A stretch of DNA of 64,000 nucleotides from a virus. The translations under genes were made by a program, and so were the position numbers. How positions within the stretch are numbered: the first letter of the stretch is position 1; each line of letters starts with the position of its first letter. Location: the IMG/VR virus record IMGVR_UViG_3300008448_000038, positions 17,199-81,198 of that record. One strand, given 5' to 3'. Shown piece by piece: positions 1 to 64,000 of the stretch. The notes beneath the pieces were generated by a model that worked only from the letters and a program-made list of their open reading frames with translations, was not told the DNA's origin and made no database searches.

Positions 1-42
1 GGTATCAGAAGCAAGTCTGAAATTGCAGCAGGATTAGGCTAA
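1..42 (+). CDS. 3' end of an upstream gene (partial)
   Basis: Frame 1 is open from the window edge for 13 codons and ends with TAA at 40-42. That stop overlaps the ATG of the next gene at 42, the tight coupling used throughout this operon. Thirteen residues are too few to assign a function. Its position upstream of a gp53-like gene suggests another tail or baseplate protein. Confidence 0.55.
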   Translation, partial: GIRSKSEIAAGLG

Positions 43-743
43 TGAAACTTAATATCAAAAATACTTTTACTTTATCAAAAATTGAAGGTAATAAAGATAT
101 CAAAATAGCAGATATCTTTGGTAAGATTAAGTTACCAGATGTAGTGGAAGAATCTTTTAGACCATCTGAATACTTTTCACCGGAACAAGTTTCTTATGCA
201 AAATATGGAGATTCAAATAGAAGTTTTCAAATATTACAAAAATCAAAGATTGTAAATCCAAAATCAGATTTACCAAAAACAAAATACTTTATTACTAAAG
301 AATTAAATTCTGTTTATTATATTTTAAACGCTCTTCCTAATTTACAGGTCGGTGATATCATTGTCAAAAAAGTAGGATCATTTTTTGATCCAACTAATAA
401 TTTTTTTGTAATAACTTCTATACAAAGATTAACAGATTCTACAGATAACATTGCTATTTCTACAAAATACAAAGGAAAATTACTTGCGACCGATGCTGTG
501 CAAGTGATAAGAAATGGTGCTATCTTTTACGACGATGCTACTATAACCCAAAGTAGCACTAAAAATAAATTTCCTCTTAACTTCGTATCAGATGATGGTG
601 GTAAGGTACAAAAGTATAATCCAACACTCATTAATTCACATTTCTCTGGAACAAAATCTCAATACGCATTTGCAGATACATATTCGTCAACCCAAAGTCA
701 AGCATCAAGCGATCTAAGTACATTTACATTGAACAGACTATAA
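42..743 (+). CDS. 53: gp53-like baseplate wedge protein
   Basis: Predicted 233-residue virion protein. Residues about 13-80 follow the pattern of the gp53 baseplate wedge family: a DIF motif near residue 24, then a segment ending in KYGDSNRSFQIL, an I-V-N-P run and a D-L-P, comparable to the Y-G-(D/N)-x2-x-W-x2-L ... D-P-Y ... W-P signature of T4 gp53. In T4, gp53 joins the six wedges to the hub. The C-terminal 110 residues are polar and I do not recognise them. The ATG overlaps the stop of the preceding gene and the next gene follows after 1 nt. Assignment rests on the short motif and on the baseplate neighbourhood (gp25-like, gp6). Confidence 0.55.
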   Translation: MKLNIKNTFTLSKIEGNKDIKIADIFGKIKLPDVVEESFRPSEYFSPEQVSYAKYGDSNRSFQILQKSKIVNPKSDLPKTKYFITKELNSVYYILNALPNLQVGDIIVKKVGSFFDPTNNFFVITSIQRLTDSTDNIAISTKYKGKLLATDAVQVIRNGAIFYDDATITQSSTKNKFPLNFVSDDGGKVQKYNPTLINSHFSGTKSQYAFADTYSSTQSQASSDLSTFTLNRL

Positions 744-744
744 T

Positions 745-3240
745 ATGCTTCCAAAATATATTAATATTAATGAAATTAGTTTTTATCATGTTTCTACGGG
801 AGCTTTTGAGGCTTTGCTATTAGATACTCCTATAGAACCTAACCCAACATTTACTTTAGTTGGGGATGTAGCTACTTCGATGTTTGAAAGATTAGAATTG
901 TCTTCTGGCATTGACCACAAATTTGCTAATGGTATTTTAGTACTTAAAGATCGTGGTGATATTATTGGAAAATTAAATCCATCTGGTAAAGATATTATAA
1001 AAATTTCTATAGCACCTGATCCTCTTACGACTACTGAAGGTGAATCTGAAGGTTTTGAGACATATTATGTTGTTTCAGAAACTGAATATTCTAATGCTGC
1101 AACTGATCGTAAATATTCAAAACTTATAACATTTAAACTATTATCAATAAATTTTTATAAAAATTTAAAAGCTATTAATACAGACACAATAAACGCAGAT
1201 TTATCTGTTTTAAAATATGGTACTATAGACTATAGTAATAAAATTTTTGATAAAATTTGTGAAGATGTTAAATTTATATTTCAACCCTCAGAGTTTGATA
1301 CTACTACTCAATATTATTTAAAAAATAAAAATTTAATATTTCCAAATAATAGAATCACAGATGATTCTCCCTTTGCCCATTTAGAATATATGAGTAAATA
1401 TGCAATGGGAAATAACCTTTTTCCTTCGTTTTATGTTTATGAAGATGTAAATACATTTTTAAATTTTGTTAATATTTTACCAACAGAACCTATTGAACAC
1501 CCGACAACGTATATTGTTGGTAATATAAACACATTTCCCGGTCGTGAAGTACCGTTTGAACTAGTATCAATAAAGAATTTTTCATTTTCTCGGTTAATAT
1601 CAGAAGGTGCCTTAAGTTCTTATTATGAATGTGTTTATCCAGATTTTTCAAATTACTATTTCGATTATTTGGGAAATAAATCTTTTATTAGAAGAAATAT
1701 AGAATTTGATATTACTGAGTTAAATACTGACTTTAATAAATTATCAGAAGATTACGATAGAGGCATTTCATATACATTTCCCGATACTCCTTTAGAATTT
1801 ACAACATTTACATGTAATCAAACAGATCCAGAAACTGGTGAATGTCTAAATGGATTAACGACATCTTTTTCTATACAGCAATCTTATCCTGCGTATATTC
1901 CGATGAAAAGATTTGTTGATGATAAACCTTACGGCTACTATGATTCTACTTATTTAAATACAAATTATGATCCTTCGTTCAATAATTTCTTAAATATTGA
2001 TTCCACCAAAACTACTGATAAACTATATCAAACAATGTTTGATATTTTCCCGTTTACTGACGATGACTTAACAGAAAACAATTCCCCGGGGATTACGAAT
2101 AGTATAGGGATGGTCCGAAAAATAATTGAAATTTTAAATTTAAATGAAAGTGCAAAAAAAATTTATAGAAAAAAAATAGAACTAAAAGAAAAGTTTAATG
2201 TTTTTAAATATGTTTTATGTTGTTTGTTGGGTGATGATGAAGATGTAAATACTATTGATGCCGTTGTTAAATATCATAGTGTTTTAACCAATTCGACAGA
2301 TACTAAGCATCCAGTTTATCTTTATACATTCAAACAGATTGAGTATATACCTTTAGATTTTAATATTTTCTTTAATTCAATAGATACAAATTTAAGTGGA
2401 TTTACTTTAATTCAAGGATCTAGCACTGCTCTAAGGGGAGTTACTATGAGCGGAATCACGTTAGATTTATCAAAATATGATTCATTTTATTGGCCAACAG
2501 GAATTGTAACTACGCAATTTAACATAAATCTTGGTATGGCAGGACTTGCTGCTGGCTTAACAAGATCAAATATACATTTCTTAGTTGCTGGATTGAAGGA
2601 TGGAGTAACTGGCTATTGTTTTAATACAAATGAAACTATGAATTTTCATGTTAATGTTCCAGTTGACAACCCCGGAAGTGCTATTGATCCAAATTTTACA
2701 TATTTTTCGAATGGTCTTACTTTAGGCGCAACTGGATTTTTTTATGGTGGATCTGGGTATGATTTATCATTGAAACAGCTTATTTTACGTCAAATTGGTT
2801 CTGGAGGAATTGTAACTGATACATTTGCGCTGAATGATTATAGAATCATGCCTATTGGCTGTATTAAACAAAATTGGTCATTAGATAATGCTAATGAATT
2901 TTTGGCATCACAATCTCAGCTTACTACAACAAAATGTAATATAAGATCAAGAGAACACATTACGAAAATATTTAGAAAAGATTTAAAAAATCTTAAAGGA
3001 ATTTCAGGACTTACATATACCTGTGCTGGCGTTACAGCAATTGTAGATGGGAGAACAAGTAATTTTATAATATGTCCAAACACAAATTATTACACCTTTG
3101 ATGTTCAAAATTCAATAGATGGATTCTGTGGTATTGAATGTGAGCTAAGTGATAATAAAAATCCTATAGTAGGGTTTACTGCTTCGCCACAATCAGATCC
3201 ATTTAAGTTTATAAGACCGTATCCGATTGGATATACCTAA
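745..3240 (+). CDS. baseplate hub-like structural protein (gp27-like N-terminal part)
   Basis: 831-residue virion protein. Residues about 45-95 contain a G-I-D-H-x-F-A-N-G-I-L-V-L-K-D segment followed by G-K-D-I-I-K-I-S-I, the layout of the N-terminal domain of gp27-type hub proteins of marine T4-like phages (a strand describing a property or gradient, then a G-x-(D/E)-x-(I/L) strand). The middle is Tyr/Asn/Phe-rich with a Cys pair near residue 370. The last 250 residues are Gly/Thr-rich and beta-like. Usual hub proteins continue into a C-terminal barrel. Here that barrel-like sequence lies in the next gene, which begins 1 nt after this stop, so the hub may be built from two polypeptides. No enzymatic motif is seen. 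It could instead be another large baseplate protein. Confidence 0.45.
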   Translation: MLPKYININEISFYHVSTGAFEALLLDTPIEPNPTFTLVGDVATSMFERLELSSGIDHKFANGILVLKDRGDIIGKLNPSGKDIIKISIAPDPLTTTEGESEGFETYYVVSETEYSNAATDRKYSKLITFKLLSINFYKNLKAINTDTINADLSVLKYGTIDYSNKIFDKICEDVKFIFQPSEFDTTTQYYLKNKNLIFPNNRITDDSPFAHLEYMSKYAMGNNLFPSFYVYEDVNTFLNFVNILPTEPIEHPTTYIVGNINTFPGREVPFELVSIKNFSFSRLISEGALSSYYECVYPDFSNYYFDYLGNKSFIRRNIEFDITELNTDFNKLSEDYDRGISYTFPDTPLEFTTFTCNQTDPETGECLNGLTTSFSIQQSYPAYIPMKRFVDDKPYGYYDSTYLNTNYDPSFNNFLNIDSTKTTDKLYQTMFDIFPFTDDDLTENNSPGITNSIGMVRKIIEILNLNESAKKIYRKKIELKEKFNVFKYVLCCLLGDDEDVNTIDAVVKYHSVLTNSTDTKHPVYLYTFKQIEYIPLDFNIFFNSIDTNLSGFTLIQGSSTALRGVTMSGITLDLSKYDSFYWPTGIVTTQFNINLGMAGLAAGLTRSNIHFLVAGLKDGVTGYCFNTNETMNFHVNVPVDNPGSAIDPNFTYFSNGLTLGATGFFYGGSGYDLSLKQLILRQIGSGGIVTDTFALNDYRIMPIGCIKQNWSLDNANEFLASQSQLTTTKCNIRSREHITKIFRKDLKNLKGISGLTYTCAGVTAIVDGRTSNFIICPNTNYYTFDVQNSIDGFCGIECELSDNKNPIVGFTASPQSDPFKFIRPYPIGYT

Positions 3241-3241
3241 A

Positions 3242-4009
3242 ATGAAGCAATTTAAAAGAATACTAACACATTTTTTACACGATGTCCACGAACATAGTGA
3301 GCGATTTTCTCAAATTGAGCAGTATATTTGTGCAAATCCAGATGCAGTTGATAATCAACCAACTGATATACAAGATTGTATTAAAAAATTTCCAAGACTC
3401 AACGATTATTATCCGACAATGGAATCGTTCGTAGGTCCATCTGGTGGATCGGGATCAGCTACAATAAATATTGTTGCGGGAATAGAACCAAAAGATGAAG
3501 AATTGCAATCTTTGCTAACTGCTTCTTCTGAGTGTGCTGGAATTTCTGCAATTTTAGGGACACAATATTTGGGATGTGATTGGTCAAGTCCTCAATCCCC
3601 TATGTCATGTGATTGTCCCTATGTCACGCCAGCTTTTTTAAATTACCTATCTTATAAAAGATTGTCTGCTTCGTATTATAATACACATTTAAAGGCTCCT
3701 TTGTATAGAAATGCACTTGAATCTTTACTTAATGCGAGAAGAATTAAATTAAGAGTAAGAGGATATTTAAATTTCGATGTTGGTTTAGTTATTAACATAG
3801 AAGATAGAAGACCGCTGACGAAAGAAAATGAAGCTATAACTTTTTCTGGTTTCAGTGGTAAGTGGCTTGTTTTAAATCTAACACATGTTTTTAATAGGGA
3901 TAGAACGTATGAAACAGAATTAGAATGTGCTTCTTATGATTTACTCATTGGAAATTTAGATCTAAGAAATCCATCTGATTCCTCATCACTAGGAATAATA
4001 AATAGCTAA
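3242..4009 (+). CDS. baseplate hub-like protein (C-terminal hub domain)
   Basis: 255 residues. I place the start at the ATG at 3242, 1 nt after the upstream stop. A TTG at 3227 in the same frame would overlap the previous gene and is less likely. Residues about 165-240 carry a motif common in contractile-tail hub proteins: an L-R-V-R-G-Y-L-N-F-D-V-G-L segment (residue binding or sliding strand), then S-G-K-W-L-V-L-x-L-T-H-V-F and a Y-x-T-E-L-E-C run. The N-terminal half is helical, then Cys-rich (a C-D-C-P stretch near residue 123). Direct continuation with the 831-residue gene suggests the two make one hub assembly. No lysozyme domain like that of T4 gp5 is visible in either. Confidence 0.45.
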   Translation: MKQFKRILTHFLHDVHEHSERFSQIEQYICANPDAVDNQPTDIQDCIKKFPRLNDYYPTMESFVGPSGGSGSATINIVAGIEPKDEELQSLLTASSECAGISAILGTQYLGCDWSSPQSPMSCDCPYVTPAFLNYLSYKRLSASYYNTHLKAPLYRNALESLLNARRIKLRVRGYLNFDVGLVINIEDRRPLTKENEAITFSGFSGKWLVLNLTHVFNRDRTYETELECASYDLLIGNLDLRNPSDSSSLGIINS

Positions 4010-4010
4010 T

Positions 4011-4385
4011 ATGGCAAAAGATTTTGATTTAAACTTAACAGTATCGGCAAAAAGCAAAGATTTTGTGCTTTTGAATACTACTTCTGCTTTGAATCAGACC
4101 ATTACAAATCTAGTCAATGTCAAAACAGGTGATATTATTTCAGATTTTGCCATAAATTCGCCTCTTTCAAGTTTAAACTATTCGGTTGATCCAATTTATA
4201 GAGAATATTATTTAAGTTTAATACCCGATTATCTTACTCATGTGACTAATGGAGAGATTGCGGAGGCAGAAATCACCACAAACAGCGTTACCAATAATAA
4301 AGTTTCTCTGGATATTCGTTATAAAACAAAATCAAATGCGTCTGGTAGATCAAATATAGTTAAAATAGAACAGAACTTATACTAA
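4011..4385 (+). CDS. 25: gp25-like baseplate wedge protein
   Basis: 124 residues, close to the 132 of T4 gp25, and directly upstream of gp6 as expected for wedge genes. The order of elements fits the gp25/W family: an N-terminal helix with an A-L-N-Q-T-I-x-N-L segment, a K-T-G-D-I turn, then S-P-L-S-S-L, a helix with two Tyr pairs, a conserved E-I-A-E-A-E-I run and a final V-S-L-D-I-R-Y strand. gp25 helps to couple the baseplate to the first sheath ring. The family's Pro-Phe-x-Pro-Glu-Phe-Gly signature is weak here (S-D-F-A-I-N-S-P), so the call depends partly on position. The gene is spaced 1 nt from both neighbours. Confidence 0.55.
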   Translation: MAKDFDLNLTVSAKSKDFVLLNTTSALNQTITNLVNVKTGDIISDFAINSPLSSLNYSVDPIYREYYLSLIPDYLTHVTNGEIAEAEITTNSVTNNKVSLDIRYKTKSNASGRSNIVKIEQNLY

Positions 4386-4386
4386 A

Positions 4387-6072
4387 ATGGCAATATCAAC
4401 CAATAATTTAGACATTTCCGCATTAGATTTTGATTCAATAAAATCTGATCTTAAGACATATCTACAAACGCAAACAGATATTGGTAAGGATATTGGCTTT
4501 GAAACTGGTTCAGTTTCAGATTCTCTACTTTCAGTTTTATCATATAATACCCTATATTATGCATATTACATTTATGCCTTATATCAAGAAACTAGCGTTG
4601 AAAATGCCACCAAGGTATCTTCAATTGAGAATATTTTGAAAGGTATAGGATATACTGCTCCCGGATACAAATCTGCAACTGCAAATATAAGACTAACCTT
4701 TAAACCCGGTTCACCTTCGGTAACTCTTCAAAAATTTGATTTATTTACCGCGAGCAATGAATTCGGTAAAAAATCATTCATCTATACTGGCAACACTCAA
4801 ACCTTTTCAAGTGGATATCTTGATATTCCTGTGACTGAAGGAACAATTGTAAGTGAAGTGCATTTCTTGGATGCAAACGAAACTTATATTGAACTTGATG
4901 ACACAAATATTGATATTGCAAACATTTATGTTTCTGTGGCTAATATCTATTGGACGAACGCAGTCAATTTTACCGGAGTTCCTACGAGTTCTTCAAAGGT
5001 CTTCTTTGTCGAAAAGGTGAATGGTAAATATAGAATTGTATTTGGTGGGTCAAGACAAGATTCTAGATTAAATGCTGCTGGTGACATTCCACTTACTTCT
5101 AACGAAATAGTTTTATACTATATTCGTTCAAGTGGAACATCAGGCAATAATTGCAAAGTATTTACATCAACGAATCCATATTTTACAATATCAACAAATA
5201 TTAATTCTTCTGGTGGTCTAAATCAAATAGGCGTTGAGTATCTAAGAGAAGTTTCTCCGCTTATTTTTGCATTGAATCCAACCAATAAAAGAATAGTAAC
5301 AATCAACGATCTTAAGGGATTCATCGGCACACATTCTACTTATGATACCACTAAAGATATTGATACTAACATATCTGTATGGAATGGTGCAAATACCAAT
5401 CTTAAAGAATTTGGAACTTGTTATTTCTCGGTCATAAATTCAACAAGCACAATTGGAAATCAAATTATTTCCGATCTGGCTGATTTTAAGGCTGGCAATA
5501 TAACAGTCAAATATACGTCACCAATCACAGTCTCACTTGCTGTTACTATAGCAGCTAAGTATCTTCCAAAAACAAAGAAGACTGCTGCTCAATTAAAATC
5601 AGGAATCGAATCTGCTCTAACAGTATATGACGTTAATGAATTTTTCAATAGCGTCAATTCTGAAGATTTACTTGCTATAATGAGAACTGTTGATTCTTCA
5701 TTATCAACGAATCAAACGACCATTTCAATGACTGCGACCTACACACACAGCCTTTCAAATGGTATAAATTTTGGATTTGAGAATGAAATTGTAAGTTTCA
5801 ATACAGAACTTTTTACTTCAAAATATGGCTCAGTAAAGCTCACAAGTTCAACCGTAGCAGATATTACTGGGTTTTACAAAATTCAAATGAAGAATTCCTC
5901 TGATGTTTTTATGGATTATGTCGGAAGATTTAATCCCAAAACAGGAGTCATTTCTCTTAAGAGTTCTTTTAATGCAACAAGCATCATCTTTAATTTTGTT
6001 GTCAAGGATATGGAAGCTGTTAAGAACTTTGTAGTTGATCCTACATTTACAGTAACTACAGAAATACTATGA
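4387..6072 (+). CDS. 6: baseplate wedge protein gp6
   Basis: 561 residues (T4 gp6 has 660). The N-terminus has the family signature: a helix, then F-E-T-G-S-V-x-D-S-L-L-S-V-L-S-Y-N-T-L-Y-Y-A-Y-Y, matching T4 gp6 'FEGSRLN-VLCDLLAYNTLY', followed by a segment on position-specific helices (ENATKVSSIENILKGIGY) and an S-A-T-A-N-I-R-L-T-F strand. The middle has G-x-Y-R-I-V-F-G-G. A D-L-K-G-F-I helix near residue 310 corresponds to the 'atdYd.fv' element of J/gp6 proteins. gp6 forms the inner ring of the wedge and closes the baseplate around the hub. The TGA overlaps the start of the following gene (ATG at 6069), so the two are translationally coupled. Confidence 0.85.
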   Translation: MAISTNNLDISALDFDSIKSDLKTYLQTQTDIGKDIGFETGSVSDSLLSVLSYNTLYYAYYIYALYQETSVENATKVSSIENILKGIGYTAPGYKSATANIRLTFKPGSPSVTLQKFDLFTASNEFGKKSFIYTGNTQTFSSGYLDIPVTEGTIVSEVHFLDANETYIELDDTNIDIANIYVSVANIYWTNAVNFTGVPTSSSKVFFVEKVNGKYRIVFGGSRQDSRLNAAGDIPLTSNEIVLYYIRSSGTSGNNCKVFTSTNPYFTISTNINSSGGLNQIGVEYLREVSPLIFALNPTNKRIVTINDLKGFIGTHSTYDTTKDIDTNISVWNGANTNLKEFGTCYFSVINSTSTIGNQIISDLADFKAGNITVKYTSPITVSLAVTIAAKYLPKTKKTAAQLKSGIESALTVYDVNEFFNSVNSEDLLAIMRTVDSSLSTNQTTISMTATYTHSLSNGINFGFENEIVSFNTELFTSKYGSVKLTSSTVADITGFYKIQMKNSSDVFMDYVGRFNPKTGVISLKSSFNATSIIFNFVVKDMEAVKNFVVDPTFTVTTEIL

Positions 6073-6752
6073 TATTATTTTTCAATCCAGAAACTCAAGG
6101 TTTAACCGTATCATTCGATGCGAGTTATTACATTGCTGAATTGGAAAATTATATTGCTACGACATTTAAAAGCACTACTGCCCCCACAAATAAAATTTTC
6201 GTTGAAGAATACTTTCCTCAATGGATACGAGAACAACACAATAAAAATCCAGTAAGATTTGTAAGCTTCTTACAAAATTATTATGACTGGCTATTTACTG
6301 TCGTTTCTGGTGGAGGATTTGGGGCAGATTATGAACTTGAAAAACTATTGGGTCTGCGCGAATGCCCGTTTAGTTCAGTCGATGAATTGATTTATCTGTA
6401 CGCACATGATTTTCATGGAATATCATATACCTCCACACAAGTAGAAAACTTCAGACCCTTTATAGAAAACATTCAGAAAAAATATCTTGCAGTAAAGGGA
6501 ACTGATTCTTCATATGAGTATTTTATTAAACAAATTTATGGATTCACTGCTGGAGTTACGGCCAATTATTCTAATACTACTTTTGTACTGAATTCTACAA
6601 ATATTGGACCCACAAATAAGCTTCAGGATAAAACTTCTGAAAATACATATACTGTCAAAATCGATGTCAGCTCGACCGCTGCCACTGCTGCTGACAAGAA
6701 GACTATAGAAGAATCATTCAATATTCTAGGATACAAGACATTGGTAATCTAA
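6069..6752 (+). CDS. baseplate-associated structural protein (gp7-region)
   Basis: 227 residues, overlapping gp6 by 4 nt. It contains V-E-E-Y-F-P-Q-W-I-R-E near residue 45 and F-V-S-F-L-Q-N-Y-Y-D-W-L near residue 68, a pattern ('yFPe/qwi... F..fL.aYYeWl') seen at the N-terminus of large baseplate or structural proteins encoded after gp6 in marine T4-like phages. A second helical motif, K-Y-L-A-V-K-G-T-x-S-S-Y-E-Y-F-I-K, resembles the 'KGt..si.f.ik..yG' element of the same proteins. The C-terminal 60 residues are Thr/Ser/Asn-rich. A wedge-periphery role is inferred from position; it is much shorter than T4 gp7 (1032 residues). Confidence 0.5.
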   Translation: MILFFNPETQGLTVSFDASYYIAELENYIATTFKSTTAPTNKIFVEEYFPQWIREQHNKNPVRFVSFLQNYYDWLFTVVSGGGFGADYELEKLLGLRECPFSSVDELIYLYAHDFHGISYTSTQVENFRPFIENIQKKYLAVKGTDSSYEYFIKQIYGFTAGVTANYSNTTFVLNSTNIGPTNKLQDKTSENTYTVKIDVSSTAATAADKKTIEESFNILGYKTLVI

Positions 6753-6753
6753 C

Positions 6754-7482
6754 ATGGCAAATACCCCATTCAACTCAAATGACTTTCCACTAAAGCAGTC
6801 ACCATATTACAGCAGAACATACGATTCTGATGTTGGTACTACATTTGGGTTTTCAAATAATCAACTTGTAGCTTTTCAGCCCGGAAATCCGCTTCAGGCC
6901 TCTGAATTGAACGAACTGCAAGAAAAACGTCTTCTTGACAACACTCTAAATTTTGAAATGTTAGGAGCATGGGCTAAAGAATGCTTTAGCAACAATCTAG
7001 ATTTCCCTAAGTGGGATGGGGCTATTCCTCTATATCCAAAGACTGATACTATTGGATCTGATACTAAACTTATTGGTATTACACAAGTTGGAACCAATTC
7101 TCTACAAGTCCAGTTTAGAACTGGTTGGTATCTAGTCAAGACTGATGCTGGATTGAGAACTTGGGTACACTATGACAATTCCCCAGCTACCGTAACCTCA
7201 TTTGTCATGGCACCAGCTACAAACTATTATATTGGTCTTTCCAAGACTGAAGGGTATAGTGGAGCTACTGCGACAAACGATCTAGGTGATAATTCTGATG
7301 GAACTTCAGACCCAAGCATACCCGGAGCGGATCGTTATATTGTAGGTCTAGGATCTGTAATGTTTAGTACAGTTTCTGGCTTTACAGGAAACTTTGAGCC
7401 AATTTTTAGTTACTTTAATAGCGGTCTAACTGGTGTTACAAACAGTGCTACATATCTTAACGGGTTAACATTCCACCCGTAA
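6754..7482 (+). CDS. virion structural protein, baseplate periphery
   Basis: 242 residues, 1 nt after the preceding gene. The motif F-Q-P-G-N-P-L-Q-A-S-E-L-N-E-L-Q-E near residues 42-58 is a recurring element of tail/baseplate structural proteins of marine T4-like phages. After it the chain is beta-like and rich in Thr/Ser/Gly, with a possible receptor or fibre-attachment fold. The N-terminal 35 residues are Ser/Tyr/Asp-rich. It is the last gene of the wedge block before the neck genes. In T4 this region holds gp8-gp12, but I cannot match any of those specifically. Confidence 0.5.
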   Translation: MANTPFNSNDFPLKQSPYYSRTYDSDVGTTFGFSNNQLVAFQPGNPLQASELNELQEKRLLDNTLNFEMLGAWAKECFSNNLDFPKWDGAIPLYPKTDTIGSDTKLIGITQVGTNSLQVQFRTGWYLVKTDAGLRTWVHYDNSPATVTSFVMAPATNYYIGLSKTEGYSGATATNDLGDNSDGTSDPSIPGADRYIVGLGSVMFSTVSGFTGNFEPIFSYFNSGLTGVTNSATYLNGLTFHP

Positions 7483-7494
7483 TGGAGGTGAATT

Positions 7495-8076
7495 GTGAGT
7501 TGTGGTTGTAATAAAGGCAAAGATAATAATGGTAATAAAGTGAGAATTTTCAGAGATATTTCATCTGGAAAAACTGATGTAAAAAAACTCTATACGATGA
7601 TTCAGGGGTTTGCTTTGGCTTATGCCTCTAGAGGACTGTCAAAAGAAAAGGCCCCCAAGGAAATCAAGCAACTAAGAGTGTTGAGTTGCTTTGGTAATGA
7701 ATCTTCTGGCGGTGAATTGCCACCATGTCAACATCTAAAACAGTCATCTACTGAAGGTAAATTCTATTGCGGTGGATGTGGCTGCGGAGATAAGAAGGCT
7801 ACTTGGCTCAACGGAACCGCTGAAGAGTATTCAAAGTTAGACTTCCCCTTCCTATCCTGTCCGTTGGCCATGCCGGGATTCTCAAACTATAAACAGAGCA
7901 ATCCAGATGAAGCTAACGAACCTATTACAAGAAAATTCTATATTGAAAATATGGATTTTACGGATGTACAGGAAGTTCAAGTTACACAGCATGAATTTGA
8001 TCCTGCTGCCCTTGGTTTAGCCAAGCAAGTAACCCAAGATGAACTTAAAAATATGTTTAAGAAAAAATCTGACTGA
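7495..8076 (+). CDS. cysteine-rich hypothetical protein
   Basis: 193 residues with a GTG start at 7495. The start is supported by a strong GGAGGTG Shine-Dalgarno at 7484-7490, four nt upstream. The chain has at least ten Cys. Two Cys (C-G-C) lie at residues 3-5, one in L-S-C-F-G, one in P-P-C-Q-H, then a cluster C-G-G-C-G-C-G-D near residue 92 and L-S-C-P-L near 120. The spacing suggests one or two metal-binding sites, but I do not recognise the family. It sits between baseplate and neck genes and has strong translation signals, so it may be a virion or assembly factor. Confidence 0.6.
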   Translation: MSCGCNKGKDNNGNKVRIFRDISSGKTDVKKLYTMIQGFALAYASRGLSKEKAPKEIKQLRVLSCFGNESSGGELPPCQHLKQSSTEGKFYCGGCGCGDKKATWLNGTAEEYSKLDFPFLSCPLAMPGFSNYKQSNPDEANEPITRKFYIENMDFTDVQEVQVTQHEFDPAALGLAKQVTQDELKNMFKKKSD

Positions 8077-8087
8077 ATCTAATGCAG

Positions 8088-8095
8088 CATACATA
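8088..8095 (+). promoter_or_regulatory. candidate late promoter box before gp13
   Basis: CATACATA, 6 of 8 matches to the T4 late promoter TATAAATA, ends 5 nt before the ATG of gp13. There is no Shine-Dalgarno between it and the start codon. Confidence 0.35.
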
Positions 8096-8100
8096 ATAGT

Positions 8101-8907
8101 ATGCCAGCATTAAATTCCAGAGAATCTTTAATAGATTACGCTTTTAGAGCTTTAGGATCACCTGTAATCGAAATAAATGTCGATATGCAGCAAGCCTATG
8201 ACAGGCTTGACGATGCACTCCAGTTCTTTGCCGAGAGGCATTTTGATGGAGTGGATCGTTGCTATTTTGATTATGTTGTCACTCAGCAAGACGTAGATCG
8301 CAAATATATCAATACAGATGCCTTTGGCCCCATGGTTGGTGCTGATGCGTCTGGCCGTCCGGATGGGCGAGACATTTTATCGATCATAAGAATTTTTCCT
8401 TTTGGTACTCATAGCTCAAACAACTTTTTTGACATTCGCTACCAGCTAGCGTTGAATGACTTCTTCGGTATTAATACTAATCTTAACACAAGCGGTGCTG
8501 CTCCAGTAGCAACTTATGACATTGCTAAAAGATATATCAGACTAATTGAAATGATGTTTGATCCAGAAAGAGCTATTCGATTCTCCAAGGTCACAAACAA
8601 GCTTCAAATTGAAACTGACTGGACTGAAATGAAAGCCGGAACACATCTAGCTGTCGAGGCATATGTTCTGTTAGACCCAGAAAGATACACAGAAATTTAT
8701 AATGACATTCTTCTAAAGAAATATGTAACGGCTCTTATCAAGAGACAATGGGGCGCAAATCTTTCAAAGTTTGATGGTGTTCAGCTTCCCGGTGGTATTG
8801 TCACTAGAGGATCCTCAATTTTCGGAGAAGCAATACAGGAAATCGCCATCTTAGAAGAACAAGTTAGATCTGCGTATGAATATCCACCTGACTTCATGAC
8901 AGGATAA
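8101..8907 (+). CDS. 13: neck protein gp13
   Basis: 268 residues (T4 gp13 has 309). The N-terminus reads S-R-E-S-L-I-D-Y-A-F-R-A-L-G-S-P-V-I-E-I-N-V-D-x-x-Q-A-Y-D-R-L-D-D-A-L, which matches the gp13 neck proteins of marine T4-like phages nearly word for word, followed by an F-F-A-E-R-H-F-D-G helix and an F-x-I-R-Y-Q-L-A-L-N-D segment. gp13 and gp14 form the collar that closes the filled head and docks the tail. Position directly before gp14 supports this. It is one of the few genes in the block not overlapping its neighbour, so it may begin a transcript. Confidence 0.8.
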   Translation: MPALNSRESLIDYAFRALGSPVIEINVDMQQAYDRLDDALQFFAERHFDGVDRCYFDYVVTQQDVDRKYINTDAFGPMVGADASGRPDGRDILSIIRIFPFGTHSSNNFFDIRYQLALNDFFGINTNLNTSGAAPVATYDIAKRYIRLIEMMFDPERAIRFSKVTNKLQIETDWTEMKAGTHLAVEAYVLLDPERYTEIYNDILLKKYVTALIKRQWGANLSKFDGVQLPGGIVTRGSSIFGEAIQEIAILEEQVRSAYEYPPDFMTG

Positions 8908-8909
8908 AA

Positions 8910-9827
8910 ATGGCAACAAATCCATATTTCAGAGACAATTATTCTGGAGAGCAGAATGTTACAGAGTCCATCGTAATCGAAACGATTCGAATGATGGGCA
9001 AAAACTGCTTTTACATTCCAAGAGAATATAATAATATTTCTGTTCTTTATGGAGAAGATCCGCTTTCTACATTTACCAATAAAATTGAGATTGAGATGTA
9101 TCCAGCAACTGTCAATGGATTTGGTGGTGCAGGAGATTTGGCCTCAAGATTTGGTATTGAAGTAAAGGACGATGTTACTTTAGTTGTTTCAAAGAAAAGA
9201 TTTACAAAAGAAGTAACGGAAAGATTTAACACAATCACTCGCCCAAGAGAAGGTGATCTTATTTACTTTCCTTTATCTAAGACCTTCTTTGAAATAAATT
9301 TTGTTGAACACGAAACACCGTTCTATCAACTAGGTAAACTTTATACTTTCACATTATTCTGCGAAACTTTTGTCTTCTCCCACGAAGAATTCAATACAGA
9401 TTCGCCATTGGATACTATTATGGATCGTTCAAAGGAAACATACTCATTGTTTATCAATGAGGCTGGTGGTACTTTCATGAATGAGTTTACCATCGGTGAT
9501 AAACTATACCAGAACGGTTTCACCTTGGGTTCATCTCCAAAGACTGCTGCTATTGTGAATTACAATACCAGAGTGAAGCAACTTACACTATCTCCGATCA
9601 AGGGCACATTCGTATCTGGAGATATTGTGGTATCAAATGAATTTGGAATTACTGCTTCAATGACTGGTGCTACATCTTCCAATGTGGTTACCTACTTCAA
9701 TACAGAAACAGATAATATTTCTGACATTGACAATCCATTCGACATGCTTGTGCAAGATTATTACGCTGGAGTCACCCCAAGCTTAATCGACTATAGCGAA
9801 GATAATCCGTTTTCAGAGGGTATTTAA
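8910..9827 (+). CDS. 14: neck protein gp14
   Basis: 305 residues (T4 gp14 has 256). It begins N-P-Y-F-x-x-N-Y-S-G-E-Q-N-V-T-E-S-I-V-I-E and continues with G-K-N-C-F-Y-I-P-R-E, G-E-D-P-L-S-T-F and I-E-M-Y-P-A-T-V-N-G-F-G-G, the conserved N-terminal run of gp14 neck proteins in marine T4-like phages. A later V-S-K-K-R-F and E-G-D-L-I-Y-F-P pair is also typical. The C-terminal Thr/Gly-rich strand region may be a head-tail connector loop. It follows gp13 after 2 nt, and the gp16 ATG abuts its stop. Confidence 0.85.
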   Translation: MATNPYFRDNYSGEQNVTESIVIETIRMMGKNCFYIPREYNNISVLYGEDPLSTFTNKIEIEMYPATVNGFGGAGDLASRFGIEVKDDVTLVVSKKRFTKEVTERFNTITRPREGDLIYFPLSKTFFEINFVEHETPFYQLGKLYTFTLFCETFVFSHEEFNTDSPLDTIMDRSKETYSLFINEAGGTFMNEFTIGDKLYQNGFTLGSSPKTAAIVNYNTRVKQLTLSPIKGTFVSGDIVVSNEFGITASMTGATSSNVVTYFNTETDNISDIDNPFDMLVQDYYAGVTPSLIDYSEDNPFSEGI

Positions 9828-10244
9828 ATGTCTGATATAACAAATAAAGATCAACTCAATAATTTTCTAGAAATTACAACACCTAAAGCCTTGAAGCAAG
9901 AGTCTTCTATAATTAAGAAAAACGTAGAAGATGACTATGAATATGCCCGTGATAATATTAAAGAAATATTAGAAAAGGGCAAGATGGCTTTGGATGGCAT
10001 TCTTCAGGTTGCTCAGGACGGAGACTCCCCCAGAGCCTACGAAGTCGCTACAAACATGCTCAAGGCTCTTTCCGAGATCAATAAGGATCTCATGGATGTC
10101 CATGTCAAGGTAAAGGATAGCGAAAGAACAACCATCAAACAAACTAATAATGCCATTTTTGTGGGTTCTACTTTGGATCTTCAGGACATGATAAATAAAG
10201 AAAGAAGTTCAAAGAAAGCAATAATACAGGATAACAATGTTTGA
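9828..10244 (+). CDS. 16: terminase small subunit gp16
   Basis: 138 residues (T4 gp16 has 164). It is mostly helical, with a central D-Y-E-Y-A-R-D-N-I-K-E-I helix, A-L-D-G-I-L-Q-V-A-Q, and the family motif S-P-R-A-Y-E-V-A-T-N-M-L-K-A-L near residues 66-80. The central coiled-coil region forms the ring that regulates the gp17 packaging motor. The ATG follows the gp14 stop directly and the TAA overlaps the next ATG by 8 nt. Gene order here is 14-16-15-17, whereas T4 has 14-15-16-17, because the gp15 homologue lies after gp16. Confidence 0.8.
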   Translation: MSDITNKDQLNNFLEITTPKALKQESSIIKKNVEDDYEYARDNIKEILEKGKMALDGILQVAQDGDSPRAYEVATNMLKALSEINKDLMDVHVKVKDSERTTIKQTNNAIFVGSTLDLQDMINKERSSKKAIIQDNNV

Positions 10245-13200
10245 TTCATTTTATAACGATTGCATTAAAAAGAACACGATAGCGTTTGCTTCGTTATTTA
10301 ACAATATTTACGTCAATAGAGAAGATGCATCAGATTCTAAAAAAATCAAAGTGCCACTTGTTTATGGAGGCAAAGAAAAGTATGTAAGCCGTCTTCAGAA
10401 TCCTTCTAGTATTTCTGAAAAAGATAAGCTTCAAATAACTCTACCCATGATGAGTTTTGATATGTCTAATCTGCAATATGATACGCAGAGACATAGAAAT
10501 AAACTTGAATTTAATAAATTATTTTATCAGGAAGATGGAGAGACAAAGGCTAAGGTAAAAATTGGTGAATATCCCTGCCTTATGCAATTTAATCTTGCGA
10601 TTTATACTCGTAACATTGAAGAAAACTTTCAAATCATTGAGCAGATTGCGCCATACTTTACTCCAGAATACATTCTTACTCTAGATTTTGATAAGACTTT
10701 GACTAGAGGTATTGATGTTCCGATTAATCTAGTTGCATCAAAGATCGGAAATGACTACGAAGGTGGATTCGGTAATCGTAGAGCCGTAGTTAGTACTCTA
10801 CAATTTGTTATGCGTACCTATTTGTTCGGCCCTGAGCGAGAAGCGACTCCTATTCTCACAACGGATTTTAATCTCAACACTCAGGATAGCTTTTTGCAAT
10901 TCATCACAGATGTTCAAGTCAACGATGATTTGTATCTCAATAACCAATCAATAACTGTAACTTGGAGACAGGGTGGAATATTCCCAAGAAATCCAACTAT
11001 AGTTATTACAAATCTTTCCAATTATACTGAAGAAATTATTTATGATCCAGAATCCTTTGATGTAGGTGATGGAACAAATAGTGTTACATTTGCAATTCCA
11101 GCTTCAGCTCCATTGCTACAGCAACTTTATGTTAGAATATTTTTTGGAACAGTGTCAGACAATTCAACAGCGTTTGAAGTAAGATCAGCTGCTGGAAATA
11201 TTTCTTTACTAAGATTGGCTAATTTTGCCGGAACATCATTTAATGATTTGATGTCTTCTAATCATTACTATTTTACTCAGAGTGGTGTAACACAATTTAA
11301 TCGGGGTGATAATCTTGTCTTGGCTTATAATTATGGCTCATATGGTGATCTTAACATTAAAACACCCGGATTACTTGAATATTATCGTGCATTTGGTTTA
11401 ACATTCAGAGCAAATACAATTGACAATCCACAAATTCCATTTGGTAGTGTCATACACAATGGTATGTGGGCTGGCATAAGTTATGACCAGAATAGAGTTT
11501 TACCCTGTTTACCAATTTATATGCGCCCCGGAGGAAATGTAAATTTATATGCAAATCAAGGTGATGGTGTTTTCGGCACAACACAAGGCACATTGGCGAA
11601 TAGAAGAACTAGTGAAGATATGTTCCAAGCAACATATGGTTCGCAGGCTTATTACATCAATGGATTTTGGGGATGGAATGGTACAACAAGTATTATAAGT
11701 ATTGGATCATATCCATCAGCGGGTATTACAATCGAAGCAGGATATAGCGGATATATTGTAGATAAAAATAATCAAAATAGATATCCAGATACAGGTAAAT
11801 ATTCAACAGGCGTTACCCACTCTCAAGCTCAACCATCAATAAGAACGCTTTTTGATCCAACATTTACTCAGAAATTATATCCATCTAGAGGAGCTACTGG
11901 ATTAAGATCATGGGTTATTACTGCGTTTGGTAGTAACAACCCAGCCGCAATGTTATTTGATTCTGGTATTTTTGCTGGATCAACACTACCAAACTACCCA
12001 CCGTATAGTGGTATTGATTATCTTGATTCGTTTGATAAGATGCGTTTGCCAATTTATATGGATTGTTATAATTTAGTCCATAATGGTAATACATTTTTAG
12101 TACCTTCTCCGTTTACTCCAAATCTTGTTACTGATATGTTAGGTTTTACTGCTTATGCCGCAACGGGATTTACTGGAAGAGAAAATTATGCTGGTAAATT
12201 CGGAACTACTTATGTTGGTGGATGGAATAAATTATTCGATTTTGTTTATGCTGGAAAAAACATTAATGGAGTTACTTTTGTTCCACCTACTCCATGTGTA
12301 GATATTATTTTTAATGATCATGAATTGCGGTGGGGATTGGGTTTAGGAACAGATTCTTTATTATTGTGGAAATTAATGTTGTTAGTTGATGGATTAACAA
12401 CTGCATGGATTAATAAAGTAAAACAAGATCAATTCTGGCCGCAGCTTGAAGCAAAATATGCAGAATATCCGGGATTATCTTTTGATCGTATTTTTGATGG
12501 AATGAAAAATGCATTTCTTTATGCTACCAGTGGTCCACTAAGTAAAAAAGGAATTCATGGAGGAATTCAATTTCCAATAGACGCATTACCATTACAAGAA
12601 TTTTATGATAATGAATTTAAGAAATATTGGGGTGGTTTGCAAGAAACAACCGAACGCAGAAGTCCCGGATGTAAGTTTGCTCCTGTGCATGTTAATAGAC
12701 TTCCAAGAGTAAAATCTACTGGTAGATTCCATGATGTTACTGCTCAAAGCTTTTCACAAGGAGTGACTTTACCATATGAATTGATATATCACTATCCTTA
12801 CGGTTCTCCATATACTTATACTGATTTTCAAGCTAGGTATAGAAGAACTGGATATGCACCTACACCAGTAAACGCTATTACTTTTGCATTTGTGGAAAAC
12901 GCAATTATACCTCAAAATAATCCTACTCTTGCACAGGTAAATAATGCGTCTAACAAATTAGTTCCTTGGTTTACATCAGAAAATCTCGGTCAGACGGGAA
13001 CTACTTTTATCTGTGGTATTTCATACAATCCACAATATTTCGAAACAAGCAATTCAGTTCCTACAATTGGGGATGGAACATTAGTAACATTCTTTGGCGA
13101 GTATTATGATCCTACTCAAAGACCATTTGCGGGTACAAGACTATCCGAAAAATATGAGCCATTCCTCGCTATGAAGGATGAATCTAGAATTATTCGTGGA

Positions 13201-14292
13201 ATTATAGAAGAAAATATGAACCATGGAGTTTCTGGAATTTTTATTTATAACAATATCCAATTCAACAGAGTTTCATATCACATTCCTCACGGTTATGAGA
13301 ATAGTTGGTTTATGGATTTTATTCCATCTTCTGCTAATAATAATGCTGAAGGATTTACTTATACAGATCCAGCAATATTTTCAAAAACAAATTTTACAGC
13401 TAATCCAAGAACAAATCCAAATTATCAACCAATTAATTTTTATCACTCATATAATGAAAATATCTTTATATCGAAATTATTGACCAATTTACCCCTTAAC
13501 ATCCTCAATCAATCAGTTATTTTCCAAGGACCTATAACAAATGAAAATGATGGAAGTGCTGGTTACTATGGAATTCATCCTAAAACATGGAATAATTTCA
13601 AGTATAATGATGAAATACTTTTGAATCATATTTTGTGGGACATGGAAGTAGCAACTCATGGAAGAACATATGAATATCTTTCAAGTTCAGACGATATAAA
13701 CATTGCAGAGAGTTTACGGGTTGAAGTCGGAGGATTTAATATATCTAAATTGAATCCAGCACTATTAAGCAAAGTAAGATTGTTAGCTACAAACGCATCA
13801 GACCAAAATCTTATATTGCATAGAATAACCCTACCAATCCCATATATTTTAACTTCTGATTATGGAAGACCAGATCAAGACACTTATTATGATAATTGGT
13901 ATAATAATCATTTTGCCGAGAATGTTTTGGCAACAAGCGTTGATCCTCAAACAGGTAATACCCTTGATAATATCAACCTTATAACCACGGGAAATAGAGA
14001 TTTGGATTTTTATACTAAATCAGTAGTAACTGAAAGTAATGGAACCCACTCATGGAGAACTTTAAGAACAAATCCAAATATTAGAAGATTTAGTGTAAAT
14101 GTTTTTGCTGGCAATACACTGGTAGGCAATTTAATTCCAAGTAAATATTACCCCATGGGAGTTTGGCTAATAACAGATGAAGTTTCTATTCTCGCTGATG
14201 GAACCACATTCAACAATTACAATTTACGTTTTGAATATCAAGATGCTGGTCCAATGGCAGATGGAATTACTACTGCACCTTATAGAACATGA
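10237..14292 (+). CDS. 15: gp15-like tail terminator fused to a ~1,145-residue extension
   Basis: 1351 residues; T4 gp15 has only 272. Residues 1 to about 205 match gp15: F-Y-N-D-C near the start, L-F-N-N-I-Y-V-N-R, K-V-P-L-V-Y-G-G-K-E (T4 'RVPITYASKE'), L-P-M-M-S-F-D, F-N-L-A-I-Y-T-R-N, F-Q-I-I-E-Q-I-A-P-Y-F-T-P (T4 'FQIVEQILPYFQP') and an R-R-A-V-V-S-T-L-Q-F strand. gp15 caps the sheath and tail before head joining. The remainder is rich in Tyr, Asn, Gly and aromatic residues. Residues about 250-320 look like an Ig-like beta domain. Residues about 600-870 have the alternating strand-helix look of a large alpha/beta or TIM-barrel-like domain (I-I-F-N-D-H-E-L-R-W near 690). No homologue of the extension is recognised. 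No frameshift is seen. Confidence 0.75.
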   Translation: MFDSFYNDCIKKNTIAFASLFNNIYVNREDASDSKKIKVPLVYGGKEKYVSRLQNPSSISEKDKLQITLPMMSFDMSNLQYDTQRHRNKLEFNKLFYQEDGETKAKVKIGEYPCLMQFNLAIYTRNIEENFQIIEQIAPYFTPEYILTLDFDKTLTRGIDVPINLVASKIGNDYEGGFGNRRAVVSTLQFVMRTYLFGPEREATPILTTDFNLNTQDSFLQFITDVQVNDDLYLNNQSITVTWRQGGIFPRNPTIVITNLSNYTEEIIYDPESFDVGDGTNSVTFAIPASAPLLQQLYVRIFFGTVSDNSTAFEVRSAAGNISLLRLANFAGTSFNDLMSSNHYYFTQSGVTQFNRGDNLVLAYNYGSYGDLNIKTPGLLEYYRAFGLTFRANTIDNPQIPFGSVIHNGMWAGISYDQNRVLPCLPIYMRPGGNVNLYANQGDGVFGTTQGTLANRRTSEDMFQATYGSQAYYINGFWGWNGTTSIISIGSYPSAGITIEAGYSGYIVDKNNQNRYPDTGKYSTGVTHSQAQPSIRTLFDPTFTQKLYPSRGATGLRSWVITAFGSNNPAAMLFDSGIFAGSTLPNYPPYSGIDYLDSFDKMRLPIYMDCYNLVHNGNTFLVPSPFTPNLVTDMLGFTAYAATGFTGRENYAGKFGTTYVGGWNKLFDFVYAGKNINGVTFVPPTPCVDIIFNDHELRWGLGLGTDSLLLWKLMLLVDGLTTAWINKVKQDQFWPQLEAKYAEYPGLSFDRIFDGMKNAFLYATSGPLSKKGIHGGIQFPIDALPLQEFYDNEFKKYWGGLQETTERRSPGCKFAPVHVNRLPRVKSTGRFHDVTAQSFSQGVTLPYELIYHYPYGSPYTYTDFQARYRRTGYAPTPVNAITFAFVENAIIPQNNPTLAQVNNASNKLVPWFTSENLGQTGTTFICGISYNPQYFETSNSVPTIGDGTLVTFFGEYYDPTQRPFAGTRLSEKYEPFLAMKDESRIIRGIIEENMNHGVSGIFIYNNIQFNRVSYHIPHGYENSWFMDFIPSSANNNAEGFTYTDPAIFSKTNFTANPRTNPNYQPINFYHSYNENIFISKLLTNLPLNILNQSVIFQGPITNENDGSAGYYGIHPKTWNNFKYNDEILLNHILWDMEVATHGRTYEYLSSSDDINIAESLRVEVGGFNISKLNPALLSKVRLLATNASDQNLILHRITLPIPYILTSDYGRPDQDTYYDNWYNNHFAENVLATSVDPQTGNTLDNINLITTGNRDLDFYTKSVVTESNGTHSWRTLRTNPNIRRFSVNVFAGNTLVGNLIPSKYYPMGVWLITDEVSILADGTTFNNYNLRFEYQDAGPMADGITTAPYRT

Positions 14293-15926
14293 GCAAAAAA
14301 CATAAAGGTTATCTGGGTAATTCGAACCTCAAAGAGGCCGGAATCCATATTGATTATACCCCCGAGCAAGTTCAGGAGTATATTAAATGTGCCAAAGATC
14401 CCATTTATTTCATCAAGAATTATATCAAAATTGTCTCTCTTGATAAGGGTTTAGTGCCTTTTAATCTTTATGATTATCAGGAAGATATCGTTCAAAAAAT
14501 GCATGATAACAGATTTATCATCGCAAAACTTCCTCGCCAGTCGGGTAAGTCTACCACAATGGTATCATACATTCTACATTATATTCTGTTCAATCAGAGT
14601 ATGAATGTAGCTATTCTAGCCAATAAAGGATCTACTGCCAGAGAAATTTTAAGCAGACTTCAATTGGCATATGAATATCTTCCTAAATGGTTGCAGCAGG
14701 GCGTGGTGGAATGGAATAAAGGATCGTTAAAGTTAGAAAACGGATCTAAAATTATCGCATCAACTACCTCAGCCTCCGCGATTCGTGGTGGATCATTTAA
14801 CATGATCTTTTTGGACGAATTTGCTCACGTTCCAAATAATGTTGCCGAAGAATTCTTTAGTTCAGTATTCCCAACCGTAACATCAGGCCAAACAACAAAG
14901 GTATTGATGGTTAGTACTCCAAACGGTATGAACATGTTCTACCACTTCTGGAAGAATGCTATTAAGAAGGACGGGGAGCCGGGTAAGAACGAATATGTGC
15001 CCATTGAGGTCAACTGGAGGCAGATACCCCTGTATCCGGGTGGACCCATGAGAGGGGCTGAATGGCGGCAGCAAATGATCGATCAGACTAGCGAGATGCA
15101 GTTTGAAAGTGAATTTGAATGCTCATTCTTGGGTTCTTCAAATACCCTTATCTCGACATATAAACTCAATACGCTAGTTTATAATCAGCCATACGAACGC
15201 AGACCCGGGGGATTGAGTATTTACAAGCCACCAAATGAGGATGGAATTTACTTCTGCGTAGTAGATACTTCTAGAGGTCAGGGACATGACTATAGCGCAT
15301 TTGTAATCATTGACGGAAACACAAAGCCGTTTGAGGTAGTAGCGGTCTATAGAAACAATGTCATCTCCCCATTTGACTTTCCCATTGAGGTCTATAATGC
15401 CTGCACAGAGTATGGCAATGCCCATTGCTTGGTCGAAATCAACGATGTTGGTTCCCAAGTAACTGAGATTTTACATAGAGATTATGAGTATGAAAATTTG
15501 ATTTCGACTCAATACATGGGTAGGGCTGGTCAAAAAATTTCATTAGGATTCGGTAGGGGTCAAAAGCAATTTGGTGTTAGAACCAGCACTGCTCTTAAAA
15601 AGATCGGGTGTGCTGCCCTCAAGAATCTAGTTGAATGCGATAAACTGGTATTTTTTGATCAGGACATGGTTTCTGAGCTTTATACTTTTATTTCAAAGGC
15701 AAATTCTTATCAGGCTGATGATGGCTATAACGATGACTTAGTTATGTGCTTAGTATTATTTGGTTGGCTTACTAGACAAGTTTACTTTGAAGATTTGCTG
15801 GATTTAAAGAATAAGAAAATAATAAATACAGATGAACAACAACAAGAAAATCATATGTTCGTTGCAGATATGGATGACAGGGAAGAGATGAAATTTGGTG
15901 GCGACTTATGGTTTGAGGTAAAATAA
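14289..15926 (+). CDS. 17: terminase large subunit gp17
   Basis: 545 residues (T4 gp17 has 610). The N-terminal ATPase has a Walker A L-P-R-Q-S-G-K-S-T at 81-89 and a Walker B F-L-D-E-F-A-H at 174-180, with D176 and catalytic E177. A coupling-type S-T-P-N-G follows near 209. The C-terminal RNase-H-like nuclease has D-T-S-R-G-Q-G-H-D-Y-S-A-F starting at D326, V-E-I-N-D near 382 and an acidic D-D-G-Y-N-D-D-L-V-M near the end. It cuts concatemers and drives DNA into the prohead through the portal. The ATG overlaps the stop of the giant gp15 gene by 4 nt, and the next ATG abuts its stop. Confidence 0.95.
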   Translation: MSKKHKGYLGNSNLKEAGIHIDYTPEQVQEYIKCAKDPIYFIKNYIKIVSLDKGLVPFNLYDYQEDIVQKMHDNRFIIAKLPRQSGKSTTMVSYILHYILFNQSMNVAILANKGSTAREILSRLQLAYEYLPKWLQQGVVEWNKGSLKLENGSKIIASTTSASAIRGGSFNMIFLDEFAHVPNNVAEEFFSSVFPTVTSGQTTKVLMVSTPNGMNMFYHFWKNAIKKDGEPGKNEYVPIEVNWRQIPLYPGGPMRGAEWRQQMIDQTSEMQFESEFECSFLGSSNTLISTYKLNTLVYNQPYERRPGGLSIYKPPNEDGIYFCVVDTSRGQGHDYSAFVIIDGNTKPFEVVAVYRNNVISPFDFPIEVYNACTEYGNAHCLVEINDVGSQVTEILHRDYEYENLISTQYMGRAGQKISLGFGRGQKQFGVRTSTALKKIGCAALKNLVECDKLVFFDQDMVSELYTFISKANSYQADDGYNDDLVMCLVLFGWLTRQVYFEDLLDLKNKKIINTDEQQQENHMFVADMDDREEMKFGGDLWFEVK

Positions 15927-18900
15927 ATGGCTGAATTAACACACTCTCATAATATTAGCGGAACTCTTATAGGCCTGACTCCCGGAAGTGCCCCTTTAAC
16001 TGTCGGTTTAACCTTTTCTGTTGATGGTGTGTCTTTTTCTTCAGTTATTTTTGACATTCTTATCTCAAATGCCACGTTTGATTTTTCTATTCCTTACACT
16101 TCTATTGATGATTTAAGGGCAGATAATGTTTCTTCAGAATTTGTGGTAGCAAATAATTCAAATGGACTTGTTGTCAGTAATACTGGTACTACATGGAACC
16201 ATTTTATTGGAATTACATTATTTTCACCTCAATCAAATGTATTTAATGGTGGACTTGCCAATCAAATACTTAATCAAGATTTACATTATCGATCAAGAAA
16301 TACATTTACTTTAAAATATGGAGCATTTGGTCAAACTGGATCTGGTGCAATAGGTGAAGTAGCATCATCAACTAGGGGCGAAACGCTTTCATTTAGACCA
16401 TTTAATATTGTTTCGGCTACAAATGGAGTTGCAGGATCCACCCTCGGATTAACTTTAGAATCTGCTAATATTCAAAGATATTATGTTGGTATAGGAACTG
16501 GAGCAACTTTTTATGGTATTGTTTCATTACTTGGGTGTACTAATAATATTTCTTTAAATTCTTCTAATTTAACATCTACACAAATTTCAGAAATAAATGC
16601 TGATTATTTAGATCCTAATATTTCTGGAAGCGATGCAAAATTTAATACTCTTCGAAGAATCGTTGATACTTCTGGTGCAACAATATTCAATACTTCTTTT
16701 ACAGAATTTGTAGTTCCAAAACATATTCCGACTGGAAGTTATTATTTAATGCCAATTCCAAATTCATTTTTTGGATTACCAGTATTTTCTTCTGATGAAC
16801 CCCTTACTAATGTTTCGGCAAATTTAATTACTTTACCACAAACAAATATTAATATTACAAATAATATTTCTTCTGGGTTAACTGGAGTTTATAGTTTATC
16901 TTCCGGTGTGACCCATTTTACAAATCCGTTTTCATCAAGAGTACCTATTTTATCTAAAGGCTTTTCTAATGTAGATTTTGCCGATAAAACTTTATCGGTT
17001 TTTGATCCAATAACATTTAATTTGGTAGCAACACCATATGGTATTACGAACAATTTAACAGGAAATACATTTCACAAATTAGATTATGGTTTTAACACTA
17101 GAGGTACAACATTATATGGAGGTGGTGCTGTTAGTAATATTTCATTCATACCACCATTATTTGGGTTTATTCCTCTGGGATTAACAGTTGGAAACACTTT
17201 AACTGTATTATTAGATGGTGTAACTTTTTACGAAAAAGTTTATAATCCATACAATATTATTTTTAATACAGATACTGTGGCTCATTTTTATACAACTGAT
17301 TCACAAATAGCTACCAATAAAAGATTTTTTAGATTAATAAACGAATCTGGTGATTTATCTGCTAGAAGAAATTTAAATCATATCAACAGAGCTTTTTATA
17401 GAGTAGATTTTAATACTCATTCCAACCCGTGGGGATTTACCGGATTTACTTTTGGTCAGGGATCTACACAAAGTGAATTAAAAGTATTTTATGGCAATCC
17501 AGCAAATGGTATATCATTTATTTTACCAATAAATACAGGTTCTCCCGCAGATTTTTATTCATTGACCGGAGATGACGTTTTTATTCCAATTCAGGGTACC
17601 GCTAGCGGGTCTACGCTAGTGCCCGGAAATTCTGTTGAAATACACTATCAAAATAGACCACTTGGATATTTAGAAAAATTAAATTTATATGATGCATCTG
17701 GTAATTTTGCTTTAGGAATTACTATTGCTGATAACAGAACATTTATTCCTAGAAATACAACTGAAATAGGATTTATAAGAAAAACTTTTGATCAATCAAA
17801 TATTGAAACCTTTGTTGTTCCAAATTTAAATAGTGTTGGATCTACAGGAACTGCAAGAATTTCATTTACAAGAGGGGATGGTATAAGTTTTGAATTTGGC
17901 TCAACTCCGATTACAACTCCATTTAGAACATTTTCACCTATTCATACAGTAGGAAATATTTCTGGACTGACGTTAATAGCAACTGGTGTCACACAACAAC
18001 AAGGCAATCCAGTAAACTTTACGAGATTTATTGCTCCCGCTGTTGATTTAATGAGAATAACTGTAAATCACGGTCTAACAAATCTTGAGTCTGGAATAGT
18101 TGGAAGAAATAATATCCATAGCAGATATTATATGCAATCAAACGTAGATAATTTTTTACCAGATGGTACGTTCTATACAGGCTATCTGAGTTTTATAATT
18201 GATTCTGTTGGTCCAGAAAATGTTGTAAATAATAGTATTAATGTTACAAATCGAACTTTACGCTCTTTTAGAGAATCGGCTTTAGAACGTGCTAATACTT
18301 TAAATACTATAAATGGTATTTCTTTAAGTATTCCTTTGAGGAATTTTGAAGGAGTTATTACTGAAGGTTGGCCATTCGATACAATTGAGGGTAATAGTTC
18401 ATTAACTCAATTGATGAACTATTTTAATGGTCCCCCCTTGACCGAGGCTCAATTATCAGCAGTTTTTGACGACTTTAACTATCCTCAATATGATACTGGT
18501 TTTACACTTATGTTTGATCAGGGTGACAATCCACCAGAGACTTTCAATGGGGGAGAATGGGTTCTTGCTAATCCCGGATCGTTTTTAAGATATTCCGGCG
18601 GTAGTACCTTCTTCCCATCAACCGCATTTAGTTTTGCCGATACTACAATTAGTTTCCCTCATTATATTTTCTATGATTATAGAATTACAGGTGTAACGTT
18701 ATCATCAACATCTTCAATACAAGCACAGCAATCACTAACAACGACAATAACTGTAAAAGATTTGCCACACTCATCAATTTTTGATGGGTTACGATTATCG
18801 GTTCTAAATGGGGCTTCTGAACTATTTACCAAAAATTTATTATACTCAACTTCTAGTACCAATGACTATAGAATACCGGGTTACTCAGGTCTGGGTATTA

Positions 18901-20309
18901 CAAATTATGCTGCTTATTATACAGCCACTCCAAGAGCCATAACTAGTATTTTTGTTGGTAGTGGATCGACATTAGGTGGAATAACAATAACACCCCCAAC
19001 AACTGGATGGCCTGCGTCCGCAACTCTTACTGTAAGAGTAAGCCCAATATTTAAATCATTCATTAATATAACAAGTGATTTAGATACATTGAGAACTAAT
19101 TCTTATGTTAGAGAGACATCTTTTACCACTGCCGCTCAAACAACAACAGGTGGCGGTGGTGGTGGATCATCTAGCGGTTCAGTAAGCGTATCCGAATCTG
19201 TGGTTACTGGAGTAGCATTTACCTCGACTGAAAATGATTTCTATGCTGGATTCCTATGCGGAACAACTGCATATAACATTATCACTAACAACAGCACTGC
19301 TTCATATTCAGTACTCACAAGCAGCAGCACAGCCTACGCGAATGCTAAAGCTGCGTTTGATGCTGGGACATTGACAGCAAATACTTCAACAGATGTCGAA
19401 ATTCATTCTCTTCTTAACTTCATGGATTACGGCGGAAACATCATTGTCTCCCCAACTATCGATGGACTGTTGGGAAGCAACTACGAATATGACATTGTAT
19501 TCACCGAAGATAACAAGAGATATGGCGAATTGATGCGTATCGGTTCCGAAAAGAACCACGCAATTGTTATTGTCGGTACATCTCTTGAGGAGGACGCAGC
19601 CTCGTTTGCAGCTCCAGCCTATACGAATCTAAATTCCGCAGGGCTTGTTGATGGATTGACCTATATGACAACTGCAAATAAGGGTGAATATGTGTTCTCA
19701 GTACTTGGCTACAAGAATAGAACTCGCTTCTATGGCTCTGGAACTGAGACTGTTCGCTTGTATCTCTCGTCAGATGTTGCAGGCGCATATGCTCGCTCAT
19801 ACGTCGAGAATAAGTACCATCTGTCAAGCTCTGGTTCGGCAAGAGGTGGAATTAGAACATATTCAAACATCACTCCAACTATAGTAGATCGTGATCTCTC
19901 TGGTTATTACACCAGAGGAATAAATCCAATCTACATCCCAAGCGGTACAAATAGAGCCGCAATTTGGGGAGATGCTACTGGTATAACTACAGGAAATGAA
20001 GTGTATAGAAAGTCAGCTTCTGTCTCTAAGAACACTAGCACAATCAAGAAAGAATTTAAGAAGATCTTTGAGGACTTCCAATTCGAACAAAATAATGCTG
20101 GTACAAGAGCACAGTTTGTTTCAAGAGCAACTACTGTTCTTGATAAGTTACAATCAATCGGAGGCCTTGCTTCTTATATCCTAATTTGTAACGAAACAAA
20201 CAATACTCCATCTGTAGTTGCTCAGAAGAGATTGGTTGTTGACTTGACAATAGTACCAAATAATTCGATTGAATCAATAGTGTTGAATTTCGTTCTTAAT
20301 CAAATCTAA
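15927..20309 (+). CDS. 18: tail sheath protein gp18 with a giant N-terminal extension
   Basis: 1460 residues (T4 gp18 has 659). Residues about 1085-1460 are the sheath core: F-Y-A-G-F-L-C-G, D-V-E-I-H-S-L-L-N-F-M-D-Y-G-G-N-I, Y-V-F-S-V-L-G-Y-K-N-R, A-I-W-G-D-A-T-G, and a C-terminal F-E-D-F-Q-F-E-x-N-x-x-G-T-R ... V-V-D-L-T-I-V-P strand pattern shared with the next two genes. Residues 1 to about 1075 are a Ser/Thr/Asn/Gly-rich beta-like region with many G-(L/V/I)-T triplets. It ends in a Gly6 linker (residues 1075-1080, nt 19149-19166) followed by S-S-S-G-S. Base composition shifts at the junction: the core uses more C/G-ending codons than the extension. The extension probably decorates the tail surface. 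A long insertion into one sheath protein is known in T4, but an N-terminal arm of this size is unusual. Confidence 0.8.
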   Translation: MAELTHSHNISGTLIGLTPGSAPLTVGLTFSVDGVSFSSVIFDILISNATFDFSIPYTSIDDLRADNVSSEFVVANNSNGLVVSNTGTTWNHFIGITLFSPQSNVFNGGLANQILNQDLHYRSRNTFTLKYGAFGQTGSGAIGEVASSTRGETLSFRPFNIVSATNGVAGSTLGLTLESANIQRYYVGIGTGATFYGIVSLLGCTNNISLNSSNLTSTQISEINADYLDPNISGSDAKFNTLRRIVDTSGATIFNTSFTEFVVPKHIPTGSYYLMPIPNSFFGLPVFSSDEPLTNVSANLITLPQTNINITNNISSGLTGVYSLSSGVTHFTNPFSSRVPILSKGFSNVDFADKTLSVFDPITFNLVATPYGITNNLTGNTFHKLDYGFNTRGTTLYGGGAVSNISFIPPLFGFIPLGLTVGNTLTVLLDGVTFYEKVYNPYNIIFNTDTVAHFYTTDSQIATNKRFFRLINESGDLSARRNLNHINRAFYRVDFNTHSNPWGFTGFTFGQGSTQSELKVFYGNPANGISFILPINTGSPADFYSLTGDDVFIPIQGTASGSTLVPGNSVEIHYQNRPLGYLEKLNLYDASGNFALGITIADNRTFIPRNTTEIGFIRKTFDQSNIETFVVPNLNSVGSTGTARISFTRGDGISFEFGSTPITTPFRTFSPIHTVGNISGLTLIATGVTQQQGNPVNFTRFIAPAVDLMRITVNHGLTNLESGIVGRNNIHSRYYMQSNVDNFLPDGTFYTGYLSFIIDSVGPENVVNNSINVTNRTLRSFRESALERANTLNTINGISLSIPLRNFEGVITEGWPFDTIEGNSSLTQLMNYFNGPPLTEAQLSAVFDDFNYPQYDTGFTLMFDQGDNPPETFNGGEWVLANPGSFLRYSGGSTFFPSTAFSFADTTISFPHYIFYDYRITGVTLSSTSSIQAQQSLTTTITVKDLPHSSIFDGLRLSVLNGASELFTKNLLYSTSSTNDYRIPGYSGLGITNYAAYYTATPRAITSIFVGSGSTLGGITITPPTTGWPASATLTVRVSPIFKSFINITSDLDTLRTNSYVRETSFTTAAQTTTGGGGGGSSSGSVSVSESVVTGVAFTSTENDFYAGFLCGTTAYNIITNNSTASYSVLTSSSTAYANAKAAFDAGTLTANTSTDVEIHSLLNFMDYGGNIIVSPTIDGLLGSNYEYDIVFTEDNKRYGELMRIGSEKNHAIVIVGTSLEEDAASFAAPAYTNLNSAGLVDGLTYMTTANKGEYVFSVLGYKNRTRFYGSGTETVRLYLSSDVAGAYARSYVENKYHLSSSGSARGGIRTYSNITPTIVDRDLSGYYTRGINPIYIPSGTNRAAIWGDATGITTGNEVYRKSASVSKNTSTIKKEFKKIFEDFQFEQNNAGTRAQFVSRATTVLDKLQSIGGLASYILICNETNNTPSVVAQKRLVVDLTIVPNNSIESIVLNFVLNQI

Positions 20310-20315
20310 TAAATA
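20308..20315 (+). promoter_or_regulatory. candidate late promoter box before sheath paralogue 2
   Basis: AATAAATA (7 of 8 to TATAAATA), overlapping the stop of sheath 1, ends 4 nt before the next ATG. No Shine-Dalgarno separates it from the start codon. Confidence 0.4.
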
Positions 20316-20319
20316 GTAT

Positions 20320-21453
20320 ATGCCGATTACCACAACCACACAATCAAACACATTTAACATAACCCCAGTGTCTGCCACAGATCACTACACTGGGTTTTTG
20401 TGCTCCGCATCGACATATAATTTATTAGGAACAACTACTGATTCATTTACAAATCTTGAAACCATTTCTGATTCAATTTCCACTTTGGCTGAAAGAACAA
20501 GCTACACCAGTATTGTAACAAACAGCCTCGTTGATAAAGAAATTCATTCAATTTTTAATTGCATGGAATATGGTGGTAAAATGGTTATTGCGGGAACCAC
20601 CGCAGGGCTTGCTTTATCATCAGCCAAGATTTCAGAAGTCATTACAGAAGATTCTTCTAGATATTCAGATGTTATAAGTGTTGCAAAGGCACGACTTAAC
20701 TGCAATGCTATTATTGGATCTGATAGAGATCAATCTGGAGATTATACGAATCCAGATCAAGCCGCAATCATATCATCAGTTACAACTCAATTAGGAGCTA
20801 CTGGTACAACTGCAATTTCTTATCTTGCAGCCACAATAATTGGCTATAAGGAAAGACCAAGATTCTATACAGGCAGTTCATCATCTACAAGTGCCATTAC
20901 AATCTTCCTTGTATCTGATGCTGCCGGAGCGAACGCAAGAGCTTCTGCTCAATCAAAACCTTATCTCACTTCTGCTGGTGTTTATAGAGGCGAGCTTTTA
21001 AATTATACAAACGTAACTCCTAAGCTGTCATTTACATCATCGACTACACTGGCTTCAAGAGGAATAAATTATTTTAATTATCTTCAATCAAAGGGTAAAT
21101 ATTACCTTTGGGGAGATGAAACTGGATTCCGAGATAGCACAAGCGCAAAGAGTTCCTACGGATTCTCAAGGGCATTCCTTTATATTAATCGTGAAGTTAC
21201 ATCTATCTTGGATGATTATGTCTTTGAATTCAATGATGCTACCACTAGATCCGCCATCAAATCAAAAATGCAAAATATTCTTGATCCTATGGTTTCTAAC
21301 GGATCCTTGGTTAGCTACACTTTAATTTGCGACGAGACTAATAATCCTCAAACAGTGATCAATCAGAGACAGCTAAAGGTAGATCTAACAATAGTACCAA
21401 ATCTACCAGTTAAGAGTATTACTCTAAGCTTCAGCATATCTCTGTTGTCATGA
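20320..21453 (+). CDS. tail sheath paralogue 2
   Basis: 377 residues, about the size of the core of sheath 1. It shares with that protein H/F-Y-T-G-F-L-C near residue 23, K-E-I-H-S-I-F-N-C-M-E-Y-G-G-K, A-T-I-I-G-Y-K-E-R-P-R-F-Y, S-D-A-A-G-A-N-A-R, Y-L-W-G-D-E-T-G and a C-terminal I-L-D-D-Y-V-F-E-F-N-D-A-T-T-R ... L-K-V-D-L-T-I-V-P. It lacks the long N-terminal arm. It is probably a sheath subunit incorporated together with, or at a different level from, sheath 1; minor sheath-like proteins at the baseplate end are another possibility. Its stop overlaps the next gene's start. Confidence 0.75.
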   Translation: MPITTTTQSNTFNITPVSATDHYTGFLCSASTYNLLGTTTDSFTNLETISDSISTLAERTSYTSIVTNSLVDKEIHSIFNCMEYGGKMVIAGTTAGLALSSAKISEVITEDSSRYSDVISVAKARLNCNAIIGSDRDQSGDYTNPDQAAIISSVTTQLGATGTTAISYLAATIIGYKERPRFYTGSSSSTSAITIFLVSDAAGANARASAQSKPYLTSAGVYRGELLNYTNVTPKLSFTSSTTLASRGINYFNYLQSKGKYYLWGDETGFRDSTSAKSSYGFSRAFLYINREVTSILDDYVFEFNDATTRSAIKSKMQNILDPMVSNGSLVSYTLICDETNNPQTVINQRQLKVDLTIVPNLPVKSITLSFSISLLS

Positions 21454-22862
21454 ACATAGTTAACTACGGACAAACTTCTACACCAAGCGATTTTAAAGTT
21501 CTCGCTTTTGTTACTCCATTAACGCAGAGTGTTTTGTCTGGTATTACCACTTCCAGCCTTGGATCTGATCAGTTAACTTATGTAGAATCTTTAGATGATT
21601 TTGTCAATACGCTATTTGGTTATACTGCCATAACATTTCGATCTGGTCCCGATTCTGATGACATTAAAAGAGCAGATGTAGAATTACACGGAATCATGAC
21701 GATGTTGGAATATGGGGCATCAGTATATGTCATGAATACTACTGGTCTGACGGTATCGGGTGCATATACATCAAAAAATATTCAAAGTGTTGTTAATTCT
21801 ACGGGTGCTGGGTGCATTGTTAATAATATTTTTAACGGACTTACTGGTTCTGGGTTTACTGGAATTCAAGATACTCCAATAATCATTCAAAACACAGAAT
21901 TTGAAAAAAACTTATTAAATTATTTTATTCTTGAAGTAAAAGAAGAAGGAAATACAGCAGGAACGCCTTTTACATTTAATGGTCAACTTGGTGAAATCTA
22001 TTCAAATTTTGAAGATGATATTGCTCCCGCTGATGTATTTACTGAGGAATTCCCAACATTAGGAATTTTTGCATATGACAATTTCTCATCAAGTGTTTAT
22101 GGTACTTCAGAATATAATAATTTTATTGTTTCAAATGGAAAACTAATCGATCAAAATATTATAGAGCTTTTGGGTGTAAAGATAAGAAATCGATGCATCA
22201 ATCCAGAATCAGATCCAGAAGCTACAAGTGAACTTTGGACTAAAATTCCAGTTCCTATGATTTATGATCTAGCAGGGCAATTTGCTAGATTGAAATTGGC
22301 TGGCACTCCGTGGGGAAGCACATCAAACTTTTTAATCGGTCCATTGCTTAATATTGTACAAGAGGATACTGAATATGTCTTGCCATTTTCTGAAAGTAAT
22401 TCGGTAGCTGAATTTAAAAATACTATAACAGGACTTATCAATAATAGAATAAATTATGCAACATTCTATAGTTTTGATGGCATTTATGGTTGCTATTTCT
22501 TAAGCGATCTAACTTGTGAATCTCAAACCGATAATTCAGCACCATTTACTTTAGCTCTCAGCGAAAAGAGTGTTTATTTTGTTAATATAACTAAATTTAT
22601 TAAGACTCAAATAACTTCAATTTGTGAAAATTATGTGTTTGAGCTTAACAATGAAGTTACTCGGTTACAGCTAACCTCCGAAATACTTACATTTATGAAT
22701 GGTCTGTTGTCTAATGGGGCTATTAATTCATTCAATGTAGTGGCTGATGATACCAATAACACTCCGGTAGATCGCATAAATAGAAGGTTGAAGGTAGATG
22801 TAGCCTATACAACCAATCCAACTAATGATTTTGTGGAGCAATCAATAATTATCATACCTTAA
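21450..22862 (+). CDS. tail sheath paralogue 3 (divergent)
   Basis: 470 residues. The conserved hallmarks are V-E-L-H-G-I-M-T-M-L-E-Y-G-A-S near residue 75 and the C-terminal block I-C-E-N-Y-V-F-E-L-N-N-E-V-T-R ... D-D-T-N-N-T-P ... R-R-L-K-V-D-V. The middle (residues about 110-330) diverges from the other two and lacks the G-Y-K-x-R and W-G-D-x-T-G runs. The most divergent of the three, it may occupy a special position such as the first or last sheath ring. The ATG lies in TCATGA, overlapping the stop of paralogue 2 by 4 nt. Confidence 0.65.
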   Translation: MNIVNYGQTSTPSDFKVLAFVTPLTQSVLSGITTSSLGSDQLTYVESLDDFVNTLFGYTAITFRSGPDSDDIKRADVELHGIMTMLEYGASVYVMNTTGLTVSGAYTSKNIQSVVNSTGAGCIVNNIFNGLTGSGFTGIQDTPIIIQNTEFEKNLLNYFILEVKEEGNTAGTPFTFNGQLGEIYSNFEDDIAPADVFTEEFPTLGIFAYDNFSSSVYGTSEYNNFIVSNGKLIDQNIIELLGVKIRNRCINPESDPEATSELWTKIPVPMIYDLAGQFARLKLAGTPWGSTSNFLIGPLLNIVQEDTEYVLPFSESNSVAEFKNTITGLINNRINYATFYSFDGIYGCYFLSDLTCESQTDNSAPFTLALSEKSVYFVNITKFIKTQITSICENYVFELNNEVTRLQLTSEILTFMNGLLSNGAINSFNVVADDTNNTPVDRINRRLKVDVAYTTNPTNDFVEQSIIIIP

Positions 22863-22889
22863 AATACATAGATAATAGGGTAGAAAACG

Positions 22890-23426
22890 ATGAGCAACGC
22901 AAATTCACTAAGTTATTTCAAACAAAAATTCAACGGTGGCACTCGCCAAAACCGATTTGAGGTTGAAGGTAATTGGCCTAGCATCATTACCGAGAATCCT
23001 CAAACTTGCTTTCATGTAGTATCTGCCAGTATGCCTCAATCAGATGTTGGCATCATTCAAATTCCTTATAGAGGAAGAGTTTTAAATCTTGCTGGGGATA
23101 GAGAATATGAAGCATGGAATTTGGTCGTTTATGACGATACCGGAACAAATTCTTTGTGGAAAGCATTTACAAGTTGGTCAAATAGAATTAATAAAATTTT
23201 AGGAAATGTTACGGATAGTAACAATCTTAACTTTGTAAAAACAAAAACTAACTGGAAGGTTAGACAATTAAATACAACCAATAATGGCACTCTTCGTGAA
23301 TTGGAGCTACTTGGTTGTTGGCCAGCATCTGTAGGTGCTTTGAATTTTAATGCTTCAAATGTTAATCCTGTTGTTTTTAATGTAACAATGAATTACGATC
23401 AATTTAGGATAACAAAATACTCATGA
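22890..23426 (+). CDS. 19: tail tube protein gp19, copy 1
   Basis: 178 residues (T4 gp19 has 163). Tube-family hallmarks are R-Q-N-R-F-E-V-E-G near residue 20, I-Q-I-P-Y-R-G-R-V-L-N-L-A-G-D-R near 58, W-N-L-V-V-Y-D-D-T-G-T and W-K-A-F-T-S-W-S-N-R-I-N, then L-E-L-L-G-C-W-P near residue 142. It forms the hexameric rings of the inner tube through which DNA passes. It lies after the sheath genes, as in T4. The second copy follows with a 4-nt overlap. Confidence 0.8.
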   Translation: MSNANSLSYFKQKFNGGTRQNRFEVEGNWPSIITENPQTCFHVVSASMPQSDVGIIQIPYRGRVLNLAGDREYEAWNLVVYDDTGTNSLWKAFTSWSNRINKILGNVTDSNNLNFVKTKTNWKVRQLNTTNNGTLRELELLGCWPASVGALNFNASNVNPVVFNVTMNYDQFRITKYS

Positions 23427-23998
23427 GCTGCGATAGCAAAATTTCAACCTTCAGAGATGCTTTTACCTCATTCCCAAGAGGAAACAGATATTCTATTTCC
23501 GGGCAAATTCCCAATTCAAATAATGGGTGGGGAAATGATAATACTGGTGGATTCCATATTCATGCTCTAGCATTAAATGTTCCTCCAGCAAATCTTACAA
23601 CTCTTCGGTATAACTATAGAGGTAGAACTCTAAAGAATCCCGGAGATAGACTATTTCCATTCTGGAATGTCACAATTCTAGATGACACGGGGACTGATAC
23701 TGTTTGGGAAGCATTCCACAAATGGAGTAACAGTATAAACGACCATGATTCAAATCTTAGAACTACCTCTGCTTCTAGCTACGATTCTTACAAGCAGAAT
23801 GGTTGGATTGTTAAACAACTTGGGTTAAACGGCGACACAATTAAAAGCGTTACGCTTGAAGGATGTTTTCCTTACATTGTAGGCCCAATAGAACTTGATA
23901 TGAATCAAAAAAATACCGTGTGTCAATTTAGCATGGTTATAGCATACGATAGCGTGGTTGATGTGTTTACAAAAGACGGAACAATTAATATTAATTAA
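23423..23998 (+). CDS. tail tube protein gp19, copy 2
   Basis: 191 residues. It shares with copy 1 the runs N-Y-R-G-R-T-L-K-N-P-G-D-R, W-N-V-T-I-L-D-D-T-G-T-D-T-V-W-E-A-F and W-S-N-S-I-N, and a late L-E-G-C-F-P. It diverges at both ends, with N/G-rich segments around residue 35 and between residues 110 and 125. T4 has one tube gene, plus tube-like gp54 and gp48 at the baseplate. This copy could be a second tube subunit or such an initiator or terminator. The overlap TCATGAG with copy 1 suggests coupled expression. Confidence 0.7.
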   Translation: MSCDSKISTFRDAFTSFPRGNRYSISGQIPNSNNGWGNDNTGGFHIHALALNVPPANLTTLRYNYRGRTLKNPGDRLFPFWNVTILDDTGTDTVWEAFHKWSNSINDHDSNLRTTSASSYDSYKQNGWIVKQLGLNGDTIKSVTLEGCFPYIVGPIELDMNQKNTVCQFSMVIAYDSVVDVFTKDGTININ

Positions 23999-24009
23999 TA
24001 GGATTTATT

Positions 24010-25551
24010 ATGGCACTATCTGATATTTTAGGTTTTAGTTTTGGTAAGAAGAAAGGCAAAGAGGTTGAAGGTGATCAGTCGATTGCTTCCCCGATGCCAC
24101 CAGAAGACTATGATGGCAGTTACCTAGTAGAGACTGGGGGTGTTTATGGCACCTACATCGACTTTACGGGCAACGCTAGAGATGATGGTGCATTCATTGC
24201 TCAGTATCGAAACATGTCTCTCTACCCTGAAGTAGATACAGCAATTGATGAAATTGTAAACGAAACAATTGTTCTTGGTACAGATCGTAAGCCAATTAAA
24301 TTACAATTAGATAAACTTAATCTTTCGGATAGCATCAAATCAAAGATGCATAAAGAGTTTGATAACTTACTGAAGATTATGGATTTCAAAGGAAAATGTT
24401 ATGAAATTTTCCGTAGATGGTATATTGATGGAAAAATTTATTATTTCCTAGAAATTGATAATGACAATCCTCAGCTAGGAATAAGAAAACTTATACCACT
24501 TGATCCAATCAAAATCAAGAAAATCAAAAATCTTAAAAAGAATCAGAAGAGAGTTGGCTCGGCCATCGTACCAATGATTCAAGAAGTTGAAGAATATTAT
24601 CTTTATACGGATACTAACAAAGATTCTTTAATATCAACTGGACCAACTGGTCTTAGATTATCAACCGATTCAATCTGCTATGCTCACTCTGGGTTAGTAG
24701 ATATGAATACAAAGAGAGTCGTTGGATACCTCCAAAAGGCTATTAGAACTATGAACATGTTGCGTCAATTAGAAGACGCAATTGTAGTGTATAGAATTTC
24801 ACGCGCACCAGAACGTCGCATTTTCTATGTTGACGTTGGGAATTTGCCAAAGCAAAAGGCAGAACAATATGTGCGTGAATTGATGAACAGATATCGCAAC
24901 AGAATGATTTACAACCAGACAACTGGTGAAATCAAAGATGATCGCAATCACATGGCCATGCTTGAAGATTACTGGATGCCAAGAAGAGAAGGGGGTAGAG
25001 GTACAGAAATCTCTACTCTTGATGGTGGCCAGAATCTAGGAGAAATGACTGATGTTGAATATTTCAAGCGCAAGCTTTATCAGTCTCTTAATATTCCAGC
25101 ATCAAGATTAGCGGGTGACAATACGTTTAACATGGGCAGATCTGCTGAGATCACCAGAGATGAAGTTAAATTCTTCAAGTTTATTGAAAGAATTCGTTTA
25201 CGCTTCTCAGTATTGTTCTTGAATCTTCTCAAAGTTCAGTTAATTCTCAAGGGAATCATTACTGTAGAAGATTGGGATGACATGTATTCCGACATTGAAT
25301 TTGAATTCAATACAGATTCATATTTCAATGATCTTAAAGATGCAGAAGTACTTGCTAGTAGACTAGACCTTGTTGCCGCTGCTGAACAATACATTGGTAA
25401 GTATTTTTCTTCAGATTATATTCGTAAGAATATTCTTAAGCAATCTGATGAAGATATTGAAGTAATAAATACTCAGATGCAGTTTGATATCTTGAAGATG
25501 CAACAAGCTGCGGCAGCTCAACAACAGCAAATGCAACAGGAGCAACAATGA
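24010..25551 (+). CDS. 20: portal protein gp20
   Basis: 513 residues (T4 gp20 has 524). Conserved portal runs include Y-R-N-M-S-L-Y-P-E-V-D-T-A-I-D-E-I-V-N-E near residue 67, F-R-R-W-Y-I-D-G-K-I-Y-Y, L-R-Q-L-E-D-A-I-V-V-Y-R-I-S-R-A-P-E-R-R-I-F-Y-V-D-V-G near 250, then L-N-I-P-A-S-R-L near 360, all typical of gp20. The C-terminus is Gln/Ala-rich. It forms the dodecameric portal vertex at which the prohead initiates and gp17 docks. It has a weak AGGA sequence 6 nt before the ATG. Confidence 0.95.
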   Translation: MALSDILGFSFGKKKGKEVEGDQSIASPMPPEDYDGSYLVETGGVYGTYIDFTGNARDDGAFIAQYRNMSLYPEVDTAIDEIVNETIVLGTDRKPIKLQLDKLNLSDSIKSKMHKEFDNLLKIMDFKGKCYEIFRRWYIDGKIYYFLEIDNDNPQLGIRKLIPLDPIKIKKIKNLKKNQKRVGSAIVPMIQEVEEYYLYTDTNKDSLISTGPTGLRLSTDSICYAHSGLVDMNTKRVVGYLQKAIRTMNMLRQLEDAIVVYRISRAPERRIFYVDVGNLPKQKAEQYVRELMNRYRNRMIYNQTTGEIKDDRNHMAMLEDYWMPRREGGRGTEISTLDGGQNLGEMTDVEYFKRKLYQSLNIPASRLAGDNTFNMGRSAEITRDEVKFFKFIERIRLRFSVLFLNLLKVQLILKGIITVEDWDDMYSDIEFEFNTDSYFNDLKDAEVLASRLDLVAAAEQYIGKYFSSDYIRKNILKQSDEDIEVINTQMQFDILKMQQAAAAQQQQMQQEQQ

Positions 25552-25949
25552 AACATAGACTGAAAAAGATTGTTTTTGAGTCATTAGACAAAAACAAACT
25601 TAATTTTAACATCAAAAATGAGCTTTCTTTCAGAGTTAGCCAGTTGATTAATGAAAAAATGCTTTTTGAACAAAATAAAATGCTTCAAAAATGCACTCCA
25701 AAGACCTCCACTGATTCTATGGGTAGATTCGTTTCAGTCATAAAGGAATCTTTACAGGCAAAATACCCTATAGACATTAAATTAAACAGTGGCGAAAATA
25801 TAAGTATTAGTAGCAAAGAAGGGCAAAAGTTGGCTATTTTGTTTGATAATCTAAATGAAAATAACCGTGTTAAAATGACTTCTTCGCTATTTGAAAATAG
25901 CAAAAACTACAGAAATATTTTAGATTTCAGCAAAAACATAAGGAAATAA
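25548..25949 (+). CDS. hypothetical prohead-core-region protein
   Basis: 133 residues, Lys/Asn/Glu-rich and largely helical, with no motif I recognise. It starts in the gp20 stop (4-nt overlap), where T4 has the small prohead core genes 67 and 68. That position suggests a minor core or assembly protein. It is basic and lacks the acidic C-terminus of T4 gp67, so I do not name it. Confidence 0.55.
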   Translation: MKHRLKKIVFESLDKNKLNFNIKNELSFRVSQLINEKMLFEQNKMLQKCTPKTSTDSMGRFVSVIKESLQAKYPIDIKLNSGENISISSKEGQKLAILFDNLNENNRVKMTSSLFENSKNYRNILDFSKNIRK

Positions 25950-25951
25950 AA

Positions 25952-26245
25952 ATGTCATCAAAGAAAGTTTTCAAACAAATCCTTGAAGAGAATGCGGTCG
26001 GTGCTAGAAACACTGTCCGCGAAATGCTTTATTCTAAGCTAAAACACAAACTAAACGAAAAGTACATCGAAGTCTCAAGAACCTATTTCAATGAAGGTAA
26101 GATGCAAGATGTCGATGGAGATGGTCAGGTCGGAAACGATACTGAAGATGCCATTGCTACCAAGTTCATGAAGATGGGAATGCCACAGGACAAAGCAGTT
26201 GCAAAGGCAAAGAGCATTACTGCTAAGAAGAAGAACAAGAAATGA
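25952..26245 (+). CDS. small prohead-core-region protein (gp68-like)
   Basis: 97 residues with an N-terminal helix (F-K-Q-I-L-E-E-N-A-V-G-A-R-N-T-V-R-E-M-L-Y-S-K-L) resembling the small head core proteins between portal and protease in marine T4-like phages. A D-V-D-G-D-G-Q-V-G-N-D-T segment at residues about 54-65 fits a dockerin/EF-hand-like calcium-binding loop, followed by a Lys-rich tail. It overlaps the protease gene by 4 nt. Function inferred from position; the loop is only a sequence match. Confidence 0.5.
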   Translation: MSSKKVFKQILEENAVGARNTVREMLYSKLKHKLNEKYIEVSRTYFNEGKMQDVDGDGQVGNDTEDAIATKFMKMGMPQDKAVAKAKSITAKKKNKK

Positions 26246-26889
26246 AGTTAATCACCGAAACAGTTGAAAATGTTCGTGTAATTACCGAAAGTATCGATGG
26301 TAATAGTAAAAACTATTTCATCGAAGGCATTTTCATGCAAGCTGATACCAAGAATAGAAATGGTAGAACTTATCCCAAGCCTATTCTTATGAATGAGGTA
26401 AGACGTTACATCAACGAACATGTCAATAACAAGAGAGCCTTCGGTGAATTAAACCACCCAACTGGTCCTTCTGTCAATCTAGACAGAGTCTCACATCTTA
26501 TCACAGAACTCCATGAACGCGGTAATGATGTTTATGGTAAGGCTAAGATTCTTGATACTCCAACTGGAAAGATCGTAAAGAGTCTTCTAGGTGAAGGAGT
26601 TCAACTCGGGGTTTCTTCTAGAGGCATGGGTTCTCTCAAGAAGACTAAAGAAGGCGTAAATCAAGTACAAGAAGACTTCATGCTTGCCGCAGTTGACATA
26701 GTGGCAGATCCTTCTGCTCCACATGCCTTTGTCAATGGCATCATGGAAGGTAAGGAATGGGTTTGGAGCAATGGCGTTCTTAAAGAACAAACCATCTCAA
26801 ACTATAAGAAAGAAATTCTTAAGACTCCAAGTAAACAACTTCAAGAAAAGGTTCTTAAGACATTCGAACACTTTTTAAGAAATCTATGA
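26242..26889 (+). CDS. 21: prohead core protease gp21
   Basis: 215 residues (T4 gp21 has 212). It contains the protease signature: N-R-N-G-R-T-Y-P near residue 39, R-A-F-G-E-L-N-H-P near 66 with the likely catalytic His72, and G-V-S-S-R-G-M-G with the likely nucleophile Ser125/126. It cleaves the scaffold (gp22) and trims the capsid protein after prohead assembly. ATGA overlaps on both sides couple it to its neighbours. Confidence 0.9.
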   Translation: MKLITETVENVRVITESIDGNSKNYFIEGIFMQADTKNRNGRTYPKPILMNEVRRYINEHVNNKRAFGELNHPTGPSVNLDRVSHLITELHERGNDVYGKAKILDTPTGKIVKSLLGEGVQLGVSSRGMGSLKKTKEGVNQVQEDFMLAAVDIVADPSAPHAFVNGIMEGKEWVWSNGVLKEQTISNYKKEILKTPSKQLQEKVLKTFEHFLRNL

Positions 26890-27383
26890 ACTACTTAGAA
26901 CAAACATATTTAAAGCAAATTGCTCAACTTCAGGAAGAGTTGAATGTTCTCAAGTCTCAAGAAAAGACTCTCGCAGAGCAAACTTCATTTGACTCTGAAG
27001 CTGATGTAACAAATTATGCAGAAAAAGCTTTAAACAATATGTCCCCAGAGACTTTAGTAAGAGATGCTGCCACTGCATTAATAGGATCTGCGGCAGTTAA
27101 GCAGTCATTAGGAGATATTAACCTTAAAGATATTCTTCAAAAGAATATGAAAGATTTTTTGGACGTTACTCTAGTACAAAGTCTTCGTGACGTTGGTAGT
27201 TCGTTAGCAAATACATTAGTCAATGCTGCTGGTAGAAATCCATTCCAGTTAGCAAAGGCAGTTAGCGTTACACGCTACAATCCATTTGCAATTTTTGATC
27301 CAACAGAAAGATCTGATGGAACTAAAAGAGTAAGTCCACAAACCGCTGATTCATTACTGCCATCAGCTCAAGATGCAGAATAA
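26886..27383 (+). CDS. hypothetical protein between protease and scaffold
   Basis: 165 residues. The first 35 are a heptad-rich helix (L-K-Q-I-A-Q-L-Q-E-E-L-N-V-L), probably coiled-coil. The middle contains S-P-E-T-L-V-R-D-A-A-T-A-L and several Ala/Leu-rich helices. The C-terminus ends P-Q-T-A-D-S-L-L-P-S-A-Q-D-A-E. Position between gp21 and gp22 suggests a minor core or scaffold component. No known family recognised. Confidence 0.55.
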   Translation: MNYLEQTYLKQIAQLQEELNVLKSQEKTLAEQTSFDSEADVTNYAEKALNNMSPETLVRDAATALIGSAAVKQSLGDINLKDILQKNMKDFLDVTLVQSLRDVGSSLANTLVNAAGRNPFQLAKAVSVTRYNPFAIFDPTERSDGTKRVSPQTADSLLPSAQDAE

Positions 27384-27389
27384 TAAATA
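27381..27389 (+). promoter_or_regulatory. candidate late promoter box before gp22
   Basis: TAATAAATA overlaps the preceding stop. It is followed by an AGGAGAA Shine-Dalgarno (27394-27400) and the gp22 ATG at 27404, so this transcript would have a short leader. Confidence 0.4.
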
Positions 27390-27403
27390 ATTTAGGAGAA
27401 AAT

Positions 27404-28450
27404 ATGAGAAATAGAAAAAAATATATCGAAGATGAAATTTTAAGCGAAGAAATGGAAGATGAAACTGAGGAAGAAGATATGGATACCGAGGACGAAACCG
27501 ATGAGTCCGAGGATGAAGATACTTCTTCTAACCCCGGCAAACAAGCAGCTGGATTCGTTGACTTTGATGTCAATGGTATGGGCAGCATGGATGCTAATGG
27601 CGGTAGAGTATTCATTCAAACCGATCCAAGAATGGATCCAAACATGGCCAAGCTTGCTCCCTACAACCAAATGACTATTGCTACCCCCAAGGTATCACCT
27701 GTTCAGATGAAGGAAGCATTTGACGCAATCTTTGCTGACGCTTCACTTTCAGAAGAAGTTGTAAACAAGCTACAGACCGTGTTTGTTGCTGCACTCAATG
27801 AAAAGGTTGAAGAGCACGCTAAGAACACCACCAAGATTCTTGCCGAGCAGTATGAGAAGAATCTTGAAATTATGGCAGGAACATTGGCTGAGAAACTTGA
27901 TGAGTATCTTGGCTATGTCGTAGAAGAATGGATGACAGAGAACAAGGTTGAAGTTGAACGCGGCATCAAGACTCAAGTTGCTGAAAACTTCATTCGTGGC
28001 CTCAAGAATCTATTCGAAGCACATTACATTGATGTTCCAGAAGAGAAGTACAACCTTGTCGATGAACTATTTGAACAAAATGATGAATTGACAAGAACCA
28101 TGAACAAGGTCATTAACGAAAACATGAACCTCAAAAAGGAAAGTGTTGCCAATAAGATCTCAAGCATCTTCCTTGAAGAATGCCATGGATTAACCGATAC
28201 ACAAGTCGAGAAACTAGGTTCGCTTGCCAAGGGCCTTGATTTCGATGGAGAAGATTCGTTTAGAGGTAAGCTACAATCGCTTAAGGAAGCTTATTTCTTC
28301 AGAAAACAAGAAGCCAGACCAGCTTCAGTAGCTCCAGTAGCTAGTCCAGTAATGGATCTACATGAGATGGTTCAGCCTTCAGCACCCACTATTGACAATG
28401 AAACCGTCGCTCAGGTGGCTAGAGCAATGAGTAGACACATTAAGAAATAA
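27404..28450 (+). CDS. 22: prohead scaffolding core protein gp22
   Basis: 348 residues (T4 gp22 has 269). The N-terminal 45 residues are extremely acidic (Glu/Asp, with a D-E-T-E-E-E-D-M-D-T-E-D-E run). The remainder is long amphipathic helix, including E-K-V-E-E-H-A-K-N-T-T and N-L-V-D-E-L-F-E-Q-N-D-E-L, typical of phage scaffold cores. It directs head size and is degraded by gp21. The gene has a clear AGGAGAA ribosome-binding site and a late-promoter-like box. It shows the C/G-rich codon choices expected for a highly expressed gene. Confidence 0.8.
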   Translation: MRNRKKYIEDEILSEEMEDETEEEDMDTEDETDESEDEDTSSNPGKQAAGFVDFDVNGMGSMDANGGRVFIQTDPRMDPNMAKLAPYNQMTIATPKVSPVQMKEAFDAIFADASLSEEVVNKLQTVFVAALNEKVEEHAKNTTKILAEQYEKNLEIMAGTLAEKLDEYLGYVVEEWMTENKVEVERGIKTQVAENFIRGLKNLFEAHYIDVPEEKYNLVDELFEQNDELTRTMNKVINENMNLKKESVANKISSIFLEECHGLTDTQVEKLGSLAKGLDFDGEDSFRGKLQSLKEAYFFRKQEARPASVAPVASPVMDLHEMVQPSAPTIDNETVAQVARAMSRHIKK

Positions 28451-28461
28451 TCAGGATTTAA

Positions 28462-28469
28462 CCTAAATA
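28462..28469 (+). promoter_or_regulatory. candidate late promoter box before gp23
   Basis: CCTAAATA (6 of 8 to TATAAATA), followed by AGGAGAA at 28474-28480 and the gp23 ATG at 28489. The capsid gene is the classic strong late gene in T4-like phages. Confidence 0.45.
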
Positions 28470-28488
28470 ACACAGGAGAAAAATAAAA

Positions 28489-29883
28489 ATGTTCGAAGAC
28501 TCAACACCGTATGATATTTTAACTGAAAAGTGGAACCCCGTCCTAAATCACGACGCAGTTCCCGCTATTGAAGATGTATACAAGAAGAAAGTAACCGCAG
28601 TCCTTCTTGAGAACCAAGAAGCTGCTATGCGTCAGCAGTATCTAACCGAAACTTCAGCCAATGCAATTGGTGGTGGATTCAATCTTAACACTAATGGTGC
28701 CCCTAACACCAACCTAGCTGGTTATGACCCAATCCTCATCAGCCTTGTTCGTCGTGCTATGCCTAACCTCATGGCCTACGATATCGCTGGTGTTCAGCCC
28801 ATGACTGCTCCTACCGGACTCATTTTCGCAATGAGATCTAAGTATGACAGCCAGAGTGGAGATGAAGCTCTATTCGCTGAACCATTCGCTAAGTTCAGCG
28901 GTTCAGGTTCAACCTCAACTGGTGCTGCAACCGATCCACTTACTGGAGTCGCCCCACTAAGCTTCTCTGGAAATACTGTTTCAAAGGCTACTATCTTTGG
29001 AGAAGATTTCAAGGCGTTTAACACAAGCACCGCTGAAAATCTTGGAGTTGCTGGAACTCCATTTAAGGAAATGGCTTTTGCTATCGACCGTATTGCCGTA
29101 ACTGCCAAGACTCGCGCTCTAAAGGCAGAGTACACCACTGAGCTTGCTCAGGACCTCAAGGCTGTTCACGGACTTGACGCTGAAACCGAACTCGCCAACA
29201 TCCTCAGCACTGAAATTCTTGCTGAAATGAACCGCGAGCTTATCCGCAACATTTATCACGTTGCCAAGCTAGGCGCACAGCAGTCAGATCTTTACTATAA
29301 ATCAGCAACTCCCGGTACTGGTGGTGCATATGACCTCGCTCTCGACTCAGACGGTCGTTGGAGCGCAGAACGCTTCCGTGGCCTCATGTTCCAGATTGAA
29401 CGTGAAGCTAATGTAATCGCTAAGGATACTCGTCGCGGTAAGGGTAACTTCATCGTCTGCTCATCAGACGTTGCTTCAGCCCTCACCATGGGTGGCTTCC
29501 TCCAGTTGACCCCAGCTCCTGCTACCCAGCTTGAAGTTGACGATACCGGAAACACCTTCGCTGGTATTCTAGCTGGTAAGATGCGCGTTTACATCGACCC
29601 CTACAGCAGCGCAACCCAGAACTTCGTCTGCGTTGGCTATAGAGGCGCAAGCCCCTACGACGCTGGTCTCTTCTACTGCCCATACGTTCCACTCCAGATG
29701 GTTCGTGCAGTCGATCCTGATACCTTCCAGCCCAAGATTGGCTTCAAGACCCGCTACGGCATGGTCCAGAATCCATTCGTCCGCGACGCTGGTTCGCCAC
29801 TTGGTGCAACCATGACCGAAGGTAAGAATCAGTACTATAGACTCTTCGCAGTCACCAACCTCCACGGTAACACTGGTAACTGA
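28489..29883 (+). CDS. 23: major capsid protein gp23
   Basis: 464 residues (T4 gp23 has 521). Characteristic runs are P-I-L-I-S-L-V-R-R-A-M-P-N-L-M-A-Y-D-I-A-G-V-Q-P-M near residue 81, then I-F-A-M-R-S-K-Y, R-G-K-G-N-F-I-V-C-S-S-D-V-A, K-M-R-V-Y-I-D-P-Y and G-F-K-T-R-Y-G-M-V-Q-N-P-F near the end. This is the HK97-fold hexamer protein. The N-terminal pro-region would be removed by gp21. Codons are markedly C/G-ending compared with neighbours, consistent with the highest expression in the window. A strong terminator follows 26 nt after the stop. Confidence 0.95.
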   Translation: MFEDSTPYDILTEKWNPVLNHDAVPAIEDVYKKKVTAVLLENQEAAMRQQYLTETSANAIGGGFNLNTNGAPNTNLAGYDPILISLVRRAMPNLMAYDIAGVQPMTAPTGLIFAMRSKYDSQSGDEALFAEPFAKFSGSGSTSTGAATDPLTGVAPLSFSGNTVSKATIFGEDFKAFNTSTAENLGVAGTPFKEMAFAIDRIAVTAKTRALKAEYTTELAQDLKAVHGLDAETELANILSTEILAEMNRELIRNIYHVAKLGAQQSDLYYKSATPGTGGAYDLALDSDGRWSAERFRGLMFQIEREANVIAKDTRRGKGNFIVCSSDVASALTMGGFLQLTPAPATQLEVDDTGNTFAGILAGKMRVYIDPYSSATQNFVCVGYRGASPYDAGLFYCPYVPLQMVRAVDPDTFQPKIGFKTRYGMVQNPFVRDAGSPLGATMTEGKNQYYRLFAVTNLHGNTGN

Positions 29884-29909
29884 TAAGTTTCTATAAAAGG
29901 AAATGAGAA

Positions 29910-29936
29910 GGGAGAGGAGAAATCCTCTCCCTTTTT
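29910..29936 (+). terminator. rho-independent terminator after gp23
   Basis: A perfect 9-bp stem GGGAGAGGA / TCCTCTCCC (29910-29918 with 29923-29931) closed by a GAAA tetraloop and followed by five T. It ends the capsid transcription unit. Confidence 0.9.
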
Positions 29937-29939
29937 CAT

Positions 29940-29947
29940 TATACATA
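29940..29947 (+). promoter_or_regulatory. candidate late promoter box before the gp3-like gene
   Basis: TATACATA (7 of 8 to the T4 late box TATAAATA) lies directly after the terminator and ends 4 nt before the ATG at 29952. There is no Shine-Dalgarno. Confidence 0.5.
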
Positions 29948-29951
29948 CATT

Positions 29952-30473
29952 ATGGCGCAAGCTGATTATCCAGTTAATATTAGTCAACTTAATAGGAATT
30001 TTTATACCTTTAAGTTGTCTAGAATTCCTACAACAACTTTCTTTTTACAGAAAGTATCGTTGCCCGGTATTATATCTCCAAATTTTGATCAGCCAACCAC
30101 ATTAGGTGTTCCAGTAAAAAGACCACTTGGAACTTATAATTTTGCAAATCTTGATATTGAATTCATTGTAGATGAAAACATGACTAACTGGTTGGAGATT
30201 TATAGATGGATGAGAAATATTGGTAATCTTGATTCAGATTGTACTTATAATATTCCTGAAAATAAATTTACATCAACCGGAACTCTTATTATTCAGAAGA
30301 GTTCTTATACAGCAAATATTACTGCTACCTTCTTTGACATATTCCCCATATCATTAGGTGGCATTGGTTTTGATACAACCCTGCCTGCATCCGAGCCAGC
30401 AAGAGTAAGTGCTAGTTTTGCCTATACATACTACAGCTTTAATCCCGATCCGGGAAATACTACTTTAGATTGA
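29952..30473 (+). CDS. 3: gp3-like tail completion / tube-fold protein
   Basis: 173 residues (T4 gp3 has 176). Key runs are F-K-L-S-R-I-P-T-T-T-F-F-L-Q-K-V-S-L-P-G-I near residue 18, a P-L-G-T-Y-N-F-A-N-L-D-I-E-F-I-V-D-E-N-M-T-N-W-L-E-I strand-turn pattern near residue 57, and a Ser/Thr-rich C-terminus. In marine T4-like phages the gene between gp23 and uvsY with this pattern is annotated as gp3, the tail completion and sheath stabiliser protein. The strand order also resembles the tube fold of gp19. Name based on synteny plus motif; it could be another tube-like protein. Confidence 0.55.
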   Translation: MAQADYPVNISQLNRNFYTFKLSRIPTTTFFLQKVSLPGIISPNFDQPTTLGVPVKRPLGTYNFANLDIEFIVDENMTNWLEIYRWMRNIGNLDSDCTYNIPENKFTSTGTLIIQKSSYTANITATFFDIFPISLGGIGFDTTLPASEPARVSASFAYTYYSFNPDPGNTTLD

Positions 30474-30496
30474 TTTTATTTGTATTTGTGTATACT
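30470..30496 (+). promoter_or_regulatory. sigma70-like promoter of uvsY, predicted leaderless
   Basis: -35 TTGATT (30470-30475), 15-nt spacer, -10 TATACT (30491-30496). The -10 box ends exactly 6 nt before the uvsY ATG, placing the expected start site at the initiation codon. No Shine-Dalgarno is present. Confidence 0.55.
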
Positions 30497-30502
30497 TAAA
30501 TT

Positions 30503-30937
30503 ATGAATTTCGATGAACTTAAAGAACAGGTCGAAAAAGACCTCAAGATTGATATTACCGAATTGGCCCAAGAATCTGTAATAACACCACAGATTCATAA
30601 TAAGTATTTGCTCTTTTTCAAGAAATATAAAGAAGAACTTTCTATGGAAGAAAGAACCATGAAAGTATTAAGAAAATATAAATGGCTTTACTACATGGGC
30701 AAATTGAGCAGAGAAGAATTAGAAAAGCTTAAATGGGAACCATTTGAACTCAATATTCTCAAGACAGATGTAGATAAGTTCATTGAAGCTGATGATGACA
30801 TTATCAACCTTGAAGGGAAGATCGCAGAAAAGAAAGAAATGGTAAATTATCTTGATGGAGTCATTAAGATTGTAAATGGTCGCCAATGGAATATTAGATC
30901 AGCAATTGATTGGATTAAATTCACTAATGGACAATGA
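30503..30937 (+). CDS. uvsY: recombination mediator UvsY
   Basis: 144 residues (T4 UvsY has 137). It matches UvsY in the helices and in the motifs L-A-Q-E-S-V-I-T-P-Q-I-H-N-K-Y-L, K-V-L-R-K-Y-K-W-L-Y-Y-M-G-K-L and a C-terminal I-K-I-V-N-G-R-Q-W-N-I-R-S-A-I-D-W-I-K-F. UvsY loads the UvsX recombinase onto gp32-coated single-stranded DNA. It is followed by uvsW, as in T4, with an 11-nt overlap. It begins a new transcription unit after the gp3-like gene. Confidence 0.9.
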   Translation: MNFDELKEQVEKDLKIDITELAQESVITPQIHNKYLLFFKKYKEELSMEERTMKVLRKYKWLYYMGKLSREELEKLKWEPFELNILKTDVDKFIEADDDIINLEGKIAEKKEMVNYLDGVIKIVNGRQWNIRSAIDWIKFTNGQ

Positions 30938-32420
30938 GATTAAAATAGAAGCTGTTGATGATGCATTCATCAAGATACGATGTCCAAAAGACATCGCTAA
31001 AGAGCTTAATACCTATTTTACATTCACAGTCCCAAATCACAAATACAATCCATCATTTAGAAAGAGATTATGGGATGGTAAGATTCGTCTTTATAACCTT
31101 GCTAGTCAGAGAATTTACAAAGGAATGCTTCCTTATGTTAAGAAATTCTTCGATGATCGACATTATTCATACAAGAATGAAATCAATGAAGAAACTTCTT
31201 ACATTGAAGAAGAACACATTCGTAAATTCATAACAGATTATCTCAAGGTATCAAGTGGTGGAAAAATTATTACTCCACATGATTATCAAATCAATGCAGT
31301 AACACACGGAATCAGGAATAAAAGAGCATTACTTCTTTCTCCCACTGGTTCAGGCAAATCGTTGATAATTTATTCTTTGATTCGTTATTTTATCGACAAT
31401 ATGCCAAAGGATAAAAGTATTCTCATTGTTGTACCGACAACAAGTCTAGTTGCTCAGTTATACAACGACTTTGCAGATTATTCAAAATTAAATGGCTGGG
31501 ATGTTAAGGCAAATGTTAAAAAGATATATGCTGGGGAATCTAAGGCAATTGATAAAAAGATTGTCATTTCAACATGGCAAAGTATATTCAGAGAGAATGA
31601 AAAGTTTTTCGACAACTTTCATGCTGTGATTGGCGATGAATGTCATTTGTTTAAAGCAAAATCTTTATCCATGATAATGGAAAAGATGAAGAATTGCCCA
31701 ATACGATTCGGTCTTTCTGGAACCCTTGACAATACTAAGGTTCATAAATTTATAATTGAAGGTTTGTTTGGACCACTTTACAAAGTAACAACCACAAAAT
31801 CTTTGATTGAAAAAGATGTATTAAGCAATATTAATATCAATTGCTTGATATTTAAATACTCTCTTGAAGAATGTAATAAAGTAAAGAGAGTAGATTATCG
31901 GGATGAACTTGATTTTATTTTTTCTAGTGAGAAAAGATACAATATGATTCATCAGCTATGCAAATCATTAAAGGGTAATACTCTTGTTTTGTTCAGTCAT
32001 GTGGAAACACACGGTAAAAAGTTATATGATATGATGAAAGACTTTGATAAAAGGGTTTTCTACATTTCAGGAGAAGTGCCTCTTGACGAAAGAGAATTCA
32101 TTCGGCAGAAAATAGATACACTTGAAGACAGCATTCTCATAGCATCTTATGGTACATGTTCTACTGGAATTAATATTAAGAATATTCACAATATTGTTTT
32201 CTCATCTCCGTCAAAATCAGTAGTCCGTGTGCTTCAGTCTATTGGTAGAGGTTTAAGAAAATCTGATAACAAGACGCATATGACTCTTTATGATCTTGTT
32301 GATGATTTGAGATACAAGAAGTACACGAACCACACATTTAATCATTTCATAGAGCGATTAAAGATTTATGAAAATGAAAAATTTCCATTTAAGCTCATAA
32401 ATCTCAATCAAGATTCATAA
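30927..32420 (+). CDS. uvsW: recombination DNA-RNA helicase UvsW
   Basis: 497 residues from the ATG at 30927. An upstream ATG at 30876 would overlap uvsY by 62 nt, and the 30927 start matches the T4 UvsW N-terminus (M-D-x-x-I/V-x...). The N-terminal DNA-binding domain ends in P-S-F-R-K-R-L-W-D-G-K-I-R-L. SF2 helicase motifs follow: S-P-T-G-S-G-K-S at 138-145, D-E-C-H at 237-240, a G-L-S-G-T-L motif III, and Q-S-I-G-R-G-L-R motif VI. It unwinds R-loops and branched intermediates and switches replication from origin- to recombination-dependent mode in T4. Confidence 0.9.
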   Translation: MDNEIKIEAVDDAFIKIRCPKDIAKELNTYFTFTVPNHKYNPSFRKRLWDGKIRLYNLASQRIYKGMLPYVKKFFDDRHYSYKNEINEETSYIEEEHIRKFITDYLKVSSGGKIITPHDYQINAVTHGIRNKRALLLSPTGSGKSLIIYSLIRYFIDNMPKDKSILIVVPTTSLVAQLYNDFADYSKLNGWDVKANVKKIYAGESKAIDKKIVISTWQSIFRENEKFFDNFHAVIGDECHLFKAKSLSMIMEKMKNCPIRFGLSGTLDNTKVHKFIIEGLFGPLYKVTTTKSLIEKDVLSNININCLIFKYSLEECNKVKRVDYRDELDFIFSSEKRYNMIHQLCKSLKGNTLVLFSHVETHGKKLYDMMKDFDKRVFYISGEVPLDEREFIRQKIDTLEDSILIASYGTCSTGINIKNIHNIVFSSPSKSVVRVLQSIGRGLRKSDNKTHMTLYDLVDDLRYKKYTNHTFNHFIERLKIYENEKFPFKLINLNQDS

Positions 32421-32423
32421 ATA
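32416..32423 (+). promoter_or_regulatory. candidate late promoter box after uvsW
   Basis: CATAAATA (7 of 8 to TATAAATA) overlaps the uvsW stop. A GGAGG Shine-Dalgarno (32429-32433) and ATG (32439) follow. Confidence 0.35.
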
Positions 32424-32438
32424 CTAATGGAGGTCATT

Positions 32439-33155
32439 ATGGAAGTAGACTACAAGATCTTTAAGTTGAAAAGTGGTGAAGAAATAATTGGCTTGATCGA
32501 TAGTCAGGATGATATGACCATTAAAATTAGTAGACCCATGGTTGTGAAATCGGTTCTCATGGTTGACAACTCTGGTTATCCAAAAGAAGTTATGATCATG
32601 CGTAATTGGCTTGAATTGACCAACGAGTTGGATGTTCAATTGCCAAAAGATCATATTGCCACTACTCTAAATCCTGCTAAGGAAACTGTTTTTCTATACG
32701 AGAAACAAAAAATGCGCGAAGATCAAGAATATCTCTATAAGCAAATGATAGAAGATGTGACTCCTAAGCTTCCAAGTGAGTTGGGATTTTCTGGAATGAA
32801 TCCGCAAATGATGAATATGATTCAAAAGAAAATGGAAGAAGAACTTTTTGGCAAGACTTCCAAAAAGGAAGAAGAAGATACTTCTACCCCCGAACCTCCA
32901 GAAAAGAAACCAAATATGGTTGGAATGTTTTTATTTTTCCCACCAGATATTATTGCAGATCTGATTGATACTGGAGTTTTAGATCCTGAGATGTTTGCTG
33001 AACTCGCTGAAGATGATGCGTTGATTCCTGAAATGGAAAGACTCTCAGAAAAAGAACTTAAAGAAATTGATTTGAGTGATTGGCCGGATGATCCAAGCAA
33101 ACTTCTTCAAGATAACTCTGAAGATATATCTGAGGAAGACTCAGAGGATACTTAA
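32439..33155 (+). CDS. Sm-like-domain hypothetical protein
   Basis: 238 residues from ATG 32439, preferred because GGAGG lies 5 nt upstream; ATG 32427 would place this Shine-Dalgarno inside the gene. Residues about 3-65 (I-F-K-L-K-S-G-E-E-I-I-G-L-I-D, then D-M-T-I-K-I-S-R-P) follow the strand pattern of Sm/LSm-like folds; comparable proteins sit between uvsW and gp55 in marine T4-like phages. The rest is acidic and Pro/Glu/Lys-rich, with an S-E-D-I-S-E-E-D-S-E-D-T tail. RNA binding or interaction with host machinery is possible but not shown. Confidence 0.5.
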   Translation: MEVDYKIFKLKSGEEIIGLIDSQDDMTIKISRPMVVKSVLMVDNSGYPKEVMIMRNWLELTNELDVQLPKDHIATTLNPAKETVFLYEKQKMREDQEYLYKQMIEDVTPKLPSELGFSGMNPQMMNMIQKKMEEELFGKTSKKEEEDTSTPEPPEKKPNMVGMFLFFPPDIIADLIDTGVLDPEMFAELAEDDALIPEMERLSEKELKEIDLSDWPDDPSKLLQDNSEDISEEDSEDT

Positions 33156-33246
33156 AGTACTCTATAGTATCTAATAAGTATAATTTCCCTTGTCCATCGC
33201 GTACACGCTCATTGTAGCAAGGAAAACAATTCTGTCAATACCCCCA

Positions 33247-33274
33247 TTGCTCTTATGTTATTTGGACGTATAAT
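33247..33274 (+). promoter_or_regulatory. sigma70-like promoter of gp55, predicted leaderless
   Basis: -10 TATAAT at 33269-33274 ends exactly 6 nt before the gp55 ATG; no Shine-Dalgarno. A weak -35 (TTGCTC, 33247-33252) lies 16 nt upstream. The 125-nt gap before gp55 also holds a weak CCTTG/CAAGG inverted repeat (33188-33192 with 33218-33222). Confidence 0.45.
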
Positions 33275-33280
33275 GTAATT

Positions 33281-33937
33281 ATGAAGAAAACTAAACAAAA
33301 GAAGAAAAAAATTGAATTAGAAGAGGACGAAGATGATTTAGGCTTTGATGATTTTGCAGTTCAAATAGAACCAGAAATCATAAAGCCTGCCACAAAAGGA
33401 CATTACATCGATAACTCAAAGTTTAATGATGAAATGACAAAGTGGATTAAGAAAGTCAGAACGGCTGAAAAAAATGGCAAGGATAGACCACCAGTAACTG
33501 ACTATATCGCTGAATGTTTCTTAAAAATCGCGGAACATCTGTCCTACAGACCAAATTTCATGAACTACCCTTACAGGGAAGAAATGGTGGGGGATGGAAT
33601 TGAAAATTGTTTGATGTATGCTCACAATTTTAACCCAGATAAATCCTCAAACCCCTTTTCTTATTTTACTCAAATTATATACTATGCATTCCTTCGAAGA
33701 ATTGAGAAGGAAAAGAAGCAATCATATGTAAAATTTAAGATAATGGAAGAAAATGCCGACGATAAATTCTACAAGTGGTTTAAAGAAAACTACTTTGAGA
33801 AGGACGGCAAGCCTGAATTAGCAGATGTGTTCAATCTCACAGAAAGAGATGTGGAAAGATTTGAAGAAAAGGCTGGCGGAAACGCCAAAAAGAAGACTAG
33901 AAAAAAGAAAAAAGTCATTAAAAGAGGTTTAATGTGA
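33281..33937 (+). CDS. 55: late-transcription sigma factor gp55
   Basis: 218 residues (T4 gp55 has 185). After a Lys/Glu/Asp-rich N-terminal tail come the gp55 elements: D-N-S-K-F-N-D-E-M-T-K-W, then I-A-E-C-F-L-K-I-A-E-H-L-S-Y-R-P-N-F, G-D-G-I-E-N-C-L-M-Y-A-H-N-F-N-P and N-P-F-S-Y-F-T-Q-I-I-Y-Y-A-F-L-R-R-I. This is the sigma70 region-2-like core that recognises the TATAAATA -10 box of late promoters. Its target boxes are visible in this window (see findings). The C-terminus is Lys-rich. The stop overlaps the gp47 start. Confidence 0.9.
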   Translation: MKKTKQKKKKIELEEDEDDLGFDDFAVQIEPEIIKPATKGHYIDNSKFNDEMTKWIKKVRTAEKNGKDRPPVTDYIAECFLKIAEHLSYRPNFMNYPYREEMVGDGIENCLMYAHNFNPDKSSNPFSYFTQIIYYAFLRRIEKEKKQSYVKFKIMEENADDKFYKWFKENYFEKDGKPELADVFNLTERDVERFEEKAGGNAKKKTRKKKKVIKRGLM

Positions 33938-34983
33938 AAATAGCAGTCATCAATGACACCCACTTCGGAATCAGAAATGATTCCGATTTGTTTTTAAATT
34001 ACTTCATAGAATTTTTTAGAGATCAATTTTTCCCCTACTTAAAAGAAAATAAAATTGATACAATAATCCACCTTGGAGATTTCTTCGATAGAAGAAAGTA
34101 TATAAATTTTAATACTTTAAACAGAGTTACGAATGAAGTCCTAATTCCTTTGAAGGAAATGGGAATTCAAATGCATTGCTTAGTAGGAAATCACGACACC
34201 TATTACAAGAATACAAATCGGGTCAATTCTGTATGTCAGCTACTTCCAGCCTTTGATAATATTAAGACCTATGGAGAGTTTGATGTTATCAACATTGATG
34301 GAACTGAGATCGCTATGGTTCCTTGGATCAATGATTCAAATGAGAAAGATATTGTCAAGCAACTCAAGAAATGCAAAGCAACTATTGCCTGTGGGCATTT
34401 TGAATTGACTGGATATGAAGTTCTTCGTGGTGTTAAGTTTGATGGCGGTATGTCAGATGAAGTTCTTAGTAAGTTTGAAATTGTTCTTTCTGGGCATTTT
34501 CATCTAAAATCATCACATAAGAACATTTATTATCTTGGTACTCAATACCAGATGTTATTTTCTGACATCAATGAAGCCAAAGGGTTTCATGTGTTTAATT
34601 TGAAATCTAGAGAATTAGAATACATTCAAAATAGAAATTGTATTTTCCATAGAATTTTTTATGATGACAGTGCAACTCCAAAGATCGACAAAATAGATTT
34701 TTCTCAATATGAGAATAAGCTTGTAAAGATTATAGTTCAGCGAAAAACTAATCCAGCAACTTACGAAAAATTCATTGATGGCATCAATTCTGCAAATGCC
34801 CATGAGATTTCTATTGTAGATGAGACATTCGTACCAGATGATTCAAATGATGTTGCAGATTTGAGTGTTGATACGTTATCTTTTATCGAAAAAGAAATTG
34901 ATCAATTAATTGATGTAAAGAACAAAGACGAACTCAAGAAAATGGTGCATGATATTTATTTTGAAAGTCTAGATAATGATTAA
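33934..34983 (+). CDS. 47: recombination endonuclease subunit gp47 (SbcD/Mre11-like)
   Basis: 349 residues (T4 gp47 has 339). Calcineurin-like phosphoesterase motifs are all present: N-D-T-H at 7-10, G-D-F-F-D-R-R at 48-54, G-N-H-D at 85-88, G-H-F-E at 155-158 and G-H-F-H at 188-191, supplying the two-metal ligands. It pairs with gp46 to resect ends for recombination-dependent replication. The start is ATGTGA-type overlap (GTG at 33934 in frame with gp55's TGA region); the gp46 ATG at 34976 overlaps its 3' end by 8 nt. Confidence 0.9.
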   Translation: MKIAVINDTHFGIRNDSDLFLNYFIEFFRDQFFPYLKENKIDTIIHLGDFFDRRKYINFNTLNRVTNEVLIPLKEMGIQMHCLVGNHDTYYKNTNRVNSVCQLLPAFDNIKTYGEFDVINIDGTEIAMVPWINDSNEKDIVKQLKKCKATIACGHFELTGYEVLRGVKFDGGMSDEVLSKFEIVLSGHFHLKSSHKNIYYLGTQYQMLFSDINEAKGFHVFNLKSRELEYIQNRNCIFHRIFYDDSATPKIDKIDFSQYENKLVKIIVQRKTNPATYEKFIDGINSANAHEISIVDETFVPDDSNDVADLSVDTLSFIEKEIDQLIDVKNKDELKKMVHDIYFESLDND

Positions 34984-36685
34984 GTTTACAAAACTGAGAT
35001 TCAAGAATTTTGGTTCTTTTGGCAATAACTTTACCGAGATAGACTTTGGTAAGAAGGGAAACTATCTTGTATCTGGGCGTAATGGTGATGGAAAGTCATT
35101 TGCCTTCTTAGATGCTATTACTTTTGGTTTATTTGGAGTTCCTTTTAGGAACATCAATATTCCTCAATTGGTCAACAGTGTAAATAAGAAGAATTGTACT
35201 GTTGAGGTAGAATTTGATATTGGAATCACCAAATACATGGTTAGGCGTGGTCTAGCACCGAAGACATTTGAGATTTATAAAGATGGCAAGCTGATAGAAC
35301 AAGCAGCCAAGACTAAGGAATATCAGGAATATCTGGAAAAGAGTATCCTAAAGATGGGATACAAGTCCTTTACACAGGTTGTAATTCTTGGAAAGTCTTC
35401 GTTTGTTCCCTTTATGCAACTTACTGCTGCTGACAGACGCGAGGTTATTGAAAATGTATTGGATATTGGAATCTTTAGTTCCATGAATTTGGTTCTAAAA
35501 GGCAAAATTTCACAGCAGAAAGAGTTTATTAAACAAAAAAAGACCGATTTATCCACAATTCAGGGCAAAGTAGATGTTTTGGATCGTAATCGCCAAGAAT
35601 TGGAAAAGAAAAAGCAGGATATCGAAACCAAGCTACAAAATAGACTAAAGGAAATAGATGTTAGTATCGCTAACTACAGCGAACCTATAGCCTTATTAGA
35701 GGCAGAACTAGCCACCAAGGAGGCGATTCTAGCCACTTTCGCAGAAACCAAGTATACTGGTATGCTTGAACTAAGATCCAGCTTAAAAGCCAATCTAGAC
35801 GCATTAACGGAAGACATCCAGTTTTACCAGCAAAATGAAGTATGTCCTGCGTGTAAGCAGGCTATAACGGATAATCATCGCAACGAAATTTGCTCAAATA
35901 AAAATACTAAAAAGAGCGAAATTGACACAGCCATTCAAAAATTGAATGAGATGATTCAAGAACAAAAGAATAATGATGATTCTAGAAAGACTTTAGAGAG
36001 AGAAATAGCAAATATTAAAAACGATATAAGGCAATCATCCCAAAAAATTGCCAATTTAGAAGAACAAAAGAAAATTTATGAAAAAGAAGCCAAAATTGAT
36101 CTGGTGGATACTATCGAAAAAATTACAAGTGACATTGCTACTTTTAAGAAAGAAGCTAAGTCATGTCAACGAAGCTTGGATACACTTTATAATGAGAACG
36201 AAGATCTAGAAATACTTTCTGGGCTTCTTAAAGATAGTGGTATTAAGACCAAAATTATTCGCCATTATCTTCCATTGATGAATCAGATCGTGAACAAGTA
36301 TCTTTCCAATATGAATTTCTTTGTCCATTTTTACCTAGACGATGAATTTAAGGAAACAATCAAGAGTCGCCACCGAGATGACTTTTCTTACATGAGTTTT
36401 AGTGAAGGTGAAAAGCTTAGAATAGATCTAGCTCTTCTTTTGGCTTGGAGAGAAGTTGCCAAGCAAAAGAATAGCGTTAGTTGCAATCTATTAATTCTGG
36501 ATGAAATTTTTGATTCTTCTCTAGATTCTGTCGGTACTGATGAATTGATGAAAATTCTAAATATATTAGGTAAGGAAACTAATGTGATTGTAATCAGTCA
36601 CAAAACAGATCAGCTTACCGATAAGTTTAAGTACATTTACACGCTGGAGAAGAAGAATAACTTTAGCAAAATAAGCCTTACATAA
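34976..36685 (+). CDS. 46: recombination endonuclease subunit gp46 (SbcC/Rad50-like)
   Basis: 569 residues (T4 gp46 has 560). ABC-ATPase features: Walker A G-R-N-G-D-G-K-S at 34-41; a long coiled coil broken by the zinc hook C-P-A-C at 290-293; the signature S-F-S-E-G-E-K (SEGE 476-479); and Walker B L-I-L-D-E with D509-E510 followed by a D-loop. The complex with gp47 processes double-strand ends. The following gene begins immediately after its stop. Confidence 0.95.
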   Translation: MIKFTKLRFKNFGSFGNNFTEIDFGKKGNYLVSGRNGDGKSFAFLDAITFGLFGVPFRNINIPQLVNSVNKKNCTVEVEFDIGITKYMVRRGLAPKTFEIYKDGKLIEQAAKTKEYQEYLEKSILKMGYKSFTQVVILGKSSFVPFMQLTAADRREVIENVLDIGIFSSMNLVLKGKISQQKEFIKQKKTDLSTIQGKVDVLDRNRQELEKKKQDIETKLQNRLKEIDVSIANYSEPIALLEAELATKEAILATFAETKYTGMLELRSSLKANLDALTEDIQFYQQNEVCPACKQAITDNHRNEICSNKNTKKSEIDTAIQKLNEMIQEQKNNDDSRKTLEREIANIKNDIRQSSQKIANLEEQKKIYEKEAKIDLVDTIEKITSDIATFKKEAKSCQRSLDTLYNENEDLEILSGLLKDSGIKTKIIRHYLPLMNQIVNKYLSNMNFFVHFYLDDEFKETIKSRHRDDFSYMSFSEGEKLRIDLALLLAWREVAKQKNSVSCNLLILDEIFDSSLDSVGTDELMKILNILGKETNVIVISHKTDQLTDKFKYIYTLEKKNNFSKISLT

Positions 36686-36988
36686 ATGTACAACTACCGA
36701 GGAAAATTTCGAATACTACAGCCAGATGGCAATATGACCGTCTATTCTCAATATGATGTTGTCGAGAAGGAAGGCAAGCATTATATGGCTGTGTTTGATA
36801 CCTATGGTTTTTCTCCGGAACACGGAGAACTTCGCGGTTGGAAAAAAATAAATGGAACTGTTCCTGTCACCAGTAGCAGTGCCCCATCCAATCCTGATGT
36901 CGGACAGCAATGGCTTGATACTGTTTCTGGAATTCTATTCGAATATGTTGACGATGGAAATTCTAAACAGTGGTTAGCCATTAGCTAG
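36686..36988 (+). CDS. small virion-like protein within the replication operon
   Basis: 100 residues, beginning at the base after the gp46 stop. The N-terminal half (Y-R-G-K-F-R..., V-V-E-K-E-G-K-H-Y-M-A, G-W-K-K-I) has the Trp/Tyr pattern of short carbohydrate-binding or tail-fibre-tip modules ('Y..gDVVe..G..Y.a......g..P....W..i'). The C-terminal half, N-P-D-V-G-Q-Q-W-L-D-T-x-S-G-I-L-F-E-Y-V-D-D-G-x-x-x-Q-W, resembles modules at the ends of the two large fibres at 52924 and 54665. A virion protein inside a DNA-replication operon is unexpected. Confidence 0.55.
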   Translation: MYNYRGKFRILQPDGNMTVYSQYDVVEKEGKHYMAVFDTYGFSPEHGELRGWKKINGTVPVTSSSAPSNPDVGQQWLDTVSGILFEYVDDGNSKQWLAIS

Positions 36989-36995
36989 GAGACTT

Positions 36996-37181
36996 ATGGG
37001 ATACTATTATGAGAAGAAGAAGAATAATAGTTGGAGAAGAAAATTTTACAGAGAATTGGCAAAGAAGCAAAGGCGTTCTACCCGTCATTATTTGAACAAG
37101 CTTGTTCAAGATGTTTGCTCAGGAACTATTGACTTTGATGAGTTCTTGGATATGATGCGTAGAAGAGGTAATATATTATGA
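36996..37181 (+). CDS. small basic hypothetical protein
   Basis: 61 residues, strongly basic (R-R-K-F-Y-R-E-L-A-K-K-Q-R-R-S-T-R) with a helical C-terminal half containing F-D-E-F-L-D-M-M-R-R-R. It lies 7 nt after the preceding gene and its TGA overlaps the gp45 ATG (ATGA). No family recognised; a nucleic-acid-binding role is possible from charge alone. Confidence 0.5.
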   Translation: MGYYYEKKKNNSWRRKFYRELAKKQRRSTRHYLNKLVQDVCSGTIDFDEFLDMMRRRGNIL

Positions 37182-37876
37182 AAACAAAAAGTGCCACCAA
37201 GCTAAGTAAAGAGACATTGCAGATTCTAAAGAACTTTGCATCTCTCAATTCCAATCTTCTTGTCAAGCCCGGTAATCGTCTTGTCACGGTTACTCCATAC
37301 AAGAACGTGATGGCAGAAGCCATCATTCAGGAAGAGTTTGATACTGAGTTTGCTATCTGGGATCTTTCGAAGTTTCTCGGCATTGTGTCGATGTTCGAAG
37401 ATCCAGACTTCATCTTTCACGACAAGTATGTCGAGATTGAAGGTAGCAATCACTCTACCGTAAAGTACTTCTATTGTGATCCGAAGCTTATTACTTCGTA
37501 TCCGACGAAGAATCTTGTCATGCCTCGCATTGTTCTTGAACTTGAGTTCTCGGAGCGCAAGTTAACTGAACTACAAAAGGCAGCATCCATTCTACAGATT
37601 CAGGATCTCAAGATCTTCTGCGACAGTGGTAGTATTATGGGTGAGATGTTCGATTCTAAGGACAGCACTACAAACACCTATAGCGTAGAGTTCCCATACG
37701 ATGGTGAACTTGAGACTGATGAGTTTGAGTTCCACTTCAAGATTGAGAATCTGAAGTTTATTCCGGGAGCTTATAAGGCACAGTTCTCGGAGAATATTGT
37801 GTCTAAGTTTATCTGCAACAATACTCCAATTTCATATTGGGTTGCAATGGAACCGTCTTCCAACTACGGAAAGTAA
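37178..37876 (+). CDS. 45: sliding clamp gp45
   Basis: 232 residues (T4 gp45 has 228). Clamp features: L-S-K-E-T-L-Q-I-L-K-N-F-A-S-L-N-S-N-L, I-W-D-L-S-K-F-L-G-I-V-S-M-F-E-D-P-D-F and a late P-Y-D-G-E-L-E-T-D-E-F-E-F-H-F-K-I-E-N-L-K-F-I-P-G strand, all characteristic of gp45. It tethers DNA polymerase gp43 and, with gp55/gp33 in T4, activates late promoters. The gp44 start lies 4 nt after its stop. Confidence 0.9.
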   Translation: MKTKSATKLSKETLQILKNFASLNSNLLVKPGNRLVTVTPYKNVMAEAIIQEEFDTEFAIWDLSKFLGIVSMFEDPDFIFHDKYVEIEGSNHSTVKYFYCDPKLITSYPTKNLVMPRIVLELEFSERKLTELQKAASILQIQDLKIFCDSGSIMGEMFDSKDSTTNTYSVEFPYDGELETDEFEFHFKIENLKFIPGAYKAQFSENIVSKFICNNTPISYWVAMEPSSNYGK

Positions 37877-37880
37877 GTAA

Positions 37881-38828
37881 ATGAACATTGATCACTTTGT
37901 ATGGGCGGAAAAATACCGCCCATCATCCATTTCTGAATGCATTCTTTCTAAGGAGAATGCAAGTACATTCAGTAGCATGGTAAAGCAAGGAGAACCCCAG
38001 AATCTTATGCTATCTGGTCCAGCCGGATGCGGTAAGACTACGGTTGCTAAGGCTCTTTGCAAGGATCTCGGATGTGATTACATTCTGATCAACTGCTCTG
38101 AAGACGGAAATATTGATACTCTTCGTACAAAGATTCGTGGATTTGCTAGCACTGTATCGCTGACAAGCGCAAAGAAGGTAGTGATTCTTGACGAGTTTGA
38201 TTATAGTAATGCAAATAGCATTCAACCCGCTTTGCGCGGGGCTATTGAGGAGTTTTCCTCCAATTGTAGATTCATTATGACTTGCAATTGGCCGAGTCGC
38301 ATTATTGATCCTCTGCATTCCCGATGCACTCATATCTCATTTGTGATTCCCTATGAGGAAAGATCTACGCTTGCGACTAATATGTTCAAGCGGGTGAAAC
38401 ATATTCTTGATACTGAAAAGGTATCGTATAACGACAGTGCTCTTGCTACTCTAGTAAATAGTCATTTTCCTGACTTTAGGCGTATAATCAATGAGCTTCA
38501 GAGATATTCTGTCTCTGGCATGATTGACATTGGTATTTTGAGCCAATGTAAGGAAATTGACCTCAAGAAGCTGGCTGGATACATGTCCAGTAAGAATTTT
38601 GCTGAGGTTCGTAAATGGGTCGTCAATAATCTTGAGAATAACAACACAGATATTTTCCGAAGGATTTATGACAATCTGACTGATATGCTACAGCCAGCCA
38701 GTATTCCACAAGCAGTCATGATTATTGCAGAATATCAATATAAGGCAGCATTCGTCGCAGATCAAGAGATCAATATGACTGCATTCTTGGTAGAAATCAT
38801 GATGCAATGTGAGTTTAGGAAGAAATGA
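37881..38828 (+). CDS. 44: clamp loader large subunit gp44
   Basis: 315 residues (T4 gp44 has 319). AAA+ motifs: E-K-Y-R-P near the start, Walker A G-P-A-G-C-G-K-T at 46-53, Walker B L-D-E-F-D at 103-107, sensor I region around T-C-N, and the arginine-finger S-R-C motif at 147-149. With gp62 it opens gp45 and loads it onto primer-template junctions. ATGA overlap with gp62. Confidence 0.95.
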   Translation: MNIDHFVWAEKYRPSSISECILSKENASTFSSMVKQGEPQNLMLSGPAGCGKTTVAKALCKDLGCDYILINCSEDGNIDTLRTKIRGFASTVSLTSAKKVVILDEFDYSNANSIQPALRGAIEEFSSNCRFIMTCNWPSRIIDPLHSRCTHISFVIPYEERSTLATNMFKRVKHILDTEKVSYNDSALATLVNSHFPDFRRIINELQRYSVSGMIDIGILSQCKEIDLKKLAGYMSSKNFAEVRKWVVNNLENNNTDIFRRIYDNLTDMLQPASIPQAVMIIAEYQYKAAFVADQEINMTAFLVEIMMQCEFRKK

Positions 38829-39196
38829 ACCTATCCAAGGTATTAGAAAGTATCAATTACACGAAGGAAGATGCCCTTGCCGACAACGATAAGGACTATG
38901 TTCCATTTGTGGTAAATAGATCATTATCTTACTTTATCGATACTATCGCCTATGCTAATCAGATGAATCTGTATCCCCATCTGAATAAACGACTTCAGTA
39001 CGATTACTTAAGAAACGCTGTTCGCAAGAAGCGTAGATTCAGCAAATGGGCCAAGAAGGTCGAGAATGACTGTCTAGAAGCCGTGTGCTTTTATTATGGA
39101 TGCTCCAAGGTAAAAGCACTAGAAATCATCGGACTTCTTTCCCAAGACCAAAAAACACATATACAAACCGAATACGAAAAACTCCAAAAAACCTAA
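38825..39196 (+). CDS. 62: clamp loader small subunit gp62
   Basis: 123 residues (T4 gp62 has 187), starting in the gp44 stop. It has the helices D-Y-V-P-F-V-V-N-R-S-L-S-Y-F-I-D-T-I and H-L-N-K-R-L-Q-Y-D-Y-L-R-N-A-V-R-K-K-R-R-F-x-K-W found in the short gp62 proteins of marine T4-like phages. Assignment relies on this and the 45-44-62-regA order. Confidence 0.85.
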   Translation: MNLSKVLESINYTKEDALADNDKDYVPFVVNRSLSYFIDTIAYANQMNLYPHLNKRLQYDYLRNAVRKKRRFSKWAKKVENDCLEAVCFYYGCSKVKALEIIGLLSQDQKTHIQTEYEKLQKT

Positions 39197-39199
39197 ATA
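39192..39199 (+). promoter_or_regulatory. late-promoter-like box before regA
   Basis: CCTAAATA, the same octamer as before gp23, overlaps the gp62 stop region. A GGAG Shine-Dalgarno (39212-39215) precedes the regA ATG at 39221. Confidence 0.3.
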
Positions 39200-39220
39200 A
39201 ATTGGTATTATGGAGTTTTT

Positions 39221-39625
39221 ATGGATAATAATGACATATTTGATGGTTTAGGTGTTGAAATTACATTAAAAGATAAAGACGCTTTCTTGAAAGTCCGAGA
39301 GACTTTAACGAGAATTGGCGTATCTTCTAATCCAAACAAAAAACTATATCAGTCTTGCCATATCTTGCACAAGAAGGGCAGATATGCTATAATGCATTTT
39401 AAAGAATTGTTTGTTTTAGACGGTCTGGATAGTGATATGGATGAAACTGATTTGGCAAGAAGAAACACTATAGTGAAGCTTCTTGTTGAATGGGGTCTAG
39501 TAGATCCAGTAGATGAGAATAGATATAAAGAGCCTCAGCTTCCGCTGAATAAGCTCAAGATCATTCCCTTTAAGGAGAAGGGTGATTGGAATCTAGTTCC
39601 TAAGTACCATATTGGAAAGAAATAA
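39221..39625 (+). CDS. regA: translational repressor RegA
   Basis: 134 residues (T4 RegA has 122). Clear alignment to T4 RegA: V-E-I-T-L-K-D-K-D-A-F-L-K-V-R-E-T-L-T-R-I-G, L-Y-Q-S-C-H-I-L-H-K-K-G, H-F-K-E-L-F, L-L-V-E-W-G-L, and the C-terminal W-N-L-V-P-K-Y-H-I-G. RegA binds ribosome-binding regions of early mRNAs and represses translation. In T4 the next gene is 43; here gp43 lies about 23 kb further on. Confidence 0.95.
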   Translation: MDNNDIFDGLGVEITLKDKDAFLKVRETLTRIGVSSNPNKKLYQSCHILHKKGRYAIMHFKELFVLDGLDSDMDETDLARRNTIVKLLVEWGLVDPVDENRYKEPQLPLNKLKIIPFKEKGDWNLVPKYHIGKK

Positions 39626-39912
39626 TGAATATTGTTAATGATTATGATTTGTATGATAAAGCAAGAAATATGCTTTATGAAGGTCTTGCCAAGTACGACA
39701 TCAAAAAACCAATCTTCATCTATGTGGATAATGAAATTGGCGATGCAGTTTTCAATATAAAAAAGAATAAACATAATTTTGAATTGGCTATTATTCTTAG
39801 CAATGAAGCTGTAGGTTTTGCTAAAGAAAATCTTATTGAAATTTTTAATAGATTTGATATGATTATTACTGACGATCCAGTAATAAACGAATATTCGTAT
39901 TGGGCTAAATAA
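39625..39912 (+). CDS. hypothetical protein at the start of the glycan module
   Basis: 95 residues beginning in TAATG, overlapping the regA stop. Mixed alpha/beta look, with F-I-Y-V-D-N-E-I-G, L-A-I-I-L-S-N-E-A and I-T-D-D-P near the end. No family recognised. The next gene starts in its stop (TAATG), so it is translated with the glycosyltransferases. Confidence 0.55.
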   Translation: MNIVNDYDLYDKARNMLYEGLAKYDIKKPIFIYVDNEIGDAVFNIKKNKHNFELAIILSNEAVGFAKENLIEIFNRFDMIITDDPVINEYSYWAK

Positions 39913-40577
39913 TGGGCAAACTTTTAATTAAATTTCCAACAAGAAATAGACCAGAAAAATTTAAAAGAGTATATCAGCAATATTATGATTATCTCTCTGG
40001 AAATCATGATGTTAAATTTGTTATTTCTATGGATAATGATGATCCTACAATGAATAACCCCGAAATGAGGGAATGGTTGGACAAGCATCCATCAAATAAA
40101 AAGTATAATTATTCTGATAATAAATCAAAAATTCAAGCAGTGAATGCTGATTTAAATGATGAGAATGCTGATGTTCTCTTATTAGCATCCGATGATATGA
40201 TTCCCCAGATAAAGGGATATGATGATATTATTTTTAAAGAATTTGAATTATATTTTCCATCATTTGACGGAGCAATAAAATTTAATGACGGATTAAGATC
40301 TGATGATTTAATGACATTGTGTGTTATGGGATGGAAAAATTATGCAGATCTAGGATATATTTACCATCCAGACTACGCATCTTTATATGCAGATACTGAG
40401 CAAACGATATACTTTAAAAAGCTTAATAAGCTAGCCGTATCACCTACATGTATTATTAAGCATGAATGGACAAGTCATCCATGGGATGAATTACATGCTA
40501 GAAATGAAAATACTCAAATGTATATGAAGGATAAAGTTGTTTTTGACAAACGTATAAAAGAAATATTATCGCTATGA
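39912..40577 (+). CDS. glycosyltransferase (GT-A, GT2-like)
   Basis: 221 residues. The N-terminus, L-I-K-F-P-T-R-N-R-P-E-K-F-K-R, is the GT2-like nucleotide-binding start. M-D-N-D-D-P at 40-45 and a likely metal-binding L-A-S-D-D-M at 91-96 follow. The C-terminus has I-K-H-E-W-T near residue 190, fitting the metal-ligand His. It would transfer a sugar from a nucleotide donor; donor and acceptor cannot be predicted. It shares ATGA overlaps with its neighbours. Confidence 0.65.
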   Translation: MGKLLIKFPTRNRPEKFKRVYQQYYDYLSGNHDVKFVISMDNDDPTMNNPEMREWLDKHPSNKKYNYSDNKSKIQAVNADLNDENADVLLLASDDMIPQIKGYDDIIFKEFELYFPSFDGAIKFNDGLRSDDLMTLCVMGWKNYADLGYIYHPDYASLYADTEQTIYFKKLNKLAVSPTCIIKHEWTSHPWDELHARNENTQMYMKDKVVFDKRIKEILSL

Positions 40578-41254
40578 AATATTTGACATATTTAAATAGT
40601 GGATGCAAGTCTATTTGCGATAATATGTTGTACAGCGCAAACTCTGTTGGTATATCTAAAGATCAATTTTTAATTGTTGCCTTCGACAGAGCAATATTTG
40701 ATTATTATAGCCAACAAGGATACGAGGTAGAATTATTCGAAGATGTACCCGAAGAAACCTACCACAATTGGACATGGGATCCTAATTCAAAGTTTAGAGC
40801 TTTAGTAAAACATAAATGGACATTGCTTAAAAAATATTTTAGTACAAATAAATCATTGATGTGGTTGGATTCGGATGTTGTTTTTTTAAAAAATCCAGAA
40901 GAAATTCTTAAAACTATTACATTACCTACATTTCAGATAGATTATCCAGCCGCATGTATTTGCACTGGATTGATGTTTTTTCCTGATTCTCCGATTTCTG
41001 ATGAAATGCTCGATATTCTAGGAGCACAGAATATCGAAGATGATCAATTGGTATGTAATAATCTAGTAAACTCAAATGGCAATATAAAATCAAATATTAA
41101 ATTTTTTGATTTGAATTTATTTCCAAATGGTGGATATTTTTACGATGCAAAAGGCACTACAATTGAGAAGGCAGTAATGTTGCATTGCAATTATATTGTT
41201 GGTCTAGAAAACAAGATCAATCGCCTTAAACAGTGCGGAGCTTGGTTTGTATGA
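40574..41254 (+). CDS. glycosyltransferase (GT-A, DxD)
   Basis: 226 residues. K-H-K-W-T-L-L-K-K-Y-F near residue 80 precedes L-M-W-L-D-S-D-V-V-F-L-K-N-P, with D99-S-D101 as the DxD metal motif. This pattern is typical of nucleotide-diphospho-sugar transferases (GT77/DUF271-like). A later D-D-Q-L-V-C and a C-terminal H-C-N-Y-I-V-G fit the catalytic half of the same fold. Overlaps both neighbours by 4 nt. Confidence 0.65.
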   Translation: MKYLTYLNSGCKSICDNMLYSANSVGISKDQFLIVAFDRAIFDYYSQQGYEVELFEDVPEETYHNWTWDPNSKFRALVKHKWTLLKKYFSTNKSLMWLDSDVVFLKNPEEILKTITLPTFQIDYPAACICTGLMFFPDSPISDEMLDILGAQNIEDDQLVCNNLVNSNGNIKSNIKFFDLNLFPNGGYFYDAKGTTIEKAVMLHCNYIVGLENKINRLKQCGAWFV

Positions 41255-42099
41255 TATTTACAAATGATAATTTAAGACCAAATCCAACTTACCCAACCTA
41301 CCCACCTTACCATACTGGTGATTATATTGAAGATTATTTCTATAAGTGGGTATTTAATAAATCAGATGAATTGCGTAGAGATTATATCGCTATAAGTTGG
41401 ACAACTTTGTATTGCGAAAATAAAGATCAGGGAATTCAAGCGTTTTTAAATAATCTGGATAATAATAGAAGATATTTTACTATTTGTCAGCATGATGATG
41501 CTCCAAGACATAGATTGCCAGATGATACTTTAATTTTTTCTCTTTCTAGGTCTCGGATTGATAACCCATATATTAAAAATCCAATTCCTATACCAGCTGT
41601 TTGTTCAGCTTTGCCCAAACAGCCTGTTTTGGAAAAAGATATTTTTGCTTCCTTTGTTGGATCAATAACTCATCCAATTAGATATAGTTTATATGAGATA
41701 TGCAAGTCTCAAAAAGATTTCTATTTTTCAGGACAAGCATGGTCCCCTTCAATAAGTAAAAATAAAATGGATGAATTTTTGAATATTTCTAATAGAAGTA
41801 AATTTACTCTTTGTCCAAGAGGATATGGAAATACTAGTTTTAGATTATATGAATGTATGCAACTTAATTCAATTCCGGTTTATATTAGTGATGATTTTTA
41901 TTTACCTTGGTCAGACGAATTAGATTGGAATGAATTTTGCGTTATTGTAAAACACGCAGAACTCAATAATTTGCCTTCTATATTAAAAAATATTTCTGAT
42001 GAACAATATAATTCAATGCTTAATAAAATTAAAGTCATTTACAATAATTATTTCTCATTGGATGGTGTTTGTAAAAATATTAAAGATCGCATAATATGA
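41251..42099 (+). CDS. exostosin-family-like glycosyltransferase
   Basis: 282 residues from the ATG at 41251, which overlaps the previous stop as ATGA; an upstream in-frame start at 41233 is less likely. C-terminal motif F-T-L-C-P-R-G-Y-G-N-T-S-F-R-L-Y-E-C-M-Q-L-N-S-I-P-V-Y-I-S-D is the hallmark of exostosin (GT47) domains. The upstream S-F-V-G-S-I-T-H-P-I-R-Y fits the same fold. Eukaryotic relatives build heparan sulfate and viral and bacterial ones decorate glycans; the specific sugar here is unknown. Confidence 0.7.
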   Translation: MIFTNDNLRPNPTYPTYPPYHTGDYIEDYFYKWVFNKSDELRRDYIAISWTTLYCENKDQGIQAFLNNLDNNRRYFTICQHDDAPRHRLPDDTLIFSLSRSRIDNPYIKNPIPIPAVCSALPKQPVLEKDIFASFVGSITHPIRYSLYEICKSQKDFYFSGQAWSPSISKNKMDEFLNISNRSKFTLCPRGYGNTSFRLYECMQLNSIPVYISDDFYLPWSDELDWNEFCVIVKHAELNNLPSILKNISDEQYNSMLNKIKVIYNNYFSLDGVCKNIKDRII

Positions 42100-42800
42100 A
42101 ATTAAGACTAATAAATTATCTGTGGCTATCTGGCAATGAAATCAGAGATAAAGAAGTTTTAGATTCTATAAATTTTAATATTGAGTCAAATTTATTTGAT
42201 GAAATATTGATATTTACTGAACAGACTTCAAAATTAGATATTAAAATACAACGTAATGTCACTTTAACCAATATAACTTTAAGACCTACATTTCAATATT
42301 TGTTTGATTATGTAAATGCATTTCCACAAAATAACTATGTAAATATTTTGTCTAATAGTGACATTTTATTTAATGAGTCTATATTGTTAGCTAAGAATAT
42401 GGATTCTAATGATTTTTATTGTATAACTAGGCACGAATTAGACGGAAATTTATTCAGTGATTCTAGGATTGACGATTCCAAATTCAAAGCATCACAAGAT
42501 GTATGGATTTGGAAGGGTGATTGTAAATTGTATGATTGTGATTTTTATCTGGGATTCCCCGGATGCGATAATGCTTTAGCATGTAAAGCAAAGCATATAG
42601 GATATAAAGTCAAAAATCCATGCTTAAGCATCAAAGTTACACATAATCATAAAAGTGATATTAGATCGGGAGATTCAAATTTAAGTAATTATAAAAATCA
42701 TTTGAATATTATATTCTTAATTTCTCCCACCCATTTAGATGAACCTACATACTGTGCTTATTATAATGAACCATCTAAGGAATATTATATTTTGGATTAA
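42096..42800 (+). CDS. putative glycosyltransferase
   Basis: 234 residues. Start overlaps the previous gene (ATATGA). The motif Y-V-N-I-L-S-N-S-D-I-L-F-N at residues about 80-92, followed by a R-H-E-L-D-G-N-L-F segment, D-V-W-I-W-K-G and G-F-P-G-C-D-N-A-L-A near residue 152, matches a family of putative phage/bacterial glycosyltransferases in which S-N-S-D acts like a DxD. V-T-H-N-H follows near residue 187. Exact activity unknown. Confidence 0.55.
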   Translation: MKLRLINYLWLSGNEIRDKEVLDSINFNIESNLFDEILIFTEQTSKLDIKIQRNVTLTNITLRPTFQYLFDYVNAFPQNNYVNILSNSDILFNESILLAKNMDSNDFYCITRHELDGNLFSDSRIDDSKFKASQDVWIWKGDCKLYDCDFYLGFPGCDNALACKAKHIGYKVKNPCLSIKVTHNHKSDIRSGDSNLSNYKNHLNIIFLISPTHLDEPTYCAYYNEPSKEYYILD

Positions 42801-42802
42801 TT

Positions 42803-43528
42803 ATGAAAAAAATATTATTTGTTATTGCTAACTATAAAGATTCTAGACAAGCATTTTTTGAAAATTTCTTTTCGCCCCTCAATAAAAAATTTGCTGATAT
42901 CCATGGATATGAATATATCGTATCTAAAGGTGGAGACTTATTTCGAAATAATCCAACTTGGTGGAAGTTTACACTAGTAAGAGATATGATTAATGATGGT
43001 ACTCTATCTGTAGGAGATGAATTGTTACATCTAGATGCAGATATGAGAATTGATAAGTTCGATAAGGATTATCCCTGCGATAAATCGTTCTCAGTGTGTA
43101 TTGATAATGGTAATTCATTTTGTATGGGGTCGTATAAAATGAAAATTAATGATTGGTCTATAAATTTAGTAAATAATATTTTAGACGAGTCTTTGTGGCA
43201 AAAGTGCAGATATGAACCACATTGGCAAGCTTTTAGAGAACAAGCCGCCTTTTATACTCTTTGTGGTATAATTCCGCACAGCTGGATACCGTTTTTAGAT
43301 CTGCCTAATTATGGCTGGCATCAGAATAAAACAGATAATACCAAGTATTCTATAGAGGAATTGCACGCGAACGTACAAGTATTAGGGCCAGAATGGAATA
43401 CTACTCTTTTAGAAGAAGAAGCTGAAATAACAGATCCAGCTCTTATGCAATACAATATTACTAAATCTAAGAAAGCAGATACTATAATAAGACATTTTGC
43501 TGGTGGACAGCAGTGGAGAAATGTATGA
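42803..43528 (+). CDS. GT34-like glycosyltransferase
   Basis: 241 residues. Motif L-L-H-L-D-A-D-M at 74-81 (D78-A-D80 as DxD), preceded by P-T-W-W-K-F-T-L-V-R and followed by E-Q-A-A-F-Y-T-L-C near residue 150 and a C-terminal R-H-F-A-G-G-Q-Q-W. This order is that of the galactosyl/xylosyltransferase GMA12/MNN10 (GT34) family. It is 2 nt after the previous gene and overlaps the next ATG by 4 nt. Confidence 0.65.
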   Translation: MKKILFVIANYKDSRQAFFENFFSPLNKKFADIHGYEYIVSKGGDLFRNNPTWWKFTLVRDMINDGTLSVGDELLHLDADMRIDKFDKDYPCDKSFSVCIDNGNSFCMGSYKMKINDWSINLVNNILDESLWQKCRYEPHWQAFREQAAFYTLCGIIPHSWIPFLDLPNYGWHQNKTDNTKYSIEELHANVQVLGPEWNTTLLEEEAEITDPALMQYNITKSKKADTIIRHFAGGQQWRNV

Positions 43529-44514
43529 AAATTCTTTATATTACAACTGATGAAAATAAAAATCTACATCAAGTGGATCGCGCTCAAGGGGATTATATGG
43601 AAAATTTAATCCTTCTTGGACTGCGTAAATTACTTAAAGAAAACTGTGTAGAATACCCAAGAAAGAAAATATTATACCATGATTTTACCTCAGTTCCAAA
43701 AAGTTCATTGCATGGTCGTGGATTCTCGCTATACCACGAACCAATGGAAGAAATACCCGACCACTGTAGAGATTTAACAAATCAAACTTTTGATGTTATT
43801 TTGTATGGAACTGCATTTGCATGGGGAATGCAAGATATTCCAGAATTGGAAAAAAAATGTAAATTAAAATTTTATATTGATGGCCACGATTTATATGGCC
43901 ATGCAACAGCAGGAAATTATATCAAATATAATAATGAGGTTTTGATTGGCAATCAAGCTAAACCTTCATTTAAAGAACAATTAATATTAGAAGAGCCGCA
44001 TGTTTATCCCACTGGAGTCGGTTTACCAGAAAGTAGAATAATGCCTATTGATTTAAGCAAAAAGTGTCAATTATATCAAAAAGCATATCCGCGAATGGCT
44101 AATTTTGAAATTCCAAACGAATTTAATAGAGCGCATCATATTTTTACTGACGAAGAAGCTTACTATGAAGATATGGCAAAATCTTGGTTTGGTTTATCAT
44201 GTAGACGCGGAGGGTGGGACGCAATGAGAAATTATGAAATTATAGCAGCTGGATCAGTTTTGTTGTTTAGAGATCATTATTTAAAACCAAGATATTGTTC
44301 TCCCGGAGATTGTCCAGCTATTTCGTACTCTACAAAAGAAGAGTTAAATCAAATTATGTCAACTTTGGTAGTTAATAATAAACCCACTGATGCTTATATA
44401 AATAAGTTGAACGAACAACGAGTGTGGTTAGTAAACAACGCTACATGCGTTGCTAGAGCTAAATTTGTCTTAAGTGTATTGGAGAAATATATTAATGGCG
44501 AAATTAAATATTAA
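43525..44514 (+). CDS. putative glycosyltransferase (GT-B-like C-terminus)
   Basis: 329 residues from ATG 43525, preceded by GGAGAA. The N-terminal M-K-I-L-Y-I-T-T-D is a Rossmann-like start. F-D-V-I-L-Y-G-T near residue 90, then F-Y-I-D-G-H-D-L-Y-G-H. A C-terminal W-D-A-M-R-N-Y-E-I-I-A-A-G-S-V-L-L-F-R-D resembles the E-x-(I/M)-A-A-G-x-x-(P/L) donor-binding motif of GT-B enzymes. Probably a GT-B fold glycosyltransferase; not assigned to a CAZy family. Confidence 0.55.
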   Translation: MKILYITTDENKNLHQVDRAQGDYMENLILLGLRKLLKENCVEYPRKKILYHDFTSVPKSSLHGRGFSLYHEPMEEIPDHCRDLTNQTFDVILYGTAFAWGMQDIPELEKKCKLKFYIDGHDLYGHATAGNYIKYNNEVLIGNQAKPSFKEQLILEEPHVYPTGVGLPESRIMPIDLSKKCQLYQKAYPRMANFEIPNEFNRAHHIFTDEEAYYEDMAKSWFGLSCRRGGWDAMRNYEIIAAGSVLLFRDHYLKPRYCSPGDCPAISYSTKEELNQIMSTLVVNNKPTDAYINKLNEQRVWLVNNATCVARAKFVLSVLEKYINGEIKY

Positions 44515-45244
44515 TGAATTCACAATTTGCTTACATTGTGGATGCAATAGAGAATTGGTTGACAATCAAATCAAAGATCTAAAGCCCCTTGAATCTACTT
44601 ATAAAGTACATTGGAATAACCGAATAGATCGGTATCCAAAAATGTATCCCACATATTCACAATTAATAAATCATTCTGTTGTTACTTCTCCCACTGAATG
44701 GGTCATTTTAATAAATGACAGATGCTCCCCAAAACCACAAGAAATAGAAAAAATGATTCATCTTTTGGAAAATGGATTTGGATGTGTTTTGTTTTATGGT
44801 GTTGGTTTTATGGGATTTTCAAAAGAATTAATAAGACAAATTGGTTGGTGGGATGAAAGATTTATTCAGGGATGGGAAGATAGAGATTGGGTTTGGAGAC
44901 TGCAAATAAACGATATAGCTCTTTATGAAAGTTGCGAAGCTGAATATGATTATAGCTGGAGATCACCCTTAAATCATCCAGCAGGACAATGCAGAGAAGA
45001 ACATTTAAAATTAAAATATTATTTTGATTCAAATATAGTTTATGTAAATTTACCAGAAGAAAAATATCAACATTGGGATCTATTTATTGGAGATTCAAAA
45101 GAAGAAATAAAAAATTCATGGATGGCTTGGAATAAATCTATATTAAATTTAGGATATGATAAACCAAATGGTGGATTTGCAGGATCGCAATATTTTAAAA
45201 ACAGAAAGATAATAAAAAACTATGAAAATGATAAAAATAACTGA
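44495..45244 (+). CDS. glycosyltransferase family 2-like
   Basis: 249 residues from ATG 44495. GGAGAA at 44481-44486 precedes this start, which is inside the previous gene. W-V-I-L-I-N-D-R-C-S-P-K near residue 69 (an N-D-R in place of a canonical DxD), then G-F-M-G-F-S-K-E-L-I and G-W-W-D-E-R-F-I-Q-G-W-E-D-R-D-W-V-W-R, which is the G-W-(E/G)-D-x-D acceptor motif of GT2 galactosyltransferase-like enzymes. A GalNAc/Gal-type GT2 is the best guess. Confidence 0.6.
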   Translation: MAKLNINEFTICLHCGCNRELVDNQIKDLKPLESTYKVHWNNRIDRYPKMYPTYSQLINHSVVTSPTEWVILINDRCSPKPQEIEKMIHLLENGFGCVLFYGVGFMGFSKELIRQIGWWDERFIQGWEDRDWVWRLQINDIALYESCEAEYDYSWRSPLNHPAGQCREEHLKLKYYFDSNIVYVNLPEEKYQHWDLFIGDSKEEIKNSWMAWNKSILNLGYDKPNGGFAGSQYFKNRKIIKNYENDKNN

Positions 45245-45845
45245 TAATTTGACTATGGTAGATGAATCGCATTTAGGTGGATTTTTAATAGAAAGTGATC
45301 CAGCTACTTTTACACCAAATTTATGGAAACATTTGTGTGAAACATATAAAATTGAAAAGGTAATTGATGTTGGTTGTGGAATGGGATATGCTATAAAAGA
45401 ATTTTTAAAATATTCTAAAAAAGTAGTTGGAATAGATGGATCAGAATATGTTAAAAATAATAGTTCTTTTTCAGATAATATTGTACTCCATGATTTTACA
45501 AAAGGAAAATATTCATTAGATGAAATCTATGATCTCTGCTGGTCTTCAGAATTTTTAGAGCATGTAGAAGAAAAATATATGGACAATTATTTTTCTGTTT
45601 TTATGAAAGCAAAATATTGTGCTGTTACTTACGCAAATAAAGGACAATCTGGCCACCACCATGTAAATTGCCAAGATGAAAAATATTGGATTGAAAAATT
45701 TAAACAATATGGATTTAAATTTTTAAAAGATGATACAGAAATATTAAAAAATAAGGCATACGAAGACGCATTATCTTACAATCCACTATATAATGATAAT
45801 CATTTTTATAACAGAGGTTTGTTTTTTGAAAACATTAAACTATGA
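45222..45845 (+). CDS. SAM-dependent methyltransferase (class I)
   Basis: 207 residues with S-adenosylmethionine-binding motif I V-I-D-V-G-C-G-M-G at 47-55, V-V-G-I-D-G-S motif II, and W-S-S-E-F-L-E-H-V near residue 107. The H-H-H-V-N segment is unusual. It is inside the glycan cluster and probably O- or C-methylates a sugar or glycan. Its 5' end overlaps the previous gene by 23 nt; either of two ATGs (45222 or 45228) could be used. Confidence 0.7.
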   Translation: MKMIKITDNLTMVDESHLGGFLIESDPATFTPNLWKHLCETYKIEKVIDVGCGMGYAIKEFLKYSKKVVGIDGSEYVKNNSSFSDNIVLHDFTKGKYSLDEIYDLCWSSEFLEHVEEKYMDNYFSVFMKAKYCAVTYANKGQSGHHHVNCQDEKYWIEKFKQYGFKFLKDDTEILKNKAYEDALSYNPLYNDNHFYNRGLFFENIKL

Positions 45846-46843
45846 ATAATACCAAAAATATTTTAATAACTGGTGGTCTCGGTTTCATCGGTGCACATTC
45901 AATTGAAAAATGGAAAAATGAAGGTTGGGAAATAACCGTTATTGATAATCTTTCCTCTAATGCAATTGAAACAAACCACCCATTAACAGAAAACGTTAAA
46001 CTAATAATCCAAGATATTACAAAGGCTGATTGGAAAACTCTTCCAAAATTTGATCTCATTCTACACTTGGCATCCCCCGTAGGACCACTGGGTGTACTAA
46101 AGCATAGTGGAACAATGGCCCGAATAATTTTAGATGACATATATTCAGTTATACAGGGAGCAAATTATAATAAATGTCCTTTACTTTTTGTCTCTACTTC
46201 TGAAATATATGGCTATAGAGATCATAAAAGCTACCTCCAAGAAAAAGATGACAAAGTACTTCGTGGAGACTTTACTGTTAGAAATGAATATGCTATGGCA
46301 AAATTGTTGTCAGAGATTGTTCTCTCTAATCATGCCAAGATCAATAGTTCTTTTAAATATCAAATTATTAGACCATTCAATGTAACAGGAAAATATCAGT
46401 TACCAGATGGTGGATTTGTGCTTCCTAGATTTGTGGATCAAGCACTAAAGAATCAAGATATTACTGTGTATTATTCAGGTCAACAGTTGCGCGCTTTTAC
46501 ATGGGTTAAAGATATTGTTAATGGCATTTATTTGACATCAATAGCACCCGAAAGCAAATGGAATCAGGAATGGAATATTGGAAATGAACTCAACGAACAA
46601 ACTATTCTTTATCTTGCAGAAAGAGTAAAAGAATTCACAAACAGCAATTCAAAAATTGTACATGTTGATCCAAAAGATCTTCATGGTGCTTTGTTTGCTG
46701 AAGCTCCTGAAAAAATCCCAAATAGTGAAAAAATTAAATCTGAACTCGGGTGGAAGCCAACTAAATACGTTGATGACGTAATACATGAAGTTGTGAATTT
46801 TTATAAAGATAAGATTGATGCAAAAGTTACAAAACATATTTAA
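45842..46843 (+). CDS. NAD-dependent nucleotide-sugar epimerase/dehydratase (SDR)
   Basis: 333 residues. Extended SDR with G-G-L-G-F-I-G at 11-17 (NAD-binding), D-N-L-S-S after strand 2, V-S-T-S-E-I-Y-G near 117, and catalytic Y-A-M-A-K at 150-154. R-P-F-N-V-T-G-K-Y-Q near 180 and D-I-V-N-G-I follow, as in UDP-glucuronate decarboxylase or GDP-mannose-dehydratase-like enzymes. It makes a modified nucleotide sugar, product unknown. Start overlaps the methyltransferase gene (ATGA). Confidence 0.8.
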   Translation: MNNTKNILITGGLGFIGAHSIEKWKNEGWEITVIDNLSSNAIETNHPLTENVKLIIQDITKADWKTLPKFDLILHLASPVGPLGVLKHSGTMARIILDDIYSVIQGANYNKCPLLFVSTSEIYGYRDHKSYLQEKDDKVLRGDFTVRNEYAMAKLLSEIVLSNHAKINSSFKYQIIRPFNVTGKYQLPDGGFVLPRFVDQALKNQDITVYYSGQQLRAFTWVKDIVNGIYLTSIAPESKWNQEWNIGNELNEQTILYLAERVKEFTNSNSKIVHVDPKDLHGALFAEAPEKIPNSEKIKSELGWKPTKYVDDVIHEVVNFYKDKIDAKVTKHI

Positions 46844-47438
46844 AAAAATAAGTCCGGGATTCTTTTTCGAAGCAGGAGCCAATAATGGCGTTGATGAAAG
46901 CAACACTTTGTTTTTGGAATTGAATGGATGGGATGGTATTTTAGTTGAACCAAATCCAATAAAATACAAAGAATGCTGCCACAATAGAAAAGTAAAATCA
47001 CTACACGGTGCGCTAGTTTCTAGTGATTATAAAGGCTCTACTATTAGTGGTAATTTTTTACGAAACGATAGAAATAGTTTGATGTGTTCAATATTTGATA
47101 TACCAGAGTACTTTTCAGAACACCAAAGACAAGAAGTATACGGAAAAATAGCTGAAGGTTCAGTAGAAGTACCAGCCTTTACATTAGAATCTATATTTGA
47201 TACGAACAATATTGAACAAGTAGATTTTTTATCTTTAGATCTAGAAGGCTACGAAGTAGCAGCATTAACTGGATTAAATTTTGATAAGATAAAGCCCTCA
47301 TACATATTGATCGAAACCGCAAATAATCCCAAATATCAACAATATACTTTGGATTTTTTGACTGCAAAGGGATATAAGTATTTTGAAAAAATTTCTGGTA
47401 ATGACGATCTTTTTATATTAAATGAAAGTATTTTATGA
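46818..47438 (+). CDS. FkbM-family methyltransferase
   Basis: 206 residues from ATG 46818; the preceding TTG at 46815 is a poorer start. F-F-F-E-A-G-A-N-N-G-V-D-E-S-N-T near the N-terminus and a later F-L-S-L-D-L-E-G-Y-E-V-A-A-L-x-G match the FkbM family (SAM-dependent O-methyltransferases). It is inside the glycan cluster, overlaps the SDR gene by 26 nt and may O-methylate a sugar, as FkbM-like enzymes do in bacterial polysaccharides. Confidence 0.8.
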   Translation: MQKLQNIFKKISPGFFFEAGANNGVDESNTLFLELNGWDGILVEPNPIKYKECCHNRKVKSLHGALVSSDYKGSTISGNFLRNDRNSLMCSIFDIPEYFSEHQRQEVYGKIAEGSVEVPAFTLESIFDTNNIEQVDFLSLDLEGYEVAALTGLNFDKIKPSYILIETANNPKYQQYTLDFLTAKGYKYFEKISGNDDLFILNESIL

Positions 47439-48142
47439 AAATTATTTCTCCGTGTTTTACACATAACAGAGCTTTTGCAAATCCATTAATAGACAGTCTT
47501 AAAAAGTATTCACCTGAATACGCCGATAATCTTATTTTATATACAGATGGTTCTGTAAATACAGATTTTTATCATACTAAAATGTTTCATGCATGTGAAA
47601 CATTAAAAAAGATAAATGATGAAATTGTCATTTTAGTGGATGCATTTGATGTTTTAGTTAATAAACCTCTTTCAGATGTTGAAGAAGAATTCAAATCACA
47701 TAATTGTAAATTATTAATATCGGCAGAGGCAAATTGTTTTCCATTCAAACAATATGAATCATTTTTAGCTTCAAAATCCAATACAAGATTAAAATTTCCA
47801 TGTGCAGGATGTTGGATTGGATATAGAGAATATATGATTGAATTGTTTGAAAGTCCTCTTTCTGTACAAAATCATATGAATTGGAGAAGATACACAGACC
47901 AAGGTTTCATGGAAACAATATATTATAATTCTTTTAGCGATCCTTATTTTTCAGTAAAAATTGATACTGATGCAAAAATTTTCATCAATACATTTTTGTT
48001 AGAACCTGAAATTGATTTTTCCATAAATCCAACTACAAAACAATTGACGTACAAGGAAACAAATAATATTCCTTATTTTATTCATTTTAATGGTGATGGT
48101 AAAGCGCATATGCCGCTTTTTAATGTAAAATATTGTGCTTGA
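47435..48142 (+). CDS. PLOD/GT25-like glycosyltransferase
   Basis: 235 residues. V-I-L-V-D-A-F-D-V-L at 65-74 (D69-A-F-D72) and the preceding K-M-F-H-A-C-E-T-L, followed by I-S-A-E-A-N-C-F-P near residue 90 and C-A-G-C-W-I-G-Y, resemble the N-terminal glycosyltransferase domain of procollagen lysyl hydroxylase (PLOD) and related viral proteins. I-H-F-N-G-D-G-K sits near the C-terminus, fitting the metal/donor motif of that domain. The collagen-like fibre 5 kb downstream makes this suggestive, but no lysyl hydroxylase is seen. Confidence 0.6.
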   Translation: MKIISPCFTHNRAFANPLIDSLKKYSPEYADNLILYTDGSVNTDFYHTKMFHACETLKKINDEIVILVDAFDVLVNKPLSDVEEEFKSHNCKLLISAEANCFPFKQYESFLASKSNTRLKFPCAGCWIGYREYMIELFESPLSVQNHMNWRRYTDQGFMETIYYNSFSDPYFSVKIDTDAKIFINTFLLEPEIDFSINPTTKQLTYKETNNIPYFIHFNGDGKAHMPLFNVKYCA

Positions 48143-48149
48143 TTTAATA

Positions 48150-48177
48150 TTGACTAATTGCGAATAATTTTTATAAT
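48150..48177 (+). promoter_or_regulatory. sigma70-like promoter before the fusion enzyme, predicted leaderless
   Basis: -35 TTGACT (48150-48155), 16-nt spacer, -10 TATAAT (48172-48177), then exactly 6 nt to the ATG at 48184. No Shine-Dalgarno. It is one of the two best consensus matches in the window. Confidence 0.7.
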
Positions 48178-48183
48178 ATAAAA

Positions 48184-50760
48184 ATGAATTATAGACAAAA
48201 AATTGTAATAACTGGCGGTCTTGGATATATCGGAACTGAACTATGTAAACTATATTCAGGAGAGGCTAGATTCAAAAATATTGTTATTCTTGACACTAGA
48301 TTTGTTTCTGAAAGAGTTAAACAACTTAGAGATTGGGGAATTGATTTCCATCAAGTCTCAATCTTAGATAAAGATAATCTACAATCGCATCTAGCTGATG
48401 CAGATGTTGTATTTCATCTTGCTGGAATTACTGATGTAGCTTATGTAAAAACCGAATCAGATCCAGAAAAGGATAGTCTTATCACGAAAACTGCTGTGGA
48501 AGGTACAAGAAATGTTATAAACAGCGTTTCTAAGAATTGTAAAATTGTTTTCCCATCAACCCATGTAGTTTATGAGGGGTTTGCTGAGACTAAACTTGAT
48601 ATATTAGAAACAGAGCCTCCATGCCCAGTATTAACTTATGCCGCTGGAAAAGTACAGTCAGAAGAGGATTTTAAAAATTCTGATCTAAACTACGTTATTC
48701 TTCGTCTTGCATCAGTATATGGATATTCAACCGATACAATGCGTCTAGGAATAATGCCAAATCTATTTTCTAAGATTGCATCCCAAAATGGGACTATTAA
48801 GCTTTTTTCTGGTGGCGTACAAGTAAAAAGCTTAGTTCCATTACAAGATGTGGTTCGTTGTATGAAGTATATGGCGGAAAATAATACAATAAGCAGAGAA
48901 ATTTTCCATCTCGCAAAAGAAACTACAACTGTAAAACAAGTTGCAGAACTTTGTAAAGAAATCAATCCATCTCTGCAAATAGTAGAAACTAATGATGAAA
49001 TTCCAAATTTGGGATATACAATATCAAATGCTAAACTACTAGCCACAGGATTTACTTTTAGATATTCTTTAAAGGAATGTTTAAAAGAAATGATTTGCAA
49101 TTGGTCTAAGAAGGATATAAATCCTGCTCTTGAATATATTGATCGTGGTGGAAAGGAGTTTATCGATGCTCGGGGAAAGATTTTGAATTATGAACTGACT
49201 GAGCCTATTAATCTTATCGGATATATCGAATCAAAGAAAGGCACGGTCCGCGCTAATCATTATCACCCAATACAAGAGCAGAAATGTCTGTTGGTAAAGG
49301 GTCAATATATTAGCGTTATTAAAGATTTGTCAATTCCGGATGCACCTATAGAAACCCGTGTTATAAATGAGGGTGATATAGCAATTATTAAACCGAATGT
49401 AGCTCACGCCATGATCTTTACGGAGGATTCTATATTTTTAAATCTGGTTCGTGGTGAAAGAGAACATGCAAATTACGGCATATCGCATACTATTCCCTAT
49501 ATTCTTGTCGATGAAGAAATGAGAATTAAGTTATTATCTTCATACAAAATAACATGTAGATGCTGTGGCAATAAACATCTTGAACGAGTTATTTCTTTGG
49601 GAGAATCTCCATTAGCAAATAATCTGAAAGATTCGATTGATGCTAAAGAAGACAAATATCCCCTTGAAATGAATTATTGCCCTAAATGCCATAATTGTCA
49701 GCTTTCAGTGTCTGTACCACCAGAAAAAATGTTTGATAATTATCTTTATGTTTCATCAACTTCTCCAATTTTTAGAAAACATTTCGAAGATGCGGCTAGA
49801 GAATATATTGATGAATTTAATCTAAATTCATCTACTTTAGTGGTTGATATAGGAAGTAATGATGGTATAGCTTTAAAGCCTTTGGCCGAAAATGGAATTC
49901 CAGTTATAGGAATAGAACCAGCCAAGAATGTCGCAGAAATTGCAAATACAAACGGCATTCGTACTTTAAATAAGTATTTTGATGACGAGGCCGTAGAGTC
50001 TTTGTTGTCTATAGGTAAGGCAAAACTTATTACTGCCTCTAATATGTTTGCTCATTCTGATAAACTAGCGGAAATAGCAAATAATGTTTTTAAAGTTTTA
50101 GATGACGATGGTACATTTGTAATTGAAGTGCAGTATTTAAAGGATACATTGAACGATGTTACCTTTGATAACATTTATCACGAACATTATAATTATTGGA
50201 GTGTTATTTCTTTAAATAATTTCTTTAATAATTTGGGATATGTTGTTTATAAAGTAAATCACATTAATACTCATGGTGGATCGATTCGGGTTTACATCGC
50301 TAAGAATCCGAAAACTATTGATGCAAGCGTCCATGATTTTATTGATGCAGAAAAAATATTTGGTTTAACAAATTTTCAGACATACGCTATTTTTGCGAAA
50401 AAAATAGAAACTATTAAAAATAATGTTATTTCAAACATAAAAATGTTGAAGTCAAAATATGGAAGTATTTGTGCTTATGGTTCACCAGCAAAAGCAACAA
50501 CGGCTTTAAATTATTTTAATATAGGCAAAGATTATTTTGATTATACTATCGATGATAATGCATTAAAGAATTTAAAGTTTATTCCCGGCGTAAATATTCA
50601 AATTCAAAATCGTGAATATTTTAAATCTAATAAATCTAAAGTTGTAATAGTATTAGCTTGGAATTTCTTCGAATCTATTAAAAATAATAATAAAGAATAT
50701 ATTGATAATGGCATTGTTTTCTTGAATATTAAAAATCTAGAAAATTTAACTGATTTATGA
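48184..50760 (+). CDS. three-module deoxysugar enzyme: SDR + cupin + C-methyltransferase
   Basis: 858 residues. Module 1 (1 to about 310): extended SDR with G-G-L-G-Y-I-G at 11-17 and catalytic Y-A-A-G-K at 152-156. Module 2 (about 330-440): cupin of the WxcM/dTDP-sugar-isomerase-like type, with H359, H361 and E365 as a likely metal/substrate triad and a G-D-I-A-I-I-K-P-N-V-A-H-A stretch. Module 3 (about 455-858): sugar C-methyltransferase with zinc-knuckle Cys (C458, C461, C499, C502), SAM motif V-V-D-I-G-S-N-D-G at 553-561, E-H-Y-N-Y at 667-671 (TcaB9-type catalytic His) and the C-terminal Y-G-S-P-A-K-A at 765-771. Together they could epimerise/isomerise and C-methylate a nucleotide deoxysugar. 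Such steps are usually separate proteins. Confidence 0.8.
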   Translation: MNYRQKIVITGGLGYIGTELCKLYSGEARFKNIVILDTRFVSERVKQLRDWGIDFHQVSILDKDNLQSHLADADVVFHLAGITDVAYVKTESDPEKDSLITKTAVEGTRNVINSVSKNCKIVFPSTHVVYEGFAETKLDILETEPPCPVLTYAAGKVQSEEDFKNSDLNYVILRLASVYGYSTDTMRLGIMPNLFSKIASQNGTIKLFSGGVQVKSLVPLQDVVRCMKYMAENNTISREIFHLAKETTTVKQVAELCKEINPSLQIVETNDEIPNLGYTISNAKLLATGFTFRYSLKECLKEMICNWSKKDINPALEYIDRGGKEFIDARGKILNYELTEPINLIGYIESKKGTVRANHYHPIQEQKCLLVKGQYISVIKDLSIPDAPIETRVINEGDIAIIKPNVAHAMIFTEDSIFLNLVRGEREHANYGISHTIPYILVDEEMRIKLLSSYKITCRCCGNKHLERVISLGESPLANNLKDSIDAKEDKYPLEMNYCPKCHNCQLSVSVPPEKMFDNYLYVSSTSPIFRKHFEDAAREYIDEFNLNSSTLVVDIGSNDGIALKPLAENGIPVIGIEPAKNVAEIANTNGIRTLNKYFDDEAVESLLSIGKAKLITASNMFAHSDKLAEIANNVFKVLDDDGTFVIEVQYLKDTLNDVTFDNIYHEHYNYWSVISLNNFFNNLGYVVYKVNHINTHGGSIRVYIAKNPKTIDASVHDFIDAEKIFGLTNFQTYAIFAKKIETIKNNVISNIKMLKSKYGSICAYGSPAKATTALNYFNIGKDYFDYTIDDNALKNLKFIPGVNIQIQNREYFKSNKSKVVIVLAWNFFESIKNNNKEYIDNGIVFLNIKNLENLTDL

Positions 50761-51671
50761 AATATCTTGTAACGGGTGGCTGTGGTTTTATCGGATCTAA
50801 TCTTGTCGATAAACTAATCGAACAAGGACACGAAGTAAATGTCATTGATAATCTTTCTTCTGATGCACATGAAGAATTTTATTTCAATGAAAAAGCTTCA
50901 TATAATCATTTTAATGCAACTGATTATACGATGACGAGAAAGATGTATCAAAATGTTGATACAATTTTTCACATAGCAGCTGAAGCTAGAATTCAAAATT
51001 GTATCGAAGATCCTCTTCGGGCATTTGAATCGAATATAATGGGTCTTTCCACAGTTCTTGAACTAGCTAGAAAAGAAAGAGTCAAGCAAGTCATATTTTC
51101 ATCTACATCATCCATTTATGGATTAAAAAACAAAGCTCCGATGCACGAATCAATGGAATCGGATTGTCTCAATGCTTATTCCTTGAGTAAATTGCACGGA
51201 GAAGATATTTGTAGAATGTATAGTAAATTATATGGGGTTAATACTTTTTGTTTTAGATACTTTAATGTCTATGGCAATAGACAACCAATTAAAGGTCAGT
51301 ATTCACCTGTAATTGGGGTATTTATGCGCCAAAAACAAAACGGACAAGAACTAACCATTGTTGGTGATGGAGAACAAAGAAGAGATTTTGTCAATGTTTC
51401 TGATGTAGTCGATGCAAATATTCTAATTGCAAATTCTGATATAGAAAAGAATGGACAAGTTGCCAATGTCGGTACTGGAATCAATTATTCTGTAAATGAG
51501 ATAGCACAGATGATTGGCGGTAAGACAAAATATCTTGATCCTAGAATCGGGGAAGCTAGAGTCACTTTAGCCGACGCTACATATCTTAGATCGCTTGGAT
51601 GGTCTCCTAAGATTGATGTGAAGGATTGGATCATTCAAGAATCTATTAGAAGGAATCTTGTCAATATTTAA
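50757..51671 (+). CDS. UDP-glucose 4-epimerase-like SDR
   Basis: 304 residues. G-G-C-G-F-I-G-S at 7-14, F-H-I-A-A-E-A-R near 71, S-S-T-S-S-I-Y-G near 115, catalytic Y-S-L-S-K at 141-145 and R-Y-F-N-V-Y-G-N-R-Q near 167 are all hallmark extended-SDR (GalE/WbpP-like) elements. V-G-D-G-E-Q-R-R-D-F-V-N-V-S-D is the typical substrate loop. It epimerises a UDP-sugar at C4 or converts a related nucleotide sugar. Its ATG overlaps the fusion gene stop (ATGA). Confidence 0.85.
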   Translation: MKYLVTGGCGFIGSNLVDKLIEQGHEVNVIDNLSSDAHEEFYFNEKASYNHFNATDYTMTRKMYQNVDTIFHIAAEARIQNCIEDPLRAFESNIMGLSTVLELARKERVKQVIFSSTSSIYGLKNKAPMHESMESDCLNAYSLSKLHGEDICRMYSKLYGVNTFCFRYFNVYGNRQPIKGQYSPVIGVFMRQKQNGQELTIVGDGEQRRDFVNVSDVVDANILIANSDIEKNGQVANVGTGINYSVNEIAQMIGGKTKYLDPRIGEARVTLADATYLRSLGWSPKIDVKDWIIQESIRRNLVNI

Positions 51672-51686
51672 ATTAATTGGTATAAT
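51658..51686 (+). promoter_or_regulatory. sigma70-like promoter of the GT2-TPR gene, predicted leaderless
   Basis: -35 TTGTCA (51658-51663, 5 of 6 to consensus), 17-nt spacer, -10 TATAAT (51681-51686), exactly 6 nt before the ATG at 51693. No Shine-Dalgarno. The -35 lies inside the end of the epimerase gene. Confidence 0.7.
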
Positions 51687-51692
51687 AAAATT

Positions 51693-52922
51693 ATGAACCC
51701 TACAATAACATTATGCATGATCGTTAAAAATGAATCAGCAGTGATTCTTCAATGTCTTGAATCAATGTCTAAGTACATTGATCGTTACGACATCACCGAT
51801 ACTGGATCTACAGACGGTACTCAGGATATTATTCGTAAGTTCTTTGCCGAAAAAGGAATCCCCGGAGAGATTTACCAGTCAGATTGGAAGGGGTTCGGTG
51901 ACCATGCTGGCCGCGTCGGATCTAGAACTGAGGCATTCAGAAACTGCGATGGTAAAGCTGATTACGTCTGGGTGATTGATGCTGACGATTACCTTGAAGG
52001 TGATTTCAAGTATCCCCCTACCATGAATGCTGCTGCTTATGCTCTTACATTTAAGAGAGATGACTTCACTTGGTGGAGAACTCAAATCTTCAAGAATGAA
52101 CTTCTTTGGAGATATGTTGGAGTTCTTCATGAATATCCAGATACTGATAAGAAGCCTTATGCTGTTGAAAAAATTCAAGGCAATTATCATGTCACCGCCA
52201 GAACTGCTGGATTCGAAAGAAACGCAAACAAAACTCTTGTCGAAAAGTATTCCAAGGACGCAGAAACCCTTGTCAAGGCTCTGGAAGAAGAACCAACGAA
52301 TGTTCGATATATGTTCTACCTTGGACAAAGCTACTTCGATTCGCAGCAATGGGGAAAGGCTGAAGACGCTTACCTAAAGCGTTCCAAGATGGGTGATTGG
52401 GGTGAAGAAGTATTCTTCTCTCTTTACCGAGCTGCAATATGCAAGATTCTACAGGCAAAGCCATGGCCAGAAATTTATGATGCATTCCTTGATGCATATG
52501 AATCTCGTCCGACAAGAGCAGAGCCATTGTATCAACTCGCTAGGTTAAATCGCCTACATAATAGACCAAGAACAGGATTTATCTATGCACAAATGGCATC
52601 ACAAATTCCATACCCTCAAGAAGACCTTCTTTTCGTTGATCACGGCATTTACAAGTGGGGTATTCTGGACGAAATTTCGTCAACTGCTTGGTATGCGGGT
52701 AAGCCCCACATTGGTTTCGAAGCCAGTCGCGTGTTGCTCCAAGAGAAAAGGTTGCCGCAAGATCAAACCGACAGAGTCACGAAGAACTTCTTAACCTATA
52801 AAGATTTGCTAGAAAAACTCCATACTCAGCAACAGATGAATGTTGAGGTAGAGAAAGAAAAGGCAAAACTTGAAAAGAAGCAGCAGAAAAAGATGAAAAG
52901 GATGCAGAAGTTAAGAAGGTGA
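51693..52922 (+). CDS. GT2 glycosyltransferase with TPR-like region
   Basis: 409 residues. GT2 start [19 protein letters not shown] at 36-43 and metal motif D-A-D-D at 96-99. After residue 210 come helical repeats with TPR-like spacing ([18 protein letters not shown], then P-L-Y-Q-L-A-R-L). The C-terminus is a Lys-rich helix ([12 protein letters not shown]). Such GT2-TPR proteins often glycosylate proteins or polymers. The gene has its own promoter and its codons are more C/G-ending than the glycan genes upstream, closer to core phage genes. Confidence 0.75.
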
Positions 52923-52923
52923 C

Positions 52924-54651
52924 ATGAAATTCTCAGATATCTTCAAAAAAGAACACAAAATAAATCTTGCTGGCTTATCCCAGCAAGATGTTCTTTTATT
53001 GAGAGAAGATGTTTCTGAGTTTAAAACTGGTACTAAATTTACAGTCAATCCTAAAAATAAGAGTGATAAATCTGTAGAAATAGGCGATGGTCTTACCGAA
53101 TTACATCTAGTTGATGAAAAGGGTAAAACTGTCCTATTTTCAGGAAATTACTCAAAAATTGCCTCATTATTTACAATTTTAGAGGAAAAAACACCTGAAC
53201 CTCAAATTATAGTTGTTGAAAAAACAATTGTTAATGAAATAAAAAAGAAACAAGTAATAGAAGGCCGCGAAGGCCCAATAGGACCACAGGGGCCGAGGGG
53301 TGATGTCGGGATCCGAGGAGAACTTGGGCCTGTTGGGGCCAAGGGAGAGCAGGGAGAACGCGGTGAGGTTGGAGAACAGGGTCCGCAGGGCATTGAAGGT
53401 CCAATTGGTCCTAGAGGCCCAATAGGCCCACAAGGCCCGAAGGGCGATAAGGGTGATAAAGGCGACCAAGGAATTGCCGGGGAGTTAGGCCCGATAGGCC
53501 CACAAGGCCCCAAAGGCAACCAAGGAGAGGCTGGAGAGCCGGGTCTTGACGGCCCACAAGGAGAAAGAGGTCCAATAGGTCCCCAAGGCCCCAAGGGCGA
53601 TAGAGGCGATCATGGATTACCCGGACCAAGAGGCCTAATGGGTTCACAAGGACCAAAGGGAGAGCGTGGAGAACCCGGAGAACAGGGTCCAGAAGGTCCA
53701 GAGGGTCCGATGGGCCAAGATGGTCTTCCCGGGGAGAAGGGCGATAAGGGAGATCCCGGTGTCGTTTCTGCCAGTTTCCCTTTAGTCTATGATAAAAAGT
53801 CAGCAAACATAAGTTTTGATACTAAATTCTTAGATGATAAAATTACTAAGATTGCTGTAGATCCACTTCTTGCTAGCGGTGGTAGCGGTCTTGGTGTTAA
53901 AGAAAATGGGTCAATACTTGTAAAGACGGGTGTTGATTATTTGGATTTTAGAGGTTCCATTGATCTTACTAGACAGGGTAGAACTGTTATAGTAACTGGA
54001 ACTAGCTCTGGATCAGGAACTGGTATAACTGGCCCTACAGGACCCACTGGCCCAGCGGGAGCTACGGGTAATGTCGGTGCTACTGGGGACATTGGACCCA
54101 CTGGTGCTACCGGAGTCACTGGTGCAGATGGCTCAACCGGGCCGATTGGACCGACAGGTGCTACCGGAGTCACTGGTGCAGATGGTTCAACTGGTCCTAT
54201 GGGGCCAACAGGTGCTACTGGGGTTACTGGATCTATTGGACCTACAGGGCCAACTGGACCATCTGGTATTACTAACATAAATGGTATTACTTTATCACCA
54301 ATAACTATACGAGAAGGTGATGGTATCTTGTTAGGTACTAATCTTTCTACTAAAACAATTTCTATATCGAATGAATGGGGACCATTAGAAGATTCTGCGG
54401 CTACCCTTGATGATTATATTTTAGTAAGTTTAAACGGATTAATAGGAAGTCCTTCATTATTTGCTGGTTCTGGTATAACTTTTTCTGTTGGCGCGCAGGG
54501 AATTACAATTTCATCGACGCTTCCTAAATTTACAGAAGGAGTTACTGCTCCAGCAAACCCTATAGCAGGAGATAGATGGTATAATACTGATGATGGCATA
54601 ATCTACACTTCAGTCACAAAATCAGGTTCACAAATTTGGATAGTTGGATGA
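52924..54651 (+). CDS. collagen-like tail fibre protein
   Basis: 575 residues. Residues 1-113 form a mixed N-terminal domain. Collagen block 1 (114-279) is nearly perfect Gly-X-Y with many G-P-x, G-x-K-G-D and G-E-x triplets. A non-collagen spacer (280-366) follows, then collagen block 2 (367-448) rich in Gly-X-Thr (G-P-T, G-A-T, G-V-T). The C-terminal 125 residues end in [17 protein letters not shown], the small aromatic module also found in two other virion proteins here. Collagen stalks trimerise and are used as fibres in phages. Start ATG follows the previous stop by 1 nt, with AAGGTG (52916-52921) as Shine-Dalgarno. Confidence 0.8.
54103..54230 (+). repeat. 54-nt tandem repeats encoding Gly-X-Thr collagen units
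   Basis: A 54-nt unit (18 residues, [14 protein letters not shown]-x-G-P-T) occurs at 54103 and 54157 with a 29-nt identical core, and a degenerate third copy starts at 54211. It lies within collagen block 2 of the fibre gene. Confidence 0.85.
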
Positions 54652-54652
54652 G

Positions 54653-54660
54653 GATAAATA
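54653..54660 (+). promoter_or_regulatory. candidate late promoter box before the 963-residue fibre
   Basis: GATAAATA (7 of 8 to TATAAATA) ends 4 nt before the ATG at 54665. A GAGG (54650-54653) lies 11 nt upstream of the ATG, a poor Shine-Dalgarno spacing. Confidence 0.4.
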
Positions 54661-54664
54661 AAGT

Positions 54665-57556
54665 ATGCCGATAAATTTCCCGAATTCACCAAGCATTGGA
54701 GCTACCTACGACTACGAAGGTATTCATTATATTTACAATGGTGTAGGCTGGGTCAACAAAAGTATTTTTGGTATTTCAGCTGGAACTAACATTAGCTTTA
54801 CTAATTACAATGGTACTGGTCCTATAGTTATATCTACAACGAGTTCTGGCGGTATAACAAGTGCAGTGACTTCCTTTAATGGTCTTACTGGAGATGTGGT
54901 TGGTGTATCTAGTTTTAATGGTTACACTGGTGGGGTTACTGGTTGGGCGTATTACAATGATGGTATTAATAGCGGTTTAGATACCGACTTAATACAGGGA
55001 ATATCAGGGCAAAGATTTGTTGAAAATCTTCAGACCGGACTTTTATATGGGGGTCTTCTTCAAGTAAATGCTGGAAACTCTGCTTATTTTGATGTTTCCG
55101 CTGGGGTTGGAATTATTTCTACAGCAGGCGCATCTTTAACTGCATATCCAACCCCGTCGTTAAGTTATATAACATGGAGTTCGTTTACTGGAGTGACTGT
55201 AACTGGTATTACTTCTGATGAAGAAACTTGGATTTCGATTAATTCTTCTGGAAATTTAGTACAACAAAACACTAAATGGTTGGATAGCCAGTTCGATAAT
55301 TCAATTCCTCTAGGCGTATTGATTCATCCAAACAACACAACCATAAACTTCGCAGTTGCCATTCCCCATGTGGCATACGGTCAACCTTCACAGCTAGATC
55401 CATTTGTAAGAGCATTCGGGCCAATCAAAATTTCTGGCCACGAAATAAGCGCAAACGGAGCCAATTTACAAGTAAATAAGAGCACTGGTGCTGCATATCT
55501 GATTGGTAGGAATTACGCTACAAATCCCAGCAGTCCAAACGTAGTAGAAGATACAAATGCTACTCCAATCAGCACGATGTATCGATACTATAGAGATGGT
55601 TCTGGTAAATTTACAGTAGTTACAAATTCATCCATAGATCCTAGTAAATATGATGATGGAACTGGAACTTTAAATACAGTACCCGGTGGTCAATATACCA
55701 TTCAGAGACTTTTTTTCCTACCCGGTGTTCCAACTGTTCTTGCATCATACTATGGAAGAGAACTATACAATTCTATAGAAACTGCACAAGCAAACATTCC
55801 GTTTGAACAATTTACTGAAGATGATTCTACTGCTAGCCTTGGTGTGTTTGCAGGATATTTGATTGTTAAGAGTGGAGCAACACAATTAAATAACACCGCT
55901 GATGCTAAATTCATCAACTCTGGAATTTTTAGAAATCTTTCTAACATCGGTGGCGGTGGAGTTGCCGCAACTAGCCTTGACGATTTGAGTGATGTCACTA
56001 TAACTTCAGCAGCAAACGGCCAAGTACTTAAATATAGTAGCGGGGTGTGGGTTAATGATTCAGTTTCAAATCTCAACTTAGTATCGGCAGCTGTTGCAGG
56101 GTCTGGTATCAATGTTTCCGGTGCTACTGGATCTGTTACTATTACCAATACTGGTGTCTTGAGTTTTAATGGCAATACAGGAGCAGTTCAAGGCGTTTCG
56201 TCCATTAACGGAAGCACTGGTGCAATTACCAATGTTGCATTTACGAATGTGGCACAGACCTTTAGTGCTTTGCAAAGTTTCAGTGTTGGTGTTAGTGCAG
56301 GATATGTTGATACCGATACCATAAAAAGTGATTTATTGACTATAGATCCTTTTAATTTGTTTCCTGATTCTACAGGAATTAGATTATATCAAGATAATGG
56401 AATTTCCCAATATTATACTACTATAAAGGGAGCAGGACCAAATGCATCTGCAAACCAAACTATTACTTTACCTAATGATACTGGCATAGTTGCACTTACT
56501 AAAAATGTAGTAAGTAGTTTTAACGGCAATACAGGAGCAGTTCAAGGTGTATCAGCTGCTGTTGCCGGATCTGGTATTAGCGTATCTGGTGCAACTGGTT
56601 CTGTTACCATTACTAATACTGGTGTCTTGAGTTTTAATGGCAATACAGGAGCAGTTCAAGGTGTATCATCCATTAATGGAAATACTGGTGCGATTACTAA
56701 TGTTGCATTTACGAATGTAAATAATAATTTCAGCGTAACTCAAAACTTTGCACAAGGTCTTACTGCTGCAAATACGGTTGAGTTTTATGCAGATACGAGT
56801 TATTTCTATTCATCAATAAAGGGAAATAGATTCTTAACTGTTTCGCCGGGTGCGCAGAATTTTATAAGTGGTAATGGTGCTTCGTCAATTATTATTAATC
56901 AATCTGCTGGCAATGCAGTTTATATTGGTGATGCTGATATAGCAAACAACGGAACCTATATTCGTGTAGAAGATAATACTTCAGCCATTGCTTTTAATTA
57001 TAATACAACTTCATATACATTCCCAACAACCGTTGGAAGTCCGGGACAAGTTTTAACTACAAATGGATCTAATCCTGCGACCTTGTCGTGGAGTACAGCA
57101 ACGGGATCTGGTGGGGGGGTATCTTCATTCAATGGATTGACTGGAGCTGTGGAAGGAGTATCATCTCTTATTGGGGGTACTGGAATTTCTGTGTCCGGTG
57201 CTACTGGAACTGTAACGGTAACCAATCAGGGTGTAAGAACTTTTAACGGTGCTACTGGAGACATATCATATTCTGGATTAAGTAGATATATTACTAGCAT
57301 TTCAACAAACACAAATGCGGGATCTACTGCTGGTACTGATTTCGTTTACATATGCACGGCGGGTCTTACATTAACCTTACCCACAGCGGCATCAAATACA
57401 AATAGATATTCTGTCAAGAATACAAGTTCATCTGTAGTAAAAGTTTTTACAACATCATCTCAATCTATCGATGGTATAACTCTTGGTTATAATTTGACTA
57501 GACAATATCAAGCAGTTGATTTAGTAAGTGATGGTTCTAATTGGTTTGTAATCTAA
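54665..57556 (+). CDS. large repetitive tail fibre protein
   Basis: 963 residues. N-terminus contains P-S-I-G-A-T-Y-D-Y-E-G-I-H-Y-I-Y-N-G-V-G-W, the same small module as at the end of the collagen fibre. The body has repeats built on S-F-N-G-N-T-G-A-V-Q-G-V-S-S and V-A-G-S-G-I-x-V-S-G-A-T-G-S-V-T-I, a beta-helical or shaft-like layout typical of long fibres. The C-terminus (F-N-G-A-T-G-D-I-S-Y..., S-V-K-N-T-S-S-S-V-V-K-V) resembles fibre tip/intramolecular domains. Probably a receptor-binding fibre; which host glycan is unknown. Confidence 0.75.
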   Translation: MPINFPNSPSIGATYDYEGIHYIYNGVGWVNKSIFGISAGTNISFTNYNGTGPIVISTTSSGGITSAVTSFNGLTGDVVGVSSFNGYTGGVTGWAYYNDGINSGLDTDLIQGISGQRFVENLQTGLLYGGLLQVNAGNSAYFDVSAGVGIISTAGASLTAYPTPSLSYITWSSFTGVTVTGITSDEETWISINSSGNLVQQNTKWLDSQFDNSIPLGVLIHPNNTTINFAVAIPHVAYGQPSQLDPFVRAFGPIKISGHEISANGANLQVNKSTGAAYLIGRNYATNPSSPNVVEDTNATPISTMYRYYRDGSGKFTVVTNSSIDPSKYDDGTGTLNTVPGGQYTIQRLFFLPGVPTVLASYYGRELYNSIETAQANIPFEQFTEDDSTASLGVFAGYLIVKSGATQLNNTADAKFINSGIFRNLSNIGGGGVAATSLDDLSDVTITSAANGQVLKYSSGVWVNDSVSNLNLVSAAVAGSGINVSGATGSVTITNTGVLSFNGNTGAVQGVSSINGSTGAITNVAFTNVAQTFSALQSFSVGVSAGYVDTDTIKSDLLTIDPFNLFPDSTGIRLYQDNGISQYYTTIKGAGPNASANQTITLPNDTGIVALTKNVVSSFNGNTGAVQGVSAAVAGSGISVSGATGSVTITNTGVLSFNGNTGAVQGVSSINGNTGAITNVAFTNVNNNFSVTQNFAQGLTAANTVEFYADTSYFYSSIKGNRFLTVSPGAQNFISGNGASSIIINQSAGNAVYIGDADIANNGTYIRVEDNTSAIAFNYNTTSYTFPTTVGSPGQVLTTNGSNPATLSWSTATGSGGGVSSFNGLTGAVEGVSSLIGGTGISVSGATGTVTVTNQGVRTFNGATGDISYSGLSRYITSISTNTNAGSTAGTDFVYICTAGLTLTLPTAASNTNRYSVKNTSSSVVKVFTTSSQSIDGITLGYNLTRQYQAVDLVSDGSNWFVI
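56147..56661 (+). repeat. 468-nt-spaced direct repeat in the fibre shaft
   Basis: A 47-nt identical block occurs at 56147-56193 and again at 56615-56661 (468 nt, 156 codons apart, in frame), inside a longer similar unit. A third, shorter copy of its core starts near 56518. This may allow repeat-mediated length change of the fibre shaft. Confidence 0.75.
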
Positions 57557-57566
57557 CGGAGAAAAT

Positions 57567-58430
57567 ATGGCATACAGTATTCAAAGCATCAACGAATATG
57601 TTCTTCCGGCTTGTGCTCAATCGGAAAATCCAAATCAATTAGATACTATTTTCTTTTCTGATTTTCATCAAAACGCAAATCCAACAATAGCAGTACCCTC
57701 TCAGGGAGCAGTTTTTTATGCACCATCTGGCAACGGTGGGGCACATACAAGTAATACTGCCGCTCATTTTGAAGCGTTTGGAATAACATTTGCTTCTGGT
57801 GTCGTATCAGTATCTACTGGTGGTACTAGCAATTCTACAGGATATGGTGGATTAGCGACATCTGCCGTTATTATTCCGGGCATTCCTACACCGGATTCTG
57901 GATTAGTAACCAAATATGAATGTGAAATTCTTATACGAACAGATAGCACTATTCATGGAAACTCTCCAACTACAAATAGAGGATATTATCGATTTGGATT
58001 TATGAGCAGCACCACAAATACTGTTCCTGCCGATGGCGTTTATTTTGAATTTTTATGTGATGGTACTACGACAGATACAAATTGGAATATAGTTTTTAGA
58101 AAAGATAACTCTCAAGACAGAGTTGCAACTACCACTGCTGTGACAGCATCGAAAACATATAGATTATATTTGTGTGTAGAAAGAGATACTTCTGGAAATT
58201 ATCTTACTACATATAAAATTAAAAATTTAACCGACAATACAAATGAAGAAACTACTGCTGCTCCGACAACTACAGCAAGATATCCGAGTGCAACTGGTGA
58301 TTATATGGGTATAGTTTTAACAAATTCAAAAATCACAACTACTTCTACTACTGCAAGATTAGTTTTTGTTGATTATATTGCTGGTAGGATTAGAAGACCT
58401 GTTACTAGAGAAATTTTATTATTCGCATAA
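57567..58430 (+). CDS. fibre-associated structural protein A
   Basis: 287 residues, preceded by GGAGAA (57560-57565). Begins M-A-Y-S-I-Q-S-I-N-E and shares with the next gene the runs S-I-N-E-x-V-L, N-P-N-Q-L-D, I-P-G-I-P-T-P-x-S-G-L, Y-R-F-G-F-M, Y-R-L-Y-L-C-V-E-R and the end R-R-P-x-x-R-E-I-L. Beta-rich, lectin/jelly-roll-like look. Likely a fibre, chaperone or adhesin paralogue. Confidence 0.6.
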   Translation: MAYSIQSINEYVLPACAQSENPNQLDTIFFSDFHQNANPTIAVPSQGAVFYAPSGNGGAHTSNTAAHFEAFGITFASGVVSVSTGGTSNSTGYGGLATSAVIIPGIPTPDSGLVTKYECEILIRTDSTIHGNSPTTNRGYYRFGFMSSTTNTVPADGVYFEFLCDGTTTDTNWNIVFRKDNSQDRVATTTAVTASKTYRLYLCVERDTSGNYLTTYKIKNLTDNTNEETTAAPTTTARYPSATGDYMGIVLTNSKITTTSTTARLVFVDYIAGRIRRPVTREILLFA

Positions 58431-58431
58431 T

Positions 58432-59331
58432 ATGGCATACAGTATACGAAGTATAAATGAAAATGTATTGGTTGGATCTGTTAATAATGATAATCCAAAC
58501 CAATTAGATTTTATTTTATTTACAGATTTTCTTCAACTAGCTGCTGCTTCAAACGCATTAAGTGTTTCGGGAGGGGGATTTGCTAGTACAACTGGAAACG
58601 GCGGAACCTCTACTTTTACTTCTGCTGCATTTGCTGCTTATTTAGGATTCACTACTGGTGATATAAAAGATTGTAATGGTGTTGTTAACATGAACACTGG
58701 ATCAACCTCAAACAATAGCGGATATATTTCACATGGAACGAGTACGAATATTTTGCCGGGTATTCCAACACCGGGATCTGGTCTGATTACAAAATATGAA
58801 GCAGAATGTGGAATAGTTCTTCAAGCAGTTCCAGATTTATTAAGCACTACAAGTGGTGCATATAGATTTGGATTTATGAATTCTGTTACAAATGCAGAAC
58901 CTACTGATGGGATTTATTTAGAATTTGAATCAGATTCTGCTCAGTTACCGGGAGATGGCACATGGAATTTAGTTATTCGTAAAGACGGAACCGGAGAAAG
59001 AATCGATACTGGTGTAGTTGTTGATGAATTTGGTGAAACTGGATTATCATATAGATTATATCTTTGTGTAGAAAGAAATTCTTCTGGAACAATTTCAATA
59101 ACTTATAAAATAAAAAACAGAACTTTTGGAGTTCCTGTGACAGATACAGAAGTCACAACTACAGCATCAAACACCGCATTTTATCCTAGTGCTAATAATG
59201 ATTATATGGGATTAAATTTAATTGTAACAAAATTAACAGATGTTCGCGCATCTGCTAGTGTTCTATATTGCGATTACATTGGTTGTAGAATTAGAAGACC
59301 GCTTGAAAGAGAAATTTTAATAGGAAATTAA
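58432..59331 (+). CDS. fibre-associated structural protein B (paralogue of A)
   Basis: 299 residues from ATG 58432, 1 nt after the previous stop; an upstream in-frame start would overlap protein A. About the same size and architecture as A with conserved blocks at both ends and a divergent middle. The Gly/Ser-rich insertion at residues about 40-95 is characteristic. Tandem duplication with diversification, perhaps for receptor specificity. Confidence 0.6.
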   Translation: MAYSIRSINENVLVGSVNNDNPNQLDFILFTDFLQLAAASNALSVSGGGFASTTGNGGTSTFTSAAFAAYLGFTTGDIKDCNGVVNMNTGSTSNNSGYISHGTSTNILPGIPTPGSGLITKYEAECGIVLQAVPDLLSTTSGAYRFGFMNSVTNAEPTDGIYLEFESDSAQLPGDGTWNLVIRKDGTGERIDTGVVVDEFGETGLSYRLYLCVERNSSGTISITYKIKNRTFGVPVTDTEVTTTASNTAFYPSANNDYMGLNLIVTKLTDVRASASVLYCDYIGCRIRRPLEREILIGN

Positions 59332-59332
59332 T

Positions 59333-59542
59333 ATGGCTAGACCTCTAAGTGTTGTTAAAATAAATGATCCAAACGATCCAGATGTATTAATATATGATCT
59401 AAGAGAATCTGAAAGATTTATATACATCGGTGAATTGTTACAAAACCCAAATAAAGCTATTGTGCAAGAAATAGATAGCGGAAGAGTGTTTATTACTATA
59501 AACGCATCTGTATTTGAAGAAGTTTCTGTGGGGGAATATTGA
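59333..59542 (+). CDS. small structural protein
   Basis: 69 residues, 1 nt after the fibre paralogue. Hydrophilic with alternating strand/turn pattern: S-V-V-K-I-N-D-P-N-D-P-D-V-L-I-Y-D-L and R-V-F-I-T-I-N. No family recognised; a small fibre or joining protein is the best guess from context. Confidence 0.5.
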   Translation: MARPLSVVKINDPNDPDVLIYDLRESERFIYIGELLQNPNKAIVQEIDSGRVFITINASVFEEVSVGEY

Positions 59543-59553
59543 TCAAAACATTT

Positions 59554-59561
59554 ACTAAATA
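59554..59561 (+). promoter_or_regulatory. candidate late promoter box
   Basis: ACTAAATA (6 of 8 to TATAAATA) ends 5 nt before the ATG at 59567. No Shine-Dalgarno is seen. Confidence 0.35.
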
Positions 59562-59566
59562 TTGAT

Positions 59567-60007
59567 ATGCCAGCAGGAAGATATGACATCATCGCAGAAC
59601 AAGGAGCCTCCTTCAAGATCCAATTTGATTATCTGTATGCTGGAGTTGGGGGCACAGGTATAAACCTTGAAAATTTTACTTGTCAGATGCAAGTTAGAAA
59701 ATCTGCCTATGATTCTAAAATTTTGTTAGATGCTTCTATTTCCGGTCTTACTTATGGGGGAGTGACTGGTTATTATGAACCCGGAGTCATAACTGGAACT
59801 ACAGCCAGTGGGGGGATTTATCTTAATCAAGATATTCAGGGAATTACCAGAACTGGTGGCATTTACATTAATGTTCCTCATACGGTAACTAGATATTTCC
59901 CAGTAGGAAGACATTTTTATGATCTTGAACTTACTAATTCCGTAAGCGGTGATGTCACAAGATTACTAGAGGGAACATTTGAAGTTACTAAAGAGGTAAC
60001 TCGCTAA
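59567..60007 (+). CDS. virion structural protein (fibre region)
   Basis: 146 residues. Y-D-I-I-A-E-Q-G-A-S-F-K-I-Q-F-D-Y at the start and L-L-E-G-T-F-E-V-T-K-E-V-T-R at the end resemble small structural proteins encoded next to fibre genes in marine T4-like phages. The middle is Gly/Thr/Tyr-rich and beta-like. The TAA overlaps the next ATG (TAATG). Confidence 0.55.
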   Translation: MPAGRYDIIAEQGASFKIQFDYLYAGVGGTGINLENFTCQMQVRKSAYDSKILLDASISGLTYGGVTGYYEPGVITGTTASGGIYLNQDIQGITRTGGIYINVPHTVTRYFPVGRHFYDLELTNSVSGDVTRLLEGTFEVTKEVTR

Positions 60008-62076
60008 TGGAGATACTAAATCCATACGGCTCGGATTTTGATAAAATAGTAAGAATAGCTCCTACTAGATATTCTGCTAGAATTAAAGTAAATCTACCAA
60101 ATCAATCAAATTACGCAACGGTAGATGTTCCGGGGCCATTTTTAACAGATGATGTAAGTGTTGAAAGTTTTTTATTAAGATTTGCATATAGTCCAGAAGA
60201 AACACAACAAGGGCAAATTCTTTCGTCGCCATTTATTGATTTCACCGTATATAAGGGTGGACCTTCTGGTGGATATGCTCCAGCATTTTATCAGCCAAAT
60301 CAAGGAGTGCATAAATTTACTTTAGCCGACAGCTTTCCTTATTATTTTAATGATACGGCTGTAGATAATCAATTAAAAACAAGATTTAATGATCTTGGAT
60401 TTAAATTTTATATTTGGCCAAATTCAAGTATTATACCCGGTGATCAAACATCACTAACAAGCACCGCATTTAATAATGCTTTAATAAATGATATAACTTC
60501 AAAATCAACATCATTTTTCGGAACGTCATATTCATTTGGTACTACCGCAAATATAATGCTTGATTTTGAAAATTGGTTCAGCACCGCTATGAATGGTGTT
60601 TCAGTCCCTTATCCACCGGGATCATTGAGTGGCCTTACAGCTATAGATACACAATTTCATGATAATGTTTTAGATTTAGATCCGGGATATACCGGAAACA
60701 CTCTGACAAGAATTTATAATGGACCAATTAACCGATATGCAACCAATCAATACATTCAGTTATTTAACAATTTAAAAACTCTTTATGGACCTAATATAAA
60801 GTTATCTCATTATGGATGGGGTATGGAATTTGAACTTTATTCACAGGTAACATCATATCTTTATGGTGTAGATGGTTGGACATTTGATGCTAATTTCGGC
60901 AATACATGGACTGCATCTAGAGGTTTAACGTGGGATGTTGGAAATCCTTCTGGTCCATTTAGCAACATTTATTTTTTAAGTAATTTTGCTAAAAATAATA
61001 TAACTATTGATGGAATCTCTTTAGCCAATCTTCCAGATGAACAACAACGTCTATTAGATGATGCTGCCGAGAGATTTACTCAACATGCTCTTATACAACA
61101 GAGAGATGCTTATACTGTACAAGATTATTTGACACCTCAATATTATCAATATATTCCCAGTAAGCTTGCTACAAGTTTTTATCAAAATTTAGGATATACA
61201 TTTAATGCCAGTGGAAGAACTCCCGCAACCTATAGCAACTTTGAAAGATGGAGAACTGCTTATCTAAATGTTGCAGAACGAGTATCTGGAACAACATTGC
61301 CTGCTGGAATAACTAGAAGAAGATCTATATTACCGATCTTTAGTTTTATTTACATTGAAGGATGGGCAACTACTGAAGGATCTGTTGCCATGCCAGTAGC
61401 TGATCAATATTTAAATTTATACAAATATCGACAATTAGGCGGAAACGGTTTAAATCTTTGGTCAGCAACTAATTTTTATTATACAAACGCTGCAACCGCG
61501 CCAATAGTTAAAAGAAATATCATTTCTACTATTTTAGGATTAACTTTTGATGTGGCAAACGATACTTTCTGGTTCCCTCATCTTGGTTTAACTGGAATGA
61601 CATGGGGCACTCCAGCAGCTAAAACATATTTGCTAGGATTATATAATGATTTCTTTTATCAATCTTGCCAAAGAGCAAAGACAATTCTCTCTGATGTATA
61701 TCCTTACCGAGTTGGAAATGCAGAATCTCCAGCTAGTATTTATTTTGAATTAGCAGCAAAGAGTTTGGCCGCAGGAACCACATTTAATAATGTGACATTC
61801 CATGTAAGACTAAGAAATCAATTGACGGATGGAAATATAATTGATTATGCATTCAATCCATCAACCATTCAGGCAGGAGCAACATCTTCGCTTGGAATAA
61901 TACCTTTGGGGAATACTTTACCAATAAGAGTTGATGCTTGGGTAGATGGAATTCCAACCGGAAATACTCTGGGGATTCACGGATTTACATTCAACGTAAG
62001 AAATTACACAGATAGTAATTCTCTACTTGGTACGTTTAATGTAAAATTTGATTATGATAATTATGATTCTGCTTGA
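60007..62076 (+). CDS. large fibre-region protein with a TIM-barrel-like domain
   Basis: 689 residues. Residues about 1-100 are a beta domain. Residues about 115-520 alternate strands and helices like a glycoside hydrolase TIM barrel: F-K-F-Y-I-W-P, I-M-L-D-F-E-N-W (D186, E188), I-K-L-S-H-Y-G-W-G-M-E-F-E-L-Y near 264, I-F-S-F-I-Y-I-E-G-W (E451) and G-G-N-G-L-N-L-W near 480. Two acidic residues at strand ends (D186/E188 and E451) are the layout of retaining glycosidases. The C-terminal 110 residues are beta. Located in the fibre block; a glycan-degrading tailspike is plausible but not shown. Its stop overlaps the -35 of the dUTPase promoter. Confidence 0.5.
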   Translation: MEILNPYGSDFDKIVRIAPTRYSARIKVNLPNQSNYATVDVPGPFLTDDVSVESFLLRFAYSPEETQQGQILSSPFIDFTVYKGGPSGGYAPAFYQPNQGVHKFTLADSFPYYFNDTAVDNQLKTRFNDLGFKFYIWPNSSIIPGDQTSLTSTAFNNALINDITSKSTSFFGTSYSFGTTANIMLDFENWFSTAMNGVSVPYPPGSLSGLTAIDTQFHDNVLDLDPGYTGNTLTRIYNGPINRYATNQYIQLFNNLKTLYGPNIKLSHYGWGMEFELYSQVTSYLYGVDGWTFDANFGNTWTASRGLTWDVGNPSGPFSNIYFLSNFAKNNITIDGISLANLPDEQQRLLDDAAERFTQHALIQQRDAYTVQDYLTPQYYQYIPSKLATSFYQNLGYTFNASGRTPATYSNFERWRTAYLNVAERVSGTTLPAGITRRRSILPIFSFIYIEGWATTEGSVAMPVADQYLNLYKYRQLGGNGLNLWSATNFYYTNAATAPIVKRNIISTILGLTFDVANDTFWFPHLGLTGMTWGTPAAKTYLLGLYNDFFYQSCQRAKTILSDVYPYRVGNAESPASIYFELAAKSLAAGTTFNNVTFHVRLRNQLTDGNIIDYAFNPSTIQAGATSSLGIIPLGNTLPIRVDAWVDGIPTGNTLGIHGFTFNVRNYTDSNSLLGTFNVKFDYDNYDSA

Positions 62077-62100
62077 TTTTTTTTCTATATTTGCTATTAT
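62073..62100 (+). promoter_or_regulatory. sigma70-like promoter of dUTPase, predicted leaderless
   Basis: -35 TTGATT (62073-62078), 16-nt spacer, -10 TATTAT (62095-62100), exactly 6 nt before the ATG at 62107. No Shine-Dalgarno. Confidence 0.6.
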
Positions 62101-62106
62101 TTTCTT

Positions 62107-62613
62107 ATGGAATCACTAGGAATTTTTAAGTTACATCCCACGGTCATGAACCCGTCTCTTGCTACAGCAAATTCGGCCTGTGTTGATGTCTATGCGTTCA
62201 TTCAAAATAAAGAAATCTCAGTCTATGATCGGTACAATAATAAAAGTACTATTAAGACTGACGAGAAATCAGTCTCCATTCGCATTGGACCCAAGGAAAG
62301 AATCCTAGTCCCCACAGGAATAATTCTTGACATTCCAAAGCACTTCTCAGTGCGTATGCATCCTCGCTCTGGTCTTGCGATCAAGAAGGGTCTGGCTCTG
62401 GTCAACTGCGAAGGCGTAATCGACTGCGACTATGTGGAAGAACTAATGATTCCGCTAGTCAACACAAGCGATATTTCGTATGATATCGGTCATCAAGAAC
62501 GAGTTGCCCAAATGGAACTTGTTCGTACTGAACATTTTGTTTATCATCATATCTCTGAAAGACCAAGTATAAAGACAGATAGAAGCGGTGGCTTCGGGAG
62601 CACAGGCGAATGA
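62107..62613 (+). CDS. dUTP diphosphatase
   Basis: 168 residues, with the family motifs in order: S-A-C-V-D-V-Y (motif 1, near 23), P-R-S-G-L-A (motif 2, 86-91), G-V-I-D-C-D-Y (motif 3, 103-109), E-R-V-A-Q-M (motif 4, 131-136) and G-F-G-S-T-G (motif 5, 162-167). Trimeric dUTPase hydrolyses dUTP to dUMP and pyrophosphate, limiting uracil incorporation. It is longer than a minimal dUTPase because of an insert between motifs 1 and 2. Overlaps the next gene by 4 nt. Confidence 0.9.
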   Translation: MESLGIFKLHPTVMNPSLATANSACVDVYAFIQNKEISVYDRYNNKSTIKTDEKSVSIRIGPKERILVPTGIILDIPKHFSVRMHPRSGLAIKKGLALVNCEGVIDCDYVEELMIPLVNTSDISYDIGHQERVAQMELVRTEHFVYHHISERPSIKTDRSGGFGSTGE

Positions 62614-62930
62614 ACAGAGAAGAACTTTTTAAGCATCATGAAGAGCTGTCTCAAACTGCTCTTCAAATCATGAAGAAGAAGAATCACGACTACGCTGGAA
62701 ATAGCGGAGCACAACCATTTGCAAATTTTGAACGATGTGAAGCAATGGGTATTTGCAGCACAGAACAAGGATTTCTTGTCCGTATCACAGATAAGGTATC
62801 TCGCCTGAGTACCTTTGCAAATGCGGGAAAACTAGTAGTCGATAACGAAGGTTATCAGGACGCAATTCTAGACATCATGAACTATTGTGTTCTATTCTCG
62901 GCTTATATAAAGTCAAAGGATGATGCTTGA
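62610..62930 (+). CDS. DUF1599-like nucleotide modification-associated protein
   Basis: 106 residues, mostly helical. K-N-H-D-Y-A-G-N-S-G near residue 24 and F-E-R-C-E-A-M-G, then R-I-T-D-K-V-S-R-L-S near 64 and D-A-I-L-D-I-M-N-Y near 88 match the DUF1599/Nmad1 family, nucleotide-modification-associated proteins often found in phages beside thymidylate or dUTP enzymes. Here it overlaps dUTPase. Function unproven. Confidence 0.6.
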   Translation: MNREELFKHHEELSQTALQIMKKKNHDYAGNSGAQPFANFERCEAMGICSTEQGFLVRITDKVSRLSTFANAGKLVVDNEGYQDAILDIMNYCVLFSAYIKSKDDA

Positions 62931-62954
62931 TTTGTGTTCAACTGCCAGTATAAT
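62927..62954 (+). promoter_or_regulatory. sigma70-like promoter of gp43, predicted leaderless
   Basis: -35 TTGATT (62927-62932), 16-nt spacer, -10 TATAAT (62949-62954), exactly 6 nt before the gp43 ATG at 62961. No Shine-Dalgarno. The -35 lies inside the stop of the preceding gene. Confidence 0.65.
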
Positions 62955-62960
62955 CGATAC

Positions 62961-64000
62961 ATGAACTTTTACACATGTGTTGAGATTCGCGGCAACAAGA
63001 TTCTTTATAGAGGGGTGGAAGATGGGAGTCGGGTCTGTAGGGAAATTCCTTACAGACCCACTCTTTATTCCTATACCCACAAATCTTCTGACTGGAAGAC
63101 GCTTGATGGCCGTGCGGTAGAACCAATCAAGCCCGGTACAATCACAGAGACTAGGGATTTTTTAGATCAGTATGCTAATATCTCTGGGTTCTCTATCTTT
63201 GGTCAAACAGATTTCATTTACCAGTTTATTGGTGAAGAATTTCCCAATGATATCGATTACAAGATCGATCAAATCGTTACAGCCTTTATCGATATCGAAA
63301 CCAAGTGTGAGGCTGGATTTCCGAACATCGAAACTGCCAATGAACAGGTGATTGCGATCACCGTGCGGATCAAGAACAAGTCTTATGTCTATGGTTTAGG
63401 CACTTTCCATATTGATAATCCAAATGTCAGTTGCAATCAGTATGACAATGAAAACCAAATGCTTAAGGACTTTATTGAGTTTTGGGAGCAACAGAAGCCT
63501 GACATTGTAACTGGATGGAACGTCAGATTCTTCGATATTCCATATCTTTATAATCGAATTTCTTACCTGTTTGGAGAAGATACGGCCAATCGCCTATCCC
63601 CTTGGAAGAAAGTCATCAAGAAGAAGATTGAAACTAAGTCATCTCGCGGGGAGCAAACTGCGTGTGATATTATTGGCGTATCTACTCTAGACTACTACGA
63701 GTTGTATAAGAAGTTTACCTATACCAATCAGGAATCTTATCGACTGGATTATATTGCCTCCGTCGAACTAGGTGAAAAGAAGCTTTCATATGATGAGTAT
63801 GACAGCTTGCGAGAGTTCTACAAGCAAGACTTCAATAAGTTTATTCACTATAACTTCCATGACGTAGAACTTGTCTTTAAGTTAGATCAAAAGATGAAGT
63901 TGATTGAACTCGTTCTTGCAGTGGCATATTCTGCCAAGGTAAATCATGAGGATGTTTATAGCCAAGTTCGAACTTGGGATACCATCATTTACCACGAACT
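62961..64000 (+). CDS. 43: DNA polymerase gp43 (5' part, runs off the window)
   Basis: The first 346 codons are open to the window edge. Family B polymerase with 3'-5' exonuclease: ExoI F-I-D-I-E-T with D111 and E113 (T4 D112, E114), ExoII-like W-N-V-R-F-F-D-I-P-Y, and S-T-L-D-Y-Y-E-L-Y-K-K-F-T-Y-T-N matching T4 'SILDYLDLYKKFAFTN', then ExoIII-type Y-N-F-H-D-V-E. Replicative polymerase of the phage. In T4 it follows regA directly; here the two are about 23 kb apart. Confidence 0.95.
   Translation, partial: MNFYTCVEIRGNKILYRGVEDGSRVCREIPYRPTLYSYTHKSSDWKTLDGRAVEPIKPGTITETRDFLDQYANISGFSIFGQTDFIYQFIGEEFPNDIDYKIDQIVTAFIDIETKCEAGFPNIETANEQVIAITVRIKNKSYVYGLGTFHIDNPNVSCNQYDNENQMLKDFIEFWEQQKPDIVTGWNVRFFDIPYLYNRISYLFGEDTANRLSPWKKVIKKKIETKSSRGEQTACDIIGVSTLDYYELYKKFTYTNQESYRLDYIASVELGEKKLSYDEYDSLREFYKQDFNKFIHYNFHDVELVFKLDQKMKLIELVLAVAYSAKVNHEDVYSQVRTWDTIIYHE

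Follow-up and report, generated by a model that had tools for sequence, protein, structure and literature searches.

It is suggested here that six sigma70-type promoters of an aquatic T4-like phage, together with the promoters that lie close to start codons in its relatives, very probably give rise to leaderless mRNAs, with the transcript start (+1) deduced from promoter sequence. Leaderless transcripts had been predicted by a first-pass annotation of this DNA, and that prediction is now supported by enrichment of the spacing, by two separate promoter registers, by the absence of a Shine-Dalgarno (SD) sequence where the promoter is near the ATG, by a pyrimidine at -1 and by conservation of linker length among orthologs. 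The window, meaning the whole 64-kb stretch that was analysed, comprises bases 17199-81198 of an 81,198-base IMG/VR virus contig and carries a T4-like gene set (uvsY, a uvsW-like helicase, gp55, gp23, gp19, dUTPase and gp43). A near-match DNA search of a phage collection with the window gave no match. Judged by gp55 and uvsY, the closest named relatives of the phage are Pelagibacter phage HTVC008M, Methylophilales phage Melnitz and cyanophages, none of which exceeds about 62% protein identity, and the best named matches belong to the Kyanoviridae in this comparison of two proteins from a possibly incomplete contig.

The six -10 boxes had been described as ending exactly 6 nt 5' of an ATG, and their coordinates bear this out in every case (Table 1), as they do the -35 boxes and the 15-17 nt spacings, the TTGCTC of gp55 being weak. 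It is also correct that these starts lack an SD, since a match of at least 4 nt is found at 0 of 6. The accompanying statement that most genes inside operons have an SD or overlap the gene before them stands only in part: SD matches at internal genes are above chance, but a strong SD is absent from many of them too. Among 70 curated starts, a TATAAT-type hexamer with at most one mismatch occurs at a distance of 6 in six cases, and at any other distance in 0-3. Dinucleotide shuffles of the genome's own upstream regions gave a mean of 0.74 and a maximum of 4 at this distance, and none of 500 reached six. The intergenic gaps at these promoters measure 21-41 nt in five of the six. At three junctions (uvsY, dUTPase and gp43) the -35 box contains the TGA stop of the gene before it, as T[TGA]TT, and the gap of 29-30 nt consists of the tail of the -35, the -10, six bases and the ATG, and nothing else.

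Table 1. Promoters lying close to start codons in the window, and stop codons embedded in -35 boxes (window coordinates)
Feature	Positions	Strand	-35 box	Spacing (nt)	-10 box or late element	Distance to ATG (nt)	ATG	Remarks
uvsY promoter	30470..30505	+	TTGATT 30470-30475	15	TATACT 30491-30496	6	30503	linker TAAATT
gp55 promoter	33247..33283	+	TTGCTC (weak)	16	TATAAT 33269-33274	6	33281	linker GTAATT
SDR-cupin-methyltransferase promoter	48150..48186	+	TTGACT	16	TATAAT 48172-48177	6	48184	
GT2-TPR promoter	51658..51695	+	TTGTCA	17	TATAAT 51681-51686	6	51693	
dUTPase promoter	62073..62109	+	TTGATT	16	TATTAT 62095-62100	6	62107	
gp43 (DNA polymerase) promoter	62927..62963	+	TTGATT	16	TATAAT 62949-62954	6	62961	
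Embedded TGA stop, uvsY	30471-30473	+	TTGATT 30470-30475					
Embedded TGA stop, dUTPase	62074-62076	+	TTGATT 62073-62078					
Embedded TGA stop, gp43	62928-62930	+	TTGATT 62927-62932					
Late-type promoter	3997..4013	+			AATAAATA	6	4011	
Late-type promoter, head-tail adaptor	8088..8103	+			CATACATA	5	8101	
Late-type promoter, tail sheath	20308..20322	+			AATAAATA	4	20320	
Late-type promoter, tail tube gp19	29940..29954	+			TATACATA	4	29952	
Late-type element	32416..32441	+			CATAAATA	3 or 15	32427 or 32439	start ambiguous; GGAGG within the 15 nt
Late-type promoter, tail fibre	54653..54667	+			GATAAATA	4	54665	GAGG inside element, ambiguous

In order to place these distances in a wider context, promoter-to-ATG spacing was compared between 13 related genomes or contigs (stitched) and six pooled controls (T4, RB49, S-PM2, Syn9, P-HM2 and P-SSM4). 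Gene starts were called mechanically and each protein family was counted once per distance. Sigma70-type promoters were sought as a TTG -35, 15-18 nt spacing and TATAAT with at most one mismatch, and late promoters as ATAAATA. The first-pass annotation had proposed that the 6-nt spacing be compared with shuffled controls, genome-wide and in relatives, and the enrichment proved strong in the relatives as it had in the shuffles. Sigma70-type promoters of the 13 relatives peak at a distance of 6, with 14 gene families against a background of 1.67 per position and a single family in the six controls. Late elements of the same relatives peak at a distance of 5, with 28 families against a background of 1.91, the corresponding control values being 3 and 2.5. 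The pooled controls have no peak at 6 for sigma70-type or at 5 for late promoters, and their promoters mostly lie about 17-30 nt away. In T4 and RB49 the late octamer is found 3-7 nt from an ATG in no case, and the earlier remark that the pattern is not standard for T4-like phages holds in the contrast with these two. The peaks at 6 and 5 both make the A of the ATG the +1 position, because the T of a sigma70-type -10 lies at -7 and the late octamer of T4 extends from -13 to -6 (PMC1524935).

The pattern is not a rule of the family as a whole, and this reading was rejected: S-PM2, Syn9 and P-HM2 have no clear peak and P-SSM4 has only two to three late sites. In the cultured Pelagibacter phage HTVC008M the late elements of eight genes lie at a distance of 5, with 0-2 at other distances; in its record the eight genes are at 6280, 7562, 19456, 31132, 49760 and 142360 on the + strand and at 16007 and 18916 on the - strand. 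Neither HTVC008M nor Melnitz has a sigma70-type peak at 6; their sites are at 10-12 nt (HTVC008M) and at 7, 8 and 13 nt (Melnitz). HTVC008M therefore has the late peak without the sigma70-type peak, and the two halves of the pattern do not always occur together. Several of these more distant sigma70-type promoters in the two phages are without an SD, which suggests that they may produce very short leaders.

The presence of an SD differs between near and far promoters. In the 13 relatives, near sigma70-type promoters belong to 2 families with an SD and 20 without, and far ones to 23 with and 13 without (P = 4e-5), while the late families number 4 with and 41 without when near and 34 with and 10 without when far (P = 2e-11), both P values treating families as independent although clades share ancestry. 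This division was not seen in the six control phages. The standard T4 head, in which an SD-bearing leader separates the late element from the ATG, is retained by gp23, but it does not describe the near late class, as the 4 families with and 41 without an SD make plain. RNA polymerases tend to start at a purine (+1) that follows a pyrimidine (-1), and a pyrimidine directly 5' of the ATG is thus to be expected if the RNA starts at its A. Such a pyrimidine is present at 50 of 55 leaderless-type sites, compared with 49% of other starts (P = 1e-10). The start codon is ATG, and not GTG or TTG, at 66 of 67 leaderless-type sites, against 71% of candidate starts, a baseline that includes false starts.

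Late-type promoters of the window, which the first-pass annotation had missed, also end 3-6 nt 5' of ATGs (Table 1), and late promoters display the effect more markedly than the sigma70-type class. Like T4-type late promoters they have an (N)ATAAATA element, and the same genome encodes a gp55 homologue. In the window's own clade the late elements lie 3-6 nt from the ATG, mostly 4, with no sharp preference for 5, and some of them read ATACATA. A terminator-like hairpin (29916-29930) stands directly 5' of the gp19 late promoter, and the block of hairpin, late promoter and ATG is kept in relatives in which the letters of the hairpin differ. Relatives of the gene with alternative starts at 32427 and 32439 begin at the second ATG.

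Analysis of orthologs helps to separate the length of the linker from its sequence. The gp55 gene was found in 80 viral contigs, and in those about 65% identical its upstream region reads TTGATT, TATTAT, six variable bases and ATG, so that the distance of 6 is kept and the -35 is better than the window's own. Orthologs of uvsY keep the 6-nt distance with varying linker letters, those of gp43 keep it with other linkers at 67% protein identity, and dUTPase relatives have TAAACT or TATTAT at a distance of 6. The GT2-TPR promoter is less constrained, because relatives show spacings of 6, 8 or 9, or have the gene within an operon and behind an SD. Among distinct upstream regions of uvsY and gp55, an SD is found in 0 of the 52 that have a -10 at 5-9 nt, and in 28 of the 34 whose -10 is distant (15-23 nt); the alternative state in these orthologs is a leader of about 17 nt with an SD. 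The two states are swapped between clades, some combining a leaderless-type gp55 with an SD-led uvsY and others the opposite. The proposal that leaderless initiation is a rule of operon heads must accordingly be narrowed: it is not universal, as many heads keep an SD leader and orthologs switch.

It could be argued that compaction alone has produced this arrangement, promoters having been packed as near to the next gene as the polymerase allows and the leaderless mRNA being an unselected by-product. The short gaps and the stop codons embedded in three -35 boxes agree with such a view, and genome compaction is likely to be part of the cause. As the whole explanation it is a lesser possibility, however, since SD leaders are retained at many heads of these genomes, since orthologs jump to the leader of about 17 nt without drifting through intermediate lengths, and since T4 is also compact and yet does not show the arrangement. 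A further possibility is that the start site is not fixed and that the majority of transcripts start slightly 5' of the ATG, with leaders of 1-5 nt. Polymerases can shift their start by a few nt, some genes have spacings of 7-9 and the late elements of the window's own clade are spread over 3-6 nt, but the A of the ATG is indicated by the sharp single-base peaks in two promoter classes and by the pyrimidine at -1, and a prevalence of such short leaders is improbable. A leader of 1-5 nt would in any case be too short to hold an SD, and its consequence would be nearly the same as that of no leader.

The late-type case at 32427 and 32439 is what would be expected if start codons had been misassigned and the true starts lay downstream behind an SD. 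As a general explanation this is very unlikely, as alignments of uvsY (about 50-75% identity) start with the first residue whether the form is leaderless or leadered, and gp43 and dUTPase likewise align from residue 1. The GC content of about 36% and the many promoter-like sites that arise by chance raise the question of whether an AT-rich genome simply yields TATAAT-like hexamers near ATGs, from which six were picked by the reader. Individual sites could be due to chance, but for the set as a whole chance is refuted by the shuffles, the shift background, the counts by family, the comparison with controls of similar GC such as T4, and orthologs with altered linkers, and the probability left to it is negligible.

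If the leaderless reading is correct, host RNA polymerase, carrying either its sigma70-type factor or the late factor gp55 of the phage, would begin transcription at the A of the ATG. Because of this the predicted mRNA would have neither a 5' untranslated region nor an SD, and the ribosome would presumably attach straight to the 5'-terminal AUG. Transcripts would then have two kinds of head side by side, one leaderless, with gaps of about 30 nt that hold only the -35, the -10 and the ATG, and one leadered, with the promoter about 13-30 nt upstream and an SD. Read-through from upstream promoters could provide the same genes with leadered copies. The benefit may be compactness, or priority when the state of the ribosome or initiation factors favours leaderless mRNA. 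A more elaborate scheme, which we regard as speculative and rather unlikely, is that of two-track translation, in which particular operons for replication and structure have leaderless heads and the rest have SD-led ones, the state of the ribosome or initiation factors during infection sets the favoured track, and genes move between tracks in evolution. A ribosome change encoded by the phages themselves was considered and rejected. Only HTVC008M (91237-91392) and Melnitz (35461-35619) have a gene for ribosomal protein S21, which was not found in the window's contig or the related contigs searched; no IF3 homologue was found in the genomes searched, the contigs in both searches being possibly incomplete. 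S21 lies close to the anti-SD end of 16S rRNA and might have a part in the choice between leaderless and SD-led initiation.

On sequence grounds a SAR11-type bacterium, possibly a freshwater one, is a plausible host of this phage, because 79 of the best 80 bacterial matches to the SDR-cupin-methyltransferase fusion (48184-50760, 858 aa) are Pelagibacteraceae/Pelagibacterales genes, at 55-60% identity. Its closest match among cellular records (65%) is on a 73.8-kb contig in the Patescibacteria MAG UBA2135, which is possibly a misbinned phage or SAR11 contig. The idea that the phages mirror their host was rejected on the basis of ten marine SAR11 genomes. In these the 6-nt spacing occurs at 22 sites and the 10-nt spacing at 19 (4 and 11, respectively, in reversed-pattern controls), and as there is no clear 6-nt excess a preference for leaderless genes may be lacking in the likely hosts.

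Leaderless mRNAs are already known from phages, the classic example being the cI mRNA of lambda transcribed from PRM. That case concerns one gene of a temperate phage, whereas the architecture described here is repeated across the genome and the clade. Lambda is also named by Zheng et al. 2011 (PMC3160421), whose TA-led bacterial genes have TANNNT about 12 bp 5' of the start codon and no SD, and were interpreted as leaderless. The near sites of the window phage have the same layout, with the first base of the -10 about 12 bp 5' of the start codon above chance, no SD and AUG, although that survey was one of cellular genomes (PMC3160421). In phiYS40, a lytic tailed phage of Thermus thermophilus, most middle and late mRNAs are leaderless (PMC3594737), and leaderless genes are common in the phylum of its host (PMC3160421). 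The two phages are unrelated, that of the window being T4-like, with sigma70-type and gp55-type promoters and with leaderless-type heads mixed among SD-led ones. Late promoters of T4 (TATAAATA) have the same octamer, and gp55 is present in the window phage, but in T4 and RB49 the octamer sits about 12-30 nt from the ATG, whereas in the window phage and its relatives a large class lies at 3-7 nt with no SD. No earlier report of leaderless transcripts in T4-like or pelagic phages was found in the library of papers searched, which covered few of those under subscription. Leaderless phage mRNAs and the bacterial TA-signal argument are thus known already, and what appears to be new is their extension to T4-like phages.

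T4-like phages are usually taken to start translation from SD leaders, and the pattern points to a second, leaderless translation start in a very abundant phage group. If this is true, phages of SAR11-type bacteria included, changes are needed in gene callers, in promoter finders that require a leader and in models of phage translation. HTVC008M, which is in culture and has eight predicted late genes of this type, allows a direct test, and orthologs that swap between the two states, leaderless and SD-led, amount to a natural experiment from which to learn what makes a gene use either. Elsewhere in the window, the tail fibre gene at 52924-54651 contains many collagen-like triplet repeats.

What the first reader, a model, noticed from the sequence alone, without database searches (positions are those of the whole stretch)
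52924..54651. Collagen-like fibre with Gly-X-Thr block may be the acceptor of the phage glycans
Collagen block 2 is rich in G-(P/A/V)-T. In Bacillus BclA, GPT collagen repeats are O-glycosylated on Thr with methylated deoxysugar glycans (established). Here the glycan module with methyltransferases and deoxysugar-type enzymes ends 1 nt before the fibre gene, and one transferase (47435) resembles the PLOD collagen-glycosylating domain. A phage that makes and attaches glycans to its own collagen stalk would be a new virion-glycosylation system.
Basis: inference. Interest (0 to 1): 0.8.

Follow-up and report, generated by a model that had tools for sequence, protein, structure and literature searches.

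The report
Phage collagen fibre with linked glycosyltransferase
An uncultured T4-like phage carries a collagen-like tail-fibre gene directly behind a gene for a peptide-sugar-attaching enzyme whose bacterial relatives repeatedly sit beside the same kind of collagen, so the phage may coat its own fibre with sugars, although no sugar on the fibre has been shown.

Summary
The fibre gene is real (52924-54651, 575 aa; Pfam collagen 1.4e-39). Block 2 has Thr in 19 of 28 Y positions, block 1 in none of 56.

Against it: the sugar cassette (39912-51671, with the PLOD-like GT) is a portable unit. Relatives carry it elsewhere in the genome. Two close sibling phages keep the fibre (89%) and most of its Thr with a wholly different island lacking PLOD. 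No hydroxylase turned up, and PLOD chemistry targets hydroxylysine, not Thr.

For a modified version: the gene ending 1 nt before the fibre (51693-52922) is not part of that cassette. It is a conserved GT2+TPR enzyme. Its confident AlphaFold model matches SunS/ThuS peptide glycosyltransferases first (E 2.7e-15). It has the architecture and gene position of C. difficile SgtA, shown in the literature to put GlcNAc on Thr of a GPT collagen. Of 80 bacterial chromosomal relatives, 38 have a Gly-X-Thr collagen within 6 kb, versus 0 of 108 control regions. Phage islands encode no flippase- or polymerase-like membrane protein in 323 protein clusters.

Best reading: candidate fibre O-glycosylation with a constant initiating enzyme and swappable sugar islands (about 0.45). 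Phage-level linkage is incomplete; nothing is shown biochemically.

The parts
52924..54651 (+). collagen-like fibre protein, 575 aa: N-terminal domain (1-113), collagen block 1 (114-281), middle (282-366), Gly-X-Thr block 2 (367-450), C-terminal domain
   Evidence: PF01391 1.4e-39
54022..54273 (+). DNA of Gly-X-Thr collagen block 2 (28 triplets, 19 with Thr in Y), candidate O-glycan acceptor
   Evidence: Thr codons conserved against L019
51693..52922 (+). TPR-GT2: GT-A family 2 glycosyltransferase with C-terminal TPR domain; candidate initiating peptide O-glycosyltransferase; conserved between regA and dUTPase in relatives
   Evidence: PF00535 8.4e-12 and TPR_17; PDB sequence hits GmaR, SunS, ThuS-like 7msk; AlphaFold pLDDT 93.1, top Foldseek hits SunS/ThuS; DADD motif (D96, A97, D98, D99) invariant in 50 sequences
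39912..51671 (+). portable sugar cassette: about 13 tightly packed genes (GTs, methyltransferases, SDR sugar enzymes), no TM-like segments
   Evidence: same cassette at another site in L006, L007, L009
47435..48142 (+). PLOD-type glycosyltransferase domain (no hydroxylase domain), cassette member
   Evidence: PF25342 9.2e-20; LH3 6wfv 3.6e-4
46815..47438 (+). FkbM-type methyltransferase
   Evidence: PF05050 3.9e-19
45222..45845 (+). SAM methyltransferase
   Evidence: PF08241 3.5e-7
48184..50760 (+). fusion of SDR (epimerase/dehydratase) and zinc-type C-methyltransferase with a cupin-like middle (the cupin reading is inference)
   Evidence: PF01370 4.5e-25, PF08421 4e-17, PF08484 8.1e-38
45842..46843 (+). 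SDR nucleotide-sugar enzyme
   Evidence: PF01370 6.5e-33
50757..51671 (+). SDR nucleotide-sugar enzyme (epimerase type)
   Evidence: PF01370 1.6e-54
40574..41254 (+). nucleotide-diphospho-sugar transferase
   Evidence: PF03407 8.4e-16
41233..42099 (+). exostosin GT47-type transferase
   Evidence: PF03016 8.2e-24
39221..39625 (+). RegA-type translation repressor, core gene upstream of the island
   Evidence: phrog_242 1.1e-51
54665..57556 (+). second fibre-type protein
   Evidence: phrog_16641 tail fiber 4.3e-16
62107..62613 (+). dUTPase-like core gene used here as the downstream anchor (name from sequence, not from a family search)
   Evidence: conserved position in relatives

Best explanation
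The locus is a phage protein-glycosylation module built around a constant enzyme. TPR-GT2 (51693-52922), a SunS/SgtA-type peptide glycosyltransferase, puts the first sugar on Ser/Thr of the collagen-like fibre made by the next gene, in this phage mainly on the Gly-X-Thr block. The soluble, swappable island upstream then makes and adds further, partly methylated sugars in the cytoplasm before virion assembly. Shown: the genes, the fold match, the conserved Thr, the bacterial linkage of this enzyme family to Gly-X-Thr collagens, and the swapping of islands around a constant TPR-GT2 and fibre. Inferred: that the fibre is the acceptor, that the island extends the same glycan, and what the glycan does (adsorption, stability or masking).
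For: AlphaFold model pLDDT 93.1; first six PDB structural matches are SunS/ThuS peptide glycosyltransferases (E 2.7e-15 to 4e-13 over 290-405 columns), next best 2.5e-6. Sequence hits in PDB: GmaR (5.6e-9), SunS, 7msk. Published precedent: C. difficile SgtA has GT-A plus TPR domains, its gene lies immediately upstream of bclA3, and it adds beta-O-GlcNAc to Thr of GPT collagen peptides (PMC7157674). Of 80 bacterial chromosomal relatives 38 have a Gly-X-Thr collagen ORF within 6 kb, 24 within 400 bp, across about eight phyla; controls from the same genomes: 0 of 38 fixed-position regions and 0 of 70 neighbourhoods of other GT2 genes. 46 of 50 such genomes have PF01391 over cut-off versus 3 of 14 control genomes. 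TPR-GT2 1 nt from the fibre. Thr codons of block 2 conserved while the island is replaced. No island protein in 323 clusters has 6 or more TM-like segments, versus 2 of 11 genes in the E. coli O16 cluster, which points to a cytosolic acceptor. The 156 kb relative G038, whose TPR-GT2 is not next to a fibre, carries a Gly-X-Thr collagen elsewhere.
Against: TPR-GT2 sits between regA and dUTPase in many phages with no fibre or island there; 19 of 35 complete spans have no collagen and 11 of 16 collagen-bearing spans have fewer than 5 GXT. From the other side, most viral Gly-X-Thr collagens have no such enzyme nearby: 12 of 106 versus 3 of 77 for Gly-X-Gln collagens, p = 0.10. Two records (77 and 46 kb, partial) have TPR-GT2 but neither collagen nor epimerase. 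It falls far below the SunS equivalog cut-off (34 versus 350 bits), so substrate cannot be read from family membership. Bacterial loci are not phylogenetically independent. A recombinant phage collagen from E. coli prophages is stable without glycosylation (PMC3368898). No biochemical data.
Confidence: 0.45

Rival explanations
1. The island, and perhaps TPR-GT2, remodels the host cell's surface polysaccharide during infection (superinfection exclusion or receptor masking). The fibre is an ordinary, unmodified receptor-binding stalk that merely shares a hypervariable host-recognition region with the sugar genes.
For: This is the published reading for pelagimyophage islands, where GTs and fibres share a host recognition cluster (PMC7029224). 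Fibre genes and sugar genes vary at two neighbouring insertion sites around conserved core genes, so adjacency alone means little. Most viral GXT collagens have no nearby TPR-GT2.
Against: No flippase-, polymerase- or ligase-like membrane protein in 323 island protein clusters, so the phage would depend fully on host membrane steps. The constant enzyme's fold matches are peptide glycosyltransferases and its bacterial relatives cluster with collagens.
Confidence: 0.27
2. TPR-GT2 and the island glycosylate a virion protein other than this collagen fibre (for example capsid, tail or another fibre). This explains why the enzyme is kept in phages whose collagen has no GXT or that lack a neighbouring collagen.
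For: TPR-GT2 is conserved between regA and dUTPase regardless of a neighbouring fibre; SunS/GmaR-type enzymes have varied protein acceptors.
Against: The family-wide bacterial linkage is to Gly-X-Thr collagens specifically; here the fibre follows by 1 nt.
Confidence: 0.15
3. One reading: the PLOD-type GT and its cassette glycosylate the collagen fibre directly.
For: PF25342 9.2e-20 and LH3 as sole PDB sequence match; block 1 offers nine Gly-X-Lys triplets; phages with this cassette (G001, G004) have very Thr-rich collagens.
Against: Cassette not linked to the fibre in three of four relatives; siblings with the same fibre lack PLOD; no hydroxylase found to make hydroxylysine; PLOD chemistry does not explain a Thr block.
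Confidence: 0.07
4. The sugars go onto phage DNA (as in T4 glucosylation).
For: T4-like phage; soluble GTs without membrane steps.
Against: No base-hypermodification gene was recognised among the annotated genes, but the 81 kb record is incomplete, so this is weak. Methylated multi-enzyme islands that differ per phage exceed what base glucosylation needs (inference).
Confidence: 0.06

Closest known systems
C. difficile SgtA and BclA3 (PMC7157674)
   Same: GT-A domain plus C-terminal TPRs; gene immediately upstream of a collagen-like gene rich in Gly-Pro-Thr; N-terminal motif TISLCMIV (read from the published primer) versus TITLCMIV here
   Different: Phage tail fibre instead of spore exosporium protein; an adjacent, swappable island of further GTs and methyltransferases; activity here untested
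SunS and ThuS peptide glycosyltransferases
   Same: Closest solved folds over the whole chain
   Different: About 14-18% identity in the Foldseek alignments; far below the SunS equivalog cut-off; known acceptors are bacteriocin peptides
Listeria GmaR flagellin glycosyltransferase
   Same: Best PDB sequence match over the first 100 residues
   Different: Flagellin acceptor; antirepressor role
Mimivirus L230 / animal PLOD and GLT25D1 (PMC9614988)
   Same: PLOD-type GT domain in a virus that also has collagen-like proteins
   Different: L230 is fused to a lysyl hydroxylase and modifies hydroxylysine; no hydroxylase found here
Pelagimyophage host recognition cluster (PMC7029224)
   Same: T4-like marine phages with GTs and fibres in one hypervariable region; collagen repeats among their structural proteins
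   Different: Published as host LPS modification; no TPR-GT2/collagen pairing described in the passages read
Mycobacteriophage virion glycosylation (from memory, paper not held in the library searched)
   Same: Phage-encoded GTs modifying virion proteins
   Different: Other acceptors (capsid, tail), no collagen; not compared here

Membership tests
SunS/ThuS/SgtA-type GT2-TPR peptide glycosyltransferases | N-terminal GT-A family 2 domain | tested here: met
   PF00535 8.4e-12; Foldseek SunS 2.7e-15
SunS/ThuS/SgtA-type GT2-TPR peptide glycosyltransferases | C-terminal TPR helical domain | tested here: met
   TPR_17 3.8e-6; helices 182-408 in the model
SunS/ThuS/SgtA-type GT2-TPR peptide glycosyltransferases | Metal-binding DXD-type motif | tested here: met
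   D96, A97, D98, D99 invariant in 50 sequences
SunS/ThuS/SgtA-type GT2-TPR peptide glycosyltransferases | Gene next to its peptide acceptor | tested here: inconclusive
   1 nt from the fibre here; 38/80 bacterial relatives near GXT collagens, but many phage relatives have no adjacent collagen
SunS/ThuS/SgtA-type GT2-TPR peptide glycosyltransferases | Sugar transfer to Ser/Thr/Cys of a peptide | not testable with these tools
   needs enzyme assay
SunS equivalog (TIGR04195) | Score over the curated cut-off | tested here: not met
   34.3 versus 350 bits
BclA-type glycosylated collagens | Collagen region rich in Gly-X-Thr | tested here: met
   19 of 28 triplets in block 2
BclA-type glycosylated collagens | O-glycan on Thr | not testable with these tools
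   needs mass spectrometry
PLOD/LH3/L230 collagen lysyl glycosyltransferases | PLOD GT domain | tested here: met
   PF25342 9.2e-20
PLOD/LH3/L230 collagen lysyl glycosyltransferases | Lysyl hydroxylase domain or partner gene | tested here: not met
   No hydroxylase domain in the protein; phrog_61 finds only the GT itself in the 81 kb record; record incomplete and only one oxygenase family tested
PLOD/LH3/L230 collagen lysyl glycosyltransferases | Genomic tie to a collagen acceptor | tested here: not met
   Cassette located elsewhere in L006, L007, L009; absent from siblings with the same fibre
Self-sufficient O-antigen/capsule cluster | Flippase and polymerase with many TM segments | tested here: not met
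   0 of 323 island protein clusters with 6 or more TM-like segments versus 2 of 11 in E. coli O16

The most novel reading that the evidence does not exclude
A large group of uncultured T4-like phages carries a dedicated, conserved SgtA-type transferase that O-glycosylates its own collagen-like tail fibres, while exchangeable soluble sugar islands give each phage a different glycan coat on the fibre, in effect a virion serotype system.
Probability: 0.3. Interest if true: 0.85.

Novelty: new variant of a known kind. Interest (0 to 1): 0.62.

Why it matters
If true, it would explain why abundant aquatic T4-like phages carry large, rapidly exchanged sugar-gene islands beside fibre genes: they would decorate the virion rather than the host. 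It gives a single testable enzyme-substrate pair. The bacterial survey also suggests that SgtA-type glycosylation of Gly-X-Thr collagens is a general bacterial system rather than a Clostridioides peculiarity.

Tried and rejected
PLOD GT as the key enzyme: sequence match holds, genomic link to the fibre does not. AlphaFold of the PLOD GT from three sequences failed (pLDDT 36.3), so its active site was not examined. tblastn of the PLOD GT in named phages: no match; genome-contig scan with its alignment: no relative. Strict four-in-a-row GXT pattern over phage records was too strict, missing the window's own block. T4 late promoter core TATAAATA: fewer than chance, no operon evidence. Co-occurrence of collagen and epimerase across 35 records (28/0/5/2, p = 0.035) is confounded by record length and shared region, so it was not used. 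A check restricted to genomes chosen for having a nearby collagen (22 of 24) is circular and was not used. An ad hoc DNA pattern over loci was uninformative. Literature searches for phage virion glycosylation returned nothing directly relevant.

Full report
What is there. The window is bases 17199-81198 of an 81,198-base virus contig. Gene order and a terminase 55% identical to Synechococcus myophages place it among T4-like phages without a close named relative. The fibre gene is at the stated coordinates, with Pfam collagen at 1.4e-39. It has two collagen blocks of different character. Block 1 (56 triplets) is rich in Q, K and R in position Y and has no Thr there; block 2 (28 triplets) has Thr in 19 Y positions.

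The neighbours. Upstream lies a packed run of sugar genes (39912-51671): GTs, an FkbM methyltransferase, another SAM methyltransferase, an SDR/C-methyltransferase fusion and two more SDRs. The gene at 47435 is a PLOD-type GT (PF25342 9.2e-20) and its only PDB sequence match is LH3. The gene that ends 1 nt before the fibre, 51693-52922, is a GT2 transferase with TPRs.

Is the cassette tied to the fibre? No. The PLOD cassette was found in four other contigs. L008 is identical to the window at protein level over the region. In L006, L007 and L009 the cassette sits between the UvsW-side genes and gp55, separated from the fibre region by the replication genes. TPR-GT2 stays behind regA and in front of the collagen genes in the records that reach that far. 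L019 and L021 have TPR-GT2 at 97% and the fibre at 89% identity, but an island of unrelated genes and no PLOD GT in 100 and 113 kb. Across 50 aligned phage TPR-GT2 proteins and 80 loci, the core order is regA - TPR-GT2 - dUTPase. Sugar islands insert before TPR-GT2 and fibre genes after it. In most of L080-L099 neither insertion is present at this site.

What is TPR-GT2? PDB sequence search returned only protein glycosyltransferases: GmaR, SunS and 7msk. The AlphaFold model from 50 sequences is confident (pLDDT 93.1), and the six best Foldseek matches are SunS and ThuS. It is not a SunS equivalog. The closest functional precedent is C. difficile SgtA: GT-A plus TPRs, immediately upstream of bclA3, adding beta-O-GlcNAc to Thr in the Gly-Pro-Thr collagen region (PMC7157674).

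Guilt by association in bacteria. A scan of 84,980 species' genomes with the phage alignment gave 80 best loci in Actinomycetota, Pseudomonadota, Myxococcota, Bacillota, Bacteroidota, Chlamydiota and others. 38 of 80 carry a Gly-X-Thr collagen ORF (at least 8 triplets, at least 40% Thr in Y) within the fetched flanks, and 24 lie within 400 bp. None of 38 fixed-position regions of up to 13 kb from the same genomes, and none of 70 neighbourhoods of other GT2 genes in such genomes (40 of about 12 kb, 30 shorter), has one. Fisher p values (9e-9 and 2e-13) ignore shared ancestry, but the spread over about eight phyla makes a single event unlikely.

The phage side is weaker. Of 35 complete TPR-GT2-to-dUTPase spans, 16 have collagen, 5 of them with five or more GXT and 11 with fewer. 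GXT can move between fibre genes: L023 and L027 have it in the second fibre gene, and G038 has it far from TPR-GT2. Starting from viral GXT collagens, 12 of 106 loci have a TPR-GT2-type ORF, against 3 of 77 for GXQ collagens (p = 0.10). A GXT collagen is therefore not by itself a sign of this enzyme.

Where would the sugars go? The islands have no membrane enzyme of the flippase or polymerase type: 323 protein clusters at 70% identity, none with six or more TM-like segments, against Wzx and Wzy in the 11-gene E. coli O16 control. This favours a cytosolic acceptor but does not exclude feeding the host's own machinery.

Selection on Thr. Between the window and L019, block 2 keeps 16 of 19 Thr, 7 through synonymous changes, although the islands are unrelated. 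If Thr is glycosylated, the first step must be independent of the island, which fits TPR-GT2 as initiator and the island as extender. This division of labour is inference.

Verdict. I put 0.45 on fibre glycosylation by TPR-GT2 with island extension.

Noticed in passing
L078:8001-10435: Two tandem TPR-GT2 paralogues (52% and 42% to the window gene) followed by a collagen ORF with 12 GXT triplets.
   Followed up: no
G045 (contig of L111), about 33660-41900: A 3349-aa open frame made largely of collagen triplets (59 PF01391 matches in the record).
   Followed up: no
L019:6862-7575: The sibling island has a GT25 gene (PF01755 1.1e-18), a family that also includes collagen galactosyltransferases, while the window has a PLOD GT instead.
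   Followed up: partly
L121-L200: TPR-GT2/SgtA-type genes sit beside Gly-X-Thr collagens in about half of 80 bacterial loci over about eight phyla, suggesting a general bacterial collagen glycosylation system.
   Followed up: yes
L009 (G004): The glycan cassette is broken into many short ORFs, most likely frame errors in that contig.
   Followed up: no
window 13242-13249 (-) and 44397-44404 (+): The T4 late-promoter core TATAAATA occurs only twice versus 9.8 expected by shuffling.
   Followed up: no
window 48184-50760: SDR, cupin-like stretch and zinc C-methyltransferase fused in one 858-aa protein (the cupin is read from sequence only).
   Followed up: no
window 36686-36988: A 100-aa ORF inside the replication block ends in a motif like the fibre C-terminus (PSNPDVGQQWLDT versus [13 protein letters not shown]).
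   Followed up: no
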